Shown here: positions 1 through 47,739 of the stretch, one piece after another
Position numbering within the stretch: the stretch's first letter is position 1
Layout: each line of letters begins with the position of its first letter
Virus record (IMG/VR): IMGVR_UViG_3300042480_000092
Coordinates: 1-47,739 of that record
DNA: 47,739 bases
DNA from: a virus
Direction: 5' to 3' (one strand)
Position numbers and translations under genes: made by a program
The notes under the pieces: model-generated
Seen by the model: only the letters and a program-made list of their open reading frames with translations
The model's database searches: none
What the model was told of the DNA's origin: nothing

Positions 1-206
1 TACAGGCTCACTTGTATGAATTCAACGGTGAAGTAGAGATAGAAGGAACATTCAGTAGCAGCCTCACAGACTGGTATCCTATACGTTCAGAAGAATATCT
101 TGAGACTACTGAAACAGTGGGTTACACGATTAAAGGTTATCACCCATTTATCAGAATGGTATTCACTAGCAACACCGGGGTGGTATCAAACATTTTGGCA
201 AGATGA
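1..206 (+). CDS. C-terminal end of an unknown phage protein (cut by window edge)
   Basis: An open frame enters from the left edge and stops with TGA at 204-206. It encodes about 67 residues, including the stretches DWYPI, GYTIKGYHPFIR and GVVSNILAR. An in-frame TTG at 12 is available but has no ribosome site, and the frame stays open upstream of it, so I read this as the tail of a longer gene. The short aromatic and Gly-rich strands suggest a beta-rich structural protein, but I do not recognise the family. The next gene begins 49 bases downstream with its own promoter. Confidence 0.5.
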   Translation, partial: QAHLYEFNGEVEIEGTFSSSLTDWYPIRSEEYLETTETVGYTIKGYHPFIRMVFTSNTGVVSNILAR

Positions 207-220
207 TTTGCCGATACGCT

Positions 221-248
221 TTGTTTTTACGTAGCAAGGTGTTATAAT
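221..248 (+). promoter_or_regulatory. Extended -10 sigma70-type promoter for the primase gene
   Basis: TATAAT at 243-248 is preceded by TG at 240-241, giving a full extended -10 (TGnTATAAT). A poor -35 (TTGTTT, 221-226) lies 16 bases upstream. Six bases separate the -10 from the GTG at 255, so the predicted transcription start falls on the start codon. No Shine-Dalgarno sequence precedes GTG, which fits a leaderless early mRNA. Confidence 0.6.
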
Positions 249-254
249 TACAAT

Positions 255-1226
255 GTGTTTGATATACTTCAAATAGTTCCAGGAAAGAAAAGACTATCAC
301 AAAGCGGTTGGCATAGTTTCAACGCTGTGTGTTGCCACTACCGAGGTCATGGTGCTGACAAGCGCGGCCGCGGTGGCATACACATGGATAGTGATAACTG
401 GAGTTATCATTGTTTTAATTGTGGATTCAAATGTGGGTTTATGTTGGGTAAACAACTCACTAAGAACACTCGCCAGTTACTGGCGTGGTGCGGCATGGAT
501 CCAGATGATATTAATAAGTATAGCCTAGAAAGTTTGCAACACAAAGACTTGCTAGATTTTGTAAAGGCTAAACGCGAAAAGAAGAAAATTAAATTCAAAG
601 AGATGGATTTGCCTGATGCAGAAGTTATCGATTCTGAAAATCCTAAACACCAAGTTTATGTAGATTATCTACGAGGTCGTAAGATAGATATAAGTAGATA
701 TCCTTTCATGTGTACTCCGGATGAAGAAGGTAGGCAAGCCAATCGTATCATCATACCCTTCACTTTTGAAAATAAAATAGTGGGTCACACTAGCAGGTTC
801 TTAGATGATCGAAAACCTAAATTTATCAGCGAACAACAGAGTGGTTATCTATTTGGTTATGATTTGCAGAAGCCAGAATGGCAAGTATGTATTGTAGTTG
901 AGGGTATATTTGATGCATTGAGTATAGATGGTTGCGCATTGACTACTAATGGTATCAACGAAGAACAGGCAGAGATATTGAGACGTTTGAATAGAAAGAT
1001 CATAGTAGTTCCAGATCAAGATAAGAGTGGTATGGATGTGATCAATCGCGCACTTGATTTTGGTTTTCAAGTTAGCATGCCTAATTGGGAACCGGGAATC
1101 AAAGACGTAAACGATGCAGTAATAAAATATGGCAAACTCGCTACATTACTAAGTATCTTGCAATCAGCGACTAATAGCAAAATAAAATTAGAGATTAAGA
1201 GGAAACAACTTGATAAACGACTATAA
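255..1226 (+). CDS. 61: DNA primase, T4 gp61-like
   Basis: Primase that makes RNA primers for lagging-strand replication in complex with the gp41 helicase. The N-terminus has a zinc-binding set: Cys26, Cys27 and His28 with Cys53 and Cys56 (CFNC). A TOPRIM catalytic core follows, with VVEGIFDAL near residue 214 (catalytic Glu) and VVPDQDKSG near residue 251 (the DxD pair). The length, 323 residues, is close to T4 gp61 (342). The start is GTG: the nearby ATG at 253 is in another frame and soon hits a stop. The 3' end overlaps the helicase start by 17 bases, the expected primase-helicase coupling. Zinc site, TOPRIM core and gp41 neighbour together make the call firm. Confidence 0.9.
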   Translation: MFDILQIVPGKKRLSQSGWHSFNAVCCHYRGHGADKRGRGGIHMDSDNWSYHCFNCGFKCGFMLGKQLTKNTRQLLAWCGMDPDDINKYSLESLQHKDLLDFVKAKREKKKIKFKEMDLPDAEVIDSENPKHQVYVDYLRGRKIDISRYPFMCTPDEEGRQANRIIIPFTFENKIVGHTSRFLDDRKPKFISEQQSGYLFGYDLQKPEWQVCIVVEGIFDALSIDGCALTTNGINEEQAEILRRLNRKIIVVPDQDKSGMDVINRALDFGFQVSMPNWEPGIKDVNDAVIKYGKLATLLSILQSATNSKIKLEIKRKQLDKRL

Positions 1227-2631
1227 CATTGATGTACAGACATTGTTTCTGAGAATGATGGTCACGAACGCAGAACTTTATACTCGCGTGATGAACATCA
1301 TGAATGCAGAAAACTTTGATCGTAGATTGCGACCGGTTGCAGAGTTCATAATAGATCATACTAAAAAATATAATGTCATGCCAGATCCTATACAGATTAA
1401 GGCAACGACTGATGTATCTACTGAACGATTAGAGGAACTTGACGAAGGACATTATGATTGGTTCTTAGAAGAATTCGAAGCATTCACTAAGCGACAAGAA
1501 CTTGAGAGGGCTATTCTTAAGAGTGCAGACTTACTTGAGAAGGGCGAATATGGACCTGTAGAGAAACTGATCAAAGAAGCAGTTCAGATTTCTCTACAGA
1601 AGGATTTAGGTACTGATTACTTTGCTGATCCTCGTAGTAGATTGATGGCACTAAAATCTAATAACGGTCAAAACAGCACAGGTTGGCCTATACTTGATCA
1701 GAAATTGTATGGTGGTTTCAATCGAGGTGAACTGCAAATCTTTGCAGGTGGATCAGGTTCTGGTAAGAGTTTGATCATGCAAAATCTTGCAGTTAATTGG
1801 GCACAAGCGGGACTTAGCGGAGTATACGTCACACTTGAATTGAGTGAAGGATTGTGTTCAATGCGTATTGATAGTATGATGACTGACACTAGTAGTCGCG
1901 AGATTTTTAAAGATATTGATAATGTTGAGATGAAAGTCAAGATGGTTGCTAAGAAGTCTGGTAACTTGCGCATCAAATATATGCCAGCACAAAGCAACGT
2001 CAATGATATCAGAGCATATGTCAAGGAATTACAGATACAGACAGGCATGAAGGTTGACTTCTTGTGTATCGACTATCTTGATTTGATCATGCCAGTCAGC
2101 GCAAAAGTAAGTCCAAGCGACTTGTTCGTAAAGGATAAGTATGTATCTGAAGAACTTAGAAATCTAGCAAAGGAATTAAATGTCTTATTCGTCACAGCAT
2201 CACAACTTAACAGATCAGCCGTTGAAGAGATCGAATTTGATCACAGTCATATCTCAGGTGGTATTAGTAAGATTAATACTGCGGACAATGTTTTTGGTAT
2301 CTTTACTAGCCGTAGTATGCGTGAGCGTGGACTTTATCAGATTCAATTGATGAAGACACGTAGTAGTTCCGGGGTAGGTCAAAAAATCGAACTCAAATTT
2401 GACGTAGAAACATTACGAATCACAGATGACGGATCCGATGATTCCTATAAGGTTCAGCCCTCAGGAGCGCAGTTAATGCAGAAAATCAAGACTACTAGCG
2501 AAGTAGGAACTACTCAGACTGCCGAGAAAACTGATCCTATAACAGGGGAGATAACTCCTGATTCAGGTAAGGTTGTACCCGACGTACAGAGCGCAAAACT
2601 CAAGAGTTTATTGGCGTCACTTAAGAAATAA
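1210..2631 (+). CDS. 41: Replicative DNA helicase, T4 gp41-like (DnaB family)
   Basis: Hexameric 5'-3' replicative helicase that unwinds the fork and partners the primase encoded just upstream. It has 473 residues (T4 gp41 is about 475). The N-terminal helical domain is followed by a RecA-type ATPase core. Walker A is GGSGSGKS near residues 180-187 and Walker B is FLCIDYLDL near 283. A sensor-like VTASQLNRSA and the motif HISGGISKINTADN lie further on, as expected for DnaB-type helicases. The start is TTG at 1210, preceded by AAGAGGAAA. The next ATG lies about 15 codons inside, so TTG is preferred. The last 60 residues are low-complexity and polar, probably a flexible tail. Confidence 0.92.
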   Translation: MINDYNIDVQTLFLRMMVTNAELYTRVMNIMNAENFDRRLRPVAEFIIDHTKKYNVMPDPIQIKATTDVSTERLEELDEGHYDWFLEEFEAFTKRQELERAILKSADLLEKGEYGPVEKLIKEAVQISLQKDLGTDYFADPRSRLMALKSNNGQNSTGWPILDQKLYGGFNRGELQIFAGGSGSGKSLIMQNLAVNWAQAGLSGVYVTLELSEGLCSMRIDSMMTDTSSREIFKDIDNVEMKVKMVAKKSGNLRIKYMPAQSNVNDIRAYVKELQIQTGMKVDFLCIDYLDLIMPVSAKVSPSDLFVKDKYVSEELRNLAKELNVLFVTASQLNRSAVEEIEFDHSHISGGISKINTADNVFGIFTSRSMRERGLYQIQLMKTRSSSGVGQKIELKFDVETLRITDDGSDDSYKVQPSGAQLMQKIKTTSEVGTTQTAEKTDPITGEITPDSGKVVPDVQSAKLKSLLASLKK

Positions 2632-2645
2632 AAGATCCTATTCCA

Positions 2646-2653
2646 GATAAATA
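2646..2653 (+). promoter_or_regulatory. T4-type late promoter box GATAAATA
   Basis: The GATAAATA octamer has the T4 late box at positions 2-8. The predicted +1 is near 2659, just ahead of the AAGGAAAG ribosome site of the gene at 2670. It marks the switch from early replication genes to the head-protein cluster. TTCC (2641-2644) could pair weakly with GGAA (2660-2663) across the box. Confidence 0.6.
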
Positions 2654-2669
2654 CTGTAAGGAAAGAACT

Positions 2670-2918
2670 ATGCAAAAGCGTACCCGTAGCCTTCTAGAAG
2701 AACTGGAATTGATCGGTAATAACCGTGATATGAATCACATCATTGAGAGCAGGGCTCACAATGTTATTACCAGTGCCATTAATCTATTAGAATTAATCAA
2801 TCGTCAATACTCCCCAGACAAAGCCGAAGTACTTGAGAAAAAACTATTAAGTGCTATCAAGGGCAAGGACGCGGCAAGGTTCGCTAAGTCACTGAGGAAG
2901 AAAGATGAGAATCAATGA
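2670..2918 (+). CDS. Small conserved-type phage protein, unknown function
   Basis: 82 residues, strongly helical and charged (LLEELELIGNNRD near the start; a Lys/Arg-rich C-terminus ending RKKDENQ). No enzyme motif, signal peptide or membrane segment is seen. It has a good ribosome site (AAGGAAAG) and its own late box, and its last codons overlap the next head-type gene by 14 bases. This suggests a late protein made together with the head-targeted protein that follows. I do not recognise the family. Confidence 0.7.
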   Translation: MQKRTRSLLEELELIGNNRDMNHIIESRAHNVITSAINLLELINRQYSPDKAEVLEKKLLSAIKGKDAARFAKSLRKKDENQ

Positions 2919-4122
2919 GTTAAATACGTTCCAGAATCTCGCTAGAGGTCTGGCCGGTACAGTCGCATCAGCGCAAGGTACTAATACACAAGGTGTAGGT
3001 AGTGCTATGGCAAGAGCCAAGAAGTCAGGATTAAGTGCAGAAGATCAACTGGCACAGGATACATTCGTACAAAAATTCGTTAGTAGAGGTGCTAATGCGT
3101 TAAACACTGCTATTCAGCAGGGACTGGTAGACGTTGATTCAACTGATTTAGGAGCCGGTAATGCAACAGCACAACCCACTACGCCGAGCGCAGGAACAAC
3201 ACCTAGCGCACCTCAAGCAGGAGGAACAGCAACACAAGCCCCCGGTACTGCCGCAGGTGCCCAACCCGGTGCCGCCCCGCCAGTAAAGGCTGTACAGCCC
3301 GGAGGTAAAGCACCCGGTAATCAAGCAGTACCTACTGGTCAAAAGCAGGGAGCAGCCAAGCCAGAAATTGATGTCAATGTAGATAAGATTGTTAGCGCAA
3401 TGAGAAAGTTACAGCCAGCCGGAACTAAACCGCTTCCTCCAACATCAAAAATAGCACAAGAAATTACTAAGGATCTTGCAAATGTTGCCCTTAATAAGGA
3501 TTACTTGATACGTGTAGGCGACAAGATTCTTAAGTTAGACAACGCTGGTTACGATGTTAAAAACTTGCACCAGCAGTTCATGGGTCAATATGCTAAGGGA
3601 AATAAGCAAAAAACTATTAGCGAAGATAGACTAGAAGAGATTTACAATAAGTTAACGTCAGTAGAAAGATTTAGAAACGCATTGAAGAAATCAGGATATG
3701 ATCCTGATCTAGCGGTCAAGCGCATAGAGGCATTGATCGCAAAACAAAAGAAAGAAAGAGAAGATAGAGATAAGTTCTTAAGAACTAATGAAGGTATCAT
3801 GGATAAGATCAAGGGCGTGTTTAAGCGTCCGGGTCAACCAGCAGCCGCAAGCACTGCCCCAGCACAAGGCGCAGCACCGGCAGCAGGTCAACCAGCAGCA
3901 CCATCAGGTAAACCTAGCCTAGGCGCATGGTTCCGCGATAATTTCATGAAGGGCTTCTTGAGAGGGATCAATTTAGGATCCTCACAGCAACAGGTTGATG
4001 ACATACTAAAACGTATGCCACAAAGTTTAAAGGGTAAAACCTTGAACAAAGACTTGACTGATATAGCACAAATTGCTTGGGCTGTTTCAGACCAAGGTAG
4101 AAAACAAGACACTCAACCTTAA
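2905..4122 (+). CDS. Ala/Pro/Gln-rich putative internal head protein with capsid-targeting N-terminus
   Basis: 405 residues. It begins MRINEL, in which INE matches the (I/L)xE cleavage rule of the T4 gp21 prohead protease; T4 capsid-targeting peptides have this form. Two low-complexity linkers rich in Ala, Pro, Gly, Gln and Thr (about residues 90-150 and 310-335) flank a helical charged core (about 155-300), and a second folded segment follows (about 340-395). No catalytic motif is visible. The start at 2905 follows a GAGGAAG ribosome site. The N-terminus and neighbours suggest a protein carried into the prohead, but this is inference; the linkers would also suit a tail or scaffold protein. 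Confidence 0.6.
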   Translation: MRINELNTFQNLARGLAGTVASAQGTNTQGVGSAMARAKKSGLSAEDQLAQDTFVQKFVSRGANALNTAIQQGLVDVDSTDLGAGNATAQPTTPSAGTTPSAPQAGGTATQAPGTAAGAQPGAAPPVKAVQPGGKAPGNQAVPTGQKQGAAKPEIDVNVDKIVSAMRKLQPAGTKPLPPTSKIAQEITKDLANVALNKDYLIRVGDKILKLDNAGYDVKNLHQQFMGQYAKGNKQKTISEDRLEEIYNKLTSVERFRNALKKSGYDPDLAVKRIEALIAKQKKEREDRDKFLRTNEGIMDKIKGVFKRPGQPAAASTAPAQGAAPAAGQPAAPSGKPSLGAWFRDNFMKGFLRGINLGSSQQQVDDILKRMPQSLKGKTLNKDLTDIAQIAWAVSDQGRKQDTQP

Positions 4123-4123
4123 A

Positions 4124-5296
4124 ATGAATTTCAATAACGAACAAGAATTCTTTCAGCATATTCGTGAAAGGATGCGTCAATTTGATCAGGATGCTTTGCG
4201 CCTAAAAGAAGGCAAGGGGCACCTCGATCATCCAGAAGATTTAGTAGTATTAGGAGACGTTGCGGGTGCAAATCAAGCAGTTAATTCTATATTGGCTACT
4301 GCTAAGAATCCTAAAACAATCACTATTAAATGGGATGGGTATCCAGCGTTGATATTCGGTCATGGTCCAGACGGCAAATTCAGCATTATGGACAAACACA
4401 TGTTTAATAAGAAAGACATGTCAGGTCGCAACGTACACAGCGCAGAAGAATTTATAGAATACGATAGAGCGAGGGGGGTGGATCGCGGTGAACTTAATAC
4501 TCTCATTACAAACATATGGCCCGGTCTTGAAAAAGCAAGTCAAGGAACTAAGGGCTACTACTGGGGCGACTTGCTCTTCGGCAAACCTTTACAAGATCAA
4601 AAAGGTCTGTATAAGTTTAAAGCGAACCCTAACGGTATAGCGTATACAGTAGATGTCGATAGCGATATAGGTAAATTGATCACAGGTAAGACTGCGGGTA
4701 TTGCTGTGCATCAGTTTATACCTGCTAATGCCGCTACTACAGATGAATCAACACCATTGAATGGAACGATAGGGCAATTAAAGAATGATAGCGATGTCGC
4801 TATCATTCCTAGTGCTATGCCTATAGTTCCTAATGTAAAGTTAGATCAAGGCTTAGTCAATGACGCTAAGGCTGCTATACGTCAACATGGTCCTGCTGTG
4901 CAAAAACTAATGCAAGCACCGCAGGCTAGAAATACATTCAATCAACTATTCACTACATATATCAATAAGAAAATCGTCTCGGGCGATCTAAATGACATGG
5001 CTTCTGGATTCATGGATTATTTTGAGACTAGACCCATGACTCCTACTATGAAGCAAAAACTATCAGATCATATCAATGCTAACAAAGCAGGGGTGCAGGG
5101 TCTGTTTAGCATATGGGTGGCTATCTATAATCTTAAGAATCAAGTCGTACAACAACTAGCACAGCAAGCAGAACAAAGCCCCGTCAAAGGCTATCTACAG
5201 AGTGGCCAGCAAAGTCAAGAAGGTTTTGTGTCAAATGGTTTGAAATTTGTAGATAGAATGGGCTTCAGCCGTCAAAATCTTGCTGGCCAACGCTAG
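4124..5296 (+). CDS. KWDG-motif protein, predicted RNA/DNA-ligase-like nucleotidyltransferase (DUF6267-like)
   Basis: 390 residues from the ATG two bases after the previous stop; a longer frame opens upstream but lies inside the preceding gene. The segment TITIKWDGYPALIFG places Lys69-x-Asp71-Gly72 where covalent nucleotidyltransferases carry motif I (KxDG). Later segments, YYWGDLLFG (about 145-153), YKFKANPNGIAYTVD (about 163-177) and GIAVHQF (about 192-198), resemble the GEL and beta-strand motifs of ligases and the pattern I remember for viral DUF6267 proteins. The C-terminal third is helical and Gln-rich. If active, it would adenylylate Lys69 and act on nucleic acid ends. Its place among late head genes is odd for a repair enzyme. 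Confidence 0.55.
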   Translation: MNFNNEQEFFQHIRERMRQFDQDALRLKEGKGHLDHPEDLVVLGDVAGANQAVNSILATAKNPKTITIKWDGYPALIFGHGPDGKFSIMDKHMFNKKDMSGRNVHSAEEFIEYDRARGVDRGELNTLITNIWPGLEKASQGTKGYYWGDLLFGKPLQDQKGLYKFKANPNGIAYTVDVDSDIGKLITGKTAGIAVHQFIPANAATTDESTPLNGTIGQLKNDSDVAIIPSAMPIVPNVKLDQGLVNDAKAAIRQHGPAVQKLMQAPQARNTFNQLFTTYINKKIVSGDLNDMASGFMDYFETRPMTPTMKQKLSDHINANKAGVQGLFSIWVAIYNLKNQVVQQLAQQAEQSPVKGYLQSGQQSQEGFVSNGLKFVDRMGFSRQNLAGQR

Positions 5297-5322
5297 CCAA
5301 ACCAACATTTTTTTGTGCCAGG

Positions 5323-5330
5323 CATAAATA
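5323..5330 (+). promoter_or_regulatory. T4-type late promoter box CATAAATA
   Basis: CATAAATA with predicted +1 near 5336. It drives the monocistronic gene at 5374, which is closed by a strong terminator. Confidence 0.7.
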
Positions 5331-5336
5331 ATAGTA

Positions 5337-5353
5337 TGAGACAGTAGGTCTCA
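5337..5353 (+). promoter_or_regulatory. 5' leader hairpin of late mRNA
   Basis: TGAGAC (5337-5342) pairs perfectly with GTCTCA (5348-5353) around the loop AGTAG. The stem begins about one base after the predicted late transcription start. It is followed by CATTAGGAGATTTTAAA and the start codon, so the ribosome site (AGGAG) is left free. A 5'-terminal hairpin of this kind would be expected to protect the mRNA. Confidence 0.6.
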
Positions 5354-5373
5354 CAACATTAGGAGATTTTAAA

Positions 5374-5754
5374 ATGGCACAATTTACAAGAGTTAATGGT
5401 GATCTTAAGCCAGTTCTATGGTTAGATCAGCCAGATTACACAAATTCAGGCGTTAACGCAGTTTCTTCAGCCTTGACAGTTCAGCCACAAGGTCCAAAGT
5501 TGGACTTCTTCACTGCAACTGCAAACGGTGCTTTGACAACTACACAAGTTAACTCAGCAATTCAAGCGATTCAGCAATTAGCAACTATCCACATCTATGA
5601 GTATACAGACGCAGCTAACGACACATTAGCATTCGCTATATACCCAACTGGTGCATGGACACCTGCTGCTCTAGTATTAGCACTAGAGAACGCAGATGGT
5701 CCCGCTTGGGCAAATGCTGTAACTGTAGCATCATCAGCAACTTTCACTAACTAA
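5374..5754 (+). CDS. Putative abundant virion protein
   Basis: 126 residues, rich in Ala, Thr, Val and Asn, with predicted beta strands (GPKLDFFTAT, TIHIYEYTDA, LAFAIYPTG) and a helix around VNSAIQAIQQLA. No known enzyme motif is present. It has an individual late box, a 5' leader hairpin, an ideal AGGAG ribosome site and a rho-independent terminator immediately after. That arrangement suits a monocistronic, highly expressed structural or decoration protein. I do not recognise a T4 counterpart; Soc- or Hoc-type decoration is possible but unsupported by sequence. Confidence 0.65.
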   Translation: MAQFTRVNGDLKPVLWLDQPDYTNSGVNAVSSALTVQPQGPKLDFFTATANGALTTTQVNSAIQAIQQLATIHIYEYTDAANDTLAFAIYPTGAWTPAALVLALENADGPAWANAVTVASSATFTN

Positions 5755-5780
5755 TCATTAGTTTAAGTTAACAAACAAAG

Positions 5781-5811
5781 GACCCGAGATTTATTCTCGG
5801 GTCTTTTTTTT
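5781..5811 (+). terminator. Rho-independent terminator
   Basis: GACCCGAGA (5781-5789) and TCTCGGGTC (5795-5803) form a perfect 9-bp stem with a 5-base loop, followed by eight T residues. It ends the gene at 5374. A late box (5814-5821) starts almost directly after the T-tract. Confidence 0.92.
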
Positions 5812-5813
5812 GC

Positions 5814-5821
5814 CTTAAATA
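5814..5821 (+). promoter_or_regulatory. Late promoter box (CTTAAATA) placed for a leaderless start
   Basis: CTTAAATA begins 13 bases before the ATG at 5827. In T4 the late box spans about -13 to -6, so the predicted +1 coincides with the A of this ATG. No Shine-Dalgarno sequence precedes the ATG; the T-tract of a terminator lies there instead. Confidence 0.5.
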
Positions 5822-5826
5822 ACAAC

Positions 5827-6279
5827 ATGCACAGGATTTCCTGCTATACGTTATTTGACATTACAAAGACAGGTGTATTGAATCGCGCAAGGCCGGGGGA
5901 TGATGTAAAAGATGTGAATGATTGGTATAGAAATCGCAACACACAATGCAATTTTGATACTATATTGCAAGTTATATCATTGCGAGCCCAGCCCGATGTC
6001 ATCAACGATCCTGTGCGGTTAGAGATTGATTTAGATAAAGAGTCATATTTCGGAACTATGCTACAAGAAGATATCAGAGTTCCTGTATGGAAGTTTGATT
6101 TTGAAGTACAGCATAATCGTGTGTTTGAAGATGGAATTTCTGATTTAGGATCATTATATAAAGATTGTGACGGGGTGCCCATGATTCAATGTGATAGTCA
6201 ATGGCACAAGTCAGGACAAAAACTTGATATAACTTTGGAAAAAAGGAACATATATTTTGTTAAATATGAATATGAATAA
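5827..6279 (+). CDS. Conserved-type T4-like phage protein, unknown function
   Basis: 150 residues beginning MHRISCYTLFDITKTGV. I believe this N-terminus recurs in hypothetical proteins of T4-like marine phages, but I cannot assign a function. The middle (VRLEIDLDKESYFGTML) is beta-rich and the C-terminus (KLDITLEKRNIYFVKYEYE) is strand-like. There are no membrane segments or catalytic motifs. It is separated from the preceding gene by a terminator and begins where a late mRNA is predicted to start. Its 3' end overlaps the next gene, so the two are probably co-translated. Confidence 0.7.
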   Translation: MHRISCYTLFDITKTGVLNRARPGDDVKDVNDWYRNRNTQCNFDTILQVISLRAQPDVINDPVRLEIDLDKESYFGTMLQEDIRVPVWKFDFEVQHNRVFEDGISDLGSLYKDCDGVPMIQCDSQWHKSGQKLDITLEKRNIYFVKYEYE

Positions 6280-6724
6280 GTCTTATCTAGCGAACAAGAT
6301 AAAGGACATGTTTATCGTCAAGGAGTATGACGGTAGTTATAACCTTTTTGGCACCTATATAATAAACCCTGAAAAGACCGGTATATTCAAGGTTGTCAAT
6401 ATGCTAGATCCATATGCAGAACAAATAGAATTTTCCACACTTAAATATGCAGTAACCTATTGTGTGTTTGAGAAGAATCGAAAAGATAAAGAGACCAAAA
6501 GACTTAAAGAATTAGATCGCTACATAGGCGGTTTAGAAGTATCTATAGCACAGCACAAAAAGCTGATGAATAGCAGGGATATTCCTGATAAGTTTATCTA
6601 TCTAGCAAAATTGTTAGAAGACCAACTTAGAAGGAAAAATGCTTTGAAAGAGATAGAAGCATATGCATCTATGTCCAAGCATATACAGACTAAAAAGTAT
6701 CAAGAATCTAAGGATGAAAAGTAA
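6257..6724 (+). CDS. Unknown phage protein with coiled-coil C-terminal half
   Basis: Up to 155 residues. The TTG at 6257 lies about 10 bases after AAAAGGAA, while ATGs at 6266 and 6272 are also possible starts; TTG has the best-placed ribosome site. The N-terminal part contains FIVKEYDGSYNLFGTYII, a compact beta-like domain. Residues from about 75 onward are Lys/Glu/Leu-rich (KDKETKRLKELDRYIGGLE) and probably form a coiled coil. It overlaps the preceding gene by 23 bases. It could be a small structural or assembly factor, but nothing in the sequence decides this. Confidence 0.65.
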   Translation: MLNMNMNKSYLANKIKDMFIVKEYDGSYNLFGTYIINPEKTGIFKVVNMLDPYAEQIEFSTLKYAVTYCVFEKNRKDKETKRLKELDRYIGGLEVSIAQHKKLMNSRDIPDKFIYLAKLLEDQLRRKNALKEIEAYASMSKHIQTKKYQESKDEK

Positions 6725-6733
6725 CAGATTCTT

Positions 6734-6741
6734 GATAAATA
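6734..6741 (+). promoter_or_regulatory. T4-type late promoter box GATAAATA
   Basis: GATAAATA with predicted +1 near 6747, twenty bases before the ATG at 6767. It serves the pair of putative head-targeted proteins at 6767 and 7476. Confidence 0.65.
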
Positions 6742-6766
6742 TAACTATTAATGTGGGATTTTAACC

Positions 6767-7474
6767 ATGAGACTCAATGAACTAGATAAAACAAACGTAG
6801 CAGAACAAGCCCTTAAGGCTAATTTCGATGTCAACCTTGACATGTCAAGATTGAATCGCGCACAAACTAAAGCCATGATGGAACGAGTATTCGGTCTCAT
6901 CAAAGAGGCTAAAGCAAGCCCTGATTTCTACAAGAATCATGCTAGCCCTTCATACATGAAATTAGTATTCATGGCTCAGGCACTTACTGAGCATTACAAG
7001 AATACTAAGGCTGCTAGAATAGTTGTTGAGAATGAAGAAGTCGAAAAATCACAGGTCATCTTGGCAGCACAAGATATGCTTGACAGCATTCAAAAGATGA
7101 TCGAAGAAGTTAACGACATGTTAGTTAAAGAACTACCTGCATTAGCAGATAGTATTCAATCAGAAATCGGTGTAGAACAGTCTGGTACATTCAACCAAGT
7201 AGCAAGCCAAGCCTTGACTACTTTGAATCAAACACTAAGCCAGACTAAGAGTGAGATGAAGAACGCCATGAATGCATTGACTGGCGTTGGTAGTCCAGAA
7301 GCACTAGGTGCACCTCCTGCAGGCGGTGAAGAAATGGCAGTGACTGACGTTGCAGCCACATCAGGTCCCGGCGGCGAAGAAGTAGTCGGTGCTGAAATGG
7401 GTGCTGAAGTTTCCCCGGACTTAGAAGAACCAGAATCTGAACCAGCAGGCGGAGTTGGTCGCGAGTTGAGGTAA
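6767..7474 (+). CDS. Putative prohead-targeted protein (MRLNEL N-terminus)
   Basis: 235 residues. It opens MRLNELDK; LNE fits the (I/L)xE rule for T4-type prohead protease. A long helical region (about 25-180: MSRLNRAQTKAMMERVFGL, AAQDMLDSIQKMIEEVNDML) is followed by an acidic low-complexity tail rich in Gly, Glu, Ala and Pro (about 180-235). It resembles prohead core and internal proteins in being helical, acidic and short-motif-led, but I recognise no exact T4 homologue. It is followed after one base by another protein with a similar N-terminus. Confidence 0.65.
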   Translation: MRLNELDKTNVAEQALKANFDVNLDMSRLNRAQTKAMMERVFGLIKEAKASPDFYKNHASPSYMKLVFMAQALTEHYKNTKAARIVVENEEVEKSQVILAAQDMLDSIQKMIEEVNDMLVKELPALADSIQSEIGVEQSGTFNQVASQALTTLNQTLSQTKSEMKNAMNALTGVGSPEALGAPPAGGEEMAVTDVAATSGPGGEEVVGAEMGAEVSPDLEEPESEPAGGVGRELR

Positions 7475-7475
7475 A

Positions 7476-7814
7476 ATGCACCTCTACGAGTTAGTCAATG
7501 ATCCTAAACTTGTTAAGTTGATTGCGGCAGTCGATCAACTTAACACCGCATTGGATAGCAAAAGAATTACAGATAATTGGACTATTGACAAACTTCTCAC
7601 ATATTTTAGAAAATTTGATCTAACGCTATCTAGAGACGATTTGTATTCTATGATACAAACGAAACCTCTTAAAAATGTAGTTAGCAATATCGAAGGTGAC
7701 ACTGTTGTGTTCAAAGGATTACCGCAACAACCACAACAGACTGAAGCACCTCCGCCCGAGCAGAGTCAAGAAGTAGTAGCACAAATGGCTAAATCAGCCA
7801 TGAATAAATCTTGA
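7476..7814 (+). CDS. Small putative prohead-targeted protein (MHLYEL N-terminus)
   Basis: 112 residues. It begins MHLYEL, again with a possible (I/L)xE cleavage site (LYE). A helical body (about 10-75) with WTIDKLLTYFRKFDLTLSR is followed by a Pro/Gln-rich tail (PQQPQQTEAPPPEQSQE). The start follows GAGGTAAA one base after the previous stop, so it is translationally coupled to the 235-residue protein upstream. The paired layout and similar N-termini suggest both go to the same place, most likely the prohead interior. Confidence 0.65.
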   Translation: MHLYELVNDPKLVKLIAAVDQLNTALDSKRITDNWTIDKLLTYFRKFDLTLSRDDLYSMIQTKPLKNVVSNIEGDTVVFKGLPQQPQQTEAPPPEQSQEVVAQMAKSAMNKS

Positions 7815-7815
7815 T

Positions 7816-8973
7816 GTGAAATTTATAGTTTTAGATTTAACAACCGGCAAGATAAGAAATACTCCTGTAGTATATCTTTCAACATATTTGGAAGATCATG
7901 GTTGTACGCAAGTCTTAGAAAAACCAGACAATGAATTCTATTTGATTATAGGATGCATCCAACTTATGCGTTGGTATAATAATTCACATACTTACAAAGA
8001 CATCGAAATCATTAACGATGTTAAAAATAATAAAGCCGGCTTAATTTTAACAACAAATGTAGACTCATTTGGATTATTACCAGTTGTACATCGTGAACGA
8101 GATCCGGGAGGATATTATAATAACATCACAAAGTATAACATCGTTGAGAATGTAAATATCGGATGTGACTCTTTAGGTATCGATTCTAAGTCTGTCATAT
8201 ACATAGATACTAATTATAAGATACATGATTTATTCAAAAAACATGGCTTGTCTGCATTCTGGAATAACATCTTTGAAAAACTCATGCCTCCTATAGATTT
8301 GAATACGATTATTCAAGATATAAAAAACAAAAAAGACAGAGAGAAGAAATTTTTATACTTGGGCGGTAAGGGCAGAATTCATAGACTTCCTTTTGTGAAT
8401 GAGTTATTAAAGATACCTGACTTTAAAAATGATTCTTTCTTATCTACGGGTGGCGGTAACTTTATAGATTTTTTTACCAAGGAACAAAAATGCATAGACG
8501 ACATAGTTTTAGACATAGAAGATATCAGAGACATACCTGAAAATTTATGTCTTGCCAATAACAATTATCATGTCAAATCATATGTTAATATAATACCTAT
8601 GAGTTATTTTTATTTGGATCACACCCACTTAGAAATAAACGAAAAACTTTTTAAGCCGATCATAAATTTCCAGCCATTTTTAATATTGGGACAAATAGGA
8701 ACTCTACGTGTGATGCATCAGTTGGGTTATAAAACATTTGATAACTGGATAGATGAATCATACGATACTACTATGAATGATGATGAACGATTCATAAAGG
8801 TATTGAACGAAGTAAAAAGAATATCTAAGATGAGTACTATAGAACTCAATGACATGCTTTTAGACATGCTGCCAACATTAGAATATAATGCGAACCTGCA
8901 CAGGACTAGATATCTTCAGAAAGATTATTCGATATTGGATAGAATATTAAACAAATTTAACCAATCAAGATGA
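7816..8973 (+). CDS. Glycosyltransferase-like protein, copy 1
   Basis: 385 residues from GTG at 7816. The N-terminal two thirds hold alternating strands and helices (FIVLDLTTGK, FYLIIGCIQLMRWY, GLILTTNVDSFGLLP). The C-terminal third has the pattern EKLFKPIINFQPFLILGQIG followed by LGYKTFDNWIDESYD and DDERF. This EK-x-(F/W)-x-P-(I/L)-I ... WID-x-x-YD signature resembles the acceptor/donor domain of GT10- or exostosin-type glycosyltransferases, and it recurs in the gene at 21766. The likely role is sugar transfer, perhaps to phage structures, but the enzyme class is inferred from pattern alone. The start overlaps the stop of the previous gene region and there is no late box. Confidence 0.5.
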   Translation: MKFIVLDLTTGKIRNTPVVYLSTYLEDHGCTQVLEKPDNEFYLIIGCIQLMRWYNNSHTYKDIEIINDVKNNKAGLILTTNVDSFGLLPVVHRERDPGGYYNNITKYNIVENVNIGCDSLGIDSKSVIYIDTNYKIHDLFKKHGLSAFWNNIFEKLMPPIDLNTIIQDIKNKKDREKKFLYLGGKGRIHRLPFVNELLKIPDFKNDSFLSTGGGNFIDFFTKEQKCIDDIVLDIEDIRDIPENLCLANNNYHVKSYVNIIPMSYFYLDHTHLEINEKLFKPIINFQPFLILGQIGTLRVMHQLGYKTFDNWIDESYDTTMNDDERFIKVLNEVKRISKMSTIELNDMLLDMLPTLEYNANLHRTRYLQKDYSILDRILNKFNQSR

Positions 8974-8998
8974 CATTCGGTATGATTAGTGATATTAT
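8970..8998 (+). promoter_or_regulatory. Sigma70-type promoter upstream of iscA
   Basis: ATGACA (8970-8975) and TATTAT (8993-8998) are separated by 17 bases, each with one mismatch to consensus. Predicted +1 is near 9005, leaving a very short leader. The AAGGAA ribosome site (8999-9004) would then lie at or before the start of this RNA, so an additional upstream transcript is possible. Confidence 0.45.
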
Positions 8999-9012
8999 AA
9001 GGAATAACAACT

Positions 9013-9333
9013 ATGATTAACGTGACTGATATAGCCAAAAATAAGTTTTTAGAACATATCAAAAAAAGAGGTAGAGGACAAGGAGTTCGTCTAGGAGTGA
9101 AGACCACTGGGTGTTCTGGTCTAGCATATGTATTAGAATTTGTAGACAGCCCGGACGAGACTGATATCTCTGTAGATCACGGCGGGTTAAAGTTTTATGT
9201 TGATCCTAAATCTATGGTTTACCTTGATGGGCTTACTGTAGATTTTCAAAAGAAAGGATTGAATGAAGGATTTGAGTTCATTAATCCTAATGAGAAAGAT
9301 CGTTGCGGCTGCGGAGAAAGTTTCAGAATATGA
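9013..9333 (+). CDS. iscA: A-type iron-sulfur carrier protein, IscA/HesB family
   Basis: 106 residues, the standard IscA length. The protein would hold and deliver Fe-S clusters to apo-proteins. The three conserved cysteines are present: Cys34 in TTGCSGLAYVLEF, and Cys98 and Cys100 in CGCGESF. LNEGFEFINPN and the C-terminal CGCGESFRI match E. coli IscA from memory almost word for word, so this is a close proteobacterial-type homologue rather than a remote one. The ribosome site AAGGAATAAC precedes ATG. The next gene starts within its stop codon (ATGA), so it heads a coupled early operon with an SGNH-like hydrolase and an exonuclease. It probably supports Fe-S enzymes of host or phage during infection. 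Confidence 0.92.
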   Translation: MINVTDIAKNKFLEHIKKRGRGQGVRLGVKTTGCSGLAYVLEFVDSPDETDISVDHGGLKFYVDPKSMVYLDGLTVDFQKKGLNEGFEFINPNEKDRCGCGESFRI

Positions 9334-10058
9334 CAAGGATATCCCACATCGTCACTAATGGGTGTAGTTTCACTGAAGGCAACGGTCTAGCAAATAAAGA
9401 AGAATCCTGGCCACATAGACTAGCGCAACGTTTAGGAGTAGACGTTGTTAACATAGGTAAAGGTGGTTCTGCAAATGACACGATATTACGTAGAACTTAT
9501 GAATATTTCTACGAAGACATTCATAACAATAATCATCCTTTATATGTCATCATGTTTTCTGCTATCACTAGAAAAGAAAGATGGTTTGAGGGTAAAAAAG
9601 AGTACGGGACATATGACACATTTCAAAAAGATCCCGGTAGTGTAGACTATGTGTTGAATTATAATATGGACTACTTTTATAAACGAACCATGTTATATAA
9701 AAGCGCATTGAGAAATCTATTTCAGTTGCATGACGTACCCTACATGTTTAGTCTTGCTATAGAAACATTGAACGGTACCGAAAAAGATTCAATGTACGAG
9801 AAAATGAGCAAACAAGCACCTAATCATTTTTCTATATTGTGTGGTGATAAGAACGATATAGGTGATCTAGCACACATTACTGAAGGGTCACCACTGACCC
9901 CTTGCGGTCATTGGGAACGTGAAGGACATACAGCAGTTGCTCATCATCTTTACACAAAAATTTATGAGAACTATAAAAATATAGAAATTGCACCCAGTAA
10001 AAATTACTTGAATAAAGAAACATACGTAAATGCATTTGAACCCAAAGTTAGATTATGA
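9330..10058 (+). CDS. SGNH/GDSL-type hydrolase-like protein
   Basis: 242 residues from the ATG at 9330, which overlaps the iscA stop as ATGA. The N-terminus has NGCSFTEGNG (candidate nucleophile Ser13), then VNIGKGGSAND with the block-II Gly and block-III-like Asn49. Near the C-terminus, GHWEREGHTAVAHHL supplies candidate catalytic histidines (His194, His200). The usual Asp of the DxxH block is not evident, so activity is not certain. Such enzymes act on esters, often of polysaccharides. It might modify a cell-surface or virion glycan, which would fit the two glycosyltransferase-like genes, but this is inference. Confidence 0.65.
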   Translation: MTRISHIVTNGCSFTEGNGLANKEESWPHRLAQRLGVDVVNIGKGGSANDTILRRTYEYFYEDIHNNNHPLYVIMFSAITRKERWFEGKKEYGTYDTFQKDPGSVDYVLNYNMDYFYKRTMLYKSALRNLFQLHDVPYMFSLAIETLNGTEKDSMYEKMSKQAPNHFSILCGDKNDIGDLAHITEGSPLTPCGHWEREGHTAVAHHLYTKIYENYKNIEIAPSKNYLNKETYVNAFEPKVRL

Positions 10059-10744
10059 TTTATATCCCCGACAAATACCCCTATAAAGAATTGAAGCGCG
10101 AGACTATTAATGGCTCACGAAAATATATGACCCCTGACGGACACGCGGTCCCTAGCGTCACTACTATACTTGATGCGACAAAGCCTGAAGAAAAGAAGCA
10201 AGCGTTGCGTGAATGGCGCAAACGTGTAGGTGAAGAGAAGGCTAAACAGATAACCACTGAGGCTGCGGGTCGCGGAACACGTATGCACAAGTGGCTTGAG
10301 AATCATGTAAAGACAGGTGATACAGGACAACCGGGAACTAATCCCTATAGCATACAGAGCCATCAGATGGCCAAGACCATCATTGAAAAGGGACTGATCA
10401 ATTGTCAGGAATTCTGGGGTACGGAAGTTAGTCTTTACTTCCCCGAGATTTATGCAGGAACTACAGACCTCGTAGGAGTTCATGGTAATAGTGAAACGAT
10501 CATGGACCATAAACAAACAAACAAGCCTAAAAAGCGTGAATGGATCGATGATTACTTCCTTCAATTAGCCGCATATGCATTAGCACATAATGAAGTATGG
10601 GGTACTAAAATACGCAAGGGTGTCGTTTTCATGTGTTCTGCGGATAATCAATATCAAGAATTCATTGTAGAAGGGTCTGAATTTGATAAGTATACAGACC
10701 TCTGGTACACCCGTTTAGATCAATATTACACACAGTTCCTGTAA
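10055..10744 (+). CDS. PD-(D/E)XK exonuclease, RecB/Cas4/MGME1-like
   Basis: 229 residues; the ATG overlaps the previous stop (ATGA). The nuclease core is clear: GRGTRMHKWLE with His78, Glu124 (WGTEVSLYF), Asp138 (GTTDLVG), Asp151-x-Lys153 (IMDHKQ), and the Gln170/Tyr174 motif of RecB-family nucleases (FLQLAAYALA). These residues bind the catalytic metal and DNA. The PSVTTIL segment near residue 33 is typical of phage and mitochondrial MGME1-type single-strand exonucleases. The likely role is DNA recombination, repair, or degradation of host DNA. It has no own promoter and is the last early gene before a late-promoter junction. Confidence 0.85.
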   Translation: MIYIPDKYPYKELKRETINGSRKYMTPDGHAVPSVTTILDATKPEEKKQALREWRKRVGEEKAKQITTEAAGRGTRMHKWLENHVKTGDTGQPGTNPYSIQSHQMAKTIIEKGLINCQEFWGTEVSLYFPEIYAGTTDLVGVHGNSETIMDHKQTNKPKKREWIDDYFLQLAAYALAHNEVWGTKIRKGVVFMCSADNQYQEFIVEGSEFDKYTDLWYTRLDQYYTQFL

Positions 10745-10752
10745 TGTAAAAG

Positions 10753-10760
10753 CATAAATA
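10753..10760 (+). promoter_or_regulatory. T4-type late promoter box CATAAATA
   Basis: CATAAATA with predicted +1 near 10766, upstream of the tail-fibre-like gene at 10788. It overlaps the 5' arm of an inverted repeat (10758-10789). Confidence 0.7.
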
Positions 10761-10789
10761 GTTGTACTACTTGGTGAATGTACAACTAT
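10758..10789 (+). promoter_or_regulatory. Start-codon-blocking hairpin in read-through RNA
   Basis: ATAGTTGTAC (10758-10767) pairs perfectly over 10 bp with GTACAACTAT (10780-10789), enclosing a 12-base loop that holds the weak ribosome site GGTGA. The 3' arm runs into the ATG at 10788-10790. RNA read through from the early operon contains both arms and would bury the start codon. RNA begun at the late box (+1 near 10766) lacks almost all of the 5' arm, leaving the start open. This matches the known logic of T4 genes e, soc and 49. Confidence 0.65.
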
Positions 10790-13019
10790 GTCTATATTAC
10801 AGATTTCTAAAATACAGCAACGTAGCGGCGATTTAGTCGATCTACCTCAACTTGATGAAGCAGAACTAGGCTTCGCCTCCGACGTAAAAAAACTGTTTAT
10901 AGGTAAAACCTTAGGGGAAACTCAGAATATTGAGGTTCTCACTGCATTTAGCGAGATCGCATTCGATCAAATAGACGGCGCTGTAGGTAACCTGAACATT
11001 AATGGTACCACATTGGCTAATGGCCAAGTGTTATCATATGATGGGAACAATTGGGTTAACAAAGGCGGCGGCGCAGGTGGACTAATCAATCTAGGAAATG
11101 TCACTGACGTTTCTATATCAGGTGGTGAGATCGGTTATGTACTCACTACTGACAGCGATGGTGGATTGAGTTGGACCCCAAAAGGTCTAATAGTACTAGA
11201 CATACAAAATATATCAGCAGCACCAGCATCCAGAATGACATTGACAGAACCGTATCCTTTGAGTTCTGGTGTTGAAATAACTGTTCAATCAATATTACCT
11301 GGATCAGGCGCCAATACACAATATGCAAGCACATTTAACGGTAATGTGTTTTGGTTGAAATCAGTACCGGGCAATTTACAATTATACGATATCTACTCAG
11401 ACGCAGGATTGACCAATGCTATCAGCACTACAGGTTTTGGAACTTATCCAGGCAACGGTATCGCTATATTCAATACTACTACCGCTAACGGCGGTTTAGT
11501 TGCAGGCGGCAACACAAGCATACAGTATAACAACGGATATGATTTTGCTGGCGATACAGTACTGACATGGAATTATTTAAATAATACATTGCGTGTAGGT
11601 AACGCCGTAACCCCTACACCCGGTAATCTAGTAGTTACAGGTACTACAAATTTAGGTGAAATATCAAACGTTACTATCACCGGCGGTGAACAATATCAAT
11701 TCTTGAAAACAGATGGTAATGGTGAATTATACTGGGGTAACTTAAGAGAAGATCCAGTAGGATATTATTTCCATAGACAAGATACTGCCAGCGTTACATG
11801 GACAGTAATACACAATCTTAACACACAATTTGTAGATGTCACACCAATCAATGGCGCCGGATACTCATGGACAGGTAGATATGATTATCCAAGAGTAACA
11901 TTCGTTAATGCCAACGCAGTTTCATTGACATTCAATTCTGCTGAATCAGGATATGTCGTAGTAGAAGGTGACAGTGCGAATACAGAAACTTATTATTTGC
12001 ATACACAAGCCGCACCAAGCACAACTTGGAACGTCACACACAATCTTGATACGAGATATGTAGCAGTAACACCGGCAGATACAGGCAATGTATCTGTCAT
12101 AGGTGAATATAATTATCCAACAGTTAATTATACTGGTGCAGACACATTAACATTGACTTGGAGCACAGCAGTAGCAGGTAACGTATCAATTGTAGGTAGT
12201 AATTCAATGGCTGGATATTACTTACATGATCAAACAGTTGCTAGCACAACATGGACAGTCAATCATAATTTAAATACAAGATATTTAAGCGTCACCCCAG
12301 TCGATGCCACTAACGTCAGTTATGTAGGAAGATATGATTATCCAGAAATTTACTATAATACACAGAATCAATTAACGTTAACATTCCCTACTGCTGTTAC
12401 AGGTAAGGTCGCTGTGATAGGTAGCGGCGGCTATGAATATCCCGCCGGTGGAGTAGATACATCTGTTCAATTTAATGATGGTGGTGTGTTGAATGGAACT
12501 ACAGCCTTCACGTTCGACAAAACATCAAATACAGTAAGTGTTCAGAACCTAAATACCACTGTGATCACTACTGGTGCAGCAGCCACTTCAGGAACAATCA
12601 CGGGTAATTGGACTTTAAGTTCCGGCTCAAGATTAACAGCAACATATGCAGACTTGGCTGAATTCTATTCGGCAGACAAACCATATTTACCTGGTACAGT
12701 ATTAGAGTTTGGTGGTGATGAAGAAGTTACTGCCGCATCATTGGAAACGAGTAAAATAGCAGGTGTTGTTTCAGCAGAGCCGGCATATGTCATGAATGGT
12801 GCTATACAAGCACAGAATCCTGTCATGGTAGCGATGATGGGTAGAGTGAAAGTAAAAGTTGTTGGTTTGGTGAGCAAGGGCGATATGCTTGTAAGTGCAG
12901 GTGACGGCTATGCTAAATCATCTAAATCACCGCAGATAGGAACTGTTATCGGTAAAGCGATTGAAAACAAAGTTGATGAAGACGAAGGTTATGTCGAAGT
13001 CATGGTAGGACGATTATAA
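10788..13019 (+). CDS. Tail-fibre-like protein with three WTVxHNL modules and peptidase-G2-like C-terminus
   Basis: 743 residues. The N-terminus (ISKIQQRSGDLVDLPQLDE ... LGFASDVKKLFIG) is the pattern of phage fibre N-terminal attachment domains. Three tandem modules of about 70 residues follow (roughly 325-547), each with TTWTVxHNL, a VxP strand and GRYDYP-type centre. A QFNDGG segment leads to a C-terminal domain starting TYADLAEFYSAD, with GTVLEFGG, GVVSAEP, GRVKVKVVG and KGDMLVSAGDGYA. That order resembles the self-cleaving or chaperone-like C-terminal domains (peptidase G2 type) of phage fibres. It probably forms a trimeric receptor-binding fibre. Control: late box plus hairpin just upstream. 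Confidence 0.75.
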   Translation: MSILQISKIQQRSGDLVDLPQLDEAELGFASDVKKLFIGKTLGETQNIEVLTAFSEIAFDQIDGAVGNLNINGTTLANGQVLSYDGNNWVNKGGGAGGLINLGNVTDVSISGGEIGYVLTTDSDGGLSWTPKGLIVLDIQNISAAPASRMTLTEPYPLSSGVEITVQSILPGSGANTQYASTFNGNVFWLKSVPGNLQLYDIYSDAGLTNAISTTGFGTYPGNGIAIFNTTTANGGLVAGGNTSIQYNNGYDFAGDTVLTWNYLNNTLRVGNAVTPTPGNLVVTGTTNLGEISNVTITGGEQYQFLKTDGNGELYWGNLREDPVGYYFHRQDTASVTWTVIHNLNTQFVDVTPINGAGYSWTGRYDYPRVTFVNANAVSLTFNSAESGYVVVEGDSANTETYYLHTQAAPSTTWNVTHNLDTRYVAVTPADTGNVSVIGEYNYPTVNYTGADTLTLTWSTAVAGNVSIVGSNSMAGYYLHDQTVASTTWTVNHNLNTRYLSVTPVDATNVSYVGRYDYPEIYYNTQNQLTLTFPTAVTGKVAVIGSGGYEYPAGGVDTSVQFNDGGVLNGTTAFTFDKTSNTVSVQNLNTTVITTGAAATSGTITGNWTLSSGSRLTATYADLAEFYSADKPYLPGTVLEFGGDEEVTAASLETSKIAGVVSAEPAYVMNGAIQAQNPVMVAMMGRVKVKVVGLVSKGDMLVSAGDGYAKSSKSPQIGTVIGKAIENKVDEDEGYVEVMVGRL

Positions 13020-13027
13020 GATAAATA
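13020..13027 (+). promoter_or_regulatory. T4-type late promoter box GATAAATA
   Basis: GATAAATA begins immediately at the end of the fibre-like gene (stop 13017-13019). Predicted +1 is near 13033. The box is half of a short inverted repeat (GATAAA 13020-13025, TTTATC 13029-13034). Confidence 0.65.
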
Positions 13028-13045
13028 CTTTATCAGGAATAATAT

Positions 13046-13318
13046 ATGGCAGCGGCAATTTATACACCAAGCGGATCAAGTCAACTTACATCAGTAGCAA
13101 CTACTGAGAAGGTCCGTATCTCCACAACAAGCAGTGCAATCGCTGTAGCAGTGGGAAACAGTTCAGTAACAGCAAATCTTACTGCCTGTGAAATTATTCC
13201 TGCAAATACAGTCAACAATAGTTTTATTGTTGGTGAAGGCAATTACATAGCATATATTAGCGTGAGTGGTACTGGCATATTCTCTATCACAGAACTCGGC
13301 ATGCCAATCGGCGAATAA
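13046..13318 (+). CDS. Small putative virion protein
   Basis: 90 residues, rich in Ser, Thr, Ala and Val, with beta-strand character (EKVRISTTSSAIAVAVG, NYIAYISVSGTGIFSITELG). It has no charged helices, membrane segment or enzyme motif. It resembles in composition the 108-residue protein at 39004, with a similar pattern of short hydrophobic strands and a C-terminal SIxELG or SILET, so the two may be related small structural proteins. It has a late box of its own and the ribosome site CAGGAA. The function is unknown. Confidence 0.65.
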   Translation: MAAAIYTPSGSSQLTSVATTEKVRISTTSSAIAVAVGNSSVTANLTACEIIPANTVNNSFIVGEGNYIAYISVSGTGIFSITELGMPIGE

Positions 13319-13344
13319 TTCAGCGTAAAAAATAAGACTTTTTT

Positions 13345-13352
13345 GATAAATA
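13345..13352 (+). promoter_or_regulatory. T4-type late promoter box GATAAATA
   Basis: GATAAATA with predicted +1 near 13358, followed almost at once by a leader hairpin. It drives the gene at 13434 with an unusually long leader of about 75 bases. Confidence 0.68.
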
Positions 13353-13360
13353 AATCATAT

Positions 13361-13404
13361 ACTCTCATGGTGAGAGTTTATGCGGTACCCCGCCGCGTAC
13401 CGGC
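13361..13404 (+). promoter_or_regulatory. Double hairpin in the leader of the gene at 13434
   Basis: ACTCTCA (13361-13367) pairs perfectly with TGAGAGT (13371-13377), starting about three bases after the predicted late mRNA 5' end. A second repeat follows, CGGTAC and GTACCG around a GC-rich loop (about 13382-13401). The ribosome site (TATAGGAGATAAAACA) stays outside both. A short upstream reading frame, in frame with the gene, begins at 13380 but lacks a ribosome site. Confidence 0.55.
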
Positions 13405-13433
13405 TAGAACCCGGCATTATAGGAGATAAAACA

Positions 13434-14549
13434 ATGGGTCGTCCACTTAAAATCGCGAAAGCGCAAGCCGTTATTACTATCACAGCAACTAACGGCACAA
13501 CAGAAGTTGTAACTACAAACGCAAATTTTACTAATCTAGGTATCATCGCTGGTATGCCATTCATTCCAGCAAGTAACGTTGGTAACCTAGTAGCAGGCAC
13601 AACATACTGGATATTACAAGTATTGAACGCCGGCGCAAACAGCACATTCACTGTTTCAGCAACACAGTTATCAGCAAACCCAACATACACTAAGTTCAAC
13701 TTAGGTACAGCAGGTCCTGTCACTGTAGCGGCATCAGTTGGTGTTGTTGATGCTTATTTCAATAATCCACTAGGTGGTGCAGGTTATCCAGCAACTAACG
13801 CTAATACATATGGCGTCGTTGGTGGTAACACAGCAATCTATGGTTCACAAACATTAATCCGCGCGGCTATCGGTGTATCAGGTACAGGTACAATTAGTGC
13901 AAGCACAGCAAGCACTACTGTCACCGGTACTGGCACTTTATTCACTACTGAATTATCAGGTGGTGAGTGCATCACTGATGCAGAAGGAAATGTATTAGGT
14001 TTCGTTGATACAATCACTGATGACACTACTCTTGATCTACTTGCAAATAGCAACGAAGATTATGATGGTGCATTCGTGTTCGCATTGAACGAGGCAGGTT
14101 TTATTGTTCGTCAGAAAGGTAAGACAAAGTATCTTGTTACAGGAACAACTAGCGGATTGACTGCGGCTTGCTATACAGCAAACGTAGCCAACGCAGCCTT
14201 GACTCCAAACACTTTCAATATCTTAGCAACTTATAGTGATGCAAGCACTAAGTTTGTATCATCATTAAATGACTATAACAGTGAAGTGTTCCCTGCACAG
14301 GTTGCAGCAGCATCATTGGTAGCAGGCACAGTATATACCATTTATAAAACAGGAACCACAAACTGGACATCAGTTGGTGCTTTCTCTAATATGACTGGTG
14401 TTACATTCACTGCAACCGGAGCAGGTTCAGGTACAGGCACAGCAGTGCTAGCAACTGTAAATCCTGATGTGATTGCATCGTTCAACTCTGCTATCGCAGC
14501 GAACGCTTTGGCATCTCTACCACCTGTAGTAACTATAAGCAACGCTTAA
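13434..14549 (+). CDS. Putative major structural protein with phage beta modules
   Basis: 371 residues from the ATG that follows AGGAGATAAAACA; an in-frame ATG at 13380 lies in the leader hairpins and is rejected. Residues about 160-225 form a recognisable phage module, TTVTGTGTLFTTELSGGE with NVLGFVDTITDDTTLDL. Residues about 305-345 form a second, VYTIYKTGTTNWTSVGAF with GTGTAVLA. Both occur widely in phage head-decoration and adhesin proteins. The remainder is Ala/Thr/Asn-rich. Its late box, leader hairpins and strong ribosome site suggest abundant late synthesis. The exact place in the virion cannot be read from sequence. Confidence 0.65.
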   Translation: MGRPLKIAKAQAVITITATNGTTEVVTTNANFTNLGIIAGMPFIPASNVGNLVAGTTYWILQVLNAGANSTFTVSATQLSANPTYTKFNLGTAGPVTVAASVGVVDAYFNNPLGGAGYPATNANTYGVVGGNTAIYGSQTLIRAAIGVSGTGTISASTASTTVTGTGTLFTTELSGGECITDAEGNVLGFVDTITDDTTLDLLANSNEDYDGAFVFALNEAGFIVRQKGKTKYLVTGTTSGLTAACYTANVANAALTPNTFNILATYSDASTKFVSSLNDYNSEVFPAQVAAASLVAGTVYTIYKTGTTNWTSVGAFSNMTGVTFTATGAGSGTGTAVLATVNPDVIASFNSAIAANALASLPPVVTISNA

Positions 14550-14561
14550 TAGGAACATACT

Positions 14562-14873
14562 ATGTCTACAAATGCCGCAAAACGAGTAGAACAGGCCGAG
14601 ACAGAGATCGCAGTTCTTCAAGTTCGCATCAATGTTATTGATGAGAAAGTTGATGAATTAAAAGTCGAAGTTAAAGACCTGCATGACTGTTTAGATAGGA
14701 ACATGGATGAGACTAAAGTTATCCTCAAAGAATTTCAAGAGGCTAATAAAAAATCTCATGATGAACTCGCCGAAAAACTTGGCAACATGGAAAAAATCAA
14801 ATGGATGCTAATGGGAGCGGCGGCAGTTCTAGGCGCTACGGGCGTTGAAGCATTTAAGATGTTCTTGAAATAA
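14562..14873 (+). CDS. Coiled-coil protein with C-terminal membrane segment, XhlA/holin-like
   Basis: 103 residues. Residues 5-75 are heptad-like (VEQAETEIAVLQVRINVI, KVDELKVEVKDLHDCL). They are followed by one hydrophobic segment, WMLMGAAAVLGATGVEAF (about 82-99), and a short basic end. This layout matches XhlA-type haemolysin/holin-associated proteins, which sit at the inner membrane and assist lysis. No lysozyme or other lysis gene is seen nearby, so a role in lysis is only suggested. A strong bidirectional terminator follows after 17 bases. Confidence 0.6.
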   Translation: MSTNAAKRVEQAETEIAVLQVRINVIDEKVDELKVEVKDLHDCLDRNMDETKVILKEFQEANKKSHDELAEKLGNMEKIKWMLMGAAAVLGATGVEAFKMFLK

Positions 14874-14890
14874 GTCGAACAGACTTAGTA

Positions 14891-14920
14891 AAAACGGGGC
14901 TTAGGCCCCGTTTTTATTTT
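14891..14920. terminator. Bidirectional rho-independent terminator
   Basis: AAAACGGGGC (14891-14900) and GCCCCGTTTT (14905-14914) form a perfect 10-bp stem with a TTAG loop. A T-rich tract follows on the plus strand, and on the minus strand the stem is followed by TTTTACTA. It separates the plus-strand gene at 14562 from the converging Nudix gene and overlaps the last codons of the latter. Confidence 0.9.
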
Positions 14921-15317
14921 CAGTAAGGCTCTTCAGTTTCTCTTTTACTATATCAATATTGATAGTACTGAATAACCCAGGATGCATTGGTTTAGGATGT
15001 TGATCAGCCCCTATCCAAGCATAACCCACATGCTCATCGTTGAGATAGGGAACAAATTCTTCATCGACTGCACAAAAGAACGTATGGTAGGTGAAACTAT
15101 TATTAACGAACTTTTGTATGGGTACTAATTTTGGATCAGTAGGCCAGAAATTTACTTCTTCCATACACTCGCGTTCTAGCCCTTCTAGCAACGTCTCACC
15201 CTGTTCAATTTTACCGCCCGGCACACCCCAAGCAAAATTGGCATCACTACGCATCAGATATAGAAATCTGCCCGTTGTAGTACAATAAAAGAATATGCCA
15301 GCCGAAGTATTTTTCAT
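14901..15317 (-). CDS. Nudix hydrolase (MutT-like)
   Basis: 138 residues. The Nudix box is nearly complete: Gly35, Glu41, Arg49-Glu50, Glu53-Glu54, in the form GGKIEQGE...RECMEEVNF. The only departure is Asn56 where Gly is usual. The flanking sequence (FLYLMRSDANFAWGVPGG; YHTFFCAVDEEFVPYLN) is typical of MutT/NUDT-type nucleoside-diphosphate-linked hydrolases. It would hydrolyse a nucleotide derivative, linking it to nucleotide metabolism with MazG and dNMP kinase in this window. The gene has its own extended -10 promoter, and the start codon lies at the predicted +1 without a ribosome site. Confidence 0.9.
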   Translation of the reverse strand: MKNTSAGIFFYCTTTGRFLYLMRSDANFAWGVPGGKIEQGETLLEGLERECMEEVNFWPTDPKLVPIQKFVNNSFTYHTFFCAVDEEFVPYLNDEHVGYAWIGADQHPKPMHPGLFSTINIDIVKEKLKSLTENKNGA

Positions 15318-15323
15318 TAAGAC

Positions 15324-15352
15324 ATTATAGCAAAAACAATATTAAATGACAA
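15324..15352 (-). promoter_or_regulatory. Extended -10 sigma70-type promoter for the Nudix gene
   Basis: Read on the minus strand, TTGTCA (15352-15347) is followed after 17 bases by TATAAT (15329-15324), with the extended -10 form TGCTATAAT. Six bases lie between the -10 and the ATG (15317-15315), so the predicted +1 is the start codon. The -35 lies inside the end of the gp15-like gene. Confidence 0.7.
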
Positions 15353-16718
15353 TACTATAATCGCCCTGGTCATACCAACCTTCATACGATTTCATCCATT
15401 GCCCTTCTTGGTCAACGTAGCGATATTGGATATTAGTAGTTAGATTGGTTACATACTCCACGACAGTAGATGCACTAGCATCGAAACTCACAAACCAATC
15501 TCCAGTACTGGCATCATATTGTATGATGTCGTTTGCTTCTGCTATCAAAGAACCCCAAGCCACTGTGCTAGATCCGGTGGTGCCGATGTCTTCTACAATC
15601 AAGTATCTACGACCGTTAACAGGTCCGGGCAACCCGGCATTTGGCCCCGACAATTGTGGATTAACCACTGCATCCACTGGGGCTAATGTATTTTGCGGTA
15701 ATGTATCTGGATCGATATCATAGATCAATAATCGATCATCGACTGGATCAGGAACTATAGTACCTACTATGTCATCCTCCATATATGGATTTTGTAACCA
15801 TATTTGACTGATGCCCGGCTTCACTTTGCCATATACGTTCAATAAACTCTGCCAATACAGATTAGTATTAGGAGGGGTCGGGTCATTTAGATCCGTGTTA
15901 GGCGGATAGAATGCAACATCTTGAGGTAATAATTGCAATCTATTACCTATCAACAATACTTTATATCCATATGGTGTTATCTTTTGTCTTGTACCCAATA
16001 ATAAATCCTCATCTTGCATATCTTGTAGTGCTTTGCCTTTGTATATGCTTGCGATGATTTTGTGTATGACGCCCATCTTTTTGAGTTTACTGCTAGTACT
16101 CAACCATATAGGCATATAGAATTTCCAACTTAACACATCTATGGGATTACCTGTACCTTGCGGTATACTGCGACTACTGAATGTCAGACCATCTTGATAG
16201 ACAACACTCAATGATGTCCAGTCAACAAAATTATCAGTGCTTTGTATCTCTAAACTAGGATTGAATATCGTACCTAGTTGTTCGATCAATTGTAATTTTT
16301 GATTATAATTCGTAGTCCAGAAATCAACTTGCATACGTAGTGTATAAGGTACAGGCATCAATCTTTCAACTGTGAATGCTTGACCCTGGGTAGTTTCATA
16401 ACTTTGAGTTTCTGTATTGTATGCACGTTGTCTGACATTTACTTTTTCAATAAATGTAGGATTTTGCATCCAAGATTGATTATATTCTAGACCTGATATC
16501 CAATAAGTTATGATAGGTGCACTAGGCAAATTGCTTGCGCTATTATTAGCGATCACTGTGGATACTTGTCGGCTTTGATCACCGTACATTATAGGAACAC
16601 GTATCAATATGTCATTACCGTTAGGGTCTTTGCCGTTGGTCACATACCAGTTACTAAAAATTTTAGCGAACTGTAGTAAGAATCTGCGTATCTGATTGTC
16701 GTAAAAAAATTGTGCCAT
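15342..16718 (-). CDS. 15: Tail sheath stabiliser, T4 gp15-like
   Basis: 458 residues; T4 gp15 is shorter (272). It caps the contracted or extended tail and joins tail to head. The N-terminus FFYDNQIRRFLLQFAKIFSNW followed by ILIRVPIMYGD corresponds to the T4 pattern FYNSSFRRY...LFSN...FIRVPITYAS. The middle (VPYTLRMQVDFWTTN, QLIEQLGTIFNP, VLSWKFYMPIWL) matches the gp15 core of strands and helix. The C-terminal 200 residues are extra relative to T4 and poorly conserved. It is encoded nine bases downstream of the gp14-like gene on the same strand, the same gene order as 14-15 in T4. Confidence 0.75.
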   Translation of the reverse strand: MAQFFYDNQIRRFLLQFAKIFSNWYVTNGKDPNGNDILIRVPIMYGDQSRQVSTVIANNSASNLPSAPIITYWISGLEYNQSWMQNPTFIEKVNVRQRAYNTETQSYETTQGQAFTVERLMPVPYTLRMQVDFWTTNYNQKLQLIEQLGTIFNPSLEIQSTDNFVDWTSLSVVYQDGLTFSSRSIPQGTGNPIDVLSWKFYMPIWLSTSSKLKKMGVIHKIIASIYKGKALQDMQDEDLLLGTRQKITPYGYKVLLIGNRLQLLPQDVAFYPPNTDLNDPTPPNTNLYWQSLLNVYGKVKPGISQIWLQNPYMEDDIVGTIVPDPVDDRLLIYDIDPDTLPQNTLAPVDAVVNPQLSGPNAGLPGPVNGRRYLIVEDIGTTGSSTVAWGSLIAEANDIIQYDASTGDWFVSFDASASTVVEYVTNLTTNIQYRYVDQEGQWMKSYEGWYDQGDYSIVI

Positions 16719-16727
16719 GTGTTACTC

Positions 16728-18458
16728 TTATGGTTGGGGCGGTAGAATGTCTGGTGCTAATTCCAAGATACTTGATAATGGTTGTGCAGAAGGTATCACT
16801 TGCTCTTGGTTGTTGTTATATATCACACCTTCATTATTAATGAATTGTGACTTTTGTGCTTGATCGTCTGCTGTAAATCCAGTTTCTGTTCGTACATTAG
16901 TGCTTATGCGAACCCATAGTTTTCCATCCCAACGATATAATATCTGCGGCATGTAATCGATACGCAAGAAGTAATCACCTACTTGAGGATTTTGCGGGAA
17001 CGCTATACCTGCACCACTTGGGTATCCGTTAGGTGCAGTACCGTCTCCTGTGAGATATCCTGCTTCATAGCCGAAACTTCTTGGGCTTGCGCGACTGATA
17101 TATTGATATGCTGGATCGCAGTCTGCACGATAGTCCATAGTATTTGGACCATATGGCTCTGTACCGGTGAATCCTGATTGAGTAGGATCCTGATCAGCAG
17201 TAGCATATGTGTTGTCAGCAGTACCGTATGGTCCAGTGACTGGACCTAAAGACATCACTGATAATACCTTATTACCTTCTAACGCACCTGATCCGCTACC
17301 CTCACGTAATTGCATTGGAGCAGTCTCAGTCACTTCTATGTTTGCCTGCACGTGGACATCCATCTTAGTGATAGACATATCCGCAGTCATATCCCATATG
17401 CTCTTTAATAATTCTTTGCTTACTTTGATTCCTGCGCTAGGATTCTTGAATTTAGGATTGCGCATGAAAACTACAGTACCAAATGACCCTGTGCTTGGTG
17501 CGCCGCCGCTGTAAGTGACTACATTGATAGGTGGTGCGGGCTGATTTAGTTTACCTGATAATGTGTTATTAGTCTCATAGATACCGTATGTAGGAACAAC
17601 ATACAGGTCTTTGTTGTTGTAACCTGTTTTGGGTAATATGCGTTTTGCTTCTTCAAGTTGCGCGTTATTAATCTCAATGTTCTTATTATATGTTGACAAG
17701 ATATCTTTGAGATTTTGATTAGGATCAAGTTGCCAATATGTTGGATTAGGTGGCGCGATGCCTGCTGGCACCTCAATCAAACTTATATAATTCTTATCTC
17801 CATATGTGATTACATATCCAGGAGGATATACTTTATCTTTGTCCCAAGGACCCAACCAATTGTCTTTGTTGATTGGTTCTGTTAATATCTGTGTAAATTC
17901 TTGACTATCTACTAATGGCTCACACTTAATACGCCATAAGTGTGGATACCATGTCTGACTGAAACCTTCGCTAGCGAAGTTGGCGTCTGTTATGCTATAG
18001 AAACGTTTCAATGCTACCGGTATCGTTTCTTTCAATGGATTGTAATCTAACAAGTGAGGTAATTCTAATACGTCACCGACCATCAATTTGCGACCAATGA
18101 TATCGATCATGTCGTTATAATGAACTGCGATGAATATGATGTCGTTGTTTAAGAATAATCCGAACTGGCTGAGGTCAAAGTCTAGATTCTGTACGCTATA
18201 ATGTCCACGCAATCTATAAATGTTAGGATCGTAAACTCTATCGCGATTTTCCAAAAACAATAGATCCTGTATCTGTGTAGGATCGGGACTAACATATTGG
18301 GGTTGTGTATAGTCTGCACTAGGGGTCTGAGCGTTAGGACCCATGTATTTGTGTATATAAAGATCGGTACCGCCAACAGTCAGTTGCTCCGAAATGGTCT
18401 TATCGAAGAACTTGTAATCGTTAGTTTTGGTTGGATGATATAGCGATAATTTGGGCAT
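16728..18458 (-). CDS. 14: Neck protein, T4 gp14-like
   Basis: 576 residues from the ATG at 18458 (MPKLSLYHP), longer than T4 gp14 (256). The first 200 residues carry the recognisable core: VGGTDLYIHKYMGP, YSVQNLDFDLSQFGLFLNND, KLMVGDVLELPHLLDYN and KRFYSITDAN, corresponding in order to T4 gp14 segments. The rest is a long extension with Pro/Gly-rich stretches. It joins the neck ring under the head. A TTG eight codons upstream is possible, but the ATG sits at the predicted late +1. gp15 follows on the same strand, supporting the assignment. Confidence 0.65.
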   Translation of the reverse strand: MPKLSLYHPTKTNDYKFFDKTISEQLTVGGTDLYIHKYMGPNAQTPSADYTQPQYVSPDPTQIQDLLFLENRDRVYDPNIYRLRGHYSVQNLDFDLSQFGLFLNNDIIFIAVHYNDMIDIIGRKLMVGDVLELPHLLDYNPLKETIPVALKRFYSITDANFASEGFSQTWYPHLWRIKCEPLVDSQEFTQILTEPINKDNWLGPWDKDKVYPPGYVITYGDKNYISLIEVPAGIAPPNPTYWQLDPNQNLKDILSTYNKNIEINNAQLEEAKRILPKTGYNNKDLYVVPTYGIYETNNTLSGKLNQPAPPINVVTYSGGAPSTGSFGTVVFMRNPKFKNPSAGIKVSKELLKSIWDMTADMSITKMDVHVQANIEVTETAPMQLREGSGSGALEGNKVLSVMSLGPVTGPYGTADNTYATADQDPTQSGFTGTEPYGPNTMDYRADCDPAYQYISRASPRSFGYEAGYLTGDGTAPNGYPSGAGIAFPQNPQVGDYFLRIDYMPQILYRWDGKLWVRISTNVRTETGFTADDQAQKSQFINNEGVIYNNNQEQVIPSAQPLSSILELAPDILPPQP

Positions 18459-18463
18459 ACATG

Positions 18464-18471
18464 TATTTAGT
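18464..18471 (-). promoter_or_regulatory. Late promoter box (ACTAAATA) placed for a leaderless start of gene 14
   Basis: On the minus strand ACTAAATA (18471-18464) begins 13 bases before the ATG at 18458, so the predicted late +1 is the start codon itself. No ribosome site is present. The bases between box and start are CATGT; the HNH gene has CATGC in the same place. Confidence 0.55.
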
Positions 18472-18497
18472 CTAGTATTCAATGGCTTAAATAGGAC

Positions 18498-18526
18498 TTG
18501 ACAATGGTATTTAAAGGTAGTAAACT
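18498..18526 (+). promoter_or_regulatory. Sigma70-type early promoter
   Basis: A perfect TTGACA (18498-18503), a 17-base spacer and TAAACT (18521-18526). Predicted +1 is near 18533, giving a leader that contains the GGAG ribosome site of the gene at 18560. It probably starts the early operon running to about 20925 and diverges from the late gene 14 promoter. Confidence 0.75.
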
Positions 18527-18559
18527 AGATGCTAGTGTTAATAAACTGGAGTAGCATAT

Positions 18560-19687
18560 ATGGCTCGCACCAAAACGCATGAAATTAAAGAACTGCACCC
18601 TAGGGATGCTGATACGAAGTATTTCGGTCCCGAACCCTTTTTTAAACAAGATGAATCTACTAAGTGGAGTCTAGGTAATGCACTAACTTGGTATGGGCAT
18701 TTTTACGATAAGAAAGATGCCCGAGAATTTATTGCCCAATATCTTGAATTCAAGGGCAAGTCCGAAAAAGCAAAACTGATTCGCCGTGTTCCAGACAATA
18801 AAGTTGTCACTAGCAATGGTTATCTTGCTAGGTGTTTTATGCGCGGTTATGAATCTGAAGAACACACACAGCGGCTTGATGATGAGATCGAACGTATGAT
18901 CCGTACTATTGAGGTTGCGCAGACTGCTGAGAAGCCGGTTACTAATCGTCCCAATGTACAAGAAATCATGCGTGAGAAAACGCATGAAGCAGGTGGAGAA
19001 CTTGAAGGCCTCTGGGATGAATACATTCAAGATGGATGTAAGAAAGAAAATAATATCAATACCATAAGCGTGTTGTCTCAGTACAATATTCTTCCACAGC
19101 ACATTCATATCTTGATTGATGCTTGGACTAAGAAGTTGAATGAGTATACTGAATTGCAGGCAGGCAAAGATGAACAGTTGAACGAAGCCTATGCACGATT
19201 CGGTAAGATTCAGATTCGTAACATCATTGGTACGATTGAATCAGTGATTGGCGAACTCAATAGTTATATCAATATTAAGAAGACTGGTCGCAAGCCACGT
19301 GCTAAGAAGCCCGTCTCAGTCGAGAAGATCGTTCGTAGCCTCAAGTATCTCAAGACGTTCAAACTTGATAAACTTGAATTGGTAAGCGTACCACCTACTA
19401 AGTTGCATGGTTGTGCTGAGGCTTGGGTCTATGACACCAAGAAGCGTAAACTGCATCACTATGTTGCTGATGATTACGCAAAGAGTCTTACGGTTAAAGG
19501 CAATAGCGTTCTTGGCTTCTGTACCAAGCAGAGCGAAATTAAGACGTTGCGTAAGCCTGAAACTCAGATCAAAGAGATCATGGGTAGCAAGCCAGCGGCA
19601 CGTAAGTATTTTAAAGATATCAAGGCTGTAAGTATTACACCCAATGGTCGCTTTAATGCTGATATGATTATTTTGAAGGCATTTTAA
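18560..19687 (+). CDS. Unknown early protein, conserved-type in T4-like phages
   Basis: 375 residues. It is basic and charged, with WSLGNALTWYGHFYD near residue 33, a helical middle (about 120-230) including IIGTIESVIGELNSYINIKK, and a C-terminal beta-rich part (KLHGCAEAWVYDTKKRKLHHY, then SVLGFCTKQSEIKTLRKPE). No catalytic motif could be identified. I believe similar proteins are common in marine T4-like phages but unassigned. Its strong early promoter, GGAG ribosome site and position at the head of an operon with MazG and a putative nuclease suggest an early host-takeover or DNA role. Confidence 0.7.
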   Translation: MARTKTHEIKELHPRDADTKYFGPEPFFKQDESTKWSLGNALTWYGHFYDKKDAREFIAQYLEFKGKSEKAKLIRRVPDNKVVTSNGYLARCFMRGYESEEHTQRLDDEIERMIRTIEVAQTAEKPVTNRPNVQEIMREKTHEAGGELEGLWDEYIQDGCKKENNINTISVLSQYNILPQHIHILIDAWTKKLNEYTELQAGKDEQLNEAYARFGKIQIRNIIGTIESVIGELNSYINIKKTGRKPRAKKPVSVEKIVRSLKYLKTFKLDKLELVSVPPTKLHGCAEAWVYDTKKRKLHHYVADDYAKSLTVKGNSVLGFCTKQSEIKTLRKPETQIKEIMGSKPAARKYFKDIKAVSITPNGRFNADMIILKAF

Positions 19688-19688
19688 T

Positions 19689-19883
19689 ATGACTGATTCA
19701 TTCGATCCAATAGAAAAAAGAATGGAAGCATTGATGACTATCATTGATACTGCTATTTTTTCAGCAGAAAATCCACATGATCAGTTGATGTTAGCGTGTG
19801 CTATGATGCAAAGAACTAGAGAGATTTTTGATCAAGTACTAGGCGAAGATGGTAGAAAAAAAATGTTCAAGGAGTTAGTATGA
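19689..19883 (+). CDS. Small helical protein, unknown
   Basis: 64 residues, fully helical and acidic (PIEKRMEALMTIIDTAIFSA; LMLACAMMQRTREIFDQVL). It starts one base after the preceding stop and overlaps the mazG start (ATGA-type, 4 bases), so it is part of the early operon and translationally coupled. No family is recognised. Its spacing and coupling support it as a real gene despite the short length. Confidence 0.65.
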   Translation: MTDSFDPIEKRMEALMTIIDTAIFSAENPHDQLMLACAMMQRTREIFDQVLGEDGRKKMFKELV

Positions 19884-20329
19884 ATAATGTCGATTTAAAC
19901 AAATATATGGAATTCGTAGAGGCTGTAACTAGCAAAGAGAGTCATGATCTTACCACGTTCATGAATCAGTTAGATAGGCTTGATGGGAACTATGAAGCAT
20001 ATGGACCCAACGGCGAATACATGCATGGACCGGATATCAACGTTCCATTGTTGCTTTGTGGTGCTATCGGTCTAGGTAGTGAGACTGGCGAGTTTCAAGA
20101 GATCGTAAAGAAGATCACGTTTCAGGGTAAGCCGCTTAACAATGAGACATTGTTTCACATGAAGCGTGAACTAGGTGACATCATGTGGTATTGGGTCAAT
20201 GCTTGTCGTGCATTGAATCTTGATCCTAATGATGTAGTAGCCGAAAATGTCAAGAAGTTGCAGGCCCGATACCCGGGCGGACACTTTGACGTATTCCACA
20301 GCGAGAACCGCAAAGAAGGTGATTTATGA
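19880..20329 (+). CDS. mazG: MazG-type nucleotide pyrophosphohydrolase
   Basis: 149 residues. The metal-binding pattern is present: Glu68, Glu71 and Glu74 (SETGEFQEIVKK), then Glu97-x-x-Asp100 (RELGDIMWYW), within the expected helical fold. NVKKLQARYPGGHF near the C-terminus is the usual phage MazG ending. The enzyme hydrolyses nucleoside triphosphates to monophosphates, and in cyanophages it prefers deoxynucleotides rather than ppGpp. It is coupled at both ends by 4-base overlaps. With dNMP kinase and Nudix it suggests early reshaping of the nucleotide pool. Confidence 0.9.
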   Translation: MNNVDLNKYMEFVEAVTSKESHDLTTFMNQLDRLDGNYEAYGPNGEYMHGPDINVPLLLCGAIGLGSETGEFQEIVKKITFQGKPLNNETLFHMKRELGDIMWYWVNACRALNLDPNDVVAENVKKLQARYPGGHFDVFHSENRKEGDL

Positions 20330-20925
20330 GTGCTATCCGAGCTAAATTGTTAAAAGTAAATTTTGATCATTTATATTTTCCCAATGCTAAACATTGTAAT
20401 GATGGTAGCATGGGAAGAGAGATCGAAAATGAATTACGCCGTCAAGGTTTTAATGTTAGATCGGATAGTGTCATTGATATGCCTGACCTATTATTAGAAA
20501 TCAAAACTAGAAAAAGTTCTAGTAGCGCCGCGCACACAGTGGGCACTATGACACATACTAATATATTGGCTAATTCTTGGGATAAAACCTCGTTCAAACA
20601 GAAATTACAAAGCCAGTATAGAGTGATTATTGATGTAGAAACCGGCAAAGTGGGTAAAGCCGCAGTCGTGCATTTTCATGACGACCCTGATCTACAGAAT
20701 GAGTTGCGTAAAGCATATGAAGATGCTAGATCGATTTTGCACGATCATTACTTCCAGACTGGAACTATACTTGAATCCTGTAGTATCAAAAGCAGTAAAA
20801 ATAGCCCTGCGTTTTTAGAATATAAAGACGGAAATAGTTATGCTTTTAGGATCACAGATTGCGGGATGAAGAGATTTATACAAATGGCAGGGACCGCCCC
20901 GGTGTTCAATAGTCTTTTCGAATGA
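20326..20925 (+). CDS. Putative PD-(D/E)XK endonuclease
   Basis: 199 residues; the ATG overlaps the mazG stop. The region MGREIENELRRQGFNVRSD is followed by Asp54 and Glu58-x-Lys60 (MPDLLLEIKTRK), a textbook D-ExK nuclease site with an upstream helix Glu (Glu32 or Glu34). The following run SSSSAAHTVGTMT resembles the substrate-facing loop of restriction-type enzymes. The remainder (YRVIIDVETGKVGKAAVVHF) is beta-rich. It may cut host DNA or act in recombination. I cannot assign a restriction family; a site-specific enzyme would imply a protection system, and no methyltransferase is seen here. Confidence 0.55.
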   Translation: MSAIRAKLLKVNFDHLYFPNAKHCNDGSMGREIENELRRQGFNVRSDSVIDMPDLLLEIKTRKSSSSAAHTVGTMTHTNILANSWDKTSFKQKLQSQYRVIIDVETGKVGKAAVVHFHDDPDLQNELRKAYEDARSILHDHYFQTGTILESCSIKSSKNSPAFLEYKDGNSYAFRITDCGMKRFIQMAGTAPVFNSLFE

Positions 20926-20930
20926 TAGGT

Positions 20931-20960
20931 ATTCCGATAAATACACATATTAATCGGAAT
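20931..20960 (+). promoter_or_regulatory. Ribosome-site-blocking hairpin in read-through RNA of gene 13
   Basis: ATTCCGAT (20931-20938) pairs perfectly over 8 bp with ATCGGAAT (20953-20960), around a 14-base loop. The 3' arm contains the ribosome site GGAA (20956-20959), six bases before the ATG at 20966. The late box overlaps the 5' arm and the loop. Transcripts read through from the early operon have both arms; transcripts from the late promoter (+1 near 20949) lack the 5' arm. Translation would thus be limited to late RNA. Confidence 0.65.
20936..20943 (+). promoter_or_regulatory. T4-type late promoter box GATAAATA
   Basis: GATAAATA overlapping the 5' arm and loop of the 20931-20960 inverted repeat; predicted +1 near 20949. 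It drives gene 13. Confidence 0.7.
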
Positions 20961-20965
20961 ATAAC

Positions 20966-21751
20966 ATGGCTGCGGATCCACTATCAACACCAACTAATGC
21001 TAACTTACAGCAACTAAAAGACGCGATGTTCGACAACCTAAGGTTACGCTTAGGTGGTGACATCATCGATCTTGAATTAGATCCTCAGCATTATGAGGCA
21101 GCATATGATTATGCTATCAAAGTGTATCGTCAGAGAGCGCAAAACGCTACTCAGGAGAGTTACACTTTGATGACTATCATAAAGAACATTGACACATATA
21201 CGCTTCCTAGCGAATTCATCAACGTTCGTGCTATTTTCCGTAGAACTGTTGGTCTTGAGACTGGTCCTTCAAGCACAAGTTTTGACCCATTTAGTAGTGC
21301 TATCCTCAACACTTATCTGTTGAATTATAACTATACAGGCGGCATGGCAACATATGATTTCTATGCTGGATATGTAGAATTGGCAGCACGTATGTTCGGT
21401 GGATATGTCACATATACATTCAATCCTGTCACTAAAGTATTGCGTACTGTGCGTGACTTCAAGGGAACAGGTGAGCGTGTATTGATCTGGGCAGATATCA
21501 CACGTCCTGAGACTGAGATATTGCAAGATCCAGGTGCTGGCATATGGCTCGCTGATTTTATCTTAGCACAACTCAAGATTATCATCGGTGAAGCCCGTGA
21601 GAAATTTGGTACCATTGCAGGCCCGGGTGGTGGTACGAGTTTGAACGGTACTGCTATGAAGAGTGAAGGCAAAGCCGATATGGAACGTTTGCTTGAAGAC
21701 TTGAAGCGTTATCAAGATTACAGCCAGCCATTGACTTGGATACAAGGCTAA
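20966..21751 (+). CDS. 13: Neck protein, T4 gp13-like
   Basis: 261 residues. The order of features follows T4-type gp13 neck proteins: an N-terminal helix pair with LRLRLGGDIIDLELDPQHYE and an AYDYAIKVYRQR helix, a segment on secondary structure and residue changes (YTLPSEFINVRAIFRR), beta strands (YVTYTFNPVTKVLRTV; GERVLIWADITRPE), and a C-terminal helix (ADFILAQLKIIIGEAREKF) followed by SLNGTAMKSEGKADMERLLEDL. It would sit in the collar joining head to tail with gp14. It lies 2.5 kb from gene 14 and on the opposite strand, unlike T4. Confidence 0.7.
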   Translation: MAADPLSTPTNANLQQLKDAMFDNLRLRLGGDIIDLELDPQHYEAAYDYAIKVYRQRAQNATQESYTLMTIIKNIDTYTLPSEFINVRAIFRRTVGLETGPSSTSFDPFSSAILNTYLLNYNYTGGMATYDFYAGYVELAARMFGGYVTYTFNPVTKVLRTVRDFKGTGERVLIWADITRPETEILQDPGAGIWLADFILAQLKIIIGEAREKFGTIAGPGGGTSLNGTAMKSEGKADMERLLEDLKRYQDYSQPLTWIQG

Positions 21752-21765
21752 TACACGATTTAGGC

Positions 21766-22884
21766 ATGTTAAAGATATTCAATCCAGGAAGACATATAGG
21801 AGATGTCTTCTTGAAAGACTACCATAAAAACTTTCTACCTTTTGACATAGAATTTCAAGATTGGGAATATGTCACTGACATCAAACAGGCAGATATCATT
21901 GCATTACAAGGGCATGATTTGTTTCCTGAAATAAATCTAATACAAAAAGTAATAGAGATCAAAAGTCTTAATCTAAGACCAGAACAAAAATTATTGTTCC
22001 TTCATATTTTTCATATTGACAATGTATTTGCCGATACGACTTATTATCTTTACATCAGAAAATTATTAGAACAAGAAATACCCAATGATATAGTGATAGT
22101 GCATCCTAACTTTGCACAGCATAGAGAATTATATTATGATTTTTTATGGAATAGGCAAAAGATATATTTCACAGAGTATGATAAGATCGATTTAAAAGAT
22201 AGGCTCTATACTCATGGCACAGACGCAAAAAGTTTTGCATTAAGACCTATAGAAAAACACGGTTCTATGAAAAAGTTTTTGTGTCCTAATCGCATATATG
22301 ATTTTCAACATCTGCGTTTAGAATACAGGAAAGACTTAGCATATTTTTTAGAGCCGTATGCTGATCAAGGTTATGTTAGTGATCCTGTGAAAGGTAATAT
22401 ACTAGAAGCAGAAAATTCTTTTACTAATAAGTTCTTGGCTGAAGGAGGATGGCATCCAGTAGCCAATCGATATTATGAAAATACATATTTTAGTCTGTAT
22501 TGTGAAACATTGACTGGTAATATACATAAAGACAGCCCTTATAAATCTATAACAGAAAAGACCTGGGACCCATTGATCAAGGGGCACTTTATATTACCGT
22601 TCGGCTATCAGGGCATGATAGATCATATCAAATCATATGGATTTCTATTTCCTGATTGGATCGATTATACATATGATTACATAGAAGATAATGAGCAAAG
22701 ATTCGAAGCATTTTTAGAAACTGCTAAAGAACTATTAGAATTGCCCATTGAAAGTTTGCATGAACTGTACGTCAAAGACAAAGAGATATTGGAACACAAT
22801 CGTAAAGTATTTTGGGACAGACCTTATGATTCTCTGCATGATAAATTAGTAAAATTTTTCGATATAGGTAACGAAACACATTGA
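21766..22884 (+). CDS. Glycosyltransferase-like protein, copy 2
   Basis: 372 residues from the ATG at 21766 (MLKIFNPGRHIGD), preceded by a weak TTAGG. A TTG at 21736 inside gene 13 is less likely. The C-terminal third has SITEKTWDPLIKGHFILPFG followed by GFLFPDWIDYTYD and EQRFE. This is the same signature as in the gene at 7816, with EK, P-L-I, a Gly, WID-x-x-YD and a downstream R-F. The N-terminal part differs (LLFLHIFHIDN; IVIVHPNFAQ). Sharing of the C-terminal domain suggests two sugar-transfer enzymes with different partners. Function is inferred only. Confidence 0.5.
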   Translation: MLKIFNPGRHIGDVFLKDYHKNFLPFDIEFQDWEYVTDIKQADIIALQGHDLFPEINLIQKVIEIKSLNLRPEQKLLFLHIFHIDNVFADTTYYLYIRKLLEQEIPNDIVIVHPNFAQHRELYYDFLWNRQKIYFTEYDKIDLKDRLYTHGTDAKSFALRPIEKHGSMKKFLCPNRIYDFQHLRLEYRKDLAYFLEPYADQGYVSDPVKGNILEAENSFTNKFLAEGGWHPVANRYYENTYFSLYCETLTGNIHKDSPYKSITEKTWDPLIKGHFILPFGYQGMIDHIKSYGFLFPDWIDYTYDYIEDNEQRFEAFLETAKELLELPIESLHELYVKDKEILEHNRKVFWDRPYDSLHDKLVKFFDIGNETH

Positions 22885-22909
22885 CAAGTCCTACATAGTA
22901 TAATACAAT
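22881..22909 (+). promoter_or_regulatory. Sigma70-type promoter for the dNMP kinase gene
   Basis: TTGACA (22881-22886) and TACAAT (22904-22909) are spaced by 17 bases. TATAAT at 22899-22904 is nearer but would give a 12-base spacer. The gene start at 22937 has the ribosome site AAAGGG. Confidence 0.65.
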
Positions 22910-22936
22910 ATATACATTCAATATAAAGGGCCTAAC

Positions 22937-23569
22937 ATGATTGTAGGAATCGCTGGGTTTATAGGTAGCGGCAAAGACACAGTAGCAGATTATTTGATTC
23001 GATTTAAGGGCTTTCAGCGAATGAGTTATGCTGGACCCCTCAAGGATGCAGTAGCAAGTATTTTTGGTTGGGATCGTGAATTGCTAGAAGGTAGCACACG
23101 ATATAGTAGAGAATGGAGAGATCAAGTAGATCCTTGGTGGTCAGAAAGACTAGATATCAAGCATTTGACACCTCGCTGGGTACTTCAACAATGGGGAACT
23201 GAAGTGGGTCGTAGGGCTTTCCATGACGATATCTGGATCGCTAGCATAGAAAACAAGTTGCGCGGTATACGTAATAATGTAGTAATCAGTGATTGCAGAT
23301 TCCCCAATGAACTTAAGGCTATCAAACGTGCAGGTGGTACTACTATACGTGTATTTAGGGGACAAAATCCCCCATGGTATGATGCTGCCGTGACATTCAG
23401 CAAAGGGTTTTATAGTCCCGGGTATAAGTCTGCTGTAGAGATATTAGAAAAGCACAATGTTCATGCTAGCGAATATAGTAGTGTGGGCTTAGAGTATGAC
23501 TGTTATATCGATAATAACGGAACAATCGATGATCTACATAGGAAAGTCGATCTAATAATCAACTTGTAA
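22937..23569 (+). CDS. 1: Deoxynucleoside monophosphate kinase, T4 gene 1-like
   Basis: 210 residues. A P-loop is present at residues 7-15 (GFIGSGKDT). The segment YAGPLKDAVASIFGW and the motif ISDCRFPNELKAIK (near 118-131) are characteristic of phage dNMP kinases of the gene 1 type. It would phosphorylate dNMPs, including the modified ones, to feed phage DNA synthesis. It has its own early promoter and a ribosome site (AAAGGGCC). Its 3' end overlaps a minus-strand gene by 18 bases, so the two genes converge. Confidence 0.85.
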   Translation: MIVGIAGFIGSGKDTVADYLIRFKGFQRMSYAGPLKDAVASIFGWDRELLEGSTRYSREWRDQVDPWWSERLDIKHLTPRWVLQQWGTEVGRRAFHDDIWIASIENKLRGIRNNVVISDCRFPNELKAIKRAGGTTIRVFRGQNPPWYDAAVTFSKGFYSPGYKSAVEILEKHNVHASEYSSVGLEYDCYIDNNGTIDDLHRKVDLIINL

Positions 23570-23905
23570 GTCACCCCTCTTCCAAGTGACTCGTTGACGT
23601 TTTACTACCTCTACGCAGTTAAGACATATAGACCTTAGATTACTGAATATGGTATTTCTGAGGTCTCCGTCTATGTGAAACACCGTCATCTGTGCGGGAT
23701 ATATGCTTTGAAAGCCGCATATGTCACATATCGCTTTCTTCTTGTATCCTGCTCGTACCCAATTAGTAGGTCTTGCTTTAACTTTATTTTTCTTTTTGCC
23801 GCATTCATCACATATACTGCGGTAATGCTTCACCCCGTCGCGGATATAATTAATCGCCCTAGGGTTCTTGTTACATTGCTTGCATATCGGCCTAATGAGT
23901 CCCAT
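23552..23905 (-). CDS. HNH-type zinc-ribbon protein (putative endonuclease)
   Basis: 117 residues on the minus strand. Zinc pairs Cys8/Cys11 and Cys32/Cys35 come first. A second unit follows with Cys60/Cys63, FHIDGD (His77), Asn84 or Asn89 and Cys94/Cys97 (NLRSICLNC), the pattern of an HNH (treble-clef) nuclease. It lacks a clear second catalytic His, so activity is uncertain. It converges on and overlaps the dNMP kinase gene. The predicted late +1 is its ATG. It may be a free-standing homing-type endonuclease or a packaging-linked HNH protein. Confidence 0.65.
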   Translation of the reverse strand: MGLIRPICKQCNKNPRAINYIRDGVKHYRSICDECGKKKNKVKARPTNWVRAGYKKKAICDICGFQSIYPAQMTVFHIDGDLRNTIFSNLRSICLNCVEVVKRQRVTWKRGDLQVDY

Positions 23906-23910
23906 GCATG

Positions 23911-23918
23911 TATTTATT
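23911..23918 (-). promoter_or_regulatory. Late promoter box (AATAAATA) placed for a leaderless start
   Basis: On the minus strand AATAAATA (23918-23911) begins 13 bases before the ATG at 23905, separated by CATGC. No ribosome site precedes the start. The geometry is the same as for the gp14-like gene. Confidence 0.55.
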
Positions 23919-23964
23919 AAATAACCTTCGAAGGTCTCATTGTCCTCACTTTTTTGATATCTAT

Positions 23965-23972
23965 ACTAAATA
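23965..23972 (+). promoter_or_regulatory. Late promoter box (ACTAAATA) for the sheath gene
   Basis: ACTAAATA with predicted +1 near 23978. Leader length to the ATG at 24030 is about 52 bases and includes a hairpin. Confidence 0.6.
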
Positions 23973-23986
23973 ATAGTAAGCGTATT

Positions 23987-24000
23987 AGGGTTGTTACCCT
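23987..24000 (+). promoter_or_regulatory. Leader hairpin of the sheath mRNA
   Basis: AGGGT (23987-23991) pairs with ACCCT (23996-24000) around a TGTT tetraloop. It lies about nine bases after the predicted +1. The following CATTATAGGAAACAATAAA carries the ribosome site, similar to the leader of the gene at 13434 (CATTATAGGAGATAAAACA). Confidence 0.55.
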
Positions 24001-24029
24001 CAAAATATAACATTATAGGAAACAATAAA

Positions 24030-27000
24030 ATGGCACTTACATCACCTGGCGTAGAAGTTACAATCATTGACCAAAGTCAATATCTTCCTGCCCCAACAAA
24101 TTCAGTTCCTCTTGTAGTTGTAGCGACAGCACAAGACAAAGCAAACCCGAACGGTACTGGTATTGCACAGGCAACAACTGCTGCAAATGCTGGTAAGTTG
24201 TTCCAAGTCACAAGTCAACGTGATCTTGTGTCACTATATGGTACACCGTTCTTCTATGAGACTGCTGATGGCACTCCAATTCAAGGTTATGAATTGAACG
24301 AATACGGTTTGCTAGCGGCATACTCATCATTGGGTGTGACTAATCGTTGCTACGTATTAAGAGCAGACATTGATTTAGCAAGTCTAGTAGGTCAGACAGG
24401 TCGCCCAACTGGCGAACCAGAGAATGGCGCTTTCTGGCTAGATACTACATCAACTACTTGGGGCATCTTTGAATGGAGTGCTTCAACTAGTTTATTCTCT
24501 AACAAACTTCCATTAGTAATAACTGATTCAGATAATTTAGTTGCTGGCAAGCCAGCAGGTTATCTAGGAAGCGTTGGCGACTATGCTGTTATTGCAATAC
24601 AAAATACAGCAAGCCCAGCAAGCCCAACTGCAAGAGAGTATTTCTACAAGAATCCTAACAATACTTGGGTAGCAGTAGGTTCTATTGAATGGCAAGAAAG
24701 CGTACCTGCAGTAGTCGGTACACAGAGCAATCCAACATTGAACGCAGGTGACAAATTCAGCGTAACACTAGCAGGAGACTATCCGATAGAGTTAGCAAAT
24801 GCTGAGATCATAGTACCTGGACTAGGTAATAACACAGTTCAAGGAGTCGCGACCGAGATCAATAACTTAGGATGGCAGGGTATAACTGCTTCTGTTAATA
24901 GTTCAGGTCGATTACAAATTTTCTGCGGTAATTCAGCAGGTATCAATCTAACTGCTATCACCGGTACTGTATTGGCTGATATGGGCATCACACCATCTAT
25001 CTATTACCCGCCTATAGTATATTATGCTACATCAGCAGGTATGCCATTATGGGGTGCTGGACAACAAACACCTCGTCCAACTGGTTCAGTATGGTTGAAG
25101 GTAGGAGCATCAGGAAATGGTCTAGTCCCTTCAGTCAAAGAGTACGATGCAGTAGCAAGTGCTTGGAGATCTAAGAGCGTATCATTAGCAATAGGTGATG
25201 CGGCAGCCATAGCGGCGCTAGATTCAACAGGTGGCCAGGCTATCCCTGCAGGAACAGTATACGGTCAATATGATTTCAATGCTCAGTTCGATGAGAGTAT
25301 GGTTTATCTATGGAAGCGTCTAGCAACTGGCCCAACTGTAGTTACAGGTACTGACACAGCACCAAGTTTTAGTACAGGCCCATATACTGCTAATGTGTAT
25401 ATCACTACACCAAATAGCACAGGATGGACAGGACCATATGCATTCTCATTAGCAGATAACACATTTGCTGAAGATTTCGTAGCAGCATGGCAAGCGGCAG
25501 TCATTCCGTATACAACTGCTACAGTAGGCACTGATGGTGCTATCCAGATCACTCATACACTTGGTGGTAGCATCATGGTAGATGATATCAGCCCAACAAC
25601 TGGTCTAAGTCAAAACTTGATGAGTCAGGCTGGATTTGTGGCAGGAACTACAGAAGGCTGCAAGACAGGTTTCTTCATCAATACAACTTTCACAGTAGGA
25701 CAAAACACTACTTCAGGTGGCGGTACTGGCGCTCAGTTCGTTGTAGACAAATTAAACTCGGCTGATATGAAGACACAGCAATATCATGTCACTGCTTTAG
25801 CAGCAGCGGGCACTGGTTACGCAGTAGGTGATAGCATCACAATCAATGGTGCTAACTTAGGCGGTACTACTGGTACTAACGATCTAGAAGTAATAGTGGC
25901 AGTTATCACTGGTGCTGGCCCAACTGGTCCTATCAGCAAGATTGCTATATCAACTAATAGTGACGGCCCTGCTCCTAAGAATGGCGTAATGTTGAGTAAC
26001 TGGGTAGAATTTGACTACACAGCAAACGAAGGCGCGCCGACAGAGATTCCTGCAAACGGAACTAACTGGTTCTATAGTGTCGCTGATGAATGTGATATCA
26101 TGGTAAATACAGCAGCAGGTTGGAGAGGATATCGTACAGTAAACTTCAATAGCAATGGCTTCCCACTACCAAGTGGTGCTAATACTACAGATCCAAACGG
26201 ACCTATAGTAAGCGCAAGTTTGCCAACTACACAGAGTGATGGCACACCATTAGCATATGGTGATATATGGGTAGACACTAGCGATCTAGAAAATTATCCA
26301 GTAATCTTGCGTTGGCAGCAAGTTGACGGTGTTGATACATGGGTATTGATCGACAACACAGATCAAGTTTCAGGTTCAGGTATATTGTTTGCTGATGCAC
26401 GTTGGTCATCAAATCAAAATACAATCAACCCAGCAAATGATCCGATTCCAACAATCAAGTCATTGTTGCTAAGTTCAAACATAGACTTAGATGCTCCAAA
26501 TGCAAATCTATATCCAGTAGGTATGTTGTTGTTTAACACACGCCGTTCAGGATATAACGTCAAGCAGTGGAGAAACAATTACTTCAATTCATTGAGTTTC
26601 CCAGATCAAACGATCCCAACTATACGTAGCACATGGGTGTCAGCAAGCGGCTTGCAGTCAAACGGTGCACCGTACATGGGTCGTAAGGCTCAAAGAGCAA
26701 TGGTTGTTGCGGCAATGCGTTCAGTAGTAGATACAAATACTGCTATACGTGATGAAGATAATTTCTTCAACTTGATGGCAACACCTAACTATCCAGAACT
26801 ACAGCCTAACATGGTTGTATTGAATAGTGATCGCGGTGAAACAGCATACATCTTAGGTGACACTCCAATGGGATTACCTGATGATGCAACAGCAATTCAA
26901 GCATGGGCAACTAATGCTGCAGGTGCTACAAGCACAGGTGAAACAGGTTGTGTAACTCGCAACACTTATCTAGGCTTGTTCTACCCAAGTGGTATCGCAC

Positions 27001-27620
27001 TAGACTTGAGTGGTAACGAAGTGGCAGTTCCAGCATCACACATGATGTTGCGCACATTCTTGCGTAACGATACAGTCGCTTATCCTTGGTTAGCGGCAGC
27101 AGGTACTCGTCGTGGTATCATCGATAATGCATTGAATATCGGTTACTTAGATCGTGATACTGGTGAGTTCCAAGTCATCAAGACACGTATCGGCATCCGT
27201 GATGTGTTATACATCAACTTCATCAACCCATTAGTGTTCTTCACTGGCAACGGATTGTTGAACTATGGTAACAAGACATCATTCAATAGTCAGAGTGCGT
27301 TGGATAGAACAAACGTAGCACGTTTGATCGCTTATGTCCGTCGACAGTTGACTATAGCCGCAAGACCATTCGTATTCGAACCAAATGATCAGTTGACTCG
27401 TCAACAGATTGCAGGTGTTATCGAATCACTATTTGTTGATCTTGTTGCTAAACGAGGCATCTATGATTACTTGGTAATCTGTGATGAATCTAACAACACT
27501 CCTGCTAGAATAGATCGCAATGAGTTGTGGGTAGACGTAGCAATTGAGCCTGTCAAGGCTGCTGAGTTCATCTACATCCCAGTTCGTGTCTTGAACACAG
27601 GTGAGTTGTCAGGAGCGTAA
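24030..27620 (+). CDS. 18: Tail sheath protein, T4 gp18-like (enlarged)
   Basis: 1196 residues from the ATG after TATAGGAAACAATAAA; an upstream in-frame start at 23991 is in the leader. T4 gp18 has about 660 residues. The N-terminus (TSPGVEVTIIDQS; VSLYGTPFFYE) and the C-terminus (LDRTNVARLIAYVRRQL, RPFVFEPNDQLTR, NELWVDVAIEPVKAAEFIYIPV) match sheath proteins. Between about residues 130 and 830 lies inserted beta-rich sequence with several WLD- and GxxWxxG-type modules, presumably exposed on the tail surface. The subunit polymerises around the tube and contracts. A possible hairpin terminator follows. Confidence 0.88.
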   Translation: MALTSPGVEVTIIDQSQYLPAPTNSVPLVVVATAQDKANPNGTGIAQATTAANAGKLFQVTSQRDLVSLYGTPFFYETADGTPIQGYELNEYGLLAAYSSLGVTNRCYVLRADIDLASLVGQTGRPTGEPENGAFWLDTTSTTWGIFEWSASTSLFSNKLPLVITDSDNLVAGKPAGYLGSVGDYAVIAIQNTASPASPTAREYFYKNPNNTWVAVGSIEWQESVPAVVGTQSNPTLNAGDKFSVTLAGDYPIELANAEIIVPGLGNNTVQGVATEINNLGWQGITASVNSSGRLQIFCGNSAGINLTAITGTVLADMGITPSIYYPPIVYYATSAGMPLWGAGQQTPRPTGSVWLKVGASGNGLVPSVKEYDAVASAWRSKSVSLAIGDAAAIAALDSTGGQAIPAGTVYGQYDFNAQFDESMVYLWKRLATGPTVVTGTDTAPSFSTGPYTANVYITTPNSTGWTGPYAFSLADNTFAEDFVAAWQAAVIPYTTATVGTDGAIQITHTLGGSIMVDDISPTTGLSQNLMSQAGFVAGTTEGCKTGFFINTTFTVGQNTTSGGGTGAQFVVDKLNSADMKTQQYHVTALAAAGTGYAVGDSITINGANLGGTTGTNDLEVIVAVITGAGPTGPISKIAISTNSDGPAPKNGVMLSNWVEFDYTANEGAPTEIPANGTNWFYSVADECDIMVNTAAGWRGYRTVNFNSNGFPLPSGANTTDPNGPIVSASLPTTQSDGTPLAYGDIWVDTSDLENYPVILRWQQVDGVDTWVLIDNTDQVSGSGILFADARWSSNQNTINPANDPIPTIKSLLLSSNIDLDAPNANLYPVGMLLFNTRRSGYNVKQWRNNYFNSLSFPDQTIPTIRSTWVSASGLQSNGAPYMGRKAQRAMVVAAMRSVVDTNTAIRDEDNFFNLMATPNYPELQPNMVVLNSDRGETAYILGDTPMGLPDDATAIQAWATNAAGATSTGETGCVTRNTYLGLFYPSGIALDLSGNEVAVPASHMMLRTFLRNDTVAYPWLAAAGTRRGIIDNALNIGYLDRDTGEFQVIKTRIGIRDVLYINFINPLVFFTGNGLLNYGNKTSFNSQSALDRTNVARLIAYVRRQLTIAARPFVFEPNDQLTRQQIAGVIESLFVDLVAKRGIYDYLVICDESNNTPARIDRNELWVDVAIEPVKAAEFIYIPVRVLNTGELSGA

Positions 27621-27634
27621 TAGAAAATATAAAG

Positions 27635-27656
27635 AGAGCCTCGCGAGGGGCTCTTA
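27635..27656 (+). terminator. Possible weak terminator or processing hairpin after gene 18
   Basis: AGAGCC (27635-27640) pairs with GGCTCT (27649-27654) around TCGCGAGG, whose flanks can form an alternative CCTCGCGAGG helix. The following bases (TAAATTG) contain no real T-tract, so transcription may only be partly stopped before the gene 19 late promoter. Confidence 0.45.
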
Positions 27657-27660
27657 AATT

Positions 27661-27668
27661 GATAAATA
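27661..27668 (+). promoter_or_regulatory. T4-type late promoter box GATAAATA for gene 19
   Basis: GATAAATA with predicted +1 near 27674, followed by TAGGAG and the ATG at 27692. A 12-base palindrome, TACTTTAAAGTA (27667-27678), spans the predicted start. Confidence 0.7.
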
Positions 27669-27691
27669 CTTTAAAGTAGGAGAATTTACAA

Positions 27692-28330
27692 ATGGCAACA
27701 GCCTCACAATCATTGTTCAACATGACAGTAGCATCTGATAATGCCGGTGGCAATCAGGGCCTGTTAATGCCAAAACTACAATATCGCTTTAGAGTCAACT
27801 TCTTGAATTTCGGAGTTGATGCTGCAGGCGGATTATCATTAACTAAACAAGTAGTAGACTGCACACGTCCTAATTTAACATTTGACGAAGTAACACTAAA
27901 CGTCTACAACTCAAGAATCTATCTTGCTGGTAAGCATACATGGTCAGAACTAACAATTAACGTTCGTGACGATGCTTCAGGCACAGTTTCAAGAGCGGTA
28001 GGTCAGCAATTGCAGAAGCAGTTAGATTTCGTAGAACAGGCTTCAGCGGCTACAGGTCAAGACTACAAGTTCCAAGTTAATATGGAAGTGCTAGATGGCG
28101 GTAACGGCACTAGTGCTCCAGTAGTGTTAGAAGCATGGGAGTGCTATGGTTGCTTCTTAAAGGGTGCTAACTATGGCGGCATGAACTATGCTACTAATGA
28201 CCCTATGCAGATCGCATTAAACATACGTTATGATAACGCAATACAATCACCGTTATCAAGTGGCGTTGGCGCAAGCATAGGTAGAATCTTATCAGGCGAC
28301 AGCGTAACTGGTATCGGCGGAACAACCTAA
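27692..28330 (+). CDS. 19: Tail tube protein, T4 gp19-like
   Basis: 212 residues (T4 gp19 is 163). The beta-rich tube fold is recognisable: KLQYRFRVNFLNFG, then TKQVVDCTRPNLTFDE and VYNSRIYLAGKHTW-ELTINVRDD, a helix (VGQQLQKQLDFVEQ), and the closing strand pattern (VVLEAWECYGCFLKGANYGG, DPMQIALNIRYDNA). It forms the inner tube inside the sheath. It follows the sheath gene with its own late promoter and AGGAG ribosome site, the T4 18-19 order. Confidence 0.85.
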   Translation: MATASQSLFNMTVASDNAGGNQGLLMPKLQYRFRVNFLNFGVDAAGGLSLTKQVVDCTRPNLTFDEVTLNVYNSRIYLAGKHTWSELTINVRDDASGTVSRAVGQQLQKQLDFVEQASAATGQDYKFQVNMEVLDGGNGTSAPVVLEAWECYGCFLKGANYGGMNYATNDPMQIALNIRYDNAIQSPLSSGVGASIGRILSGDSVTGIGGTT

Positions 28331-28331
28331 T

Positions 28332-28349
28332 AGTTAGGAGTTCCTGACT
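28332..28349 (+). promoter_or_regulatory. Hairpin covering the ribosome site of the next gene
   Basis: AGTTAGGA (28332-28339) and TCCTGACT (28342-28349) can pair over 8 positions (one G-U) with a tiny loop, ending right before the ATG at 28350. The stem contains the AGGAG ribosome site. It may throttle translation of the tube-like protein relative to gp19. Confidence 0.45.
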
Positions 28350-29549
28350 ATGGCGGGATTCGTTCAAAACCTACTTAAGGACGCTGCCGGAGCATTCTTC
28401 GGCAGCGATTACCTTAGAGATTACACCCACGCCAGCAAGACGTTTAGGACTAATAGTTATCAAAATGCTCCTAAACTCAAATTCATATTTCATACCTACT
28501 TTAATATCAATCCAGAAGCGTGGCCAGATTCAGTAGATAAAAATATAGGCTTATTAGTCAAAGAAGTAAAACTCCCTGCATACAGTTTCAACACTGTGCA
28601 GTTGAATCAATATAATAGAAAACGCATAATACAAACTAAGATTAGATATGAACCTATAAACATAACATTCCATGATGATAATGATAACCTCATCAATAGA
28701 ATGTGGTATGCTTACTACACTTACTATTACTCAGACGCAACTAAACCAACTGTATTCTTAGGCAAGAGAGGTGCTGTACCTCCCAACAATGGTCAGAGTA
28801 ATTCCACACAATCAACCAATGCTGATTATGATGTATCAAACATATATGATTATAGCATTATGGGAAATGATGACTGGGGGTATATAGGCGAAACATCAAC
28901 TCCTCGATTAGGACACAAAGTACCATTCTTTAAAAATATAACAGTATTTGGTTTCAATCAACATAGTTTCACAGCACATACTTTAATTAATCCAATCATC
29001 ACTAATTTTAACCACGACACTTATAGTTACAACGAAGGCGGCGGCGTGATGCAAAATTCTATGACAGTTGATTATGAGACTGTCGTATATAATGAAGGCG
29101 CTATAGACGGTAGATCGCCCGGCGATATCGTTACTGGATTCGGTGATCAAGCAACATATGATAGAAGAGAAAGCCCTATACAAAAAGCAGGGGCCAATGG
29201 CACTATATTGGGACAAGGTGGACTTGTAGATGCTGCCGGTGGATTTGTACAAGACCTAGCATCCGGCAATCTCTTTGGAGCAGTTCAAAAAGCAGGCACT
29301 GCATATAATACTTTCAAAAATAAAAATCTTAAGGTTACTGCTAAACAAGAATTAGAAGGCATGTTAAGACAATCTTTAGGTGGGTTCGGTAGTCCGATAA
29401 GTACAAACAGAAATATATTGTTTGACATACCAAATAAGTCAGTCACACCATATACGATAGGAGTAGCAGGGGCGCCTACAATCAGCAACTCACCTACACC
29501 TAACCCAGTAACAGTAGTACCTGTAGCAGGACAACAGGTAAGGAAGTAA
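28350..29549 (+). CDS. Tail-tube-fold protein, probably baseplate/tube initiator (gp54-like)
   Basis: 399 residues. The first 150 residues show the tail-tube pattern: KLKFIFHTYFNINP, LLVKEVKLPAYSF, VQLNQYNRKRIIQTKIRYEP, ITFHDDNDNLINRMWYAYY. This is more like gp54/gp48 of the baseplate than the major tube protein, but only the fold is clear. The middle includes ITVFGFNQHSFTAHTLINP, as in such proteins. The C-terminal 150 residues are Gly/Ala-rich and helical. It lies immediately behind gene 19. Confidence 0.55.
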   Translation: MAGFVQNLLKDAAGAFFGSDYLRDYTHASKTFRTNSYQNAPKLKFIFHTYFNINPEAWPDSVDKNIGLLVKEVKLPAYSFNTVQLNQYNRKRIIQTKIRYEPINITFHDDNDNLINRMWYAYYTYYYSDATKPTVFLGKRGAVPPNNGQSNSTQSTNADYDVSNIYDYSIMGNDDWGYIGETSTPRLGHKVPFFKNITVFGFNQHSFTAHTLINPIITNFNHDTYSYNEGGGVMQNSMTVDYETVVYNEGAIDGRSPGDIVTGFGDQATYDRRESPIQKAGANGTILGQGGLVDAAGGFVQDLASGNLFGAVQKAGTAYNTFKNKNLKVTAKQELEGMLRQSLGGFGSPISTNRNILFDIPNKSVTPYTIGVAGAPTISNSPTPNPVTVVPVAGQQVRK

Positions 29550-29550
29550 T

Positions 29551-29919
29551 ATGAGATCGCTAGTTAATGTACAAGTATCAGGTATTGATAGAACTATAAA
29601 AATCTTTGATAGTTTTTACAATCAAAGCATATCTATACCTACAAATCAATATGATATCGTATTAAGTTTTTTCAGAGATGTATGCGAGACAGACGCAATA
29701 GCACAAAATTTTACAGCATTTCTTTTTAAAGTATCACAACAATCAGGCTTAGATGCAATCGAATTATTAGAAAATATCAAAGGCACATCGAAAAACAAAC
29801 TTCAGTTAAATCAAACTCTCGCATACTATCTCAATAGTTTTAAATCTAAAACAAGCCTATATGGTGTAGCGGTAATACCTAAGCCTGTACAACCAGTGGC
29901 GCGCAATGTAGTTTTATGA
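29551..29919 (+). CDS. Unknown tail/head region protein
   Basis: 122 residues. The N-terminal beta part (VNVQVSGIDRTIKIFDSFY) is followed by a helix-rich part with FLFKVSQQSGLDAIELLENI and LNQTLAYYLNSFKSK. It starts one base after the preceding stop and its stop adjoins the gp4-like start, so it belongs to the late tail-head operon. I do not recognise a T4 counterpart. The compact, non-charged composition suggests a structural or assembly factor. Confidence 0.65.
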   Translation: MRSLVNVQVSGIDRTIKIFDSFYNQSISIPTNQYDIVLSFFRDVCETDAIAQNFTAFLFKVSQQSGLDAIELLENIKGTSKNKLQLNQTLAYYLNSFKSKTSLYGVAVIPKPVQPVARNVVL

Positions 29920-29920
29920 T

Positions 29921-30358
29921 ATGGCAAATTTTGCTCAAGGCCGTTATCACGTAAGAAATAAACAAAAGTATATAGGCAAAGGCGCGCCTAAATATCGTTC
30001 GGGTTGGGAACTAACATTTATGATGTTTTGTGATAATCACGATAGCGTCATTCAATGGGCTAGCGAGTCTATTCAAATCCCATATAGAAATCCGTTAACG
30101 GGAAAACAAACTATATACATACCTGACTTCTTTGTATTATACCAAGACAAATTGGGACAGCAGAAAGCAGAAGTAGTAGAGATCAAACCTAAGAAACAAA
30201 GCCTAATTGAGAGCAGAGTGGCTAGCGCAAAAGACAGAGCAGTGGTAGCACTTAATCATGCAAAATGGGCAGCGGCGATGGCCTATTGCAAAAGGATAGG
30301 TTGTACCTTTAGAGTAATCACCGAAGATGATTTGTTCTATAAGGGTAAACGCAAATAA
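29921..30358 (+). CDS. 4: Head completion nuclease, T4 gp4-like
   Basis: 145 residues (T4 gp4 is 150). The pattern is a near match: KYRSGWELTFMMF, WASESIQIPY, then Asp69 (IYIPDFF) and Glu87-x-Lys89 (VEIKPKK), with Trp-Lys-Ala-Ala-like helix and a C-terminal RVITEDDLFYKG. These are the D-ExK nuclease-fold residues shared by T4 gp4 (also called gp50/65). The protein is needed to finish DNA-filled heads. It sits directly before the small terminase, so packaging genes are grouped. Confidence 0.88.
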   Translation: MANFAQGRYHVRNKQKYIGKGAPKYRSGWELTFMMFCDNHDSVIQWASESIQIPYRNPLTGKQTIYIPDFFVLYQDKLGQQKAEVVEIKPKKQSLIESRVASAKDRAVVALNHAKWAAAMAYCKRIGCTFRVITEDDLFYKGKRK

Positions 30359-30361
30359 ATA
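30354..30361 (+). promoter_or_regulatory. Late promoter box (AATAAATA) near the gene 16 start
   Basis: AATAAATA begins 12 bases before the ATG at 30366, inside the 3' end of gene 4. The predicted late +1 lies at the start codon, one base from exact. There is no ribosome site after the box. Confidence 0.45.
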
Positions 30362-30365
30362 CTGC

Positions 30366-30848
30366 ATGACTAGAAAACTTGAAGAACTGTTCAACTTGTC
30401 CCAAGACGAAGAAAAATCTGAAGAATTTCAACTTCCACCTGAGACACAAGAGATTACAGTATCAGCATTAAACAACCTTGAGAAGATAGAAAATGCTCTA
30501 CCTCAAGTGCGCGGACTTGAGACGGCTGACGTAGAGATGGATCAATTAGCGGACCTAGCACAGAGTAGTTATAAAGACTTGATGGATCTAGGTATGCAGG
30601 TTGATAGCCGCTTTAGCAGTGAGATTTTCGGGGTAGCCGGAACCATGCTAGGACATGCGATTACTGCTAAGACTGCTAAAGTAAGCAAGAAACTCAAGAT
30701 GATTGAGTTACAATTGAAGAAGGCAGCACTGGATCAGAAGCAGTCAAGCAAGGACAAGGAGATTGACAATACTCCTTTAGGGGAGGGTAAATCGTTAGAT
30801 AGAAACGAGATACTTAAGGCACTCCTAGACAAAAAGACGGATAAATGA
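30366..30848 (+). CDS. 16: Terminase small subunit, T4 gp16-like
   Basis: 160 residues from the ATG at 30366 (T4 gp16 has 164); an upstream frame in gene 4 is rejected. It contains an N-terminal acidic part and a long helical core, SSYKDLMDLGMQVDSRFSSE then FGVAGTMLGHAITAKTAKV-SKKLKMIELQLKKAALDQ, matching the gp16 core helices and coiled coil. The C-terminus (LDRNEILKALLDKK) may contact the large terminase. It regulates DNA packaging. No large terminase (gp17) follows, unlike T4. Confidence 0.7.
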   Translation: MTRKLEELFNLSQDEEKSEEFQLPPETQEITVSALNNLEKIENALPQVRGLETADVEMDQLADLAQSSYKDLMDLGMQVDSRFSSEIFGVAGTMLGHAITAKTAKVSKKLKMIELQLKKAALDQKQSSKDKEIDNTPLGEGKSLDRNEILKALLDKKTDK

Positions 30849-30854
30849 TAAATA
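30847..30854 (+). promoter_or_regulatory. T4-type late promoter box GATAAATA
   Basis: GATAAATA overlaps the end of gene 16. A second, partial copy (GATAAATG) begins seven bases earlier. Predicted +1 is near 30860, ahead of the ATG at 30877. Confidence 0.65.
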
Positions 30855-30876
30855 TTAGATACGGGAATTATAAGAT

Positions 30877-31488
30877 ATGAAAAGCCTAAAACAATACATT
30901 GCTGAAAGCGTACATTTGTACGATGTTACAATCAAGATCGCAGGTGAAGTTGACAAGAACTTCTTGGACCTATTCATCTACAATCTTAAGAAGTTTGAAC
31001 CAGCAGGTCCTATCACACCCAAGACACTTCCTATAGCGAAAGATGTCTATGGTTTCCCCGGAATTAAAAACGAACCAGTAACATTGTTAAAGTGCAAGTT
31101 CCGTTATCCATGCACAGAACCAATGGTTCAGCAATTAGCACAATTGTTAGGTTACAATTTGAATTATGTTCGTTTGGTTGATAGTAAGTATGACGATAGC
31201 ATCAATCGTGAGCAAGAAGAATATGCTAACCAAATGGAACCAAACAACAAAGACTTTGATAAGATCAGTGGTGCAGAACAAGCAAATAAAGATTATTCTG
31301 ATTCATATCTAAGCAGTATCAAAGAGCAATCAAAAGATAGTAAGATCATGATGCCGTATGCTGCCAAAGAAACACCAGATTCATTCGACCCTTTCAAGCC
31401 TTATTTAGATGATAAATCAATGGGTGATAAGAGTCCTATGACAAACATCAAACGTCCAGAAAAGCCTAAGACAGGCGCGATGGCTTAA
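30877..31488 (+). CDS. Putative head-targeted protein (MKSLKQYIAES N-terminus)
   Basis: 203 residues. It begins MKSLKQYIAES, very close in form to T4 capsid-targeting peptides of the internal proteins (K-x-x-x-x-F/Y-I-A-E), with IAE as a predicted gp21 cleavage site. Residues 15-110 form a folded part (VTIKIAGEVDKNFLDLFIYN, FRYPCTEPMVQQLAQLLGYN). The C-terminal half is polar and low-complexity. It is probably injected or packaged with the genome or used as prohead core, together with the larger protein downstream. No enzyme motif is seen. Confidence 0.7.
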   Translation: MKSLKQYIAESVHLYDVTIKIAGEVDKNFLDLFIYNLKKFEPAGPITPKTLPIAKDVYGFPGIKNEPVTLLKCKFRYPCTEPMVQQLAQLLGYNLNYVRLVDSKYDDSINREQEEYANQMEPNNKDFDKISGAEQANKDYSDSYLSSIKEQSKDSKIMMPYAAKETPDSFDPFKPYLDDKSMGDKSPMTNIKRPEKPKTGAMA

Positions 31489-31500
31489 GAGGAACCAATC

Positions 31501-33837
31501 ATGGATTTTAGAAAATTTTTAGAGATGGTTAATGAAGAAGATGCGTATGATAAAGACGTTAAACCTTCTGATAAACCGCATGACAAAGAAGCAGCCAGTG
31601 ATCGTGCCAAAAAAGCCGCACTAGCCGCTAAAGACAAAAAGAAATCATTGAAAGATTGGTTCGATATCATTGATAAGAACATGATCAATGAAGCGGAGCA
31701 ATTAACTATTGAGCCTGCAAAGCAATCTACACAGGTAATCAAGCAAGGTACTAAGACATTAGGTACTGTTAGCAATCCTGCACTTGCCGCAACAATCAAA
31801 TCAGCGATAGGCAAGGGCGAGATGAGTTTAGCCGGTGACGAACTTAATGAACTAAGCCCGAACACTATCAAATCAGCAGCCGCAAAGCGTGATGCGCAAC
31901 AGCCTGGTCAAATGTCACAGGCTACACAACGCAAAGACATAGAGACACACCTAACTAATCGTATCAATATGAATAAGAAATTAGGTGAAGAAGAACTTGA
32001 CGAAAAAGCAGTAAGCAAAGCACAGCAAAAATTCATGGGCATGGTACGTGCCGCGCAAAAAGGCGAGAAGCCTATGAGCAAAGCAGTAGCAGATGTTGCC
32101 AAGTCAATGAAAAAGGGTGATGTTAAAGACTTTGCACAAACTAAACACAAGGGTCTTCCTGAAAAGAAAAAGAAGACTAGCGAAGCAGAGATTCCAAAGT
32201 CAGGTCCTGACTATGGTGCAGGTTTAGGTGCAGGTCGCAAAGATAACGTATTAGAGGCAAAGCCAGATTTTATTGATCTTGATAAAGATGGTAACAAGAA
32301 AGAGTCAATGAAGAAGGCATCAGCCGACAAAAAGAAAAAGAAGGTAGACGAAGCAATGAATACATTAGAAGCAGCCTATCACGAAGGCAAATCACACGGA
32401 TTAAGCAAGCATGGTTATGCTAGTAAATATAATGAAGGTAGTGATGAACACCGTCGTTATCACGAAGGTTATAAAGAAGGCATCGATGAGTGCTATGGCT
32501 TAATGCCAAATCGCGGCCTAGTAGTTAGCGAAGTTGAATCTGGTCAGGATGTCGTAGACAATATGGCAGGTTACGGCGCCGAAGAAGGCAGCATGGGAGA
32601 GATGGGGATGGCAGCAGATCCAGGCGCAGGTATGGCGGGCGTAGGAGAAGGTAATGCATTCACAGCCGCTCTTGCTAAAGCAGACAAAGGTGATAAGTTT
32701 TCAGTAGGTGGCAAGACATTTACTGATCGTTCAAACTATAGCGCAAAGATCGATGAATTTGCATTTGAATCCCTAGATAAGCAATTGAATGATTTGCTTA
32801 ACGAAGGCCTAAGCGTAAACATGTCACAAGGTTTAAACGACGGCATGGGAGATGATTCAGTTAGTGTTTCAGCAACAGGTGATGATGCAGGCAAGTTGTT
32901 AGCATTCATCAAACAAGTTGGTCTAGGTGGATTAGGTGGTGAGCAACAAGTAGACGGTCCAGCAGAACCAGCAATGGCTGTAAGTGATTACGGTGCACCT
33001 AAGTTCAGTGGTTATGATGACAAAGGCGGCATGATGGGTCTATTGAAGGTCATGTCAGGTGGCGATGACTATAAAGATGAAGAAGGTCATGATCACGCTA
33101 AAGAAGAAACTTGCAACGAGTGCGGTGGCATGATGGAAGCAGGTCATAAGTGCGGCGAAGGTAAAGAGATGGTCGATGAAGTAGAATCAGAAGATCAGAT
33201 GGAATATCAAGTTGCAGAAGATGATGGTGAAGGTTACGAGCAAGGTCAAGAAGCCGCAGCACAAATTGATTCAGCGATGGCAGCAGGTGGAACCGCAAAA
33301 GGCGGGGCGACTAACGAAGACGGTATGGAAAGCAATCCATTAGCGGCTGATGCAGTAGCATCAGCAGATGCAGCCGAAGAGGAAGAAGAAGCAATGAGCG
33401 AATCAAGAACAAGTTTCTTGAATCTATACAAGAAACTAGCATGGCTCGCTGAAGAGTCAACTAGTGAGAAGGATGACAAGGCAGAAAAGGCTGGTAAGAA
33501 AGTCGCTAAAGATATCGAACATGATGAAGGTCATAAAGGTAAAGATGACGACAAAGCAGAAAAAGCCGGTAAAGAAGTAAAGAAAGACATCGAATACGAT
33601 GACAAGAAAGACAAGAAAGAGAAGAAATTAGATGAGTGGGCAAATGATGCAGGTAAAGATGGTACACAGCAGACATTTGAGCGCGATATTGAGTTCATGA
33701 CTAAAGTGATTTCAGGTGGATTGAACAAGCCTAAGTCAACTGGTCAGCAAACTATCCCTGTACTTGCAGGTGATAAAGAGCGCACAGGCGATGAAGATAT
33801 GTCAGAGTTCAGAAGACTAGCAGGATTAGGAAACTGA
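31501..33837 (+). CDS. Large charged putative prohead core/internal protein with DUF3008-like segment
   Basis: 778 residues. The N-terminus MDFRKFLEMVNEE resembles a capsid-targeting peptide. Residues about 168-220 (KAVSKAQQKFMGMVRAAQKG ... FAQTKHKGLP) match the short DUF3008 family. An EF-hand-like DLDKDGNKKE lies near 258, and the Cys/His cluster CNECGGMMEAGHKCG near 537. Several (I/L)xE sites (LNELS, LDEKA, LNEGL) suggest processing. A duplicated Lys/Glu motif (DDKAEKAGK...KDIE) lies near 660-700. It ends FRRLAGLGN. The charged, multi-segment makeup suits a scaffold or internal head protein; a strong terminator follows. Confidence 0.6.
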   Translation: MDFRKFLEMVNEEDAYDKDVKPSDKPHDKEAASDRAKKAALAAKDKKKSLKDWFDIIDKNMINEAEQLTIEPAKQSTQVIKQGTKTLGTVSNPALAATIKSAIGKGEMSLAGDELNELSPNTIKSAAAKRDAQQPGQMSQATQRKDIETHLTNRINMNKKLGEEELDEKAVSKAQQKFMGMVRAAQKGEKPMSKAVADVAKSMKKGDVKDFAQTKHKGLPEKKKKTSEAEIPKSGPDYGAGLGAGRKDNVLEAKPDFIDLDKDGNKKESMKKASADKKKKKVDEAMNTLEAAYHEGKSHGLSKHGYASKYNEGSDEHRRYHEGYKEGIDECYGLMPNRGLVVSEVESGQDVVDNMAGYGAEEGSMGEMGMAADPGAGMAGVGEGNAFTAALAKADKGDKFSVGGKTFTDRSNYSAKIDEFAFESLDKQLNDLLNEGLSVNMSQGLNDGMGDDSVSVSATGDDAGKLLAFIKQVGLGGLGGEQQVDGPAEPAMAVSDYGAPKFSGYDDKGGMMGLLKVMSGGDDYKDEEGHDHAKEETCNECGGMMEAGHKCGEGKEMVDEVESEDQMEYQVAEDDGEGYEQGQEAAAQIDSAMAAGGTAKGGATNEDGMESNPLAADAVASADAAEEEEEAMSESRTSFLNLYKKLAWLAEESTSEKDDKAEKAGKKVAKDIEHDEGHKGKDDDKAEKAGKEVKKDIEYDDKKDKKEKKLDEWANDAGKDGTQQTFERDIEFMTKVISGGLNKPKSTGQQTIPVLAGDKERTGDEDMSEFRRLAGLGN

Positions 33838-33859
33838 TCTGCAAGTCATTAAAGTGAAG

Positions 33860-33889
33860 AAATACCCGACTTATGTCGGGTATTTTTTT
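33860..33889 (+). terminator. Rho-independent terminator
   Basis: AAATACCCGAC (33860-33870) pairs with GTCGGGTATTT (33875-33885) around TTAT, followed by T residues to 33889. It ends the head-protein operon before the fibre block. Confidence 0.92.
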
Positions 33890-33912
33890 GGCAATCGTGT
33901 TTATCCCAAACT

Positions 33913-33920
33913 GATAAATA
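33913..33920 (+). promoter_or_regulatory. T4-type late promoter box GATAAATA for the fibre block
   Basis: GATAAATA with predicted +1 near 33926, before the ATG at 33944. A second GATAAATG overlaps the start codon. Confidence 0.68.
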
Positions 33921-33943
33921 CTATATTAATGGTGAACTGATAA

Positions 33944-36739
33944 ATGGCACAAAGAAACATTGACTTCGGTAGTTTTCCTGATGATCCAGACGCAGATGCG
34001 ATCCGCGCCGCGTTTCAAAAGACACAAGAAAACTTCTCTGAACTATTCCAATTACAAAATTCGCAAGGCGTTCTATCTATCAATAGAACCAAGCAACCCG
34101 GCATTTCCGTCAATTCGCCTACCGGAAACATATTACTATCCGCAGATTTTAGTCGATTAAACGTCACTACTACTAGTCTAGAAATAGGGCTGGCACCCGA
34201 TACATTGGGTTATGCTACTTCGGTTAATAATGCGTCACAAACCCTATATATAGATTTACGTCCGGACACATTCATAGGCAATTCGTTATACATAGGTACA
34301 CCGAATGCTGCCCCTAACGTATACATAACTAACGGTAATGTAACTGCTAATAACATAAGCGTAGGCAATGTAATTGCTGCCAATAGAGCAAACATTATCG
34401 GTAATGTGATTGCTAGCAATATCACAGCAAACATAAATGTTAATACATCTAACTTGATTGCTACCGGTACTGCTAACATTACAACTGCCAACATTACAAC
34501 TGTAATCGTAACAGGTAACTTAACATCAGGTAATGCGAATTTAGGAAATCTAGCCAGAGCAAATTATGTAAATGTTGCTAATGATTTAAATGTCAGCGGT
34601 AACATATCTATTGATGGTAATATAGAAGTAAGCAATGTCGTAGCAGGTAACGTTACCTTAGATGGCAATCTAAGAATATCAAATACTAATCCTGCTTATG
34701 GAGTGTTGACTGACAAGTTATATTATTCTAATGGTCAACCTTGGGACTTGCAAGAACCAGCCGGTGCTAATTTTGATATTCAATTTAATGTTAATAATCA
34801 GTTCTCGGCATCATCTAATTTAAAATTCAATCCTACAACAAATAATCTAAATGTTGTGGGTAATGTGATTGCCACGTACTTCAGCGGTGATGGTGGTGGT
34901 CTATCAAACATACAAGGCAACATCAGTTCTATCAATAACGGTAGTTCAAATGTAGTAGTAAGACCAAATGCTAATGTGACTATATCAGTTAGCGGAACTC
35001 CAAATGTTGTTACTGTTACTAACACATCGTTGATTGTTGCAGGTAGCGTCAATACTAATGACTTATATTCAAGTGGCGAAGTAGAAGCCGTAACGTTACG
35101 CGGTGACGATCTAGTAGTAACACAATCTGCTGACTTAGGCGATCTAGGTGATATAACTATCCTAGGCGGCAGTCCTAACTATACAATCATCACAGACGGT
35201 GCAGGTAACTTAAGTTGGGTACAACCACTAGTAGGTGCGACAGGTCCGATTGGTGCTACAGGATTGACAGGATCCACTGGTGCTACGGGAACACCGGGCA
35301 TAAATGGCAGTACTGGTCCTACAGGACCTACTGGCGCTACTGGTATTCCTGGTGACATATATTCTACAACTAGCAGTACTTCAATTTTAATTGGTCTTGG
35401 GCTGAAAACATTTACCGTCGGTACAAATTTAGCCTATTCTTTGGCTCAAAAAGTTGTAATAGCAACTAGTATATCAGATTATATGATAGGTGATGTCCAA
35501 TCATATAATTCAATAACAGGCTTGATGTCTGTAGACGTTGAATCTATATCAGGCGGTGGTACATATACATCATGGGATGTTAACTTATTTGGCGCGGTAG
35601 GTCCTCAAGGTTCTACAGGAGCGACTGGTGCTACTGGTGTAGCCGGCATAGTTGAAGGCCCTACGGCACCACCTGATACTACTGTATTGTGGTATGACAC
35701 AAGCACACCCGGTATAGATGGAGTAGGCGCAACTGGCGCAACTGGTATTCAAGGTGCAACTGGCTCAGGTGCCACTGGAGCAACTGGTGTTCAAGGTGCT
35801 ACGGGACTAGGAGCAACCGGTGTTCAAGGTGCTACTGGCGTAGTAGGACCAACTGGTGCAACAGGTGTAGGTGCTACAGGTATAACAGGTCCTACTGGTG
35901 CAACAGGCCCGGCTGGTTCTACATACTTACATACTCAAGCGTCTGCATCAACCACATGGACTGTCAATCATAACCTCGACGACAAATATGTTAACGTAGA
36001 ACCAGTAGATAGTGCTAACGTGAGTTATGTTGGTCGTTATGATTATCCAACTATCACATTTGTTGACAATAACAATTTAACCTTAACATTCACCACTGCA
36101 GTGGCTGGATATGCTGCTATATCTTCAGGTGGTAGTATAGGTGCTACTGGTATAACAGGTGCAACAGGTCCTTCTGGTGGTCCAACAGGCGCTACTGGAT
36201 TGACAGGACCTACTGGAGCGACGGGCGTAGGTGCTACAGGTATAGCAGGTCCTACAGGGGCTACTGGCGTGCAGGGCGCGACAGGCCCATCTGGCTCAGT
36301 AGCAGGATCGAACACTGAAGTTCAATTCAATGATGCCGGTACTCAAGCCGGTGACACAGGATTTACATATAATAAAACTACTGATACTCTAACAGTAGCA
36401 GGTAACATAGTAGCGCAGACACATTATATAAGAAGTGTTGCCGCTAGTGTTAGTGCGGCAGGTAGTGTGCAAGGTGATGCTACAGCATTGGCAAAAGACA
36501 TCAACGTAGTAACATCAGTAAGTGCAGGACAAGGAGTTAGATTGCCGACAGCCACAGCAGGTATGGTATTGATTGTAAACAATACAAGTGTGAACAGCAT
36601 GAACGTATATCCTGCGGCAGGTGCCGCAATAAACGGCCTAGCAACCAATGCGGCATACACACATGTTTCGAATGCAAGTTTACAATACTATGCGATAAGT
36701 TCAAGTCAGTGGTATACAGTCGGGGCAAGTTACTCTTGA
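33944..36739 (+). CDS. Collagen-like fibre protein A
   Basis: 931 residues. The N-terminal domain (RNIDFGSFPDDPDADAIRAAF ... QENFSELFQ) is typical of T4-like fibre or baseplate proteins. Then follow many short Asn-rich repeats (NVIAANRANIIGNVIASNI; residues about 110-420), collagen-like Gly-X-Y stretches (GATGLTGSTGATG, and from about 600 on), and one WTVNHNL module (about 660-730). The C-terminus (QFNDAGTQAGDTGFTYNKT ... GVRLPTATAGMVLIVNN) is shared with the genes at 39332 and 44545. It is a probable trimeric fibre with collagen stalks. Confidence 0.75.
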   Translation: MAQRNIDFGSFPDDPDADAIRAAFQKTQENFSELFQLQNSQGVLSINRTKQPGISVNSPTGNILLSADFSRLNVTTTSLEIGLAPDTLGYATSVNNASQTLYIDLRPDTFIGNSLYIGTPNAAPNVYITNGNVTANNISVGNVIAANRANIIGNVIASNITANINVNTSNLIATGTANITTANITTVIVTGNLTSGNANLGNLARANYVNVANDLNVSGNISIDGNIEVSNVVAGNVTLDGNLRISNTNPAYGVLTDKLYYSNGQPWDLQEPAGANFDIQFNVNNQFSASSNLKFNPTTNNLNVVGNVIATYFSGDGGGLSNIQGNISSINNGSSNVVVRPNANVTISVSGTPNVVTVTNTSLIVAGSVNTNDLYSSGEVEAVTLRGDDLVVTQSADLGDLGDITILGGSPNYTIITDGAGNLSWVQPLVGATGPIGATGLTGSTGATGTPGINGSTGPTGPTGATGIPGDIYSTTSSTSILIGLGLKTFTVGTNLAYSLAQKVVIATSISDYMIGDVQSYNSITGLMSVDVESISGGGTYTSWDVNLFGAVGPQGSTGATGATGVAGIVEGPTAPPDTTVLWYDTSTPGIDGVGATGATGIQGATGSGATGATGVQGATGLGATGVQGATGVVGPTGATGVGATGITGPTGATGPAGSTYLHTQASASTTWTVNHNLDDKYVNVEPVDSANVSYVGRYDYPTITFVDNNNLTLTFTTAVAGYAAISSGGSIGATGITGATGPSGGPTGATGLTGPTGATGVGATGIAGPTGATGVQGATGPSGSVAGSNTEVQFNDAGTQAGDTGFTYNKTTDTLTVAGNIVAQTHYIRSVAASVSAAGSVQGDATALAKDINVVTSVSAGQGVRLPTATAGMVLIVNNTSVNSMNVYPAAGAAINGLATNAAYTHVSNASLQYYAISSSQWYTVGASYS

Positions 36740-36753
36740 TAAAAATACAGGTA

Positions 36754-36761
36754 AATAAATA
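36754..36761 (+). promoter_or_regulatory. Late promoter box (AATAAATA)
   Basis: AATAAATA is preceded by a partial overlapping copy (TAAATAAATAA). Predicted +1 is near 36767, five bases before the ATG at 36772, so the leader would be very short. Confidence 0.5.
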
Positions 36762-36771
36762 ATAGAACATT

Positions 36772-39000
36772 ATGGGCGTATTAAAATATTATAATGGTAG
36801 TAGTTGGGTAGAAGCGATAGTAGGAGTTCAAGGCTCTACAGGCGCTACCGGTCCTACAGGTGGCACACATCTCCATACTCAAACGACTGCATCTACAGTA
36901 TGGACGGTGACTCACAATTTAGGTGAGAGATATGTTAACGTTGAACCTATTGACAGTACTAATGTCAGTTTCGTAGGTCGTTATGATTATCCTACTATAG
37001 AATTTTTAAACAATACTACACTAACACTAACTTTCACTACGCCTCAAACTGGATACGCAGCAGTATCATTAGGTGGTATGGGTGCTACTGGCCCTGCATT
37101 GCCATATAGCACTACATCATCAACCGGAATGGAGTTGGTCACATCACCGCTTGAAGCAGATGATATCACTATAGGCATGACATATAGGATTTATAATCCT
37201 GGAAATACAGATTGGGCCGCATTAGGCTCTCCTAATAACAATCCAGGAACTATATTCACAGCAACGGCGACTGGTGGTCCTTTCGACACAGGTACAGCAC
37301 AAGAACTAAAATCTTGCATTGTTGATACAAGTTTAGCATACACAACTGGTCAAAATTTAGTATGTTCATATGATGTGAACAATTACATGGTTGGTGTAGT
37401 CAATAGTTATAATCCTGCTACAGGTGCATTGACGTTTTTTGCTGTAGGTGGTATAGGATCCGGTTATTATTCTGCTTGGGATATCAATATATTCACGCCT
37501 CAAGGTGCGACCGGTCTAACCGGCGCCACTGGTGCGACCGGTCCTTCAGGCCCTCCCGGCGGAACATGGTTGCATACACAAGCAACTCCTTCTACTGTAT
37601 GGACTGTGAATCACAATCTAGGATCTAGGTACGTCAACGTTGAGCCAGTAGATAGCGCAAACGTAAGTTTTGTAGGTAGATATGATTATCCAGAAATCGA
37701 TTTTGTTGATGCCAATACATTAACACTTACATTCACTACGGCACAATACGGCTGGGCTGCTATATCAGCAGGTGGTCCTAGTGGTGCTACAGGACCTACT
37801 GGTGCGACTGGTGCGACTGGTGTAGCCGGTGTCGCGCAAAACGTATTATATGTAAGTAAATCAGGCAACGACAGTAATAGCGGTACAGATTTGTCACATG
37901 CTAAATTAACAATCGCATCAGCGGTAACAGCAGCCAATGCACTACAAGCATTGAATCCAACAGGTATTACTTGCATATTAGTGAAAGCAGGTGATTATAC
38001 TGAAATAAATCCTATGTCACTAAGCGCAGGTGTTAGTATAGTAGGTGATAACTTAAGAGCGGTCAATGTAAGACCAGCCAACCCAACACAAGATATTTTC
38101 TGGGTGCGTAATCGTTGCTATATTACTGGTATGACATTCAGAGATCATTTGACTCCTGCGGCAGCAATCGCATTTCCAAGCACTGGTGCAGGGTTTATCG
38201 TAACAAGCCCTTATATTCAAAACTGTAGCAGTATCACAACTACAGGCGCAGGCATGCGTGTAGACGGCAATCTAGCAGGTGGATTGAAGTCGATGGTTCT
38301 TGACAGTTATACTCAATTCAATCAAGGTGGATTAGGTATACACATCACTAATCAAGGTTATGCACAGTTAGTAAGTATATTCACTATCTGCTGTACAGCA
38401 GGTGTTAAGTGTGAAAATGGCGGTACTTGCTCAATCACTAATTCAAATAATAGTTTCGGTGATTATGGATTATGGGCAGAGGGTGTAGGACCTACATTAT
38501 ATACCGGAACGTTGGTATCTAACACACGTAGCACATTAACAGTTAGTGGATTAAGTGTACGTCCAGCAGTTAATGACGCTGTATTGTTAACTGATGGAGT
38601 CGATTCACAATATATTTTAGTACGTGAGGCTACACCACTATCATCAGGTACAAGCGTTATCACATTTAGTGAATCATTAGAGTTCACACCTACACCAGGA
38701 TCTGTTAATTTCTTACAGATATCTTTGATATCAGCAAGTGGACAAACATTTGAATATGTTGGTACAGGCACTAACATATTAACTTCAACACCAAGACTAG
38801 GTGGTGTTCCTATACAAGCGAATGAAATTCGTCAGACGAATGGCGGAAGAGTAAATTATACTAGTACTGATCAATTCGGTGATTTTAGAATCGGTGACGG
38901 ACTATTGATTAGTGAAGAGGCAGGCGTGATCGAAGGAGAAACTTTTGATAGAAGTTTATTCGCAGTCCTTACACCATACATATTAGCATTGGAGAATTAA
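36772..39000 (+). CDS. Fibre protein B with two WTVxHNL modules and beta-helix
   Basis: 742 residues. The N-terminus KYYNGSSWVEAIVGVQG leads into a short collagen-like run. Two WTVxHNL modules lie at about 32-103 and 266-335. Between them is a phage module, ITIGMTYRIYNPGNTDWAALG. From about 360 on, LYVSKSGNDSNSG and LVKAGDYTEINPMSLS mark a right-handed beta-helix (pectate-lyase-like). The end (TDQFGDFRIGDGLLIS ... FAVLTPYILALEN) is a widespread T4-like phage ending. It probably forms an adhesin or polysaccharide-binding fibre; enzymatic activity is not evident. Confidence 0.72.
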   Translation: MGVLKYYNGSSWVEAIVGVQGSTGATGPTGGTHLHTQTTASTVWTVTHNLGERYVNVEPIDSTNVSFVGRYDYPTIEFLNNTTLTLTFTTPQTGYAAVSLGGMGATGPALPYSTTSSTGMELVTSPLEADDITIGMTYRIYNPGNTDWAALGSPNNNPGTIFTATATGGPFDTGTAQELKSCIVDTSLAYTTGQNLVCSYDVNNYMVGVVNSYNPATGALTFFAVGGIGSGYYSAWDINIFTPQGATGLTGATGATGPSGPPGGTWLHTQATPSTVWTVNHNLGSRYVNVEPVDSANVSFVGRYDYPEIDFVDANTLTLTFTTAQYGWAAISAGGPSGATGPTGATGATGVAGVAQNVLYVSKSGNDSNSGTDLSHAKLTIASAVTAANALQALNPTGITCILVKAGDYTEINPMSLSAGVSIVGDNLRAVNVRPANPTQDIFWVRNRCYITGMTFRDHLTPAAAIAFPSTGAGFIVTSPYIQNCSSITTTGAGMRVDGNLAGGLKSMVLDSYTQFNQGGLGIHITNQGYAQLVSIFTICCTAGVKCENGGTCSITNSNNSFGDYGLWAEGVGPTLYTGTLVSNTRSTLTVSGLSVRPAVNDAVLLTDGVDSQYILVREATPLSSGTSVITFSESLEFTPTPGSVNFLQISLISASGQTFEYVGTGTNILTSTPRLGGVPIQANEIRQTNGGRVNYTSTDQFGDFRIGDGLLISEEAGVIEGETFDRSLFAVLTPYILALEN

Positions 39001-39003
39001 ACC

Positions 39004-39330
39004 GTGGCAAGCCCATTAAACGTATTCAAGTCAGTAGCAGCCAATATTACAACAGTGGCTACAAACATTTACACATGCCCTGCGGAAACTACAGCGATTG
39101 TCTTGCTAGCGCAAGCAACAAACATAAATGCATCTGATGACGGCAACATTACCTTTTATAGTTCAATAAACGGTAATACAGAACTAGCGAAAGACTTCAC
39201 TATTCCTGTGGGAGACGCTGCGGCATTATTGTCAGGTAAATTAGTAGTTGAGGCAGGTAATAGCATAGGAGTTTATGCAAACGCAAACAGCGTTCTTAAA
39301 CTAACATTAAGTATTTTAGAGACTAAGTAA
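39004..39330 (+). CDS. Small putative virion protein in the fibre block
   Basis: 108 residues from GTG at 39004, three bases after the previous stop. It is beta-rich ([50 protein letters not shown]), with no enzyme motif. Its composition and strand pattern resemble the 90-residue protein at 13046. It may decorate or cap the fibres encoded on each side. The next gene begins one base later, so translation is coupled. Confidence 0.65.
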
Positions 39331-39331
39331 A

Positions 39332-41605
<2,274 letters not shown>

Positions 41606-41617
41606 TGGGGGTAACAT

Positions 41618-44503
41618 ATGAGTGCTCCTAAGTGGATCACACCAGCAGGATTAGTAGGAGTTTATCCCGCACAAATCGTAATGTCTCTACAATTAGAAGC
41701 AGAGGCAATACTACCTGCGACTACAGTGAGTTATAAATTATTGAGCGGCGCCCTTCCTGACGGTATGTCTTTACGTATTGATGGTTTGATATCAGGTTTA
41801 CCTGGATTAGTATCCTCTGATACTACAAGCATATTCGTGATAAGAGTAACAGACAACTTAGGTAACTTAAGTGATAGAACTTTTAGTATTAGGGTGTCAG
41901 GTGATGCGCTACCTACATTTAGCACTCCTGAAGGATTACTATTAACTACGCAAGACAGTATATGGCAAGAGATTGCTATATCTTATGACAATCCTATACC
42001 CACGAACCCAGTAAACATAAGAGTATTGCAAGGTTCATTACCTCCCGGTCTTGAGATAAACGAAGCCGGCTTGATCAGAGGTTATCCAGAACCTCCTATA
42101 AAGATTGTAAACTTGCCTGAAGTAACAACTTTCGTTACTGCTACAGATGCGACTAATAATTATATCACAGTGATAGGTACTAATGGTTTTGTACAAAACA
42201 GACCTATCTCTTTTTCAGGAACACCTATAGGCAATCTAAGCACTACTCAAGTTTATTACATTAAGTCTGTTATCAATGCGACACAGATAACTATCAGCAC
42301 TATACCAGGTGGTGATGCTGTTACATTGACTACCGGTACAGGTTTTATGAATGCTACATTACCTGAGACTGAGATAGGACAACCCACAAAAAGACAATAT
42401 AGTTTTACTCTACAATTAACTAGCCCCTTAGGTAATGATTCGGCATTCTATTCTATAGTGGTTATAAATCAAAACTTATCTATCGTTGAAGGCGGCCCGG
42501 GCAAATTAGCAAATACTAGAAACCCTACAGTCTATAATACTAGACCACCTACATATGACATCGCAGGTACTGAAAATTTTGGTTACTATGTGCTACCACC
42601 CGATCCAATTGTTACGGGTATGACTTATCCTCCTACTGCCAATGCATATATAGGACAGTTCTTGTCAGATAACTATTTTAGTTTTAAAATATTAGGCCAT
42701 GACTTCGACGGCACTGATTTACGTTATAGTTTTGCAGGAGCACCAAGTTGGATGACTGTGGATACTGATACTGGTTGGGTATATGGAACTCCGTCGATAC
42801 CGGTAAATCATATACAAGAGTACGGTTTCACAGCACAAGCGATTAAAGTTAGCGACTCTAATTATTCTAGCCCTGTATTTAAATTCACATTAAACGTAGC
42901 GAATAACATCACCGGTGATATTATATGGGTCACTGATAGTGATCTAGGTGTCATGGATAATGCTACAGTCAGCGATAAAAAGATAGAAGCCAATTGTGAT
43001 GTCACCTTATCATATCAATTGATAAGCGGTGAGTTGCCTCCTAATTTGTCATTTAAATCAAATGGAGAAATAGATGGTGTAGTAGCATATCAACCTACAG
43101 ATACGTATCAAGAGAAAAATGATACTGCTACATATACGTTTACTATTCGTGCATATTCGCAATCTATTCCATTAGTAAGCAGCACAAAAGAATTCACACT
43201 AACTATCAAGCAGACATATGATATACCGACGGACAATCTTTATATCAAATGCACACCTAGCATTGCTGACAGAGAAAAGATAACAAGCTTATTAGATAAT
43301 ACTGAACTGATACCTACTGAATATCTATTCAGACCTGATGATCCTAACTACGGCAAAGCGAATAACATTGTATATGCACATGCTTATGGTGTATATTCTA
43401 GTGACATCAAAGAATACATTGAAGCGGTTAAGAAAAATCACTACTGGCGTAATATAACATTAGGTGAATTGAATACTGCTATAGCAAGAGATGAAAACAA
43501 TAATATTTTATATGAAGTATTATACAGTACCGTTATAGATAATCTACAAAAATATGAACCTGCTATGGGTGGACATCATTCAAGTGATTATGATTATAGA
43601 TATAGCGAAAGCGTAAGTGAAGAAATATTCTGGCCTAGATTCATAGATTTGAATCTAGGACCATGGTATGCAAGTAGTAATGATATCTATACAAGTTACA
43701 TCTTCAATCAAGAGGCTGATCTTATCACAAACTTTAGAATGTTTGATTTGCTGACACAAACAGGATTACCGTTATTATTAAATGGTGGTGTTCCTACATT
43801 CTACACTAGTTTGACTCCCGGATATGCTAGAGTATTATATCCTAACAGTTTAGAAAACATGCGTAAGCGTGTAGAACAAGAACTAGGCGCGGACTATAAT
43901 TTCAAGTTACTGCCATTATGGATGACAAGTCAACAGATAGACGGAAACACATTAGGATTTACCCCTGCTTGGGTTATTGCTTATACTAAGATTCCAGAAC
44001 CTATAACAATAACTGCTATAGAAACATCTATCGCTGACAATACTATCAAAGTATCAAACACAAGCGATATATTAGTAGGTGGTACTATAATATTCTCTAA
44101 TGATGTGTTTGGTGGTTTGCAACCAAATAAAGTATATTATGTCATTGAAGTGTTGAGTGGTAATAAGATCAAAGTAAGCACTACCAAGGGTGGTTCTTCA
44201 ATAATACTTAATGACGGTGAAGGATCAGTATCAGCAGTATACGATGCTATATCCTATGCTAATGTCATCAAGGATAACATACAAAATGATTGGCCTTTTG
44301 TTCTAAATCAGATTAACTTCCAGATCGATAGATTCTCGGTGAGCAAGACATTGACATATAATTATGATACATTATTAGAAACTAAGTCATGGACTAGGTA
44401 TCCTTCAGCGACACCGGTGCCCGACCCTGTAGACAGTCAGGACTTTTATGTGTTATTCCCGCAGAAGACGATACTGCCTAACAAGACACAATATAAATTA
44501 TAG
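41618..44503 (+). CDS. Large structural protein with He_PIG-type Ig-like repeats
   Basis: 961 residues. At least four repeats of the putative-Ig (He_PIG) type are visible: GALPDGMSLRIDGLISGLPG (near 43), GSLPPGLEINEAGLIRGYP (near 135), APSWMTVDTDTGWVYGTP, and GELPPNLSFKSNGEIDG. The C-terminal part (from about 540) is a different, mixed fold with YNFKLLPLWMTSQQIDG and AWVIAYTKIPEP, typical of large T4-like virion proteins. It is probably a baseplate or adhesin component. The start follows GGGGGTAACAT, and it lies 12 bases after the collagen-like fibre. Confidence 0.7.
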   Translation: MSAPKWITPAGLVGVYPAQIVMSLQLEAEAILPATTVSYKLLSGALPDGMSLRIDGLISGLPGLVSSDTTSIFVIRVTDNLGNLSDRTFSIRVSGDALPTFSTPEGLLLTTQDSIWQEIAISYDNPIPTNPVNIRVLQGSLPPGLEINEAGLIRGYPEPPIKIVNLPEVTTFVTATDATNNYITVIGTNGFVQNRPISFSGTPIGNLSTTQVYYIKSVINATQITISTIPGGDAVTLTTGTGFMNATLPETEIGQPTKRQYSFTLQLTSPLGNDSAFYSIVVINQNLSIVEGGPGKLANTRNPTVYNTRPPTYDIAGTENFGYYVLPPDPIVTGMTYPPTANAYIGQFLSDNYFSFKILGHDFDGTDLRYSFAGAPSWMTVDTDTGWVYGTPSIPVNHIQEYGFTAQAIKVSDSNYSSPVFKFTLNVANNITGDIIWVTDSDLGVMDNATVSDKKIEANCDVTLSYQLISGELPPNLSFKSNGEIDGVVAYQPTDTYQEKNDTATYTFTIRAYSQSIPLVSSTKEFTLTIKQTYDIPTDNLYIKCTPSIADREKITSLLDNTELIPTEYLFRPDDPNYGKANNIVYAHAYGVYSSDIKEYIEAVKKNHYWRNITLGELNTAIARDENNNILYEVLYSTVIDNLQKYEPAMGGHHSSDYDYRYSESVSEEIFWPRFIDLNLGPWYASSNDIYTSYIFNQEADLITNFRMFDLLTQTGLPLLLNGGVPTFYTSLTPGYARVLYPNSLENMRKRVEQELGADYNFKLLPLWMTSQQIDGNTLGFTPAWVIAYTKIPEPITITAIETSIADNTIKVSNTSDILVGGTIIFSNDVFGGLQPNKVYYVIEVLSGNKIKVSTTKGGSSIILNDGEGSVSAVYDAISYANVIKDNIQNDWPFVLNQINFQIDRFSVSKTLTYNYDTLLETKSWTRYPSATPVPDPVDSQDFYVLFPQKTILPNKTQYKL

Positions 44504-44516
44504 GGTTTTGAGGATA

Positions 44517-44524
44517 CATAAATA
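44517..44524 (+). promoter_or_regulatory. T4-type late promoter box CATAAATA
   Basis: CATAAATA with predicted +1 near 44530. It is followed by TAGGATAACG and the ATG at 44545. Confidence 0.68.
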
Positions 44525-44544
44525 CAATAGGATAACGAAACGAT

Positions 44545-46782
44545 ATGAGTACGATTAATACAAACAGCATCGATGCAAATTACCCAATTCCTGGACAGAA
44601 TAATAGCACCCAGGGATTCCGTAATAACTTCGCCACCATCAAAAACAACTTAGGTATTGCTGGGTCTGAGATCACTGATCTTCAAAACAATGCTGTATTA
44701 AAAGCACCATTAGCCAATACTTCATTAAACAATGACATGGCTAATGCACTCATATCTAATGCTAGCGTTTTAGGTTTTCGCTCTACTACGTATAATTTAG
44801 GTAATGCCCTCACTAATTTAGTGACTGTGGACTTGTCACTGGGCGATGTGCAGTATGGAAATCTATCAGGAAACGTTTTACTACAATTCGGTAATTGGGC
44901 TCCTACACAAACACAAAGCAACGTCACACTACAGATAGGACGTCCTAATGCTCAAGCAGACTTCTCTATCACGTTCCCAGCAGAAGCAGTCTTTGAAAAT
45001 AACTATGGTTGGACATTGACCGAGAACAGTTCAAATCCAAATGGCGCTGTCACATTGAGTTTTCCTTATGATGTGACACAATTAAATCTATTAGTATCAA
45101 GCGTAGATTGCGGCAATACATTATATGTTCAGCCTATCAATAGACCTATGCAGACTGCACAAGTTCAGAAAAGAACTCCGCCAACAACTGGTCAGTTAGG
45201 TGATGTTATAGGCACTGTCTGTGTCAGTGACTTAACAGCGTCTACATTAGATATCACTACATCTACTGCGACTGATTACTTAGTAACCACTAGTACAACT
45301 GCACTATATCCCGGCATACCTGTAGTCTTCACAGGTAATAGTTTTGAACCAAACATTGTGTCTGGTGCTACTTATTACGTAAGCAATGTCGCGAACGCTA
45401 CTCATTTCAAAATCTCATCTGATTTTCAGGCTGCAAGTAATATAAATCTTGTAGGCGGCACAGGAAACTTTACATTAAATCCTGTAAGTTACATGTTTGT
45501 TGCTGTGGATAATTATTCAGGAAATAGTTTTGACAAGAACGTTATATCAACAACAAGCCCTAACGTTATCGGTGTCGATCCTGCTTCGGGTATGACTCAC
45601 ATAGCAGTCAATTATCCTATCATATTCACTGGCGCCGGTACAGCCAATGCTAATGTCACAGCCGGCGAAGTATATTATGTAAAGTCAGTATCTGGCACTA
45701 GTATTACTATCAGCAAAACTATAGATAATGGCATTGCTGGTCCAACATATGAAGGTGTATTGACTCACATTCCTGATTCTTCTTATCCATTAGACTTTAC
45801 GGTTTATGAAGGTAAGAACATATTCAGACAGATACCGTTGATACCTGGTACAGAGACTACGACTAGCGCGGTCATTCCTAATATTGCTGATATACGTATC
45901 GGTGGTGGAGTGAATGGTTATTTCTTGGTCACAGATGGCACCGGTAATCTAGCATGGTCTGCTGGTGGCGGATCTGGTAGCGGGGTGGTTGCTGGTTCTA
46001 ACACGCAAGTACAATTTAACAATGCAGGCACTTTCGGTGCGGCAGCAGGCTTCACATATAATAATGTTACTAATGTTCTGTCTGTTCCCGGTAACATAGT
46101 ATCCGGTGGTACATTACAAGGTAGTAATATTAATGCTACAGCAAACCTATCAGTCACAGGAACTGCAAACCTATTAGGTAATGTCAACATAGGCGGCAAT
46201 ACATTAGTAGGTAATTTAACTTCAGGCACACAGATTGTTTCTAACGGCAATGTAATCGCAAATGCGATATATGCACTGAGCCTAGTCAGTTCAGCAAATG
46301 CAGGTATCTTCGGTAACGTCATAGCAGGCACTGCTAATATAGCAGGTGCAGTTAATTGTGTAGATGTTATTGCTAACGGAAATTCAATATTCGGCAACAT
46401 AGAGGTATCAGGGCAAGTAGCAGTCACCGGTAATATATTCTCAAATGCTAATATATTGGCAAACGGCTTCTACGTATCAGGAGTCACTACAGGTATCGTA
46501 GCGACAGGTAGCACACAGGCTGATGCTGCCAATCTACTAGCATCCATCAATATCGTACAAACCGTTACTAGCGGTAGCGGTGTTAAATTACCAGCCGCTC
46601 AGGCAGGTTTAAGAATCATCGTAAGAAATATCAATGCTACCAACGCACTAAAGGTATATCCTAACACTGGAGCAAGGATAGACTTATTGGCAGTCAACAC
46701 AGCATACTCATTACCAATCAATACTAACATAGAATTGTATTGCGCAGTGGGCGGTGCGACGGGCCAATGGTATATATTATAA
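44545..46782 (+). CDS. Fibre/baseplate protein D with shared C-terminal domain
   Basis: 745 residues. The N-terminus (NSIDANYPIPGQNNSTQGFRN) is a pattern common in T4-like virion proteins that fit on a baseplate or fibre. The middle is beta-rich. The C-terminal third (GSNTQVQFNNAGTFGAAAGF ... Asn-rich NVIA/NIFSNAN repeats ... GVKLPAAQAGLRIIVRN) is clearly related to the fibre proteins at 33944 and 39332. Unlike those it lacks collagen-like runs and a WTVNHNL module. It has its own late promoter. Confidence 0.72.
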   Translation: MSTINTNSIDANYPIPGQNNSTQGFRNNFATIKNNLGIAGSEITDLQNNAVLKAPLANTSLNNDMANALISNASVLGFRSTTYNLGNALTNLVTVDLSLGDVQYGNLSGNVLLQFGNWAPTQTQSNVTLQIGRPNAQADFSITFPAEAVFENNYGWTLTENSSNPNGAVTLSFPYDVTQLNLLVSSVDCGNTLYVQPINRPMQTAQVQKRTPPTTGQLGDVIGTVCVSDLTASTLDITTSTATDYLVTTSTTALYPGIPVVFTGNSFEPNIVSGATYYVSNVANATHFKISSDFQAASNINLVGGTGNFTLNPVSYMFVAVDNYSGNSFDKNVISTTSPNVIGVDPASGMTHIAVNYPIIFTGAGTANANVTAGEVYYVKSVSGTSITISKTIDNGIAGPTYEGVLTHIPDSSYPLDFTVYEGKNIFRQIPLIPGTETTTSAVIPNIADIRIGGGVNGYFLVTDGTGNLAWSAGGGSGSGVVAGSNTQVQFNNAGTFGAAAGFTYNNVTNVLSVPGNIVSGGTLQGSNINATANLSVTGTANLLGNVNIGGNTLVGNLTSGTQIVSNGNVIANAIYALSLVSSANAGIFGNVIAGTANIAGAVNCVDVIANGNSIFGNIEVSGQVAVTGNIFSNANILANGFYVSGVTTGIVATGSTQADAANLLASINIVQTVTSGSGVKLPAAQAGLRIIVRNINATNALKVYPNTGARIDLLAVNTAYSLPINTNIELYCAVGGATGQWYIL

Positions 46783-46785
46783 TGT

Positions 46786-47019
46786 ATGGAACACCCATTC
46801 ATTAACGATCTCTCAGATAAAACAATAGAACAGTTGCAAGACACGATTTCTAGTTTGCACCAAAAGTTAACCTTCGCATACAGAACCGGTAATGGTCCAT
46901 TGATACATCAGATAAAGATGGTAATTGAAAGTTATCGATCTGAGTATCAAAAGAAGATCAATGAAATGATCAAGAAACAAAATATCGAAGGTCAAGTGAG
47001 AATCACTAAAGAAGGTTGA
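46786..47019 (+). CDS. Small helical protein, unknown
   Basis: 77 residues, charged and helical (DKTIEQLQDTISSLHQKLTF; KINEMIKKQNIEGQVR), probably a short coiled coil. Its ATG follows the preceding stop by three bases, without a clear ribosome site. It is probably translated by coupling to the fibre gene. No family is recognised. Confidence 0.65.
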   Translation: MEHPFINDLSDKTIEQLQDTISSLHQKLTFAYRTGNGPLIHQIKMVIESYRSEYQKKINEMIKKQNIEGQVRITKEG

Positions 47020-47020
47020 T

Positions 47021-47566
47021 ATGTCAAGTAAGATACAAAAAGAGTTTACGTTTATGACTGCTGTGCATTTCGGCGACAAGTATATGGTAAACTTATATGA
47101 GATGACTGCTATAATGACTATTAATACATTAGACGCTAACGATCAAAATATAGCAGTAGAAAGAATAACTCATTTTATAGGTAGTGTTATTGAAGATTGT
47201 ATATTCGTCTGTGACAAAGAGAAAGATGCTATAGACAAATATAACAAAGCGGGTATGAAGGTTTGCCTCGTACCTGAAGAACCATACGATCAAATCGTAG
47301 GTTTGATATTGATGAATAAATGCAACGCTATCATGGAAGAGAGAATCATTATGACTGATATCGTTTTTGGTAGCAAACTAAGCAATCTCATCAAGTTTGA
47401 ATTATCAAATGAAACCGCAGAAGCAGAATTTAGCGGTAATCACTGGTGGAACACATCCACTATGTGTGTGCAGATACAAAAAAACAAAAAGGATAAGATC
47501 GTTAATTTATTTGACCATAAATCTGATGATTGGGCAGAGTTAGAGTTGACTTGGACGGGAAAATAG
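47021..47566 (+). CDS. Unknown phage protein
   Basis: 181 residues. The N-terminus (SSKIQKEFTFMTAVHFGDKY) and a central alpha/beta part (CIFVCDKEKDAIDKYNKAGM; PEEPYDQIVGLILMNKCN) are followed by the more polar FSGNHWWNTSTMCVQIQ segment. No known catalytic motif is seen. It begins one base after the previous stop with a TTGATATG context. I believe similar proteins occur in T4-like marine phages but cannot assign a role. Confidence 0.65.
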   Translation: MSSKIQKEFTFMTAVHFGDKYMVNLYEMTAIMTINTLDANDQNIAVERITHFIGSVIEDCIFVCDKEKDAIDKYNKAGMKVCLVPEEPYDQIVGLILMNKCNAIMEERIIMTDIVFGSKLSNLIKFELSNETAEAEFSGNHWWNTSTMCVQIQKNKKDKIVNLFDHKSDDWAELELTWTGK

Positions 47567-47574
47567 CGTATCAT
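47546..47574 (+). promoter_or_regulatory. Sigma70-type promoter placed for a leaderless start
   Basis: TTGACT (47546-47551), a 17-base spacer and TATCAT (47569-47574), both one mismatch from consensus. Six bases lie between the -10 and the ATG at 47581, the same spacing as at 255 and 15317. No ribosome site is present. Confidence 0.55.
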
Positions 47575-47580
47575 TATAAG

Positions 47581-47739
47581 ATGCGCAAAGATGTCTATGG
47601 TCAATTGATATATGATGAGAATGATCTCTGCGACCTTTACCTGAAAGATCCCGAAAAAAAGTTATATAGAGTTTTATTGGAATCGGAAGTACTGTTTCCT
47701 GAAGTTTTAGATTTAGTAGAAGTACCACAATTTATACAT
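47581..47739 (+). CDS. N-terminal part of an unknown early protein (cut by window edge)
   Basis: 53 residues to the right edge with no stop. It begins MRKDVYGQLIYDENDL and contains DLYLKDPEKKLYRVLLE and LFPEVLDLVEVPQFI. It is acidic with alternating helices. Its promoter spacing suggests an early, leaderless transcript. The partial sequence does not allow a family assignment. Confidence 0.55.
   Translation, partial: MRKDVYGQLIYDENDLCDLYLKDPEKKLYRVLLESEVLFPEVLDLVEVPQFIH

Follow-up and report, generated by a model that had tools for sequence, protein, structure and literature searches.

The window, the whole 47,739-nt stretch analysed here, corresponds to positions 1 to 47,739 of IMG/VR virus record IMGVR_UViG_3300042480_000092. 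Four of its genes carry a T4-type late promoter box almost directly in front of the start codon. On the plus strand, the box CTTAAATA (5814..5821) occupies −13 to −6 relative to the ATG of a predicted leaderless late gene (5827..6279) whose product has no PHROG match at E 0.001. Directly upstream of this box lies an intrinsic terminator with a 13-pair stem followed by a T run (5777..5807, plus strand; fold −23.6 kcal/mol, z −8.62), leaving about 15 nt, box included, before the ATG. Judged by eye, the upstream sequences of the orthologues in related phages hold a similar hairpin and T run. On the minus strand, ACTAAATA (18471-18464, that is 18464..18471) lies at −13 to −6 of the ATG at 18458 of a predicted leaderless late gene for a virion structural protein (16728..18458; phrog_11591), and AATAAATA (23918-23911, that is 23911..23918) holds the same position before the ATG at 23905 of a predicted leaderless late gene that weakly matches an HNH endonuclease family (23552..23905; phrog_10822, E 3e-5). 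These two genes are situated in divergent gaps. AATAAATA recurs on the plus strand (30354..30361) at −12 to −5 of the ATG at 30366, where it overlaps the stop codon of the preceding gene (end 30358); the predicted leaderless late gene that follows (30366..30848) is of unknown function (phrog_16202). As a leadered comparator, the late box at 33913..33920 (plus) is 23 nt from the ATG at 33944, which has a GGTG motif.

Three further genes have σ70-like elements at a comparable position. A −10 TATAAT (243..248, plus) precedes by 6 nt the GTG of a predicted leaderless DNA primase gene (255..1226; phrog_47), with a weak −35. A predicted leaderless MutT/Nudix hydrolase gene (14901..15317, minus; phrog_1198) has a −10 TATAAT (15324..15329) 6 nt before its ATG and a −35 TTGTCA (15347..15352), giving TTGTCA-N17-TATAAT-N6-ATG. 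At the contig end, a truncated gene predicted to be leaderless (47581..47739, plus; 168 aa in the relative G004) follows TTGACT (47546..47551) and TATCAT (47569..47574) as TTGACT-N17-TATCAT-N6-ATG, with the same site in G004. A TTGACA-like and a TATAAT-like hexamer separated by 16–18 nt are present at 15317 and 47581, while 255 has a good −10 only.

An earlier note on this DNA had proposed that the start codons of these seven genes coincide with the predicted +1, the late boxes beginning 13 nt before the ATG at 5827, 18458 and 23905 and 12 nt before it at 30366, and exactly six bases separating the −10 from the start codon at 255, 15317 and 47581. All seven spacings were borne out. Its statement that none of these genes has a ribosome site holds for six of the seven; at 255 an AGGTG is present, but it lies 5′ of the −10 and so outside the predicted mRNA. 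Most neighbouring genes had been said to carry such a site, and indeed 24 of the 39 other candidate genes of the window have a Shine-Dalgarno (SD) motif, scored as 4-mers or longer of AAGGAGGTG between −20 and −3.

The spacing was analysed across a clade made up of the window and seven related records, eight in all with 1,263 distinct genes. Of 273 T4-type late boxes, 84 stood 4–6 nt before an ATG, where a flat distribution predicts 13.7; only 6 stood at 8–14 nt, and 117 at 16–27 nt, which we regard as the leadered class. Per-record histograms were made, and the late spacing peaks at 4 and 5 nt. Fourteen scrambles of the box core gave 0–7 matches at 4–6 nt, except ATAAAT, which scored 22 because it overlaps true boxes; a reversed-box control was discarded in favour of these scrambles, since ATAAATA reads identically backwards. 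A strict search for σ70-like promoters, run separately, found the −10 to lie most often exactly 6 nt before the ATG (26 clade genes, compared to 5, 6 and 1 in three shuffled-hexamer sets and 1 in four isolates). A flat spread of box-to-start spacings, against which the earlier note had proposed to test, was rejected for both promoter types, and the spacing in related genomes is sharply bimodal. The records are AT-rich (GC 0.36–0.41) and any single case could be fortuitous; however, the bimodal distribution, the scrambled-motif controls and the conservation among orthologues leave practically no probability that base composition or ORF calling produced the short spacing by coincidence. An ORF-calling artefact is unlikely on two further grounds: the stop codon within TAAATA would favour spacings of 0, 3 or 6 nt instead of the observed peaks at 4 and 5, and no box is placed at 4–6 nt in T4, KVP40, Syn9 or RaK2 by this caller. 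Chance and caller bias are thus both contradicted by the spacing histograms.

Counting σ70-like genes by a looser rule (up to 3 mismatches in the −35, and a −10 at 5–7 nt), which yields 51 genes where the strict peak holds only 26, the candidate leaderless class comprises 147 of the 1,263 distinct genes, 96 late and 51 σ70-like; 25 of 680 protein families have at least two distinct upstream sequences of this class. SD motifs of four or more bases precede 3/96 of the late and 2/51 of the σ70-like members (5/147 together), compared to 78/131 leadered late genes and 483/985 other genes. The two marks expected of leaderless genes, a promoter element directly upstream and a scarcity of SD motifs, are therefore found together. 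Leaderless mRNAs prefer AUG as the 5′-terminal start codon, and among frames that begin 4 or 5 nt past distinct boxes and stay open for at least 60 codons, 86 start with ATG, 2 with GTG and 2 with TTG; the comparison codons ATA, ATT and ATC account for 10, 5 and 2. A pyrimidine at −1 proved not to be a discriminating mark of +1 (80% of late candidate leaderless genes, 74% of leadered late genes, 47% of the σ70-like class). In leadered late genes, A is the commonest base (57%) at the fifth position past the box, one before the +1 predicted from T4.

Orthologues of the seven window genes keep the spacing while the letters of the spacer vary. TAAATA lies 4–5 nt before the ATG in 13/13 distinct upstream sequences of the 5827 family, and a box lies at 4–6 nt in 47/49 for 18458 (the other 2 at 20 nt), 39/41 for 23905 and 33/46 for 30366 (the other 13 at 19–21 nt). 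For the σ70-like genes, a −10-like hexamer with at most 2 mismatches is found at 6 nt in 7/7 distinct upstream sequences of the primase family and a −10 at 6–7 nt in 6/6 for 47581; 15317 is the weakest of the seven, with a spacing of 5–6 nt in only 24/47 and no such site found in 23. The primase starts with GTG in 4/7 distinct orthologues; its start is GTG in the window and ATG in G001, G002 and G010.

Could longer mRNAs made by read-through account for most of the translation of these genes, with the boxes adding a minor or non-productive transcript? The upstream neighbour is co-directional for 62/96 late and 47/50 σ70-like members of the candidate leaderless class, which leaves room for translation from longer transcripts too, and at 30366 the box overlaps the preceding stop codon. 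Against this, a terminator abuts 5827, the genes at 18458 and 23905 lie in divergent gaps, the spacing is kept by orthologues, and longer transcripts lacking an SD motif would need translational coupling. Moreover, the upstream neighbour is divergent for 34/96 late members compared to 18/129 leadered late genes, and terminator-like sequences precede 7/96 and 3/129, respectively. We regard read-through as the main source of translation as unlikely.

A/U-rich leaders can aid translation initiation, and TAAATA before an ATG might act as such an enhancer rather than as a promoter. However, the same box lies 16–27 nt before leadered genes, follows a terminator at 5827, and matches the late box described for T4 in the accessible part of PMC1524935; the σ70 hexamers, too, show the matching +1 spacing. 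An enhancer role in place of a promoter is therefore very improbable. The T4 box is placed there at −13 to −6, so that a spacing of 5 nt sets the A of the ATG at +1. The TATAAATA-like boxes of the clade sit at −13 to −6 of a putative +1 at the start codon.

Together, the spacing, its conservation, the missing SD motifs and the terminator at 5827 make it highly probable that the start codons form the +1 (to within about 1 nt) of σ70-type and T4-type promoters, yielding conserved leaderless mRNAs beside leadered genes; leaderless mRNAs had been suggested by the earlier note from the letters alone. The host-type σ70 promoters would presumably be the early class and the TAAATA promoters the late class, read with a gp55-like phage sigma factor. 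In T4-type systems, gp55 acts in late expression together with gp33 and gp45. A profile search identified gp55-like ORFs in two relatives, G001 (E 2e-13) and G002 (E 2e-15), as well as in PA5oct and RaK2; the window and the remaining five clade records, which are partial, gave no match at E 1. The mRNAs would begin with a 5′ AUG (GUG for the window's primase) and presumably be translated without an SD leader by 70S monosomes recognising the 5′-terminal start codon. The phage would employ them beside ordinary leadered genes, with orthologues able to switch between the two forms. A more far-reaching proposal is a phage-wide leaderless programme, in which early and late mRNAs would be read by 70S monosomes or phage-altered ribosomes (G001 and G003 carry a bS21 gene), so that the phage messages would go on being translated as SD-dependent host initiation falls, and aquatic T4-like phages would have reached the design more than once; we consider this unlikely. 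The bS21 gene, found in G001, G003, PA5oct and Atu_ph07, does not track leaderlessness.

Searching IMG/VR detects at least 597 relatives of this T4-like phage group. A beta-type permuted tmRNA in G001 and G002 hints at betaproteobacterial hosts without settling the point. Among 14 pattern matches in MAG contigs, no relative was found; two contigs of a marine ‘Rickettsiales’ MAG reach 46% identity, which is insufficient to name it as host. In three stretches of this MAG, boxes stand at 5 nt in five cases and at 8 nt in four; the pattern count over its whole genome is barely above control (42 to 29).

In this T4-like phage group, leaderless mRNAs appear to underlie the expression of core genes (terminase, primase, virion proteins), with both host-type and phage-type promoters apparently in use. 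This bears on the annotation of gene starts, on the choice of expression host and on the question of whether infection shifts ribosomes toward 5′-AUG recognition.

Among other phages, T4, KVP40 and Syn9 differ from the clade in having no [AC]TAAATA box 4–6 nt from a called ATG, and RaK2 likewise has no late box there. PA5oct, Atu_ph07, RaK2 and GAP32 are among the nearest isolates by the 18458 virion protein (34–42% identity over the matched part); their orthologues are leadered, with GGAG or AGGAG in PA5oct, RaK2 and GAP32. Called genes with boxes at 4–6 nt number 1 in PA5oct and 0 in both RaK2 and Atu_ph07 (first 400 of 490 kb); GAP32 was assessed by pattern counts only. The raw box-N5-ATG pattern exceeds its reversed control in T4 (4 to 0), PA5oct (11 to 6) and Atu_ph07 (7 to 3), yet their called genes show no peak at this spacing. 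A similar arrangement is seen in the Pelagibacter phages HTVC008M and Mosig and the Methylophilales phage Melnitz (Kyanoviridae, genomes 141–147 kb): 11, 6 and 3 of their called genes, respectively, start exactly 5 nt past a late box, the DNA end protector gene in all three among them. Within the stretches read, deposited starts agree at 9/9 HTVC008M sites and 3/3 called Mosig sites. The majority of late boxes in Melnitz and Mosig are leadered, and σ70-like sites at 6 nt number only 2 in HTVC008M, 3 in Mosig and 0 in Melnitz. Since HTVC008M and Mosig share a cultured host, Candidatus Pelagibacter ubique HTCC1062, the proposal of leaderless mRNAs is directly testable there.

In phage λ, the cI mRNA made from PRM is leaderless, a case of a single gene. 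Among the titles and abstracts listed in a literature search that covered few subscription journals, none dealt with T4-type late promoters that are leaderless; PMC9516812 and PMC9004378 use the word only within a reference title. The part of PMC5312081 consulted calls phage transcripts ‘often leaderless’ as an aside, with AR9's own leaders being 26–491 nt. The clade shares with T4, as far as the accessible part of PMC1524935 describes its gp55-dependent late promoters (TATAAATA), the same box at the same distance to +1. In Burkholderia cenocepacia, the sections of PMC4603805 available to us report mapped leaderless transcripts for 72 genes at the start codon and 42 within 10 nt (tRNAs make up 24 of these transcripts), with a TA-rich promoter motif directly upstream replacing the SD, as in the clade; in Cupriavidus metallidurans, mapped leaderless transcripts make up 4.67% of primary starts, according to the portion of PMC7563307 consulted. 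On these partial accounts, leaderless mRNAs are few and mapped, a small minority, in both betaproteobacteria, unlike the phage group, where 147/1,263 genes in two promoter classes are predicted by a partly loose sequence rule.

Direct reading of the sequence bore out the spacings that the earlier note had claimed for all seven promoters of the window. The late boxes (T4-type [AC]TAAATA promoter elements) have their octamer start 13 nt before the ATG at genes 5827, 18458 (minus strand) and 23905 (minus strand) and 12 nt before it at gene 30366, and 6 nt separate the −10 from the start codon at the sigma70-like genes 255, 15317 (minus strand) and 47581. The reported absence of a ribosome site was confirmed too, with no Shine-Dalgarno (SD)-like 4-mer between promoter and start in 7/7 genes, as was its presence at most neighbours (among the window's other 39 candidate genes, 24 have an SD-like 4-mer upstream). 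The +1 of a sigma70 promoter lies six bases after the −10. For T4, the late box has been published as spanning −13 to −6 (PMC1524935). In leadered genes of the clade, those with a box 16–27 nt upstream, A is commonest (57%) at the fifth base past the box, one base off the T4 prediction, and the predicted +1 is therefore uncertain by about 1 nt.

Chance spacing was weighed using distances from box end to ATG. The window and seven relatives together have 1,263 distinct genes and 273 boxes, of which 84 stand at 4–6 nt; a flat spread, with 13.7 expected there, is rejected (binomial 3e-42, a nominal value as the genes are related). A further 6 boxes fall at 8–14 nt and 117 at 16–27 nt. Every one of the eight records has members of the 4–6 nt group (2, 32, 16, 10, 7, 8, 7 and 5, duplicates included). 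Two of the four late cases of the window are absent from this count, one through the strict box and one through ORF calling. A count over 160 loci and the window (1,071 distinct genes) puts 39 and 68 boxes at 4 and 5 nt, 13 at 6–15 nt and 219 at 16–27 nt. A zone at 8–14 nt with few boxes is expected where a transcript must either lack a leader or have one with room for an SD. Of fourteen scrambled box cores, all gave 0–7 genes at 4–6 nt except ATAAAT, which overlaps true boxes and gave 22. The sigma70-like promoters provide a separate test: a strict search (−35 with ≤2 mismatches, −10 with ≤1) yielded a peak at exactly 6 nt from −10 end to ATG, with 26 genes in the clade; three shuffled-hexamer controls gave 5, 6 and 1 genes, and four isolates gave 1. 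Together, the non-flat late-box spacing, the low scrambled cores and the separate sigma70 class uphold the view that the arrangement is not due to chance.

In orthologues aligned at the start codon the spacing is kept while the spacer letters vary. Counting distinct upstreams from 160 loci and the eight records, with a −10 rule tolerating two mismatches, the spacing is found in 7/7 for gene 255, 13/13 for 5827, 47/49 for 18458 (the other two at 20 nt), 39/41 for 23905, 33/46 for 30366 (13 at 19–21 nt), 6/6 for 47581 and 24/47 for 15317, where no site was found in the other 23. Sequences at contig edges or lacking a start are omitted (one of 5827, three of 23905), as is an untallied number of matches whose alignment starts past residue 8. 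Under a loose sigma70 rule, distinct upstreams predicted to be leaderless number one or more in 88 of the 680 protein families of the eight records, and two or more in 25. They include primase, terminase large subunit, SbcD-like nuclease, exonuclease, dNMP kinase (though the window's own dNMP kinase gene is not leaderless) and, from a reading of its N-terminus, a DnaJ-like protein.

SD-like 4-mers are rare before predicted leaderless genes (3/96 late, 2/51 sigma70) compared to leadered late genes (78/131) and other genes (483/985). The upstream neighbour is divergent in 34/96 late-leaderless and 18/129 leadered late genes and in only 3/50 of the sigma70 class; genes 18458 and 23905 lie in such divergent gaps. 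Ahead of gene 5827 stands a terminator hairpin (−23.6 kcal/mol, z −8.62); its T run stops 15 nt short of the ATG, and relatives have, by eye, similar hairpins with altered stems. A palindrome, ACCTTCGAAGGT, lies at 23924–23935, 5′ of the box of late gene 23905; ACCTTCGAAGGT or ACCTTTAAAGGT is present in many relatives, and some distant ones have a longer hairpin in the same place. At 5323–5355 a late box is followed after 5 nt by an ATG opening three codons only (ATG AGA CAG TAG) and a small hairpin; the gene downstream, 5374, has an SD of its own, and ATAAATAATAGTATG is found again in several relatives. Gene 46786 has a TATAAT-like sequence immediately 5′ of its ATG, and may be an eighth leaderless case because its orthologues in two relatives, G001 and G002, are late-leaderless.

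Sequence and comparison thus back the reading of the earlier note that the start codon coincides with the predicted +1, and promoter spacing supports a prediction of leaderless phage mRNAs. Most likely, RNA polymerase would begin transcription on the A of the ATG, giving an mRNA that would be translated from its 5′ AUG. Leaderless mRNAs are already known in bacteria, betaproteobacteria among them: the account for Burkholderia cenocepacia gives starts exactly at the start codon in 72 genes and within 10 nt in 42, 24 of these transcripts being tRNAs (PMC4603805), and that for Cupriavidus gives 4.67% of primary starts (PMC7563307). Leaderless genes and T4-type promoters were each known before; among the titles and abstracts listed by a literature search, none described a regular pairing of the two across two promoter classes.

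The window, 47,739 bases long, is an entire IMG/VR virus record. Thirty of its proteins were scanned, and its T4-type genes encode primase, DnaB-like helicase, tail sheath, tail tube, head closure, head-tail adaptor, MazG and dNMP kinase. Against a phage collection, megablast with the first 25 kb gave a sole match of 41 bases, in two records of one cyanophage. Among the isolates that match the virion protein (16728–18458, minus strand) are the large phages PA5oct, Atu_ph07, Phosso, GAP32 and RaK2, at 34–42% identity; in IMG/VR at least 597 closer relatives were confirmed, the best 80 of which were retained. gp55-like ORFs occur in G001 and G002, and in PA5oct and RaK2 as well; ribosomal protein bS21 is encoded at G001:251015–251167 and G003:9110–9265, and in PA5oct and Atu_ph07. 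G001 and G002 each have a permuted beta-type tmRNA, which would fit betaproteobacterial hosts for those two. Both also carry large tRNA arrays (loci L184 and L173 of G001; L269, L270 and L276 of G002), with 34 genes on L184, 27 on L269 and 19 on L270. A GOLLD RNA (RF02032, 206 bits) lies within the array of the 352-kb G001 (L184:5415–5881, minus strand), and CUA-anticodon tRNAs in both large relatives (L173:3712–3786, L277:460–533) are possible amber suppressors.

Among isolates, no [AC]TAAATA box was found 4–6 nt from a called ATG in T4, KVP40, Syn9 or RaK2, nor at that distance in 400 of 490 kb of Atu_ph07 or 80 of 195 kb of phiM12; PA5oct has one. Raw box-N5-ATG counts exceed a reversed-pattern control in T4 (4 to 0), PA5oct (11 to 6) and Atu_ph07 (7 to 3), an excess absent before called genes. 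Orthologues of virion protein gene 18458 carry an SD-bearing leader in PA5oct, RaK2 and GAP32. Unexpectedly, the arrangement is found in three isolates of another lineage, the Pelagibacter phages HTVC008M and Mosig and the Methylophilales phage Melnitz, whose boxes precisely 5 nt from the ATG number 11, 6 and 3. The gene starts given in the deposited records match at 9/9 HTVC008M sites in two stretches and at 3/3 called Mosig sites, and 2 of the 11 HTVC008M sites have an SD-like 4-mer, upstream of the box or at its edge. At HTVC008M 6280 a GC-rich inverted stretch and T run precede a late box with the ATG at 5 nt, a terminator-box-ATG layout that by eye matches window gene 5827 in an isolate. 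The sigma70 class is weak in HTVC008M, Mosig and Melnitz (2, 3 and 0 genes with the 6-nt spacing), and the DNA end protector gene has the box-ATG arrangement in all three alike.
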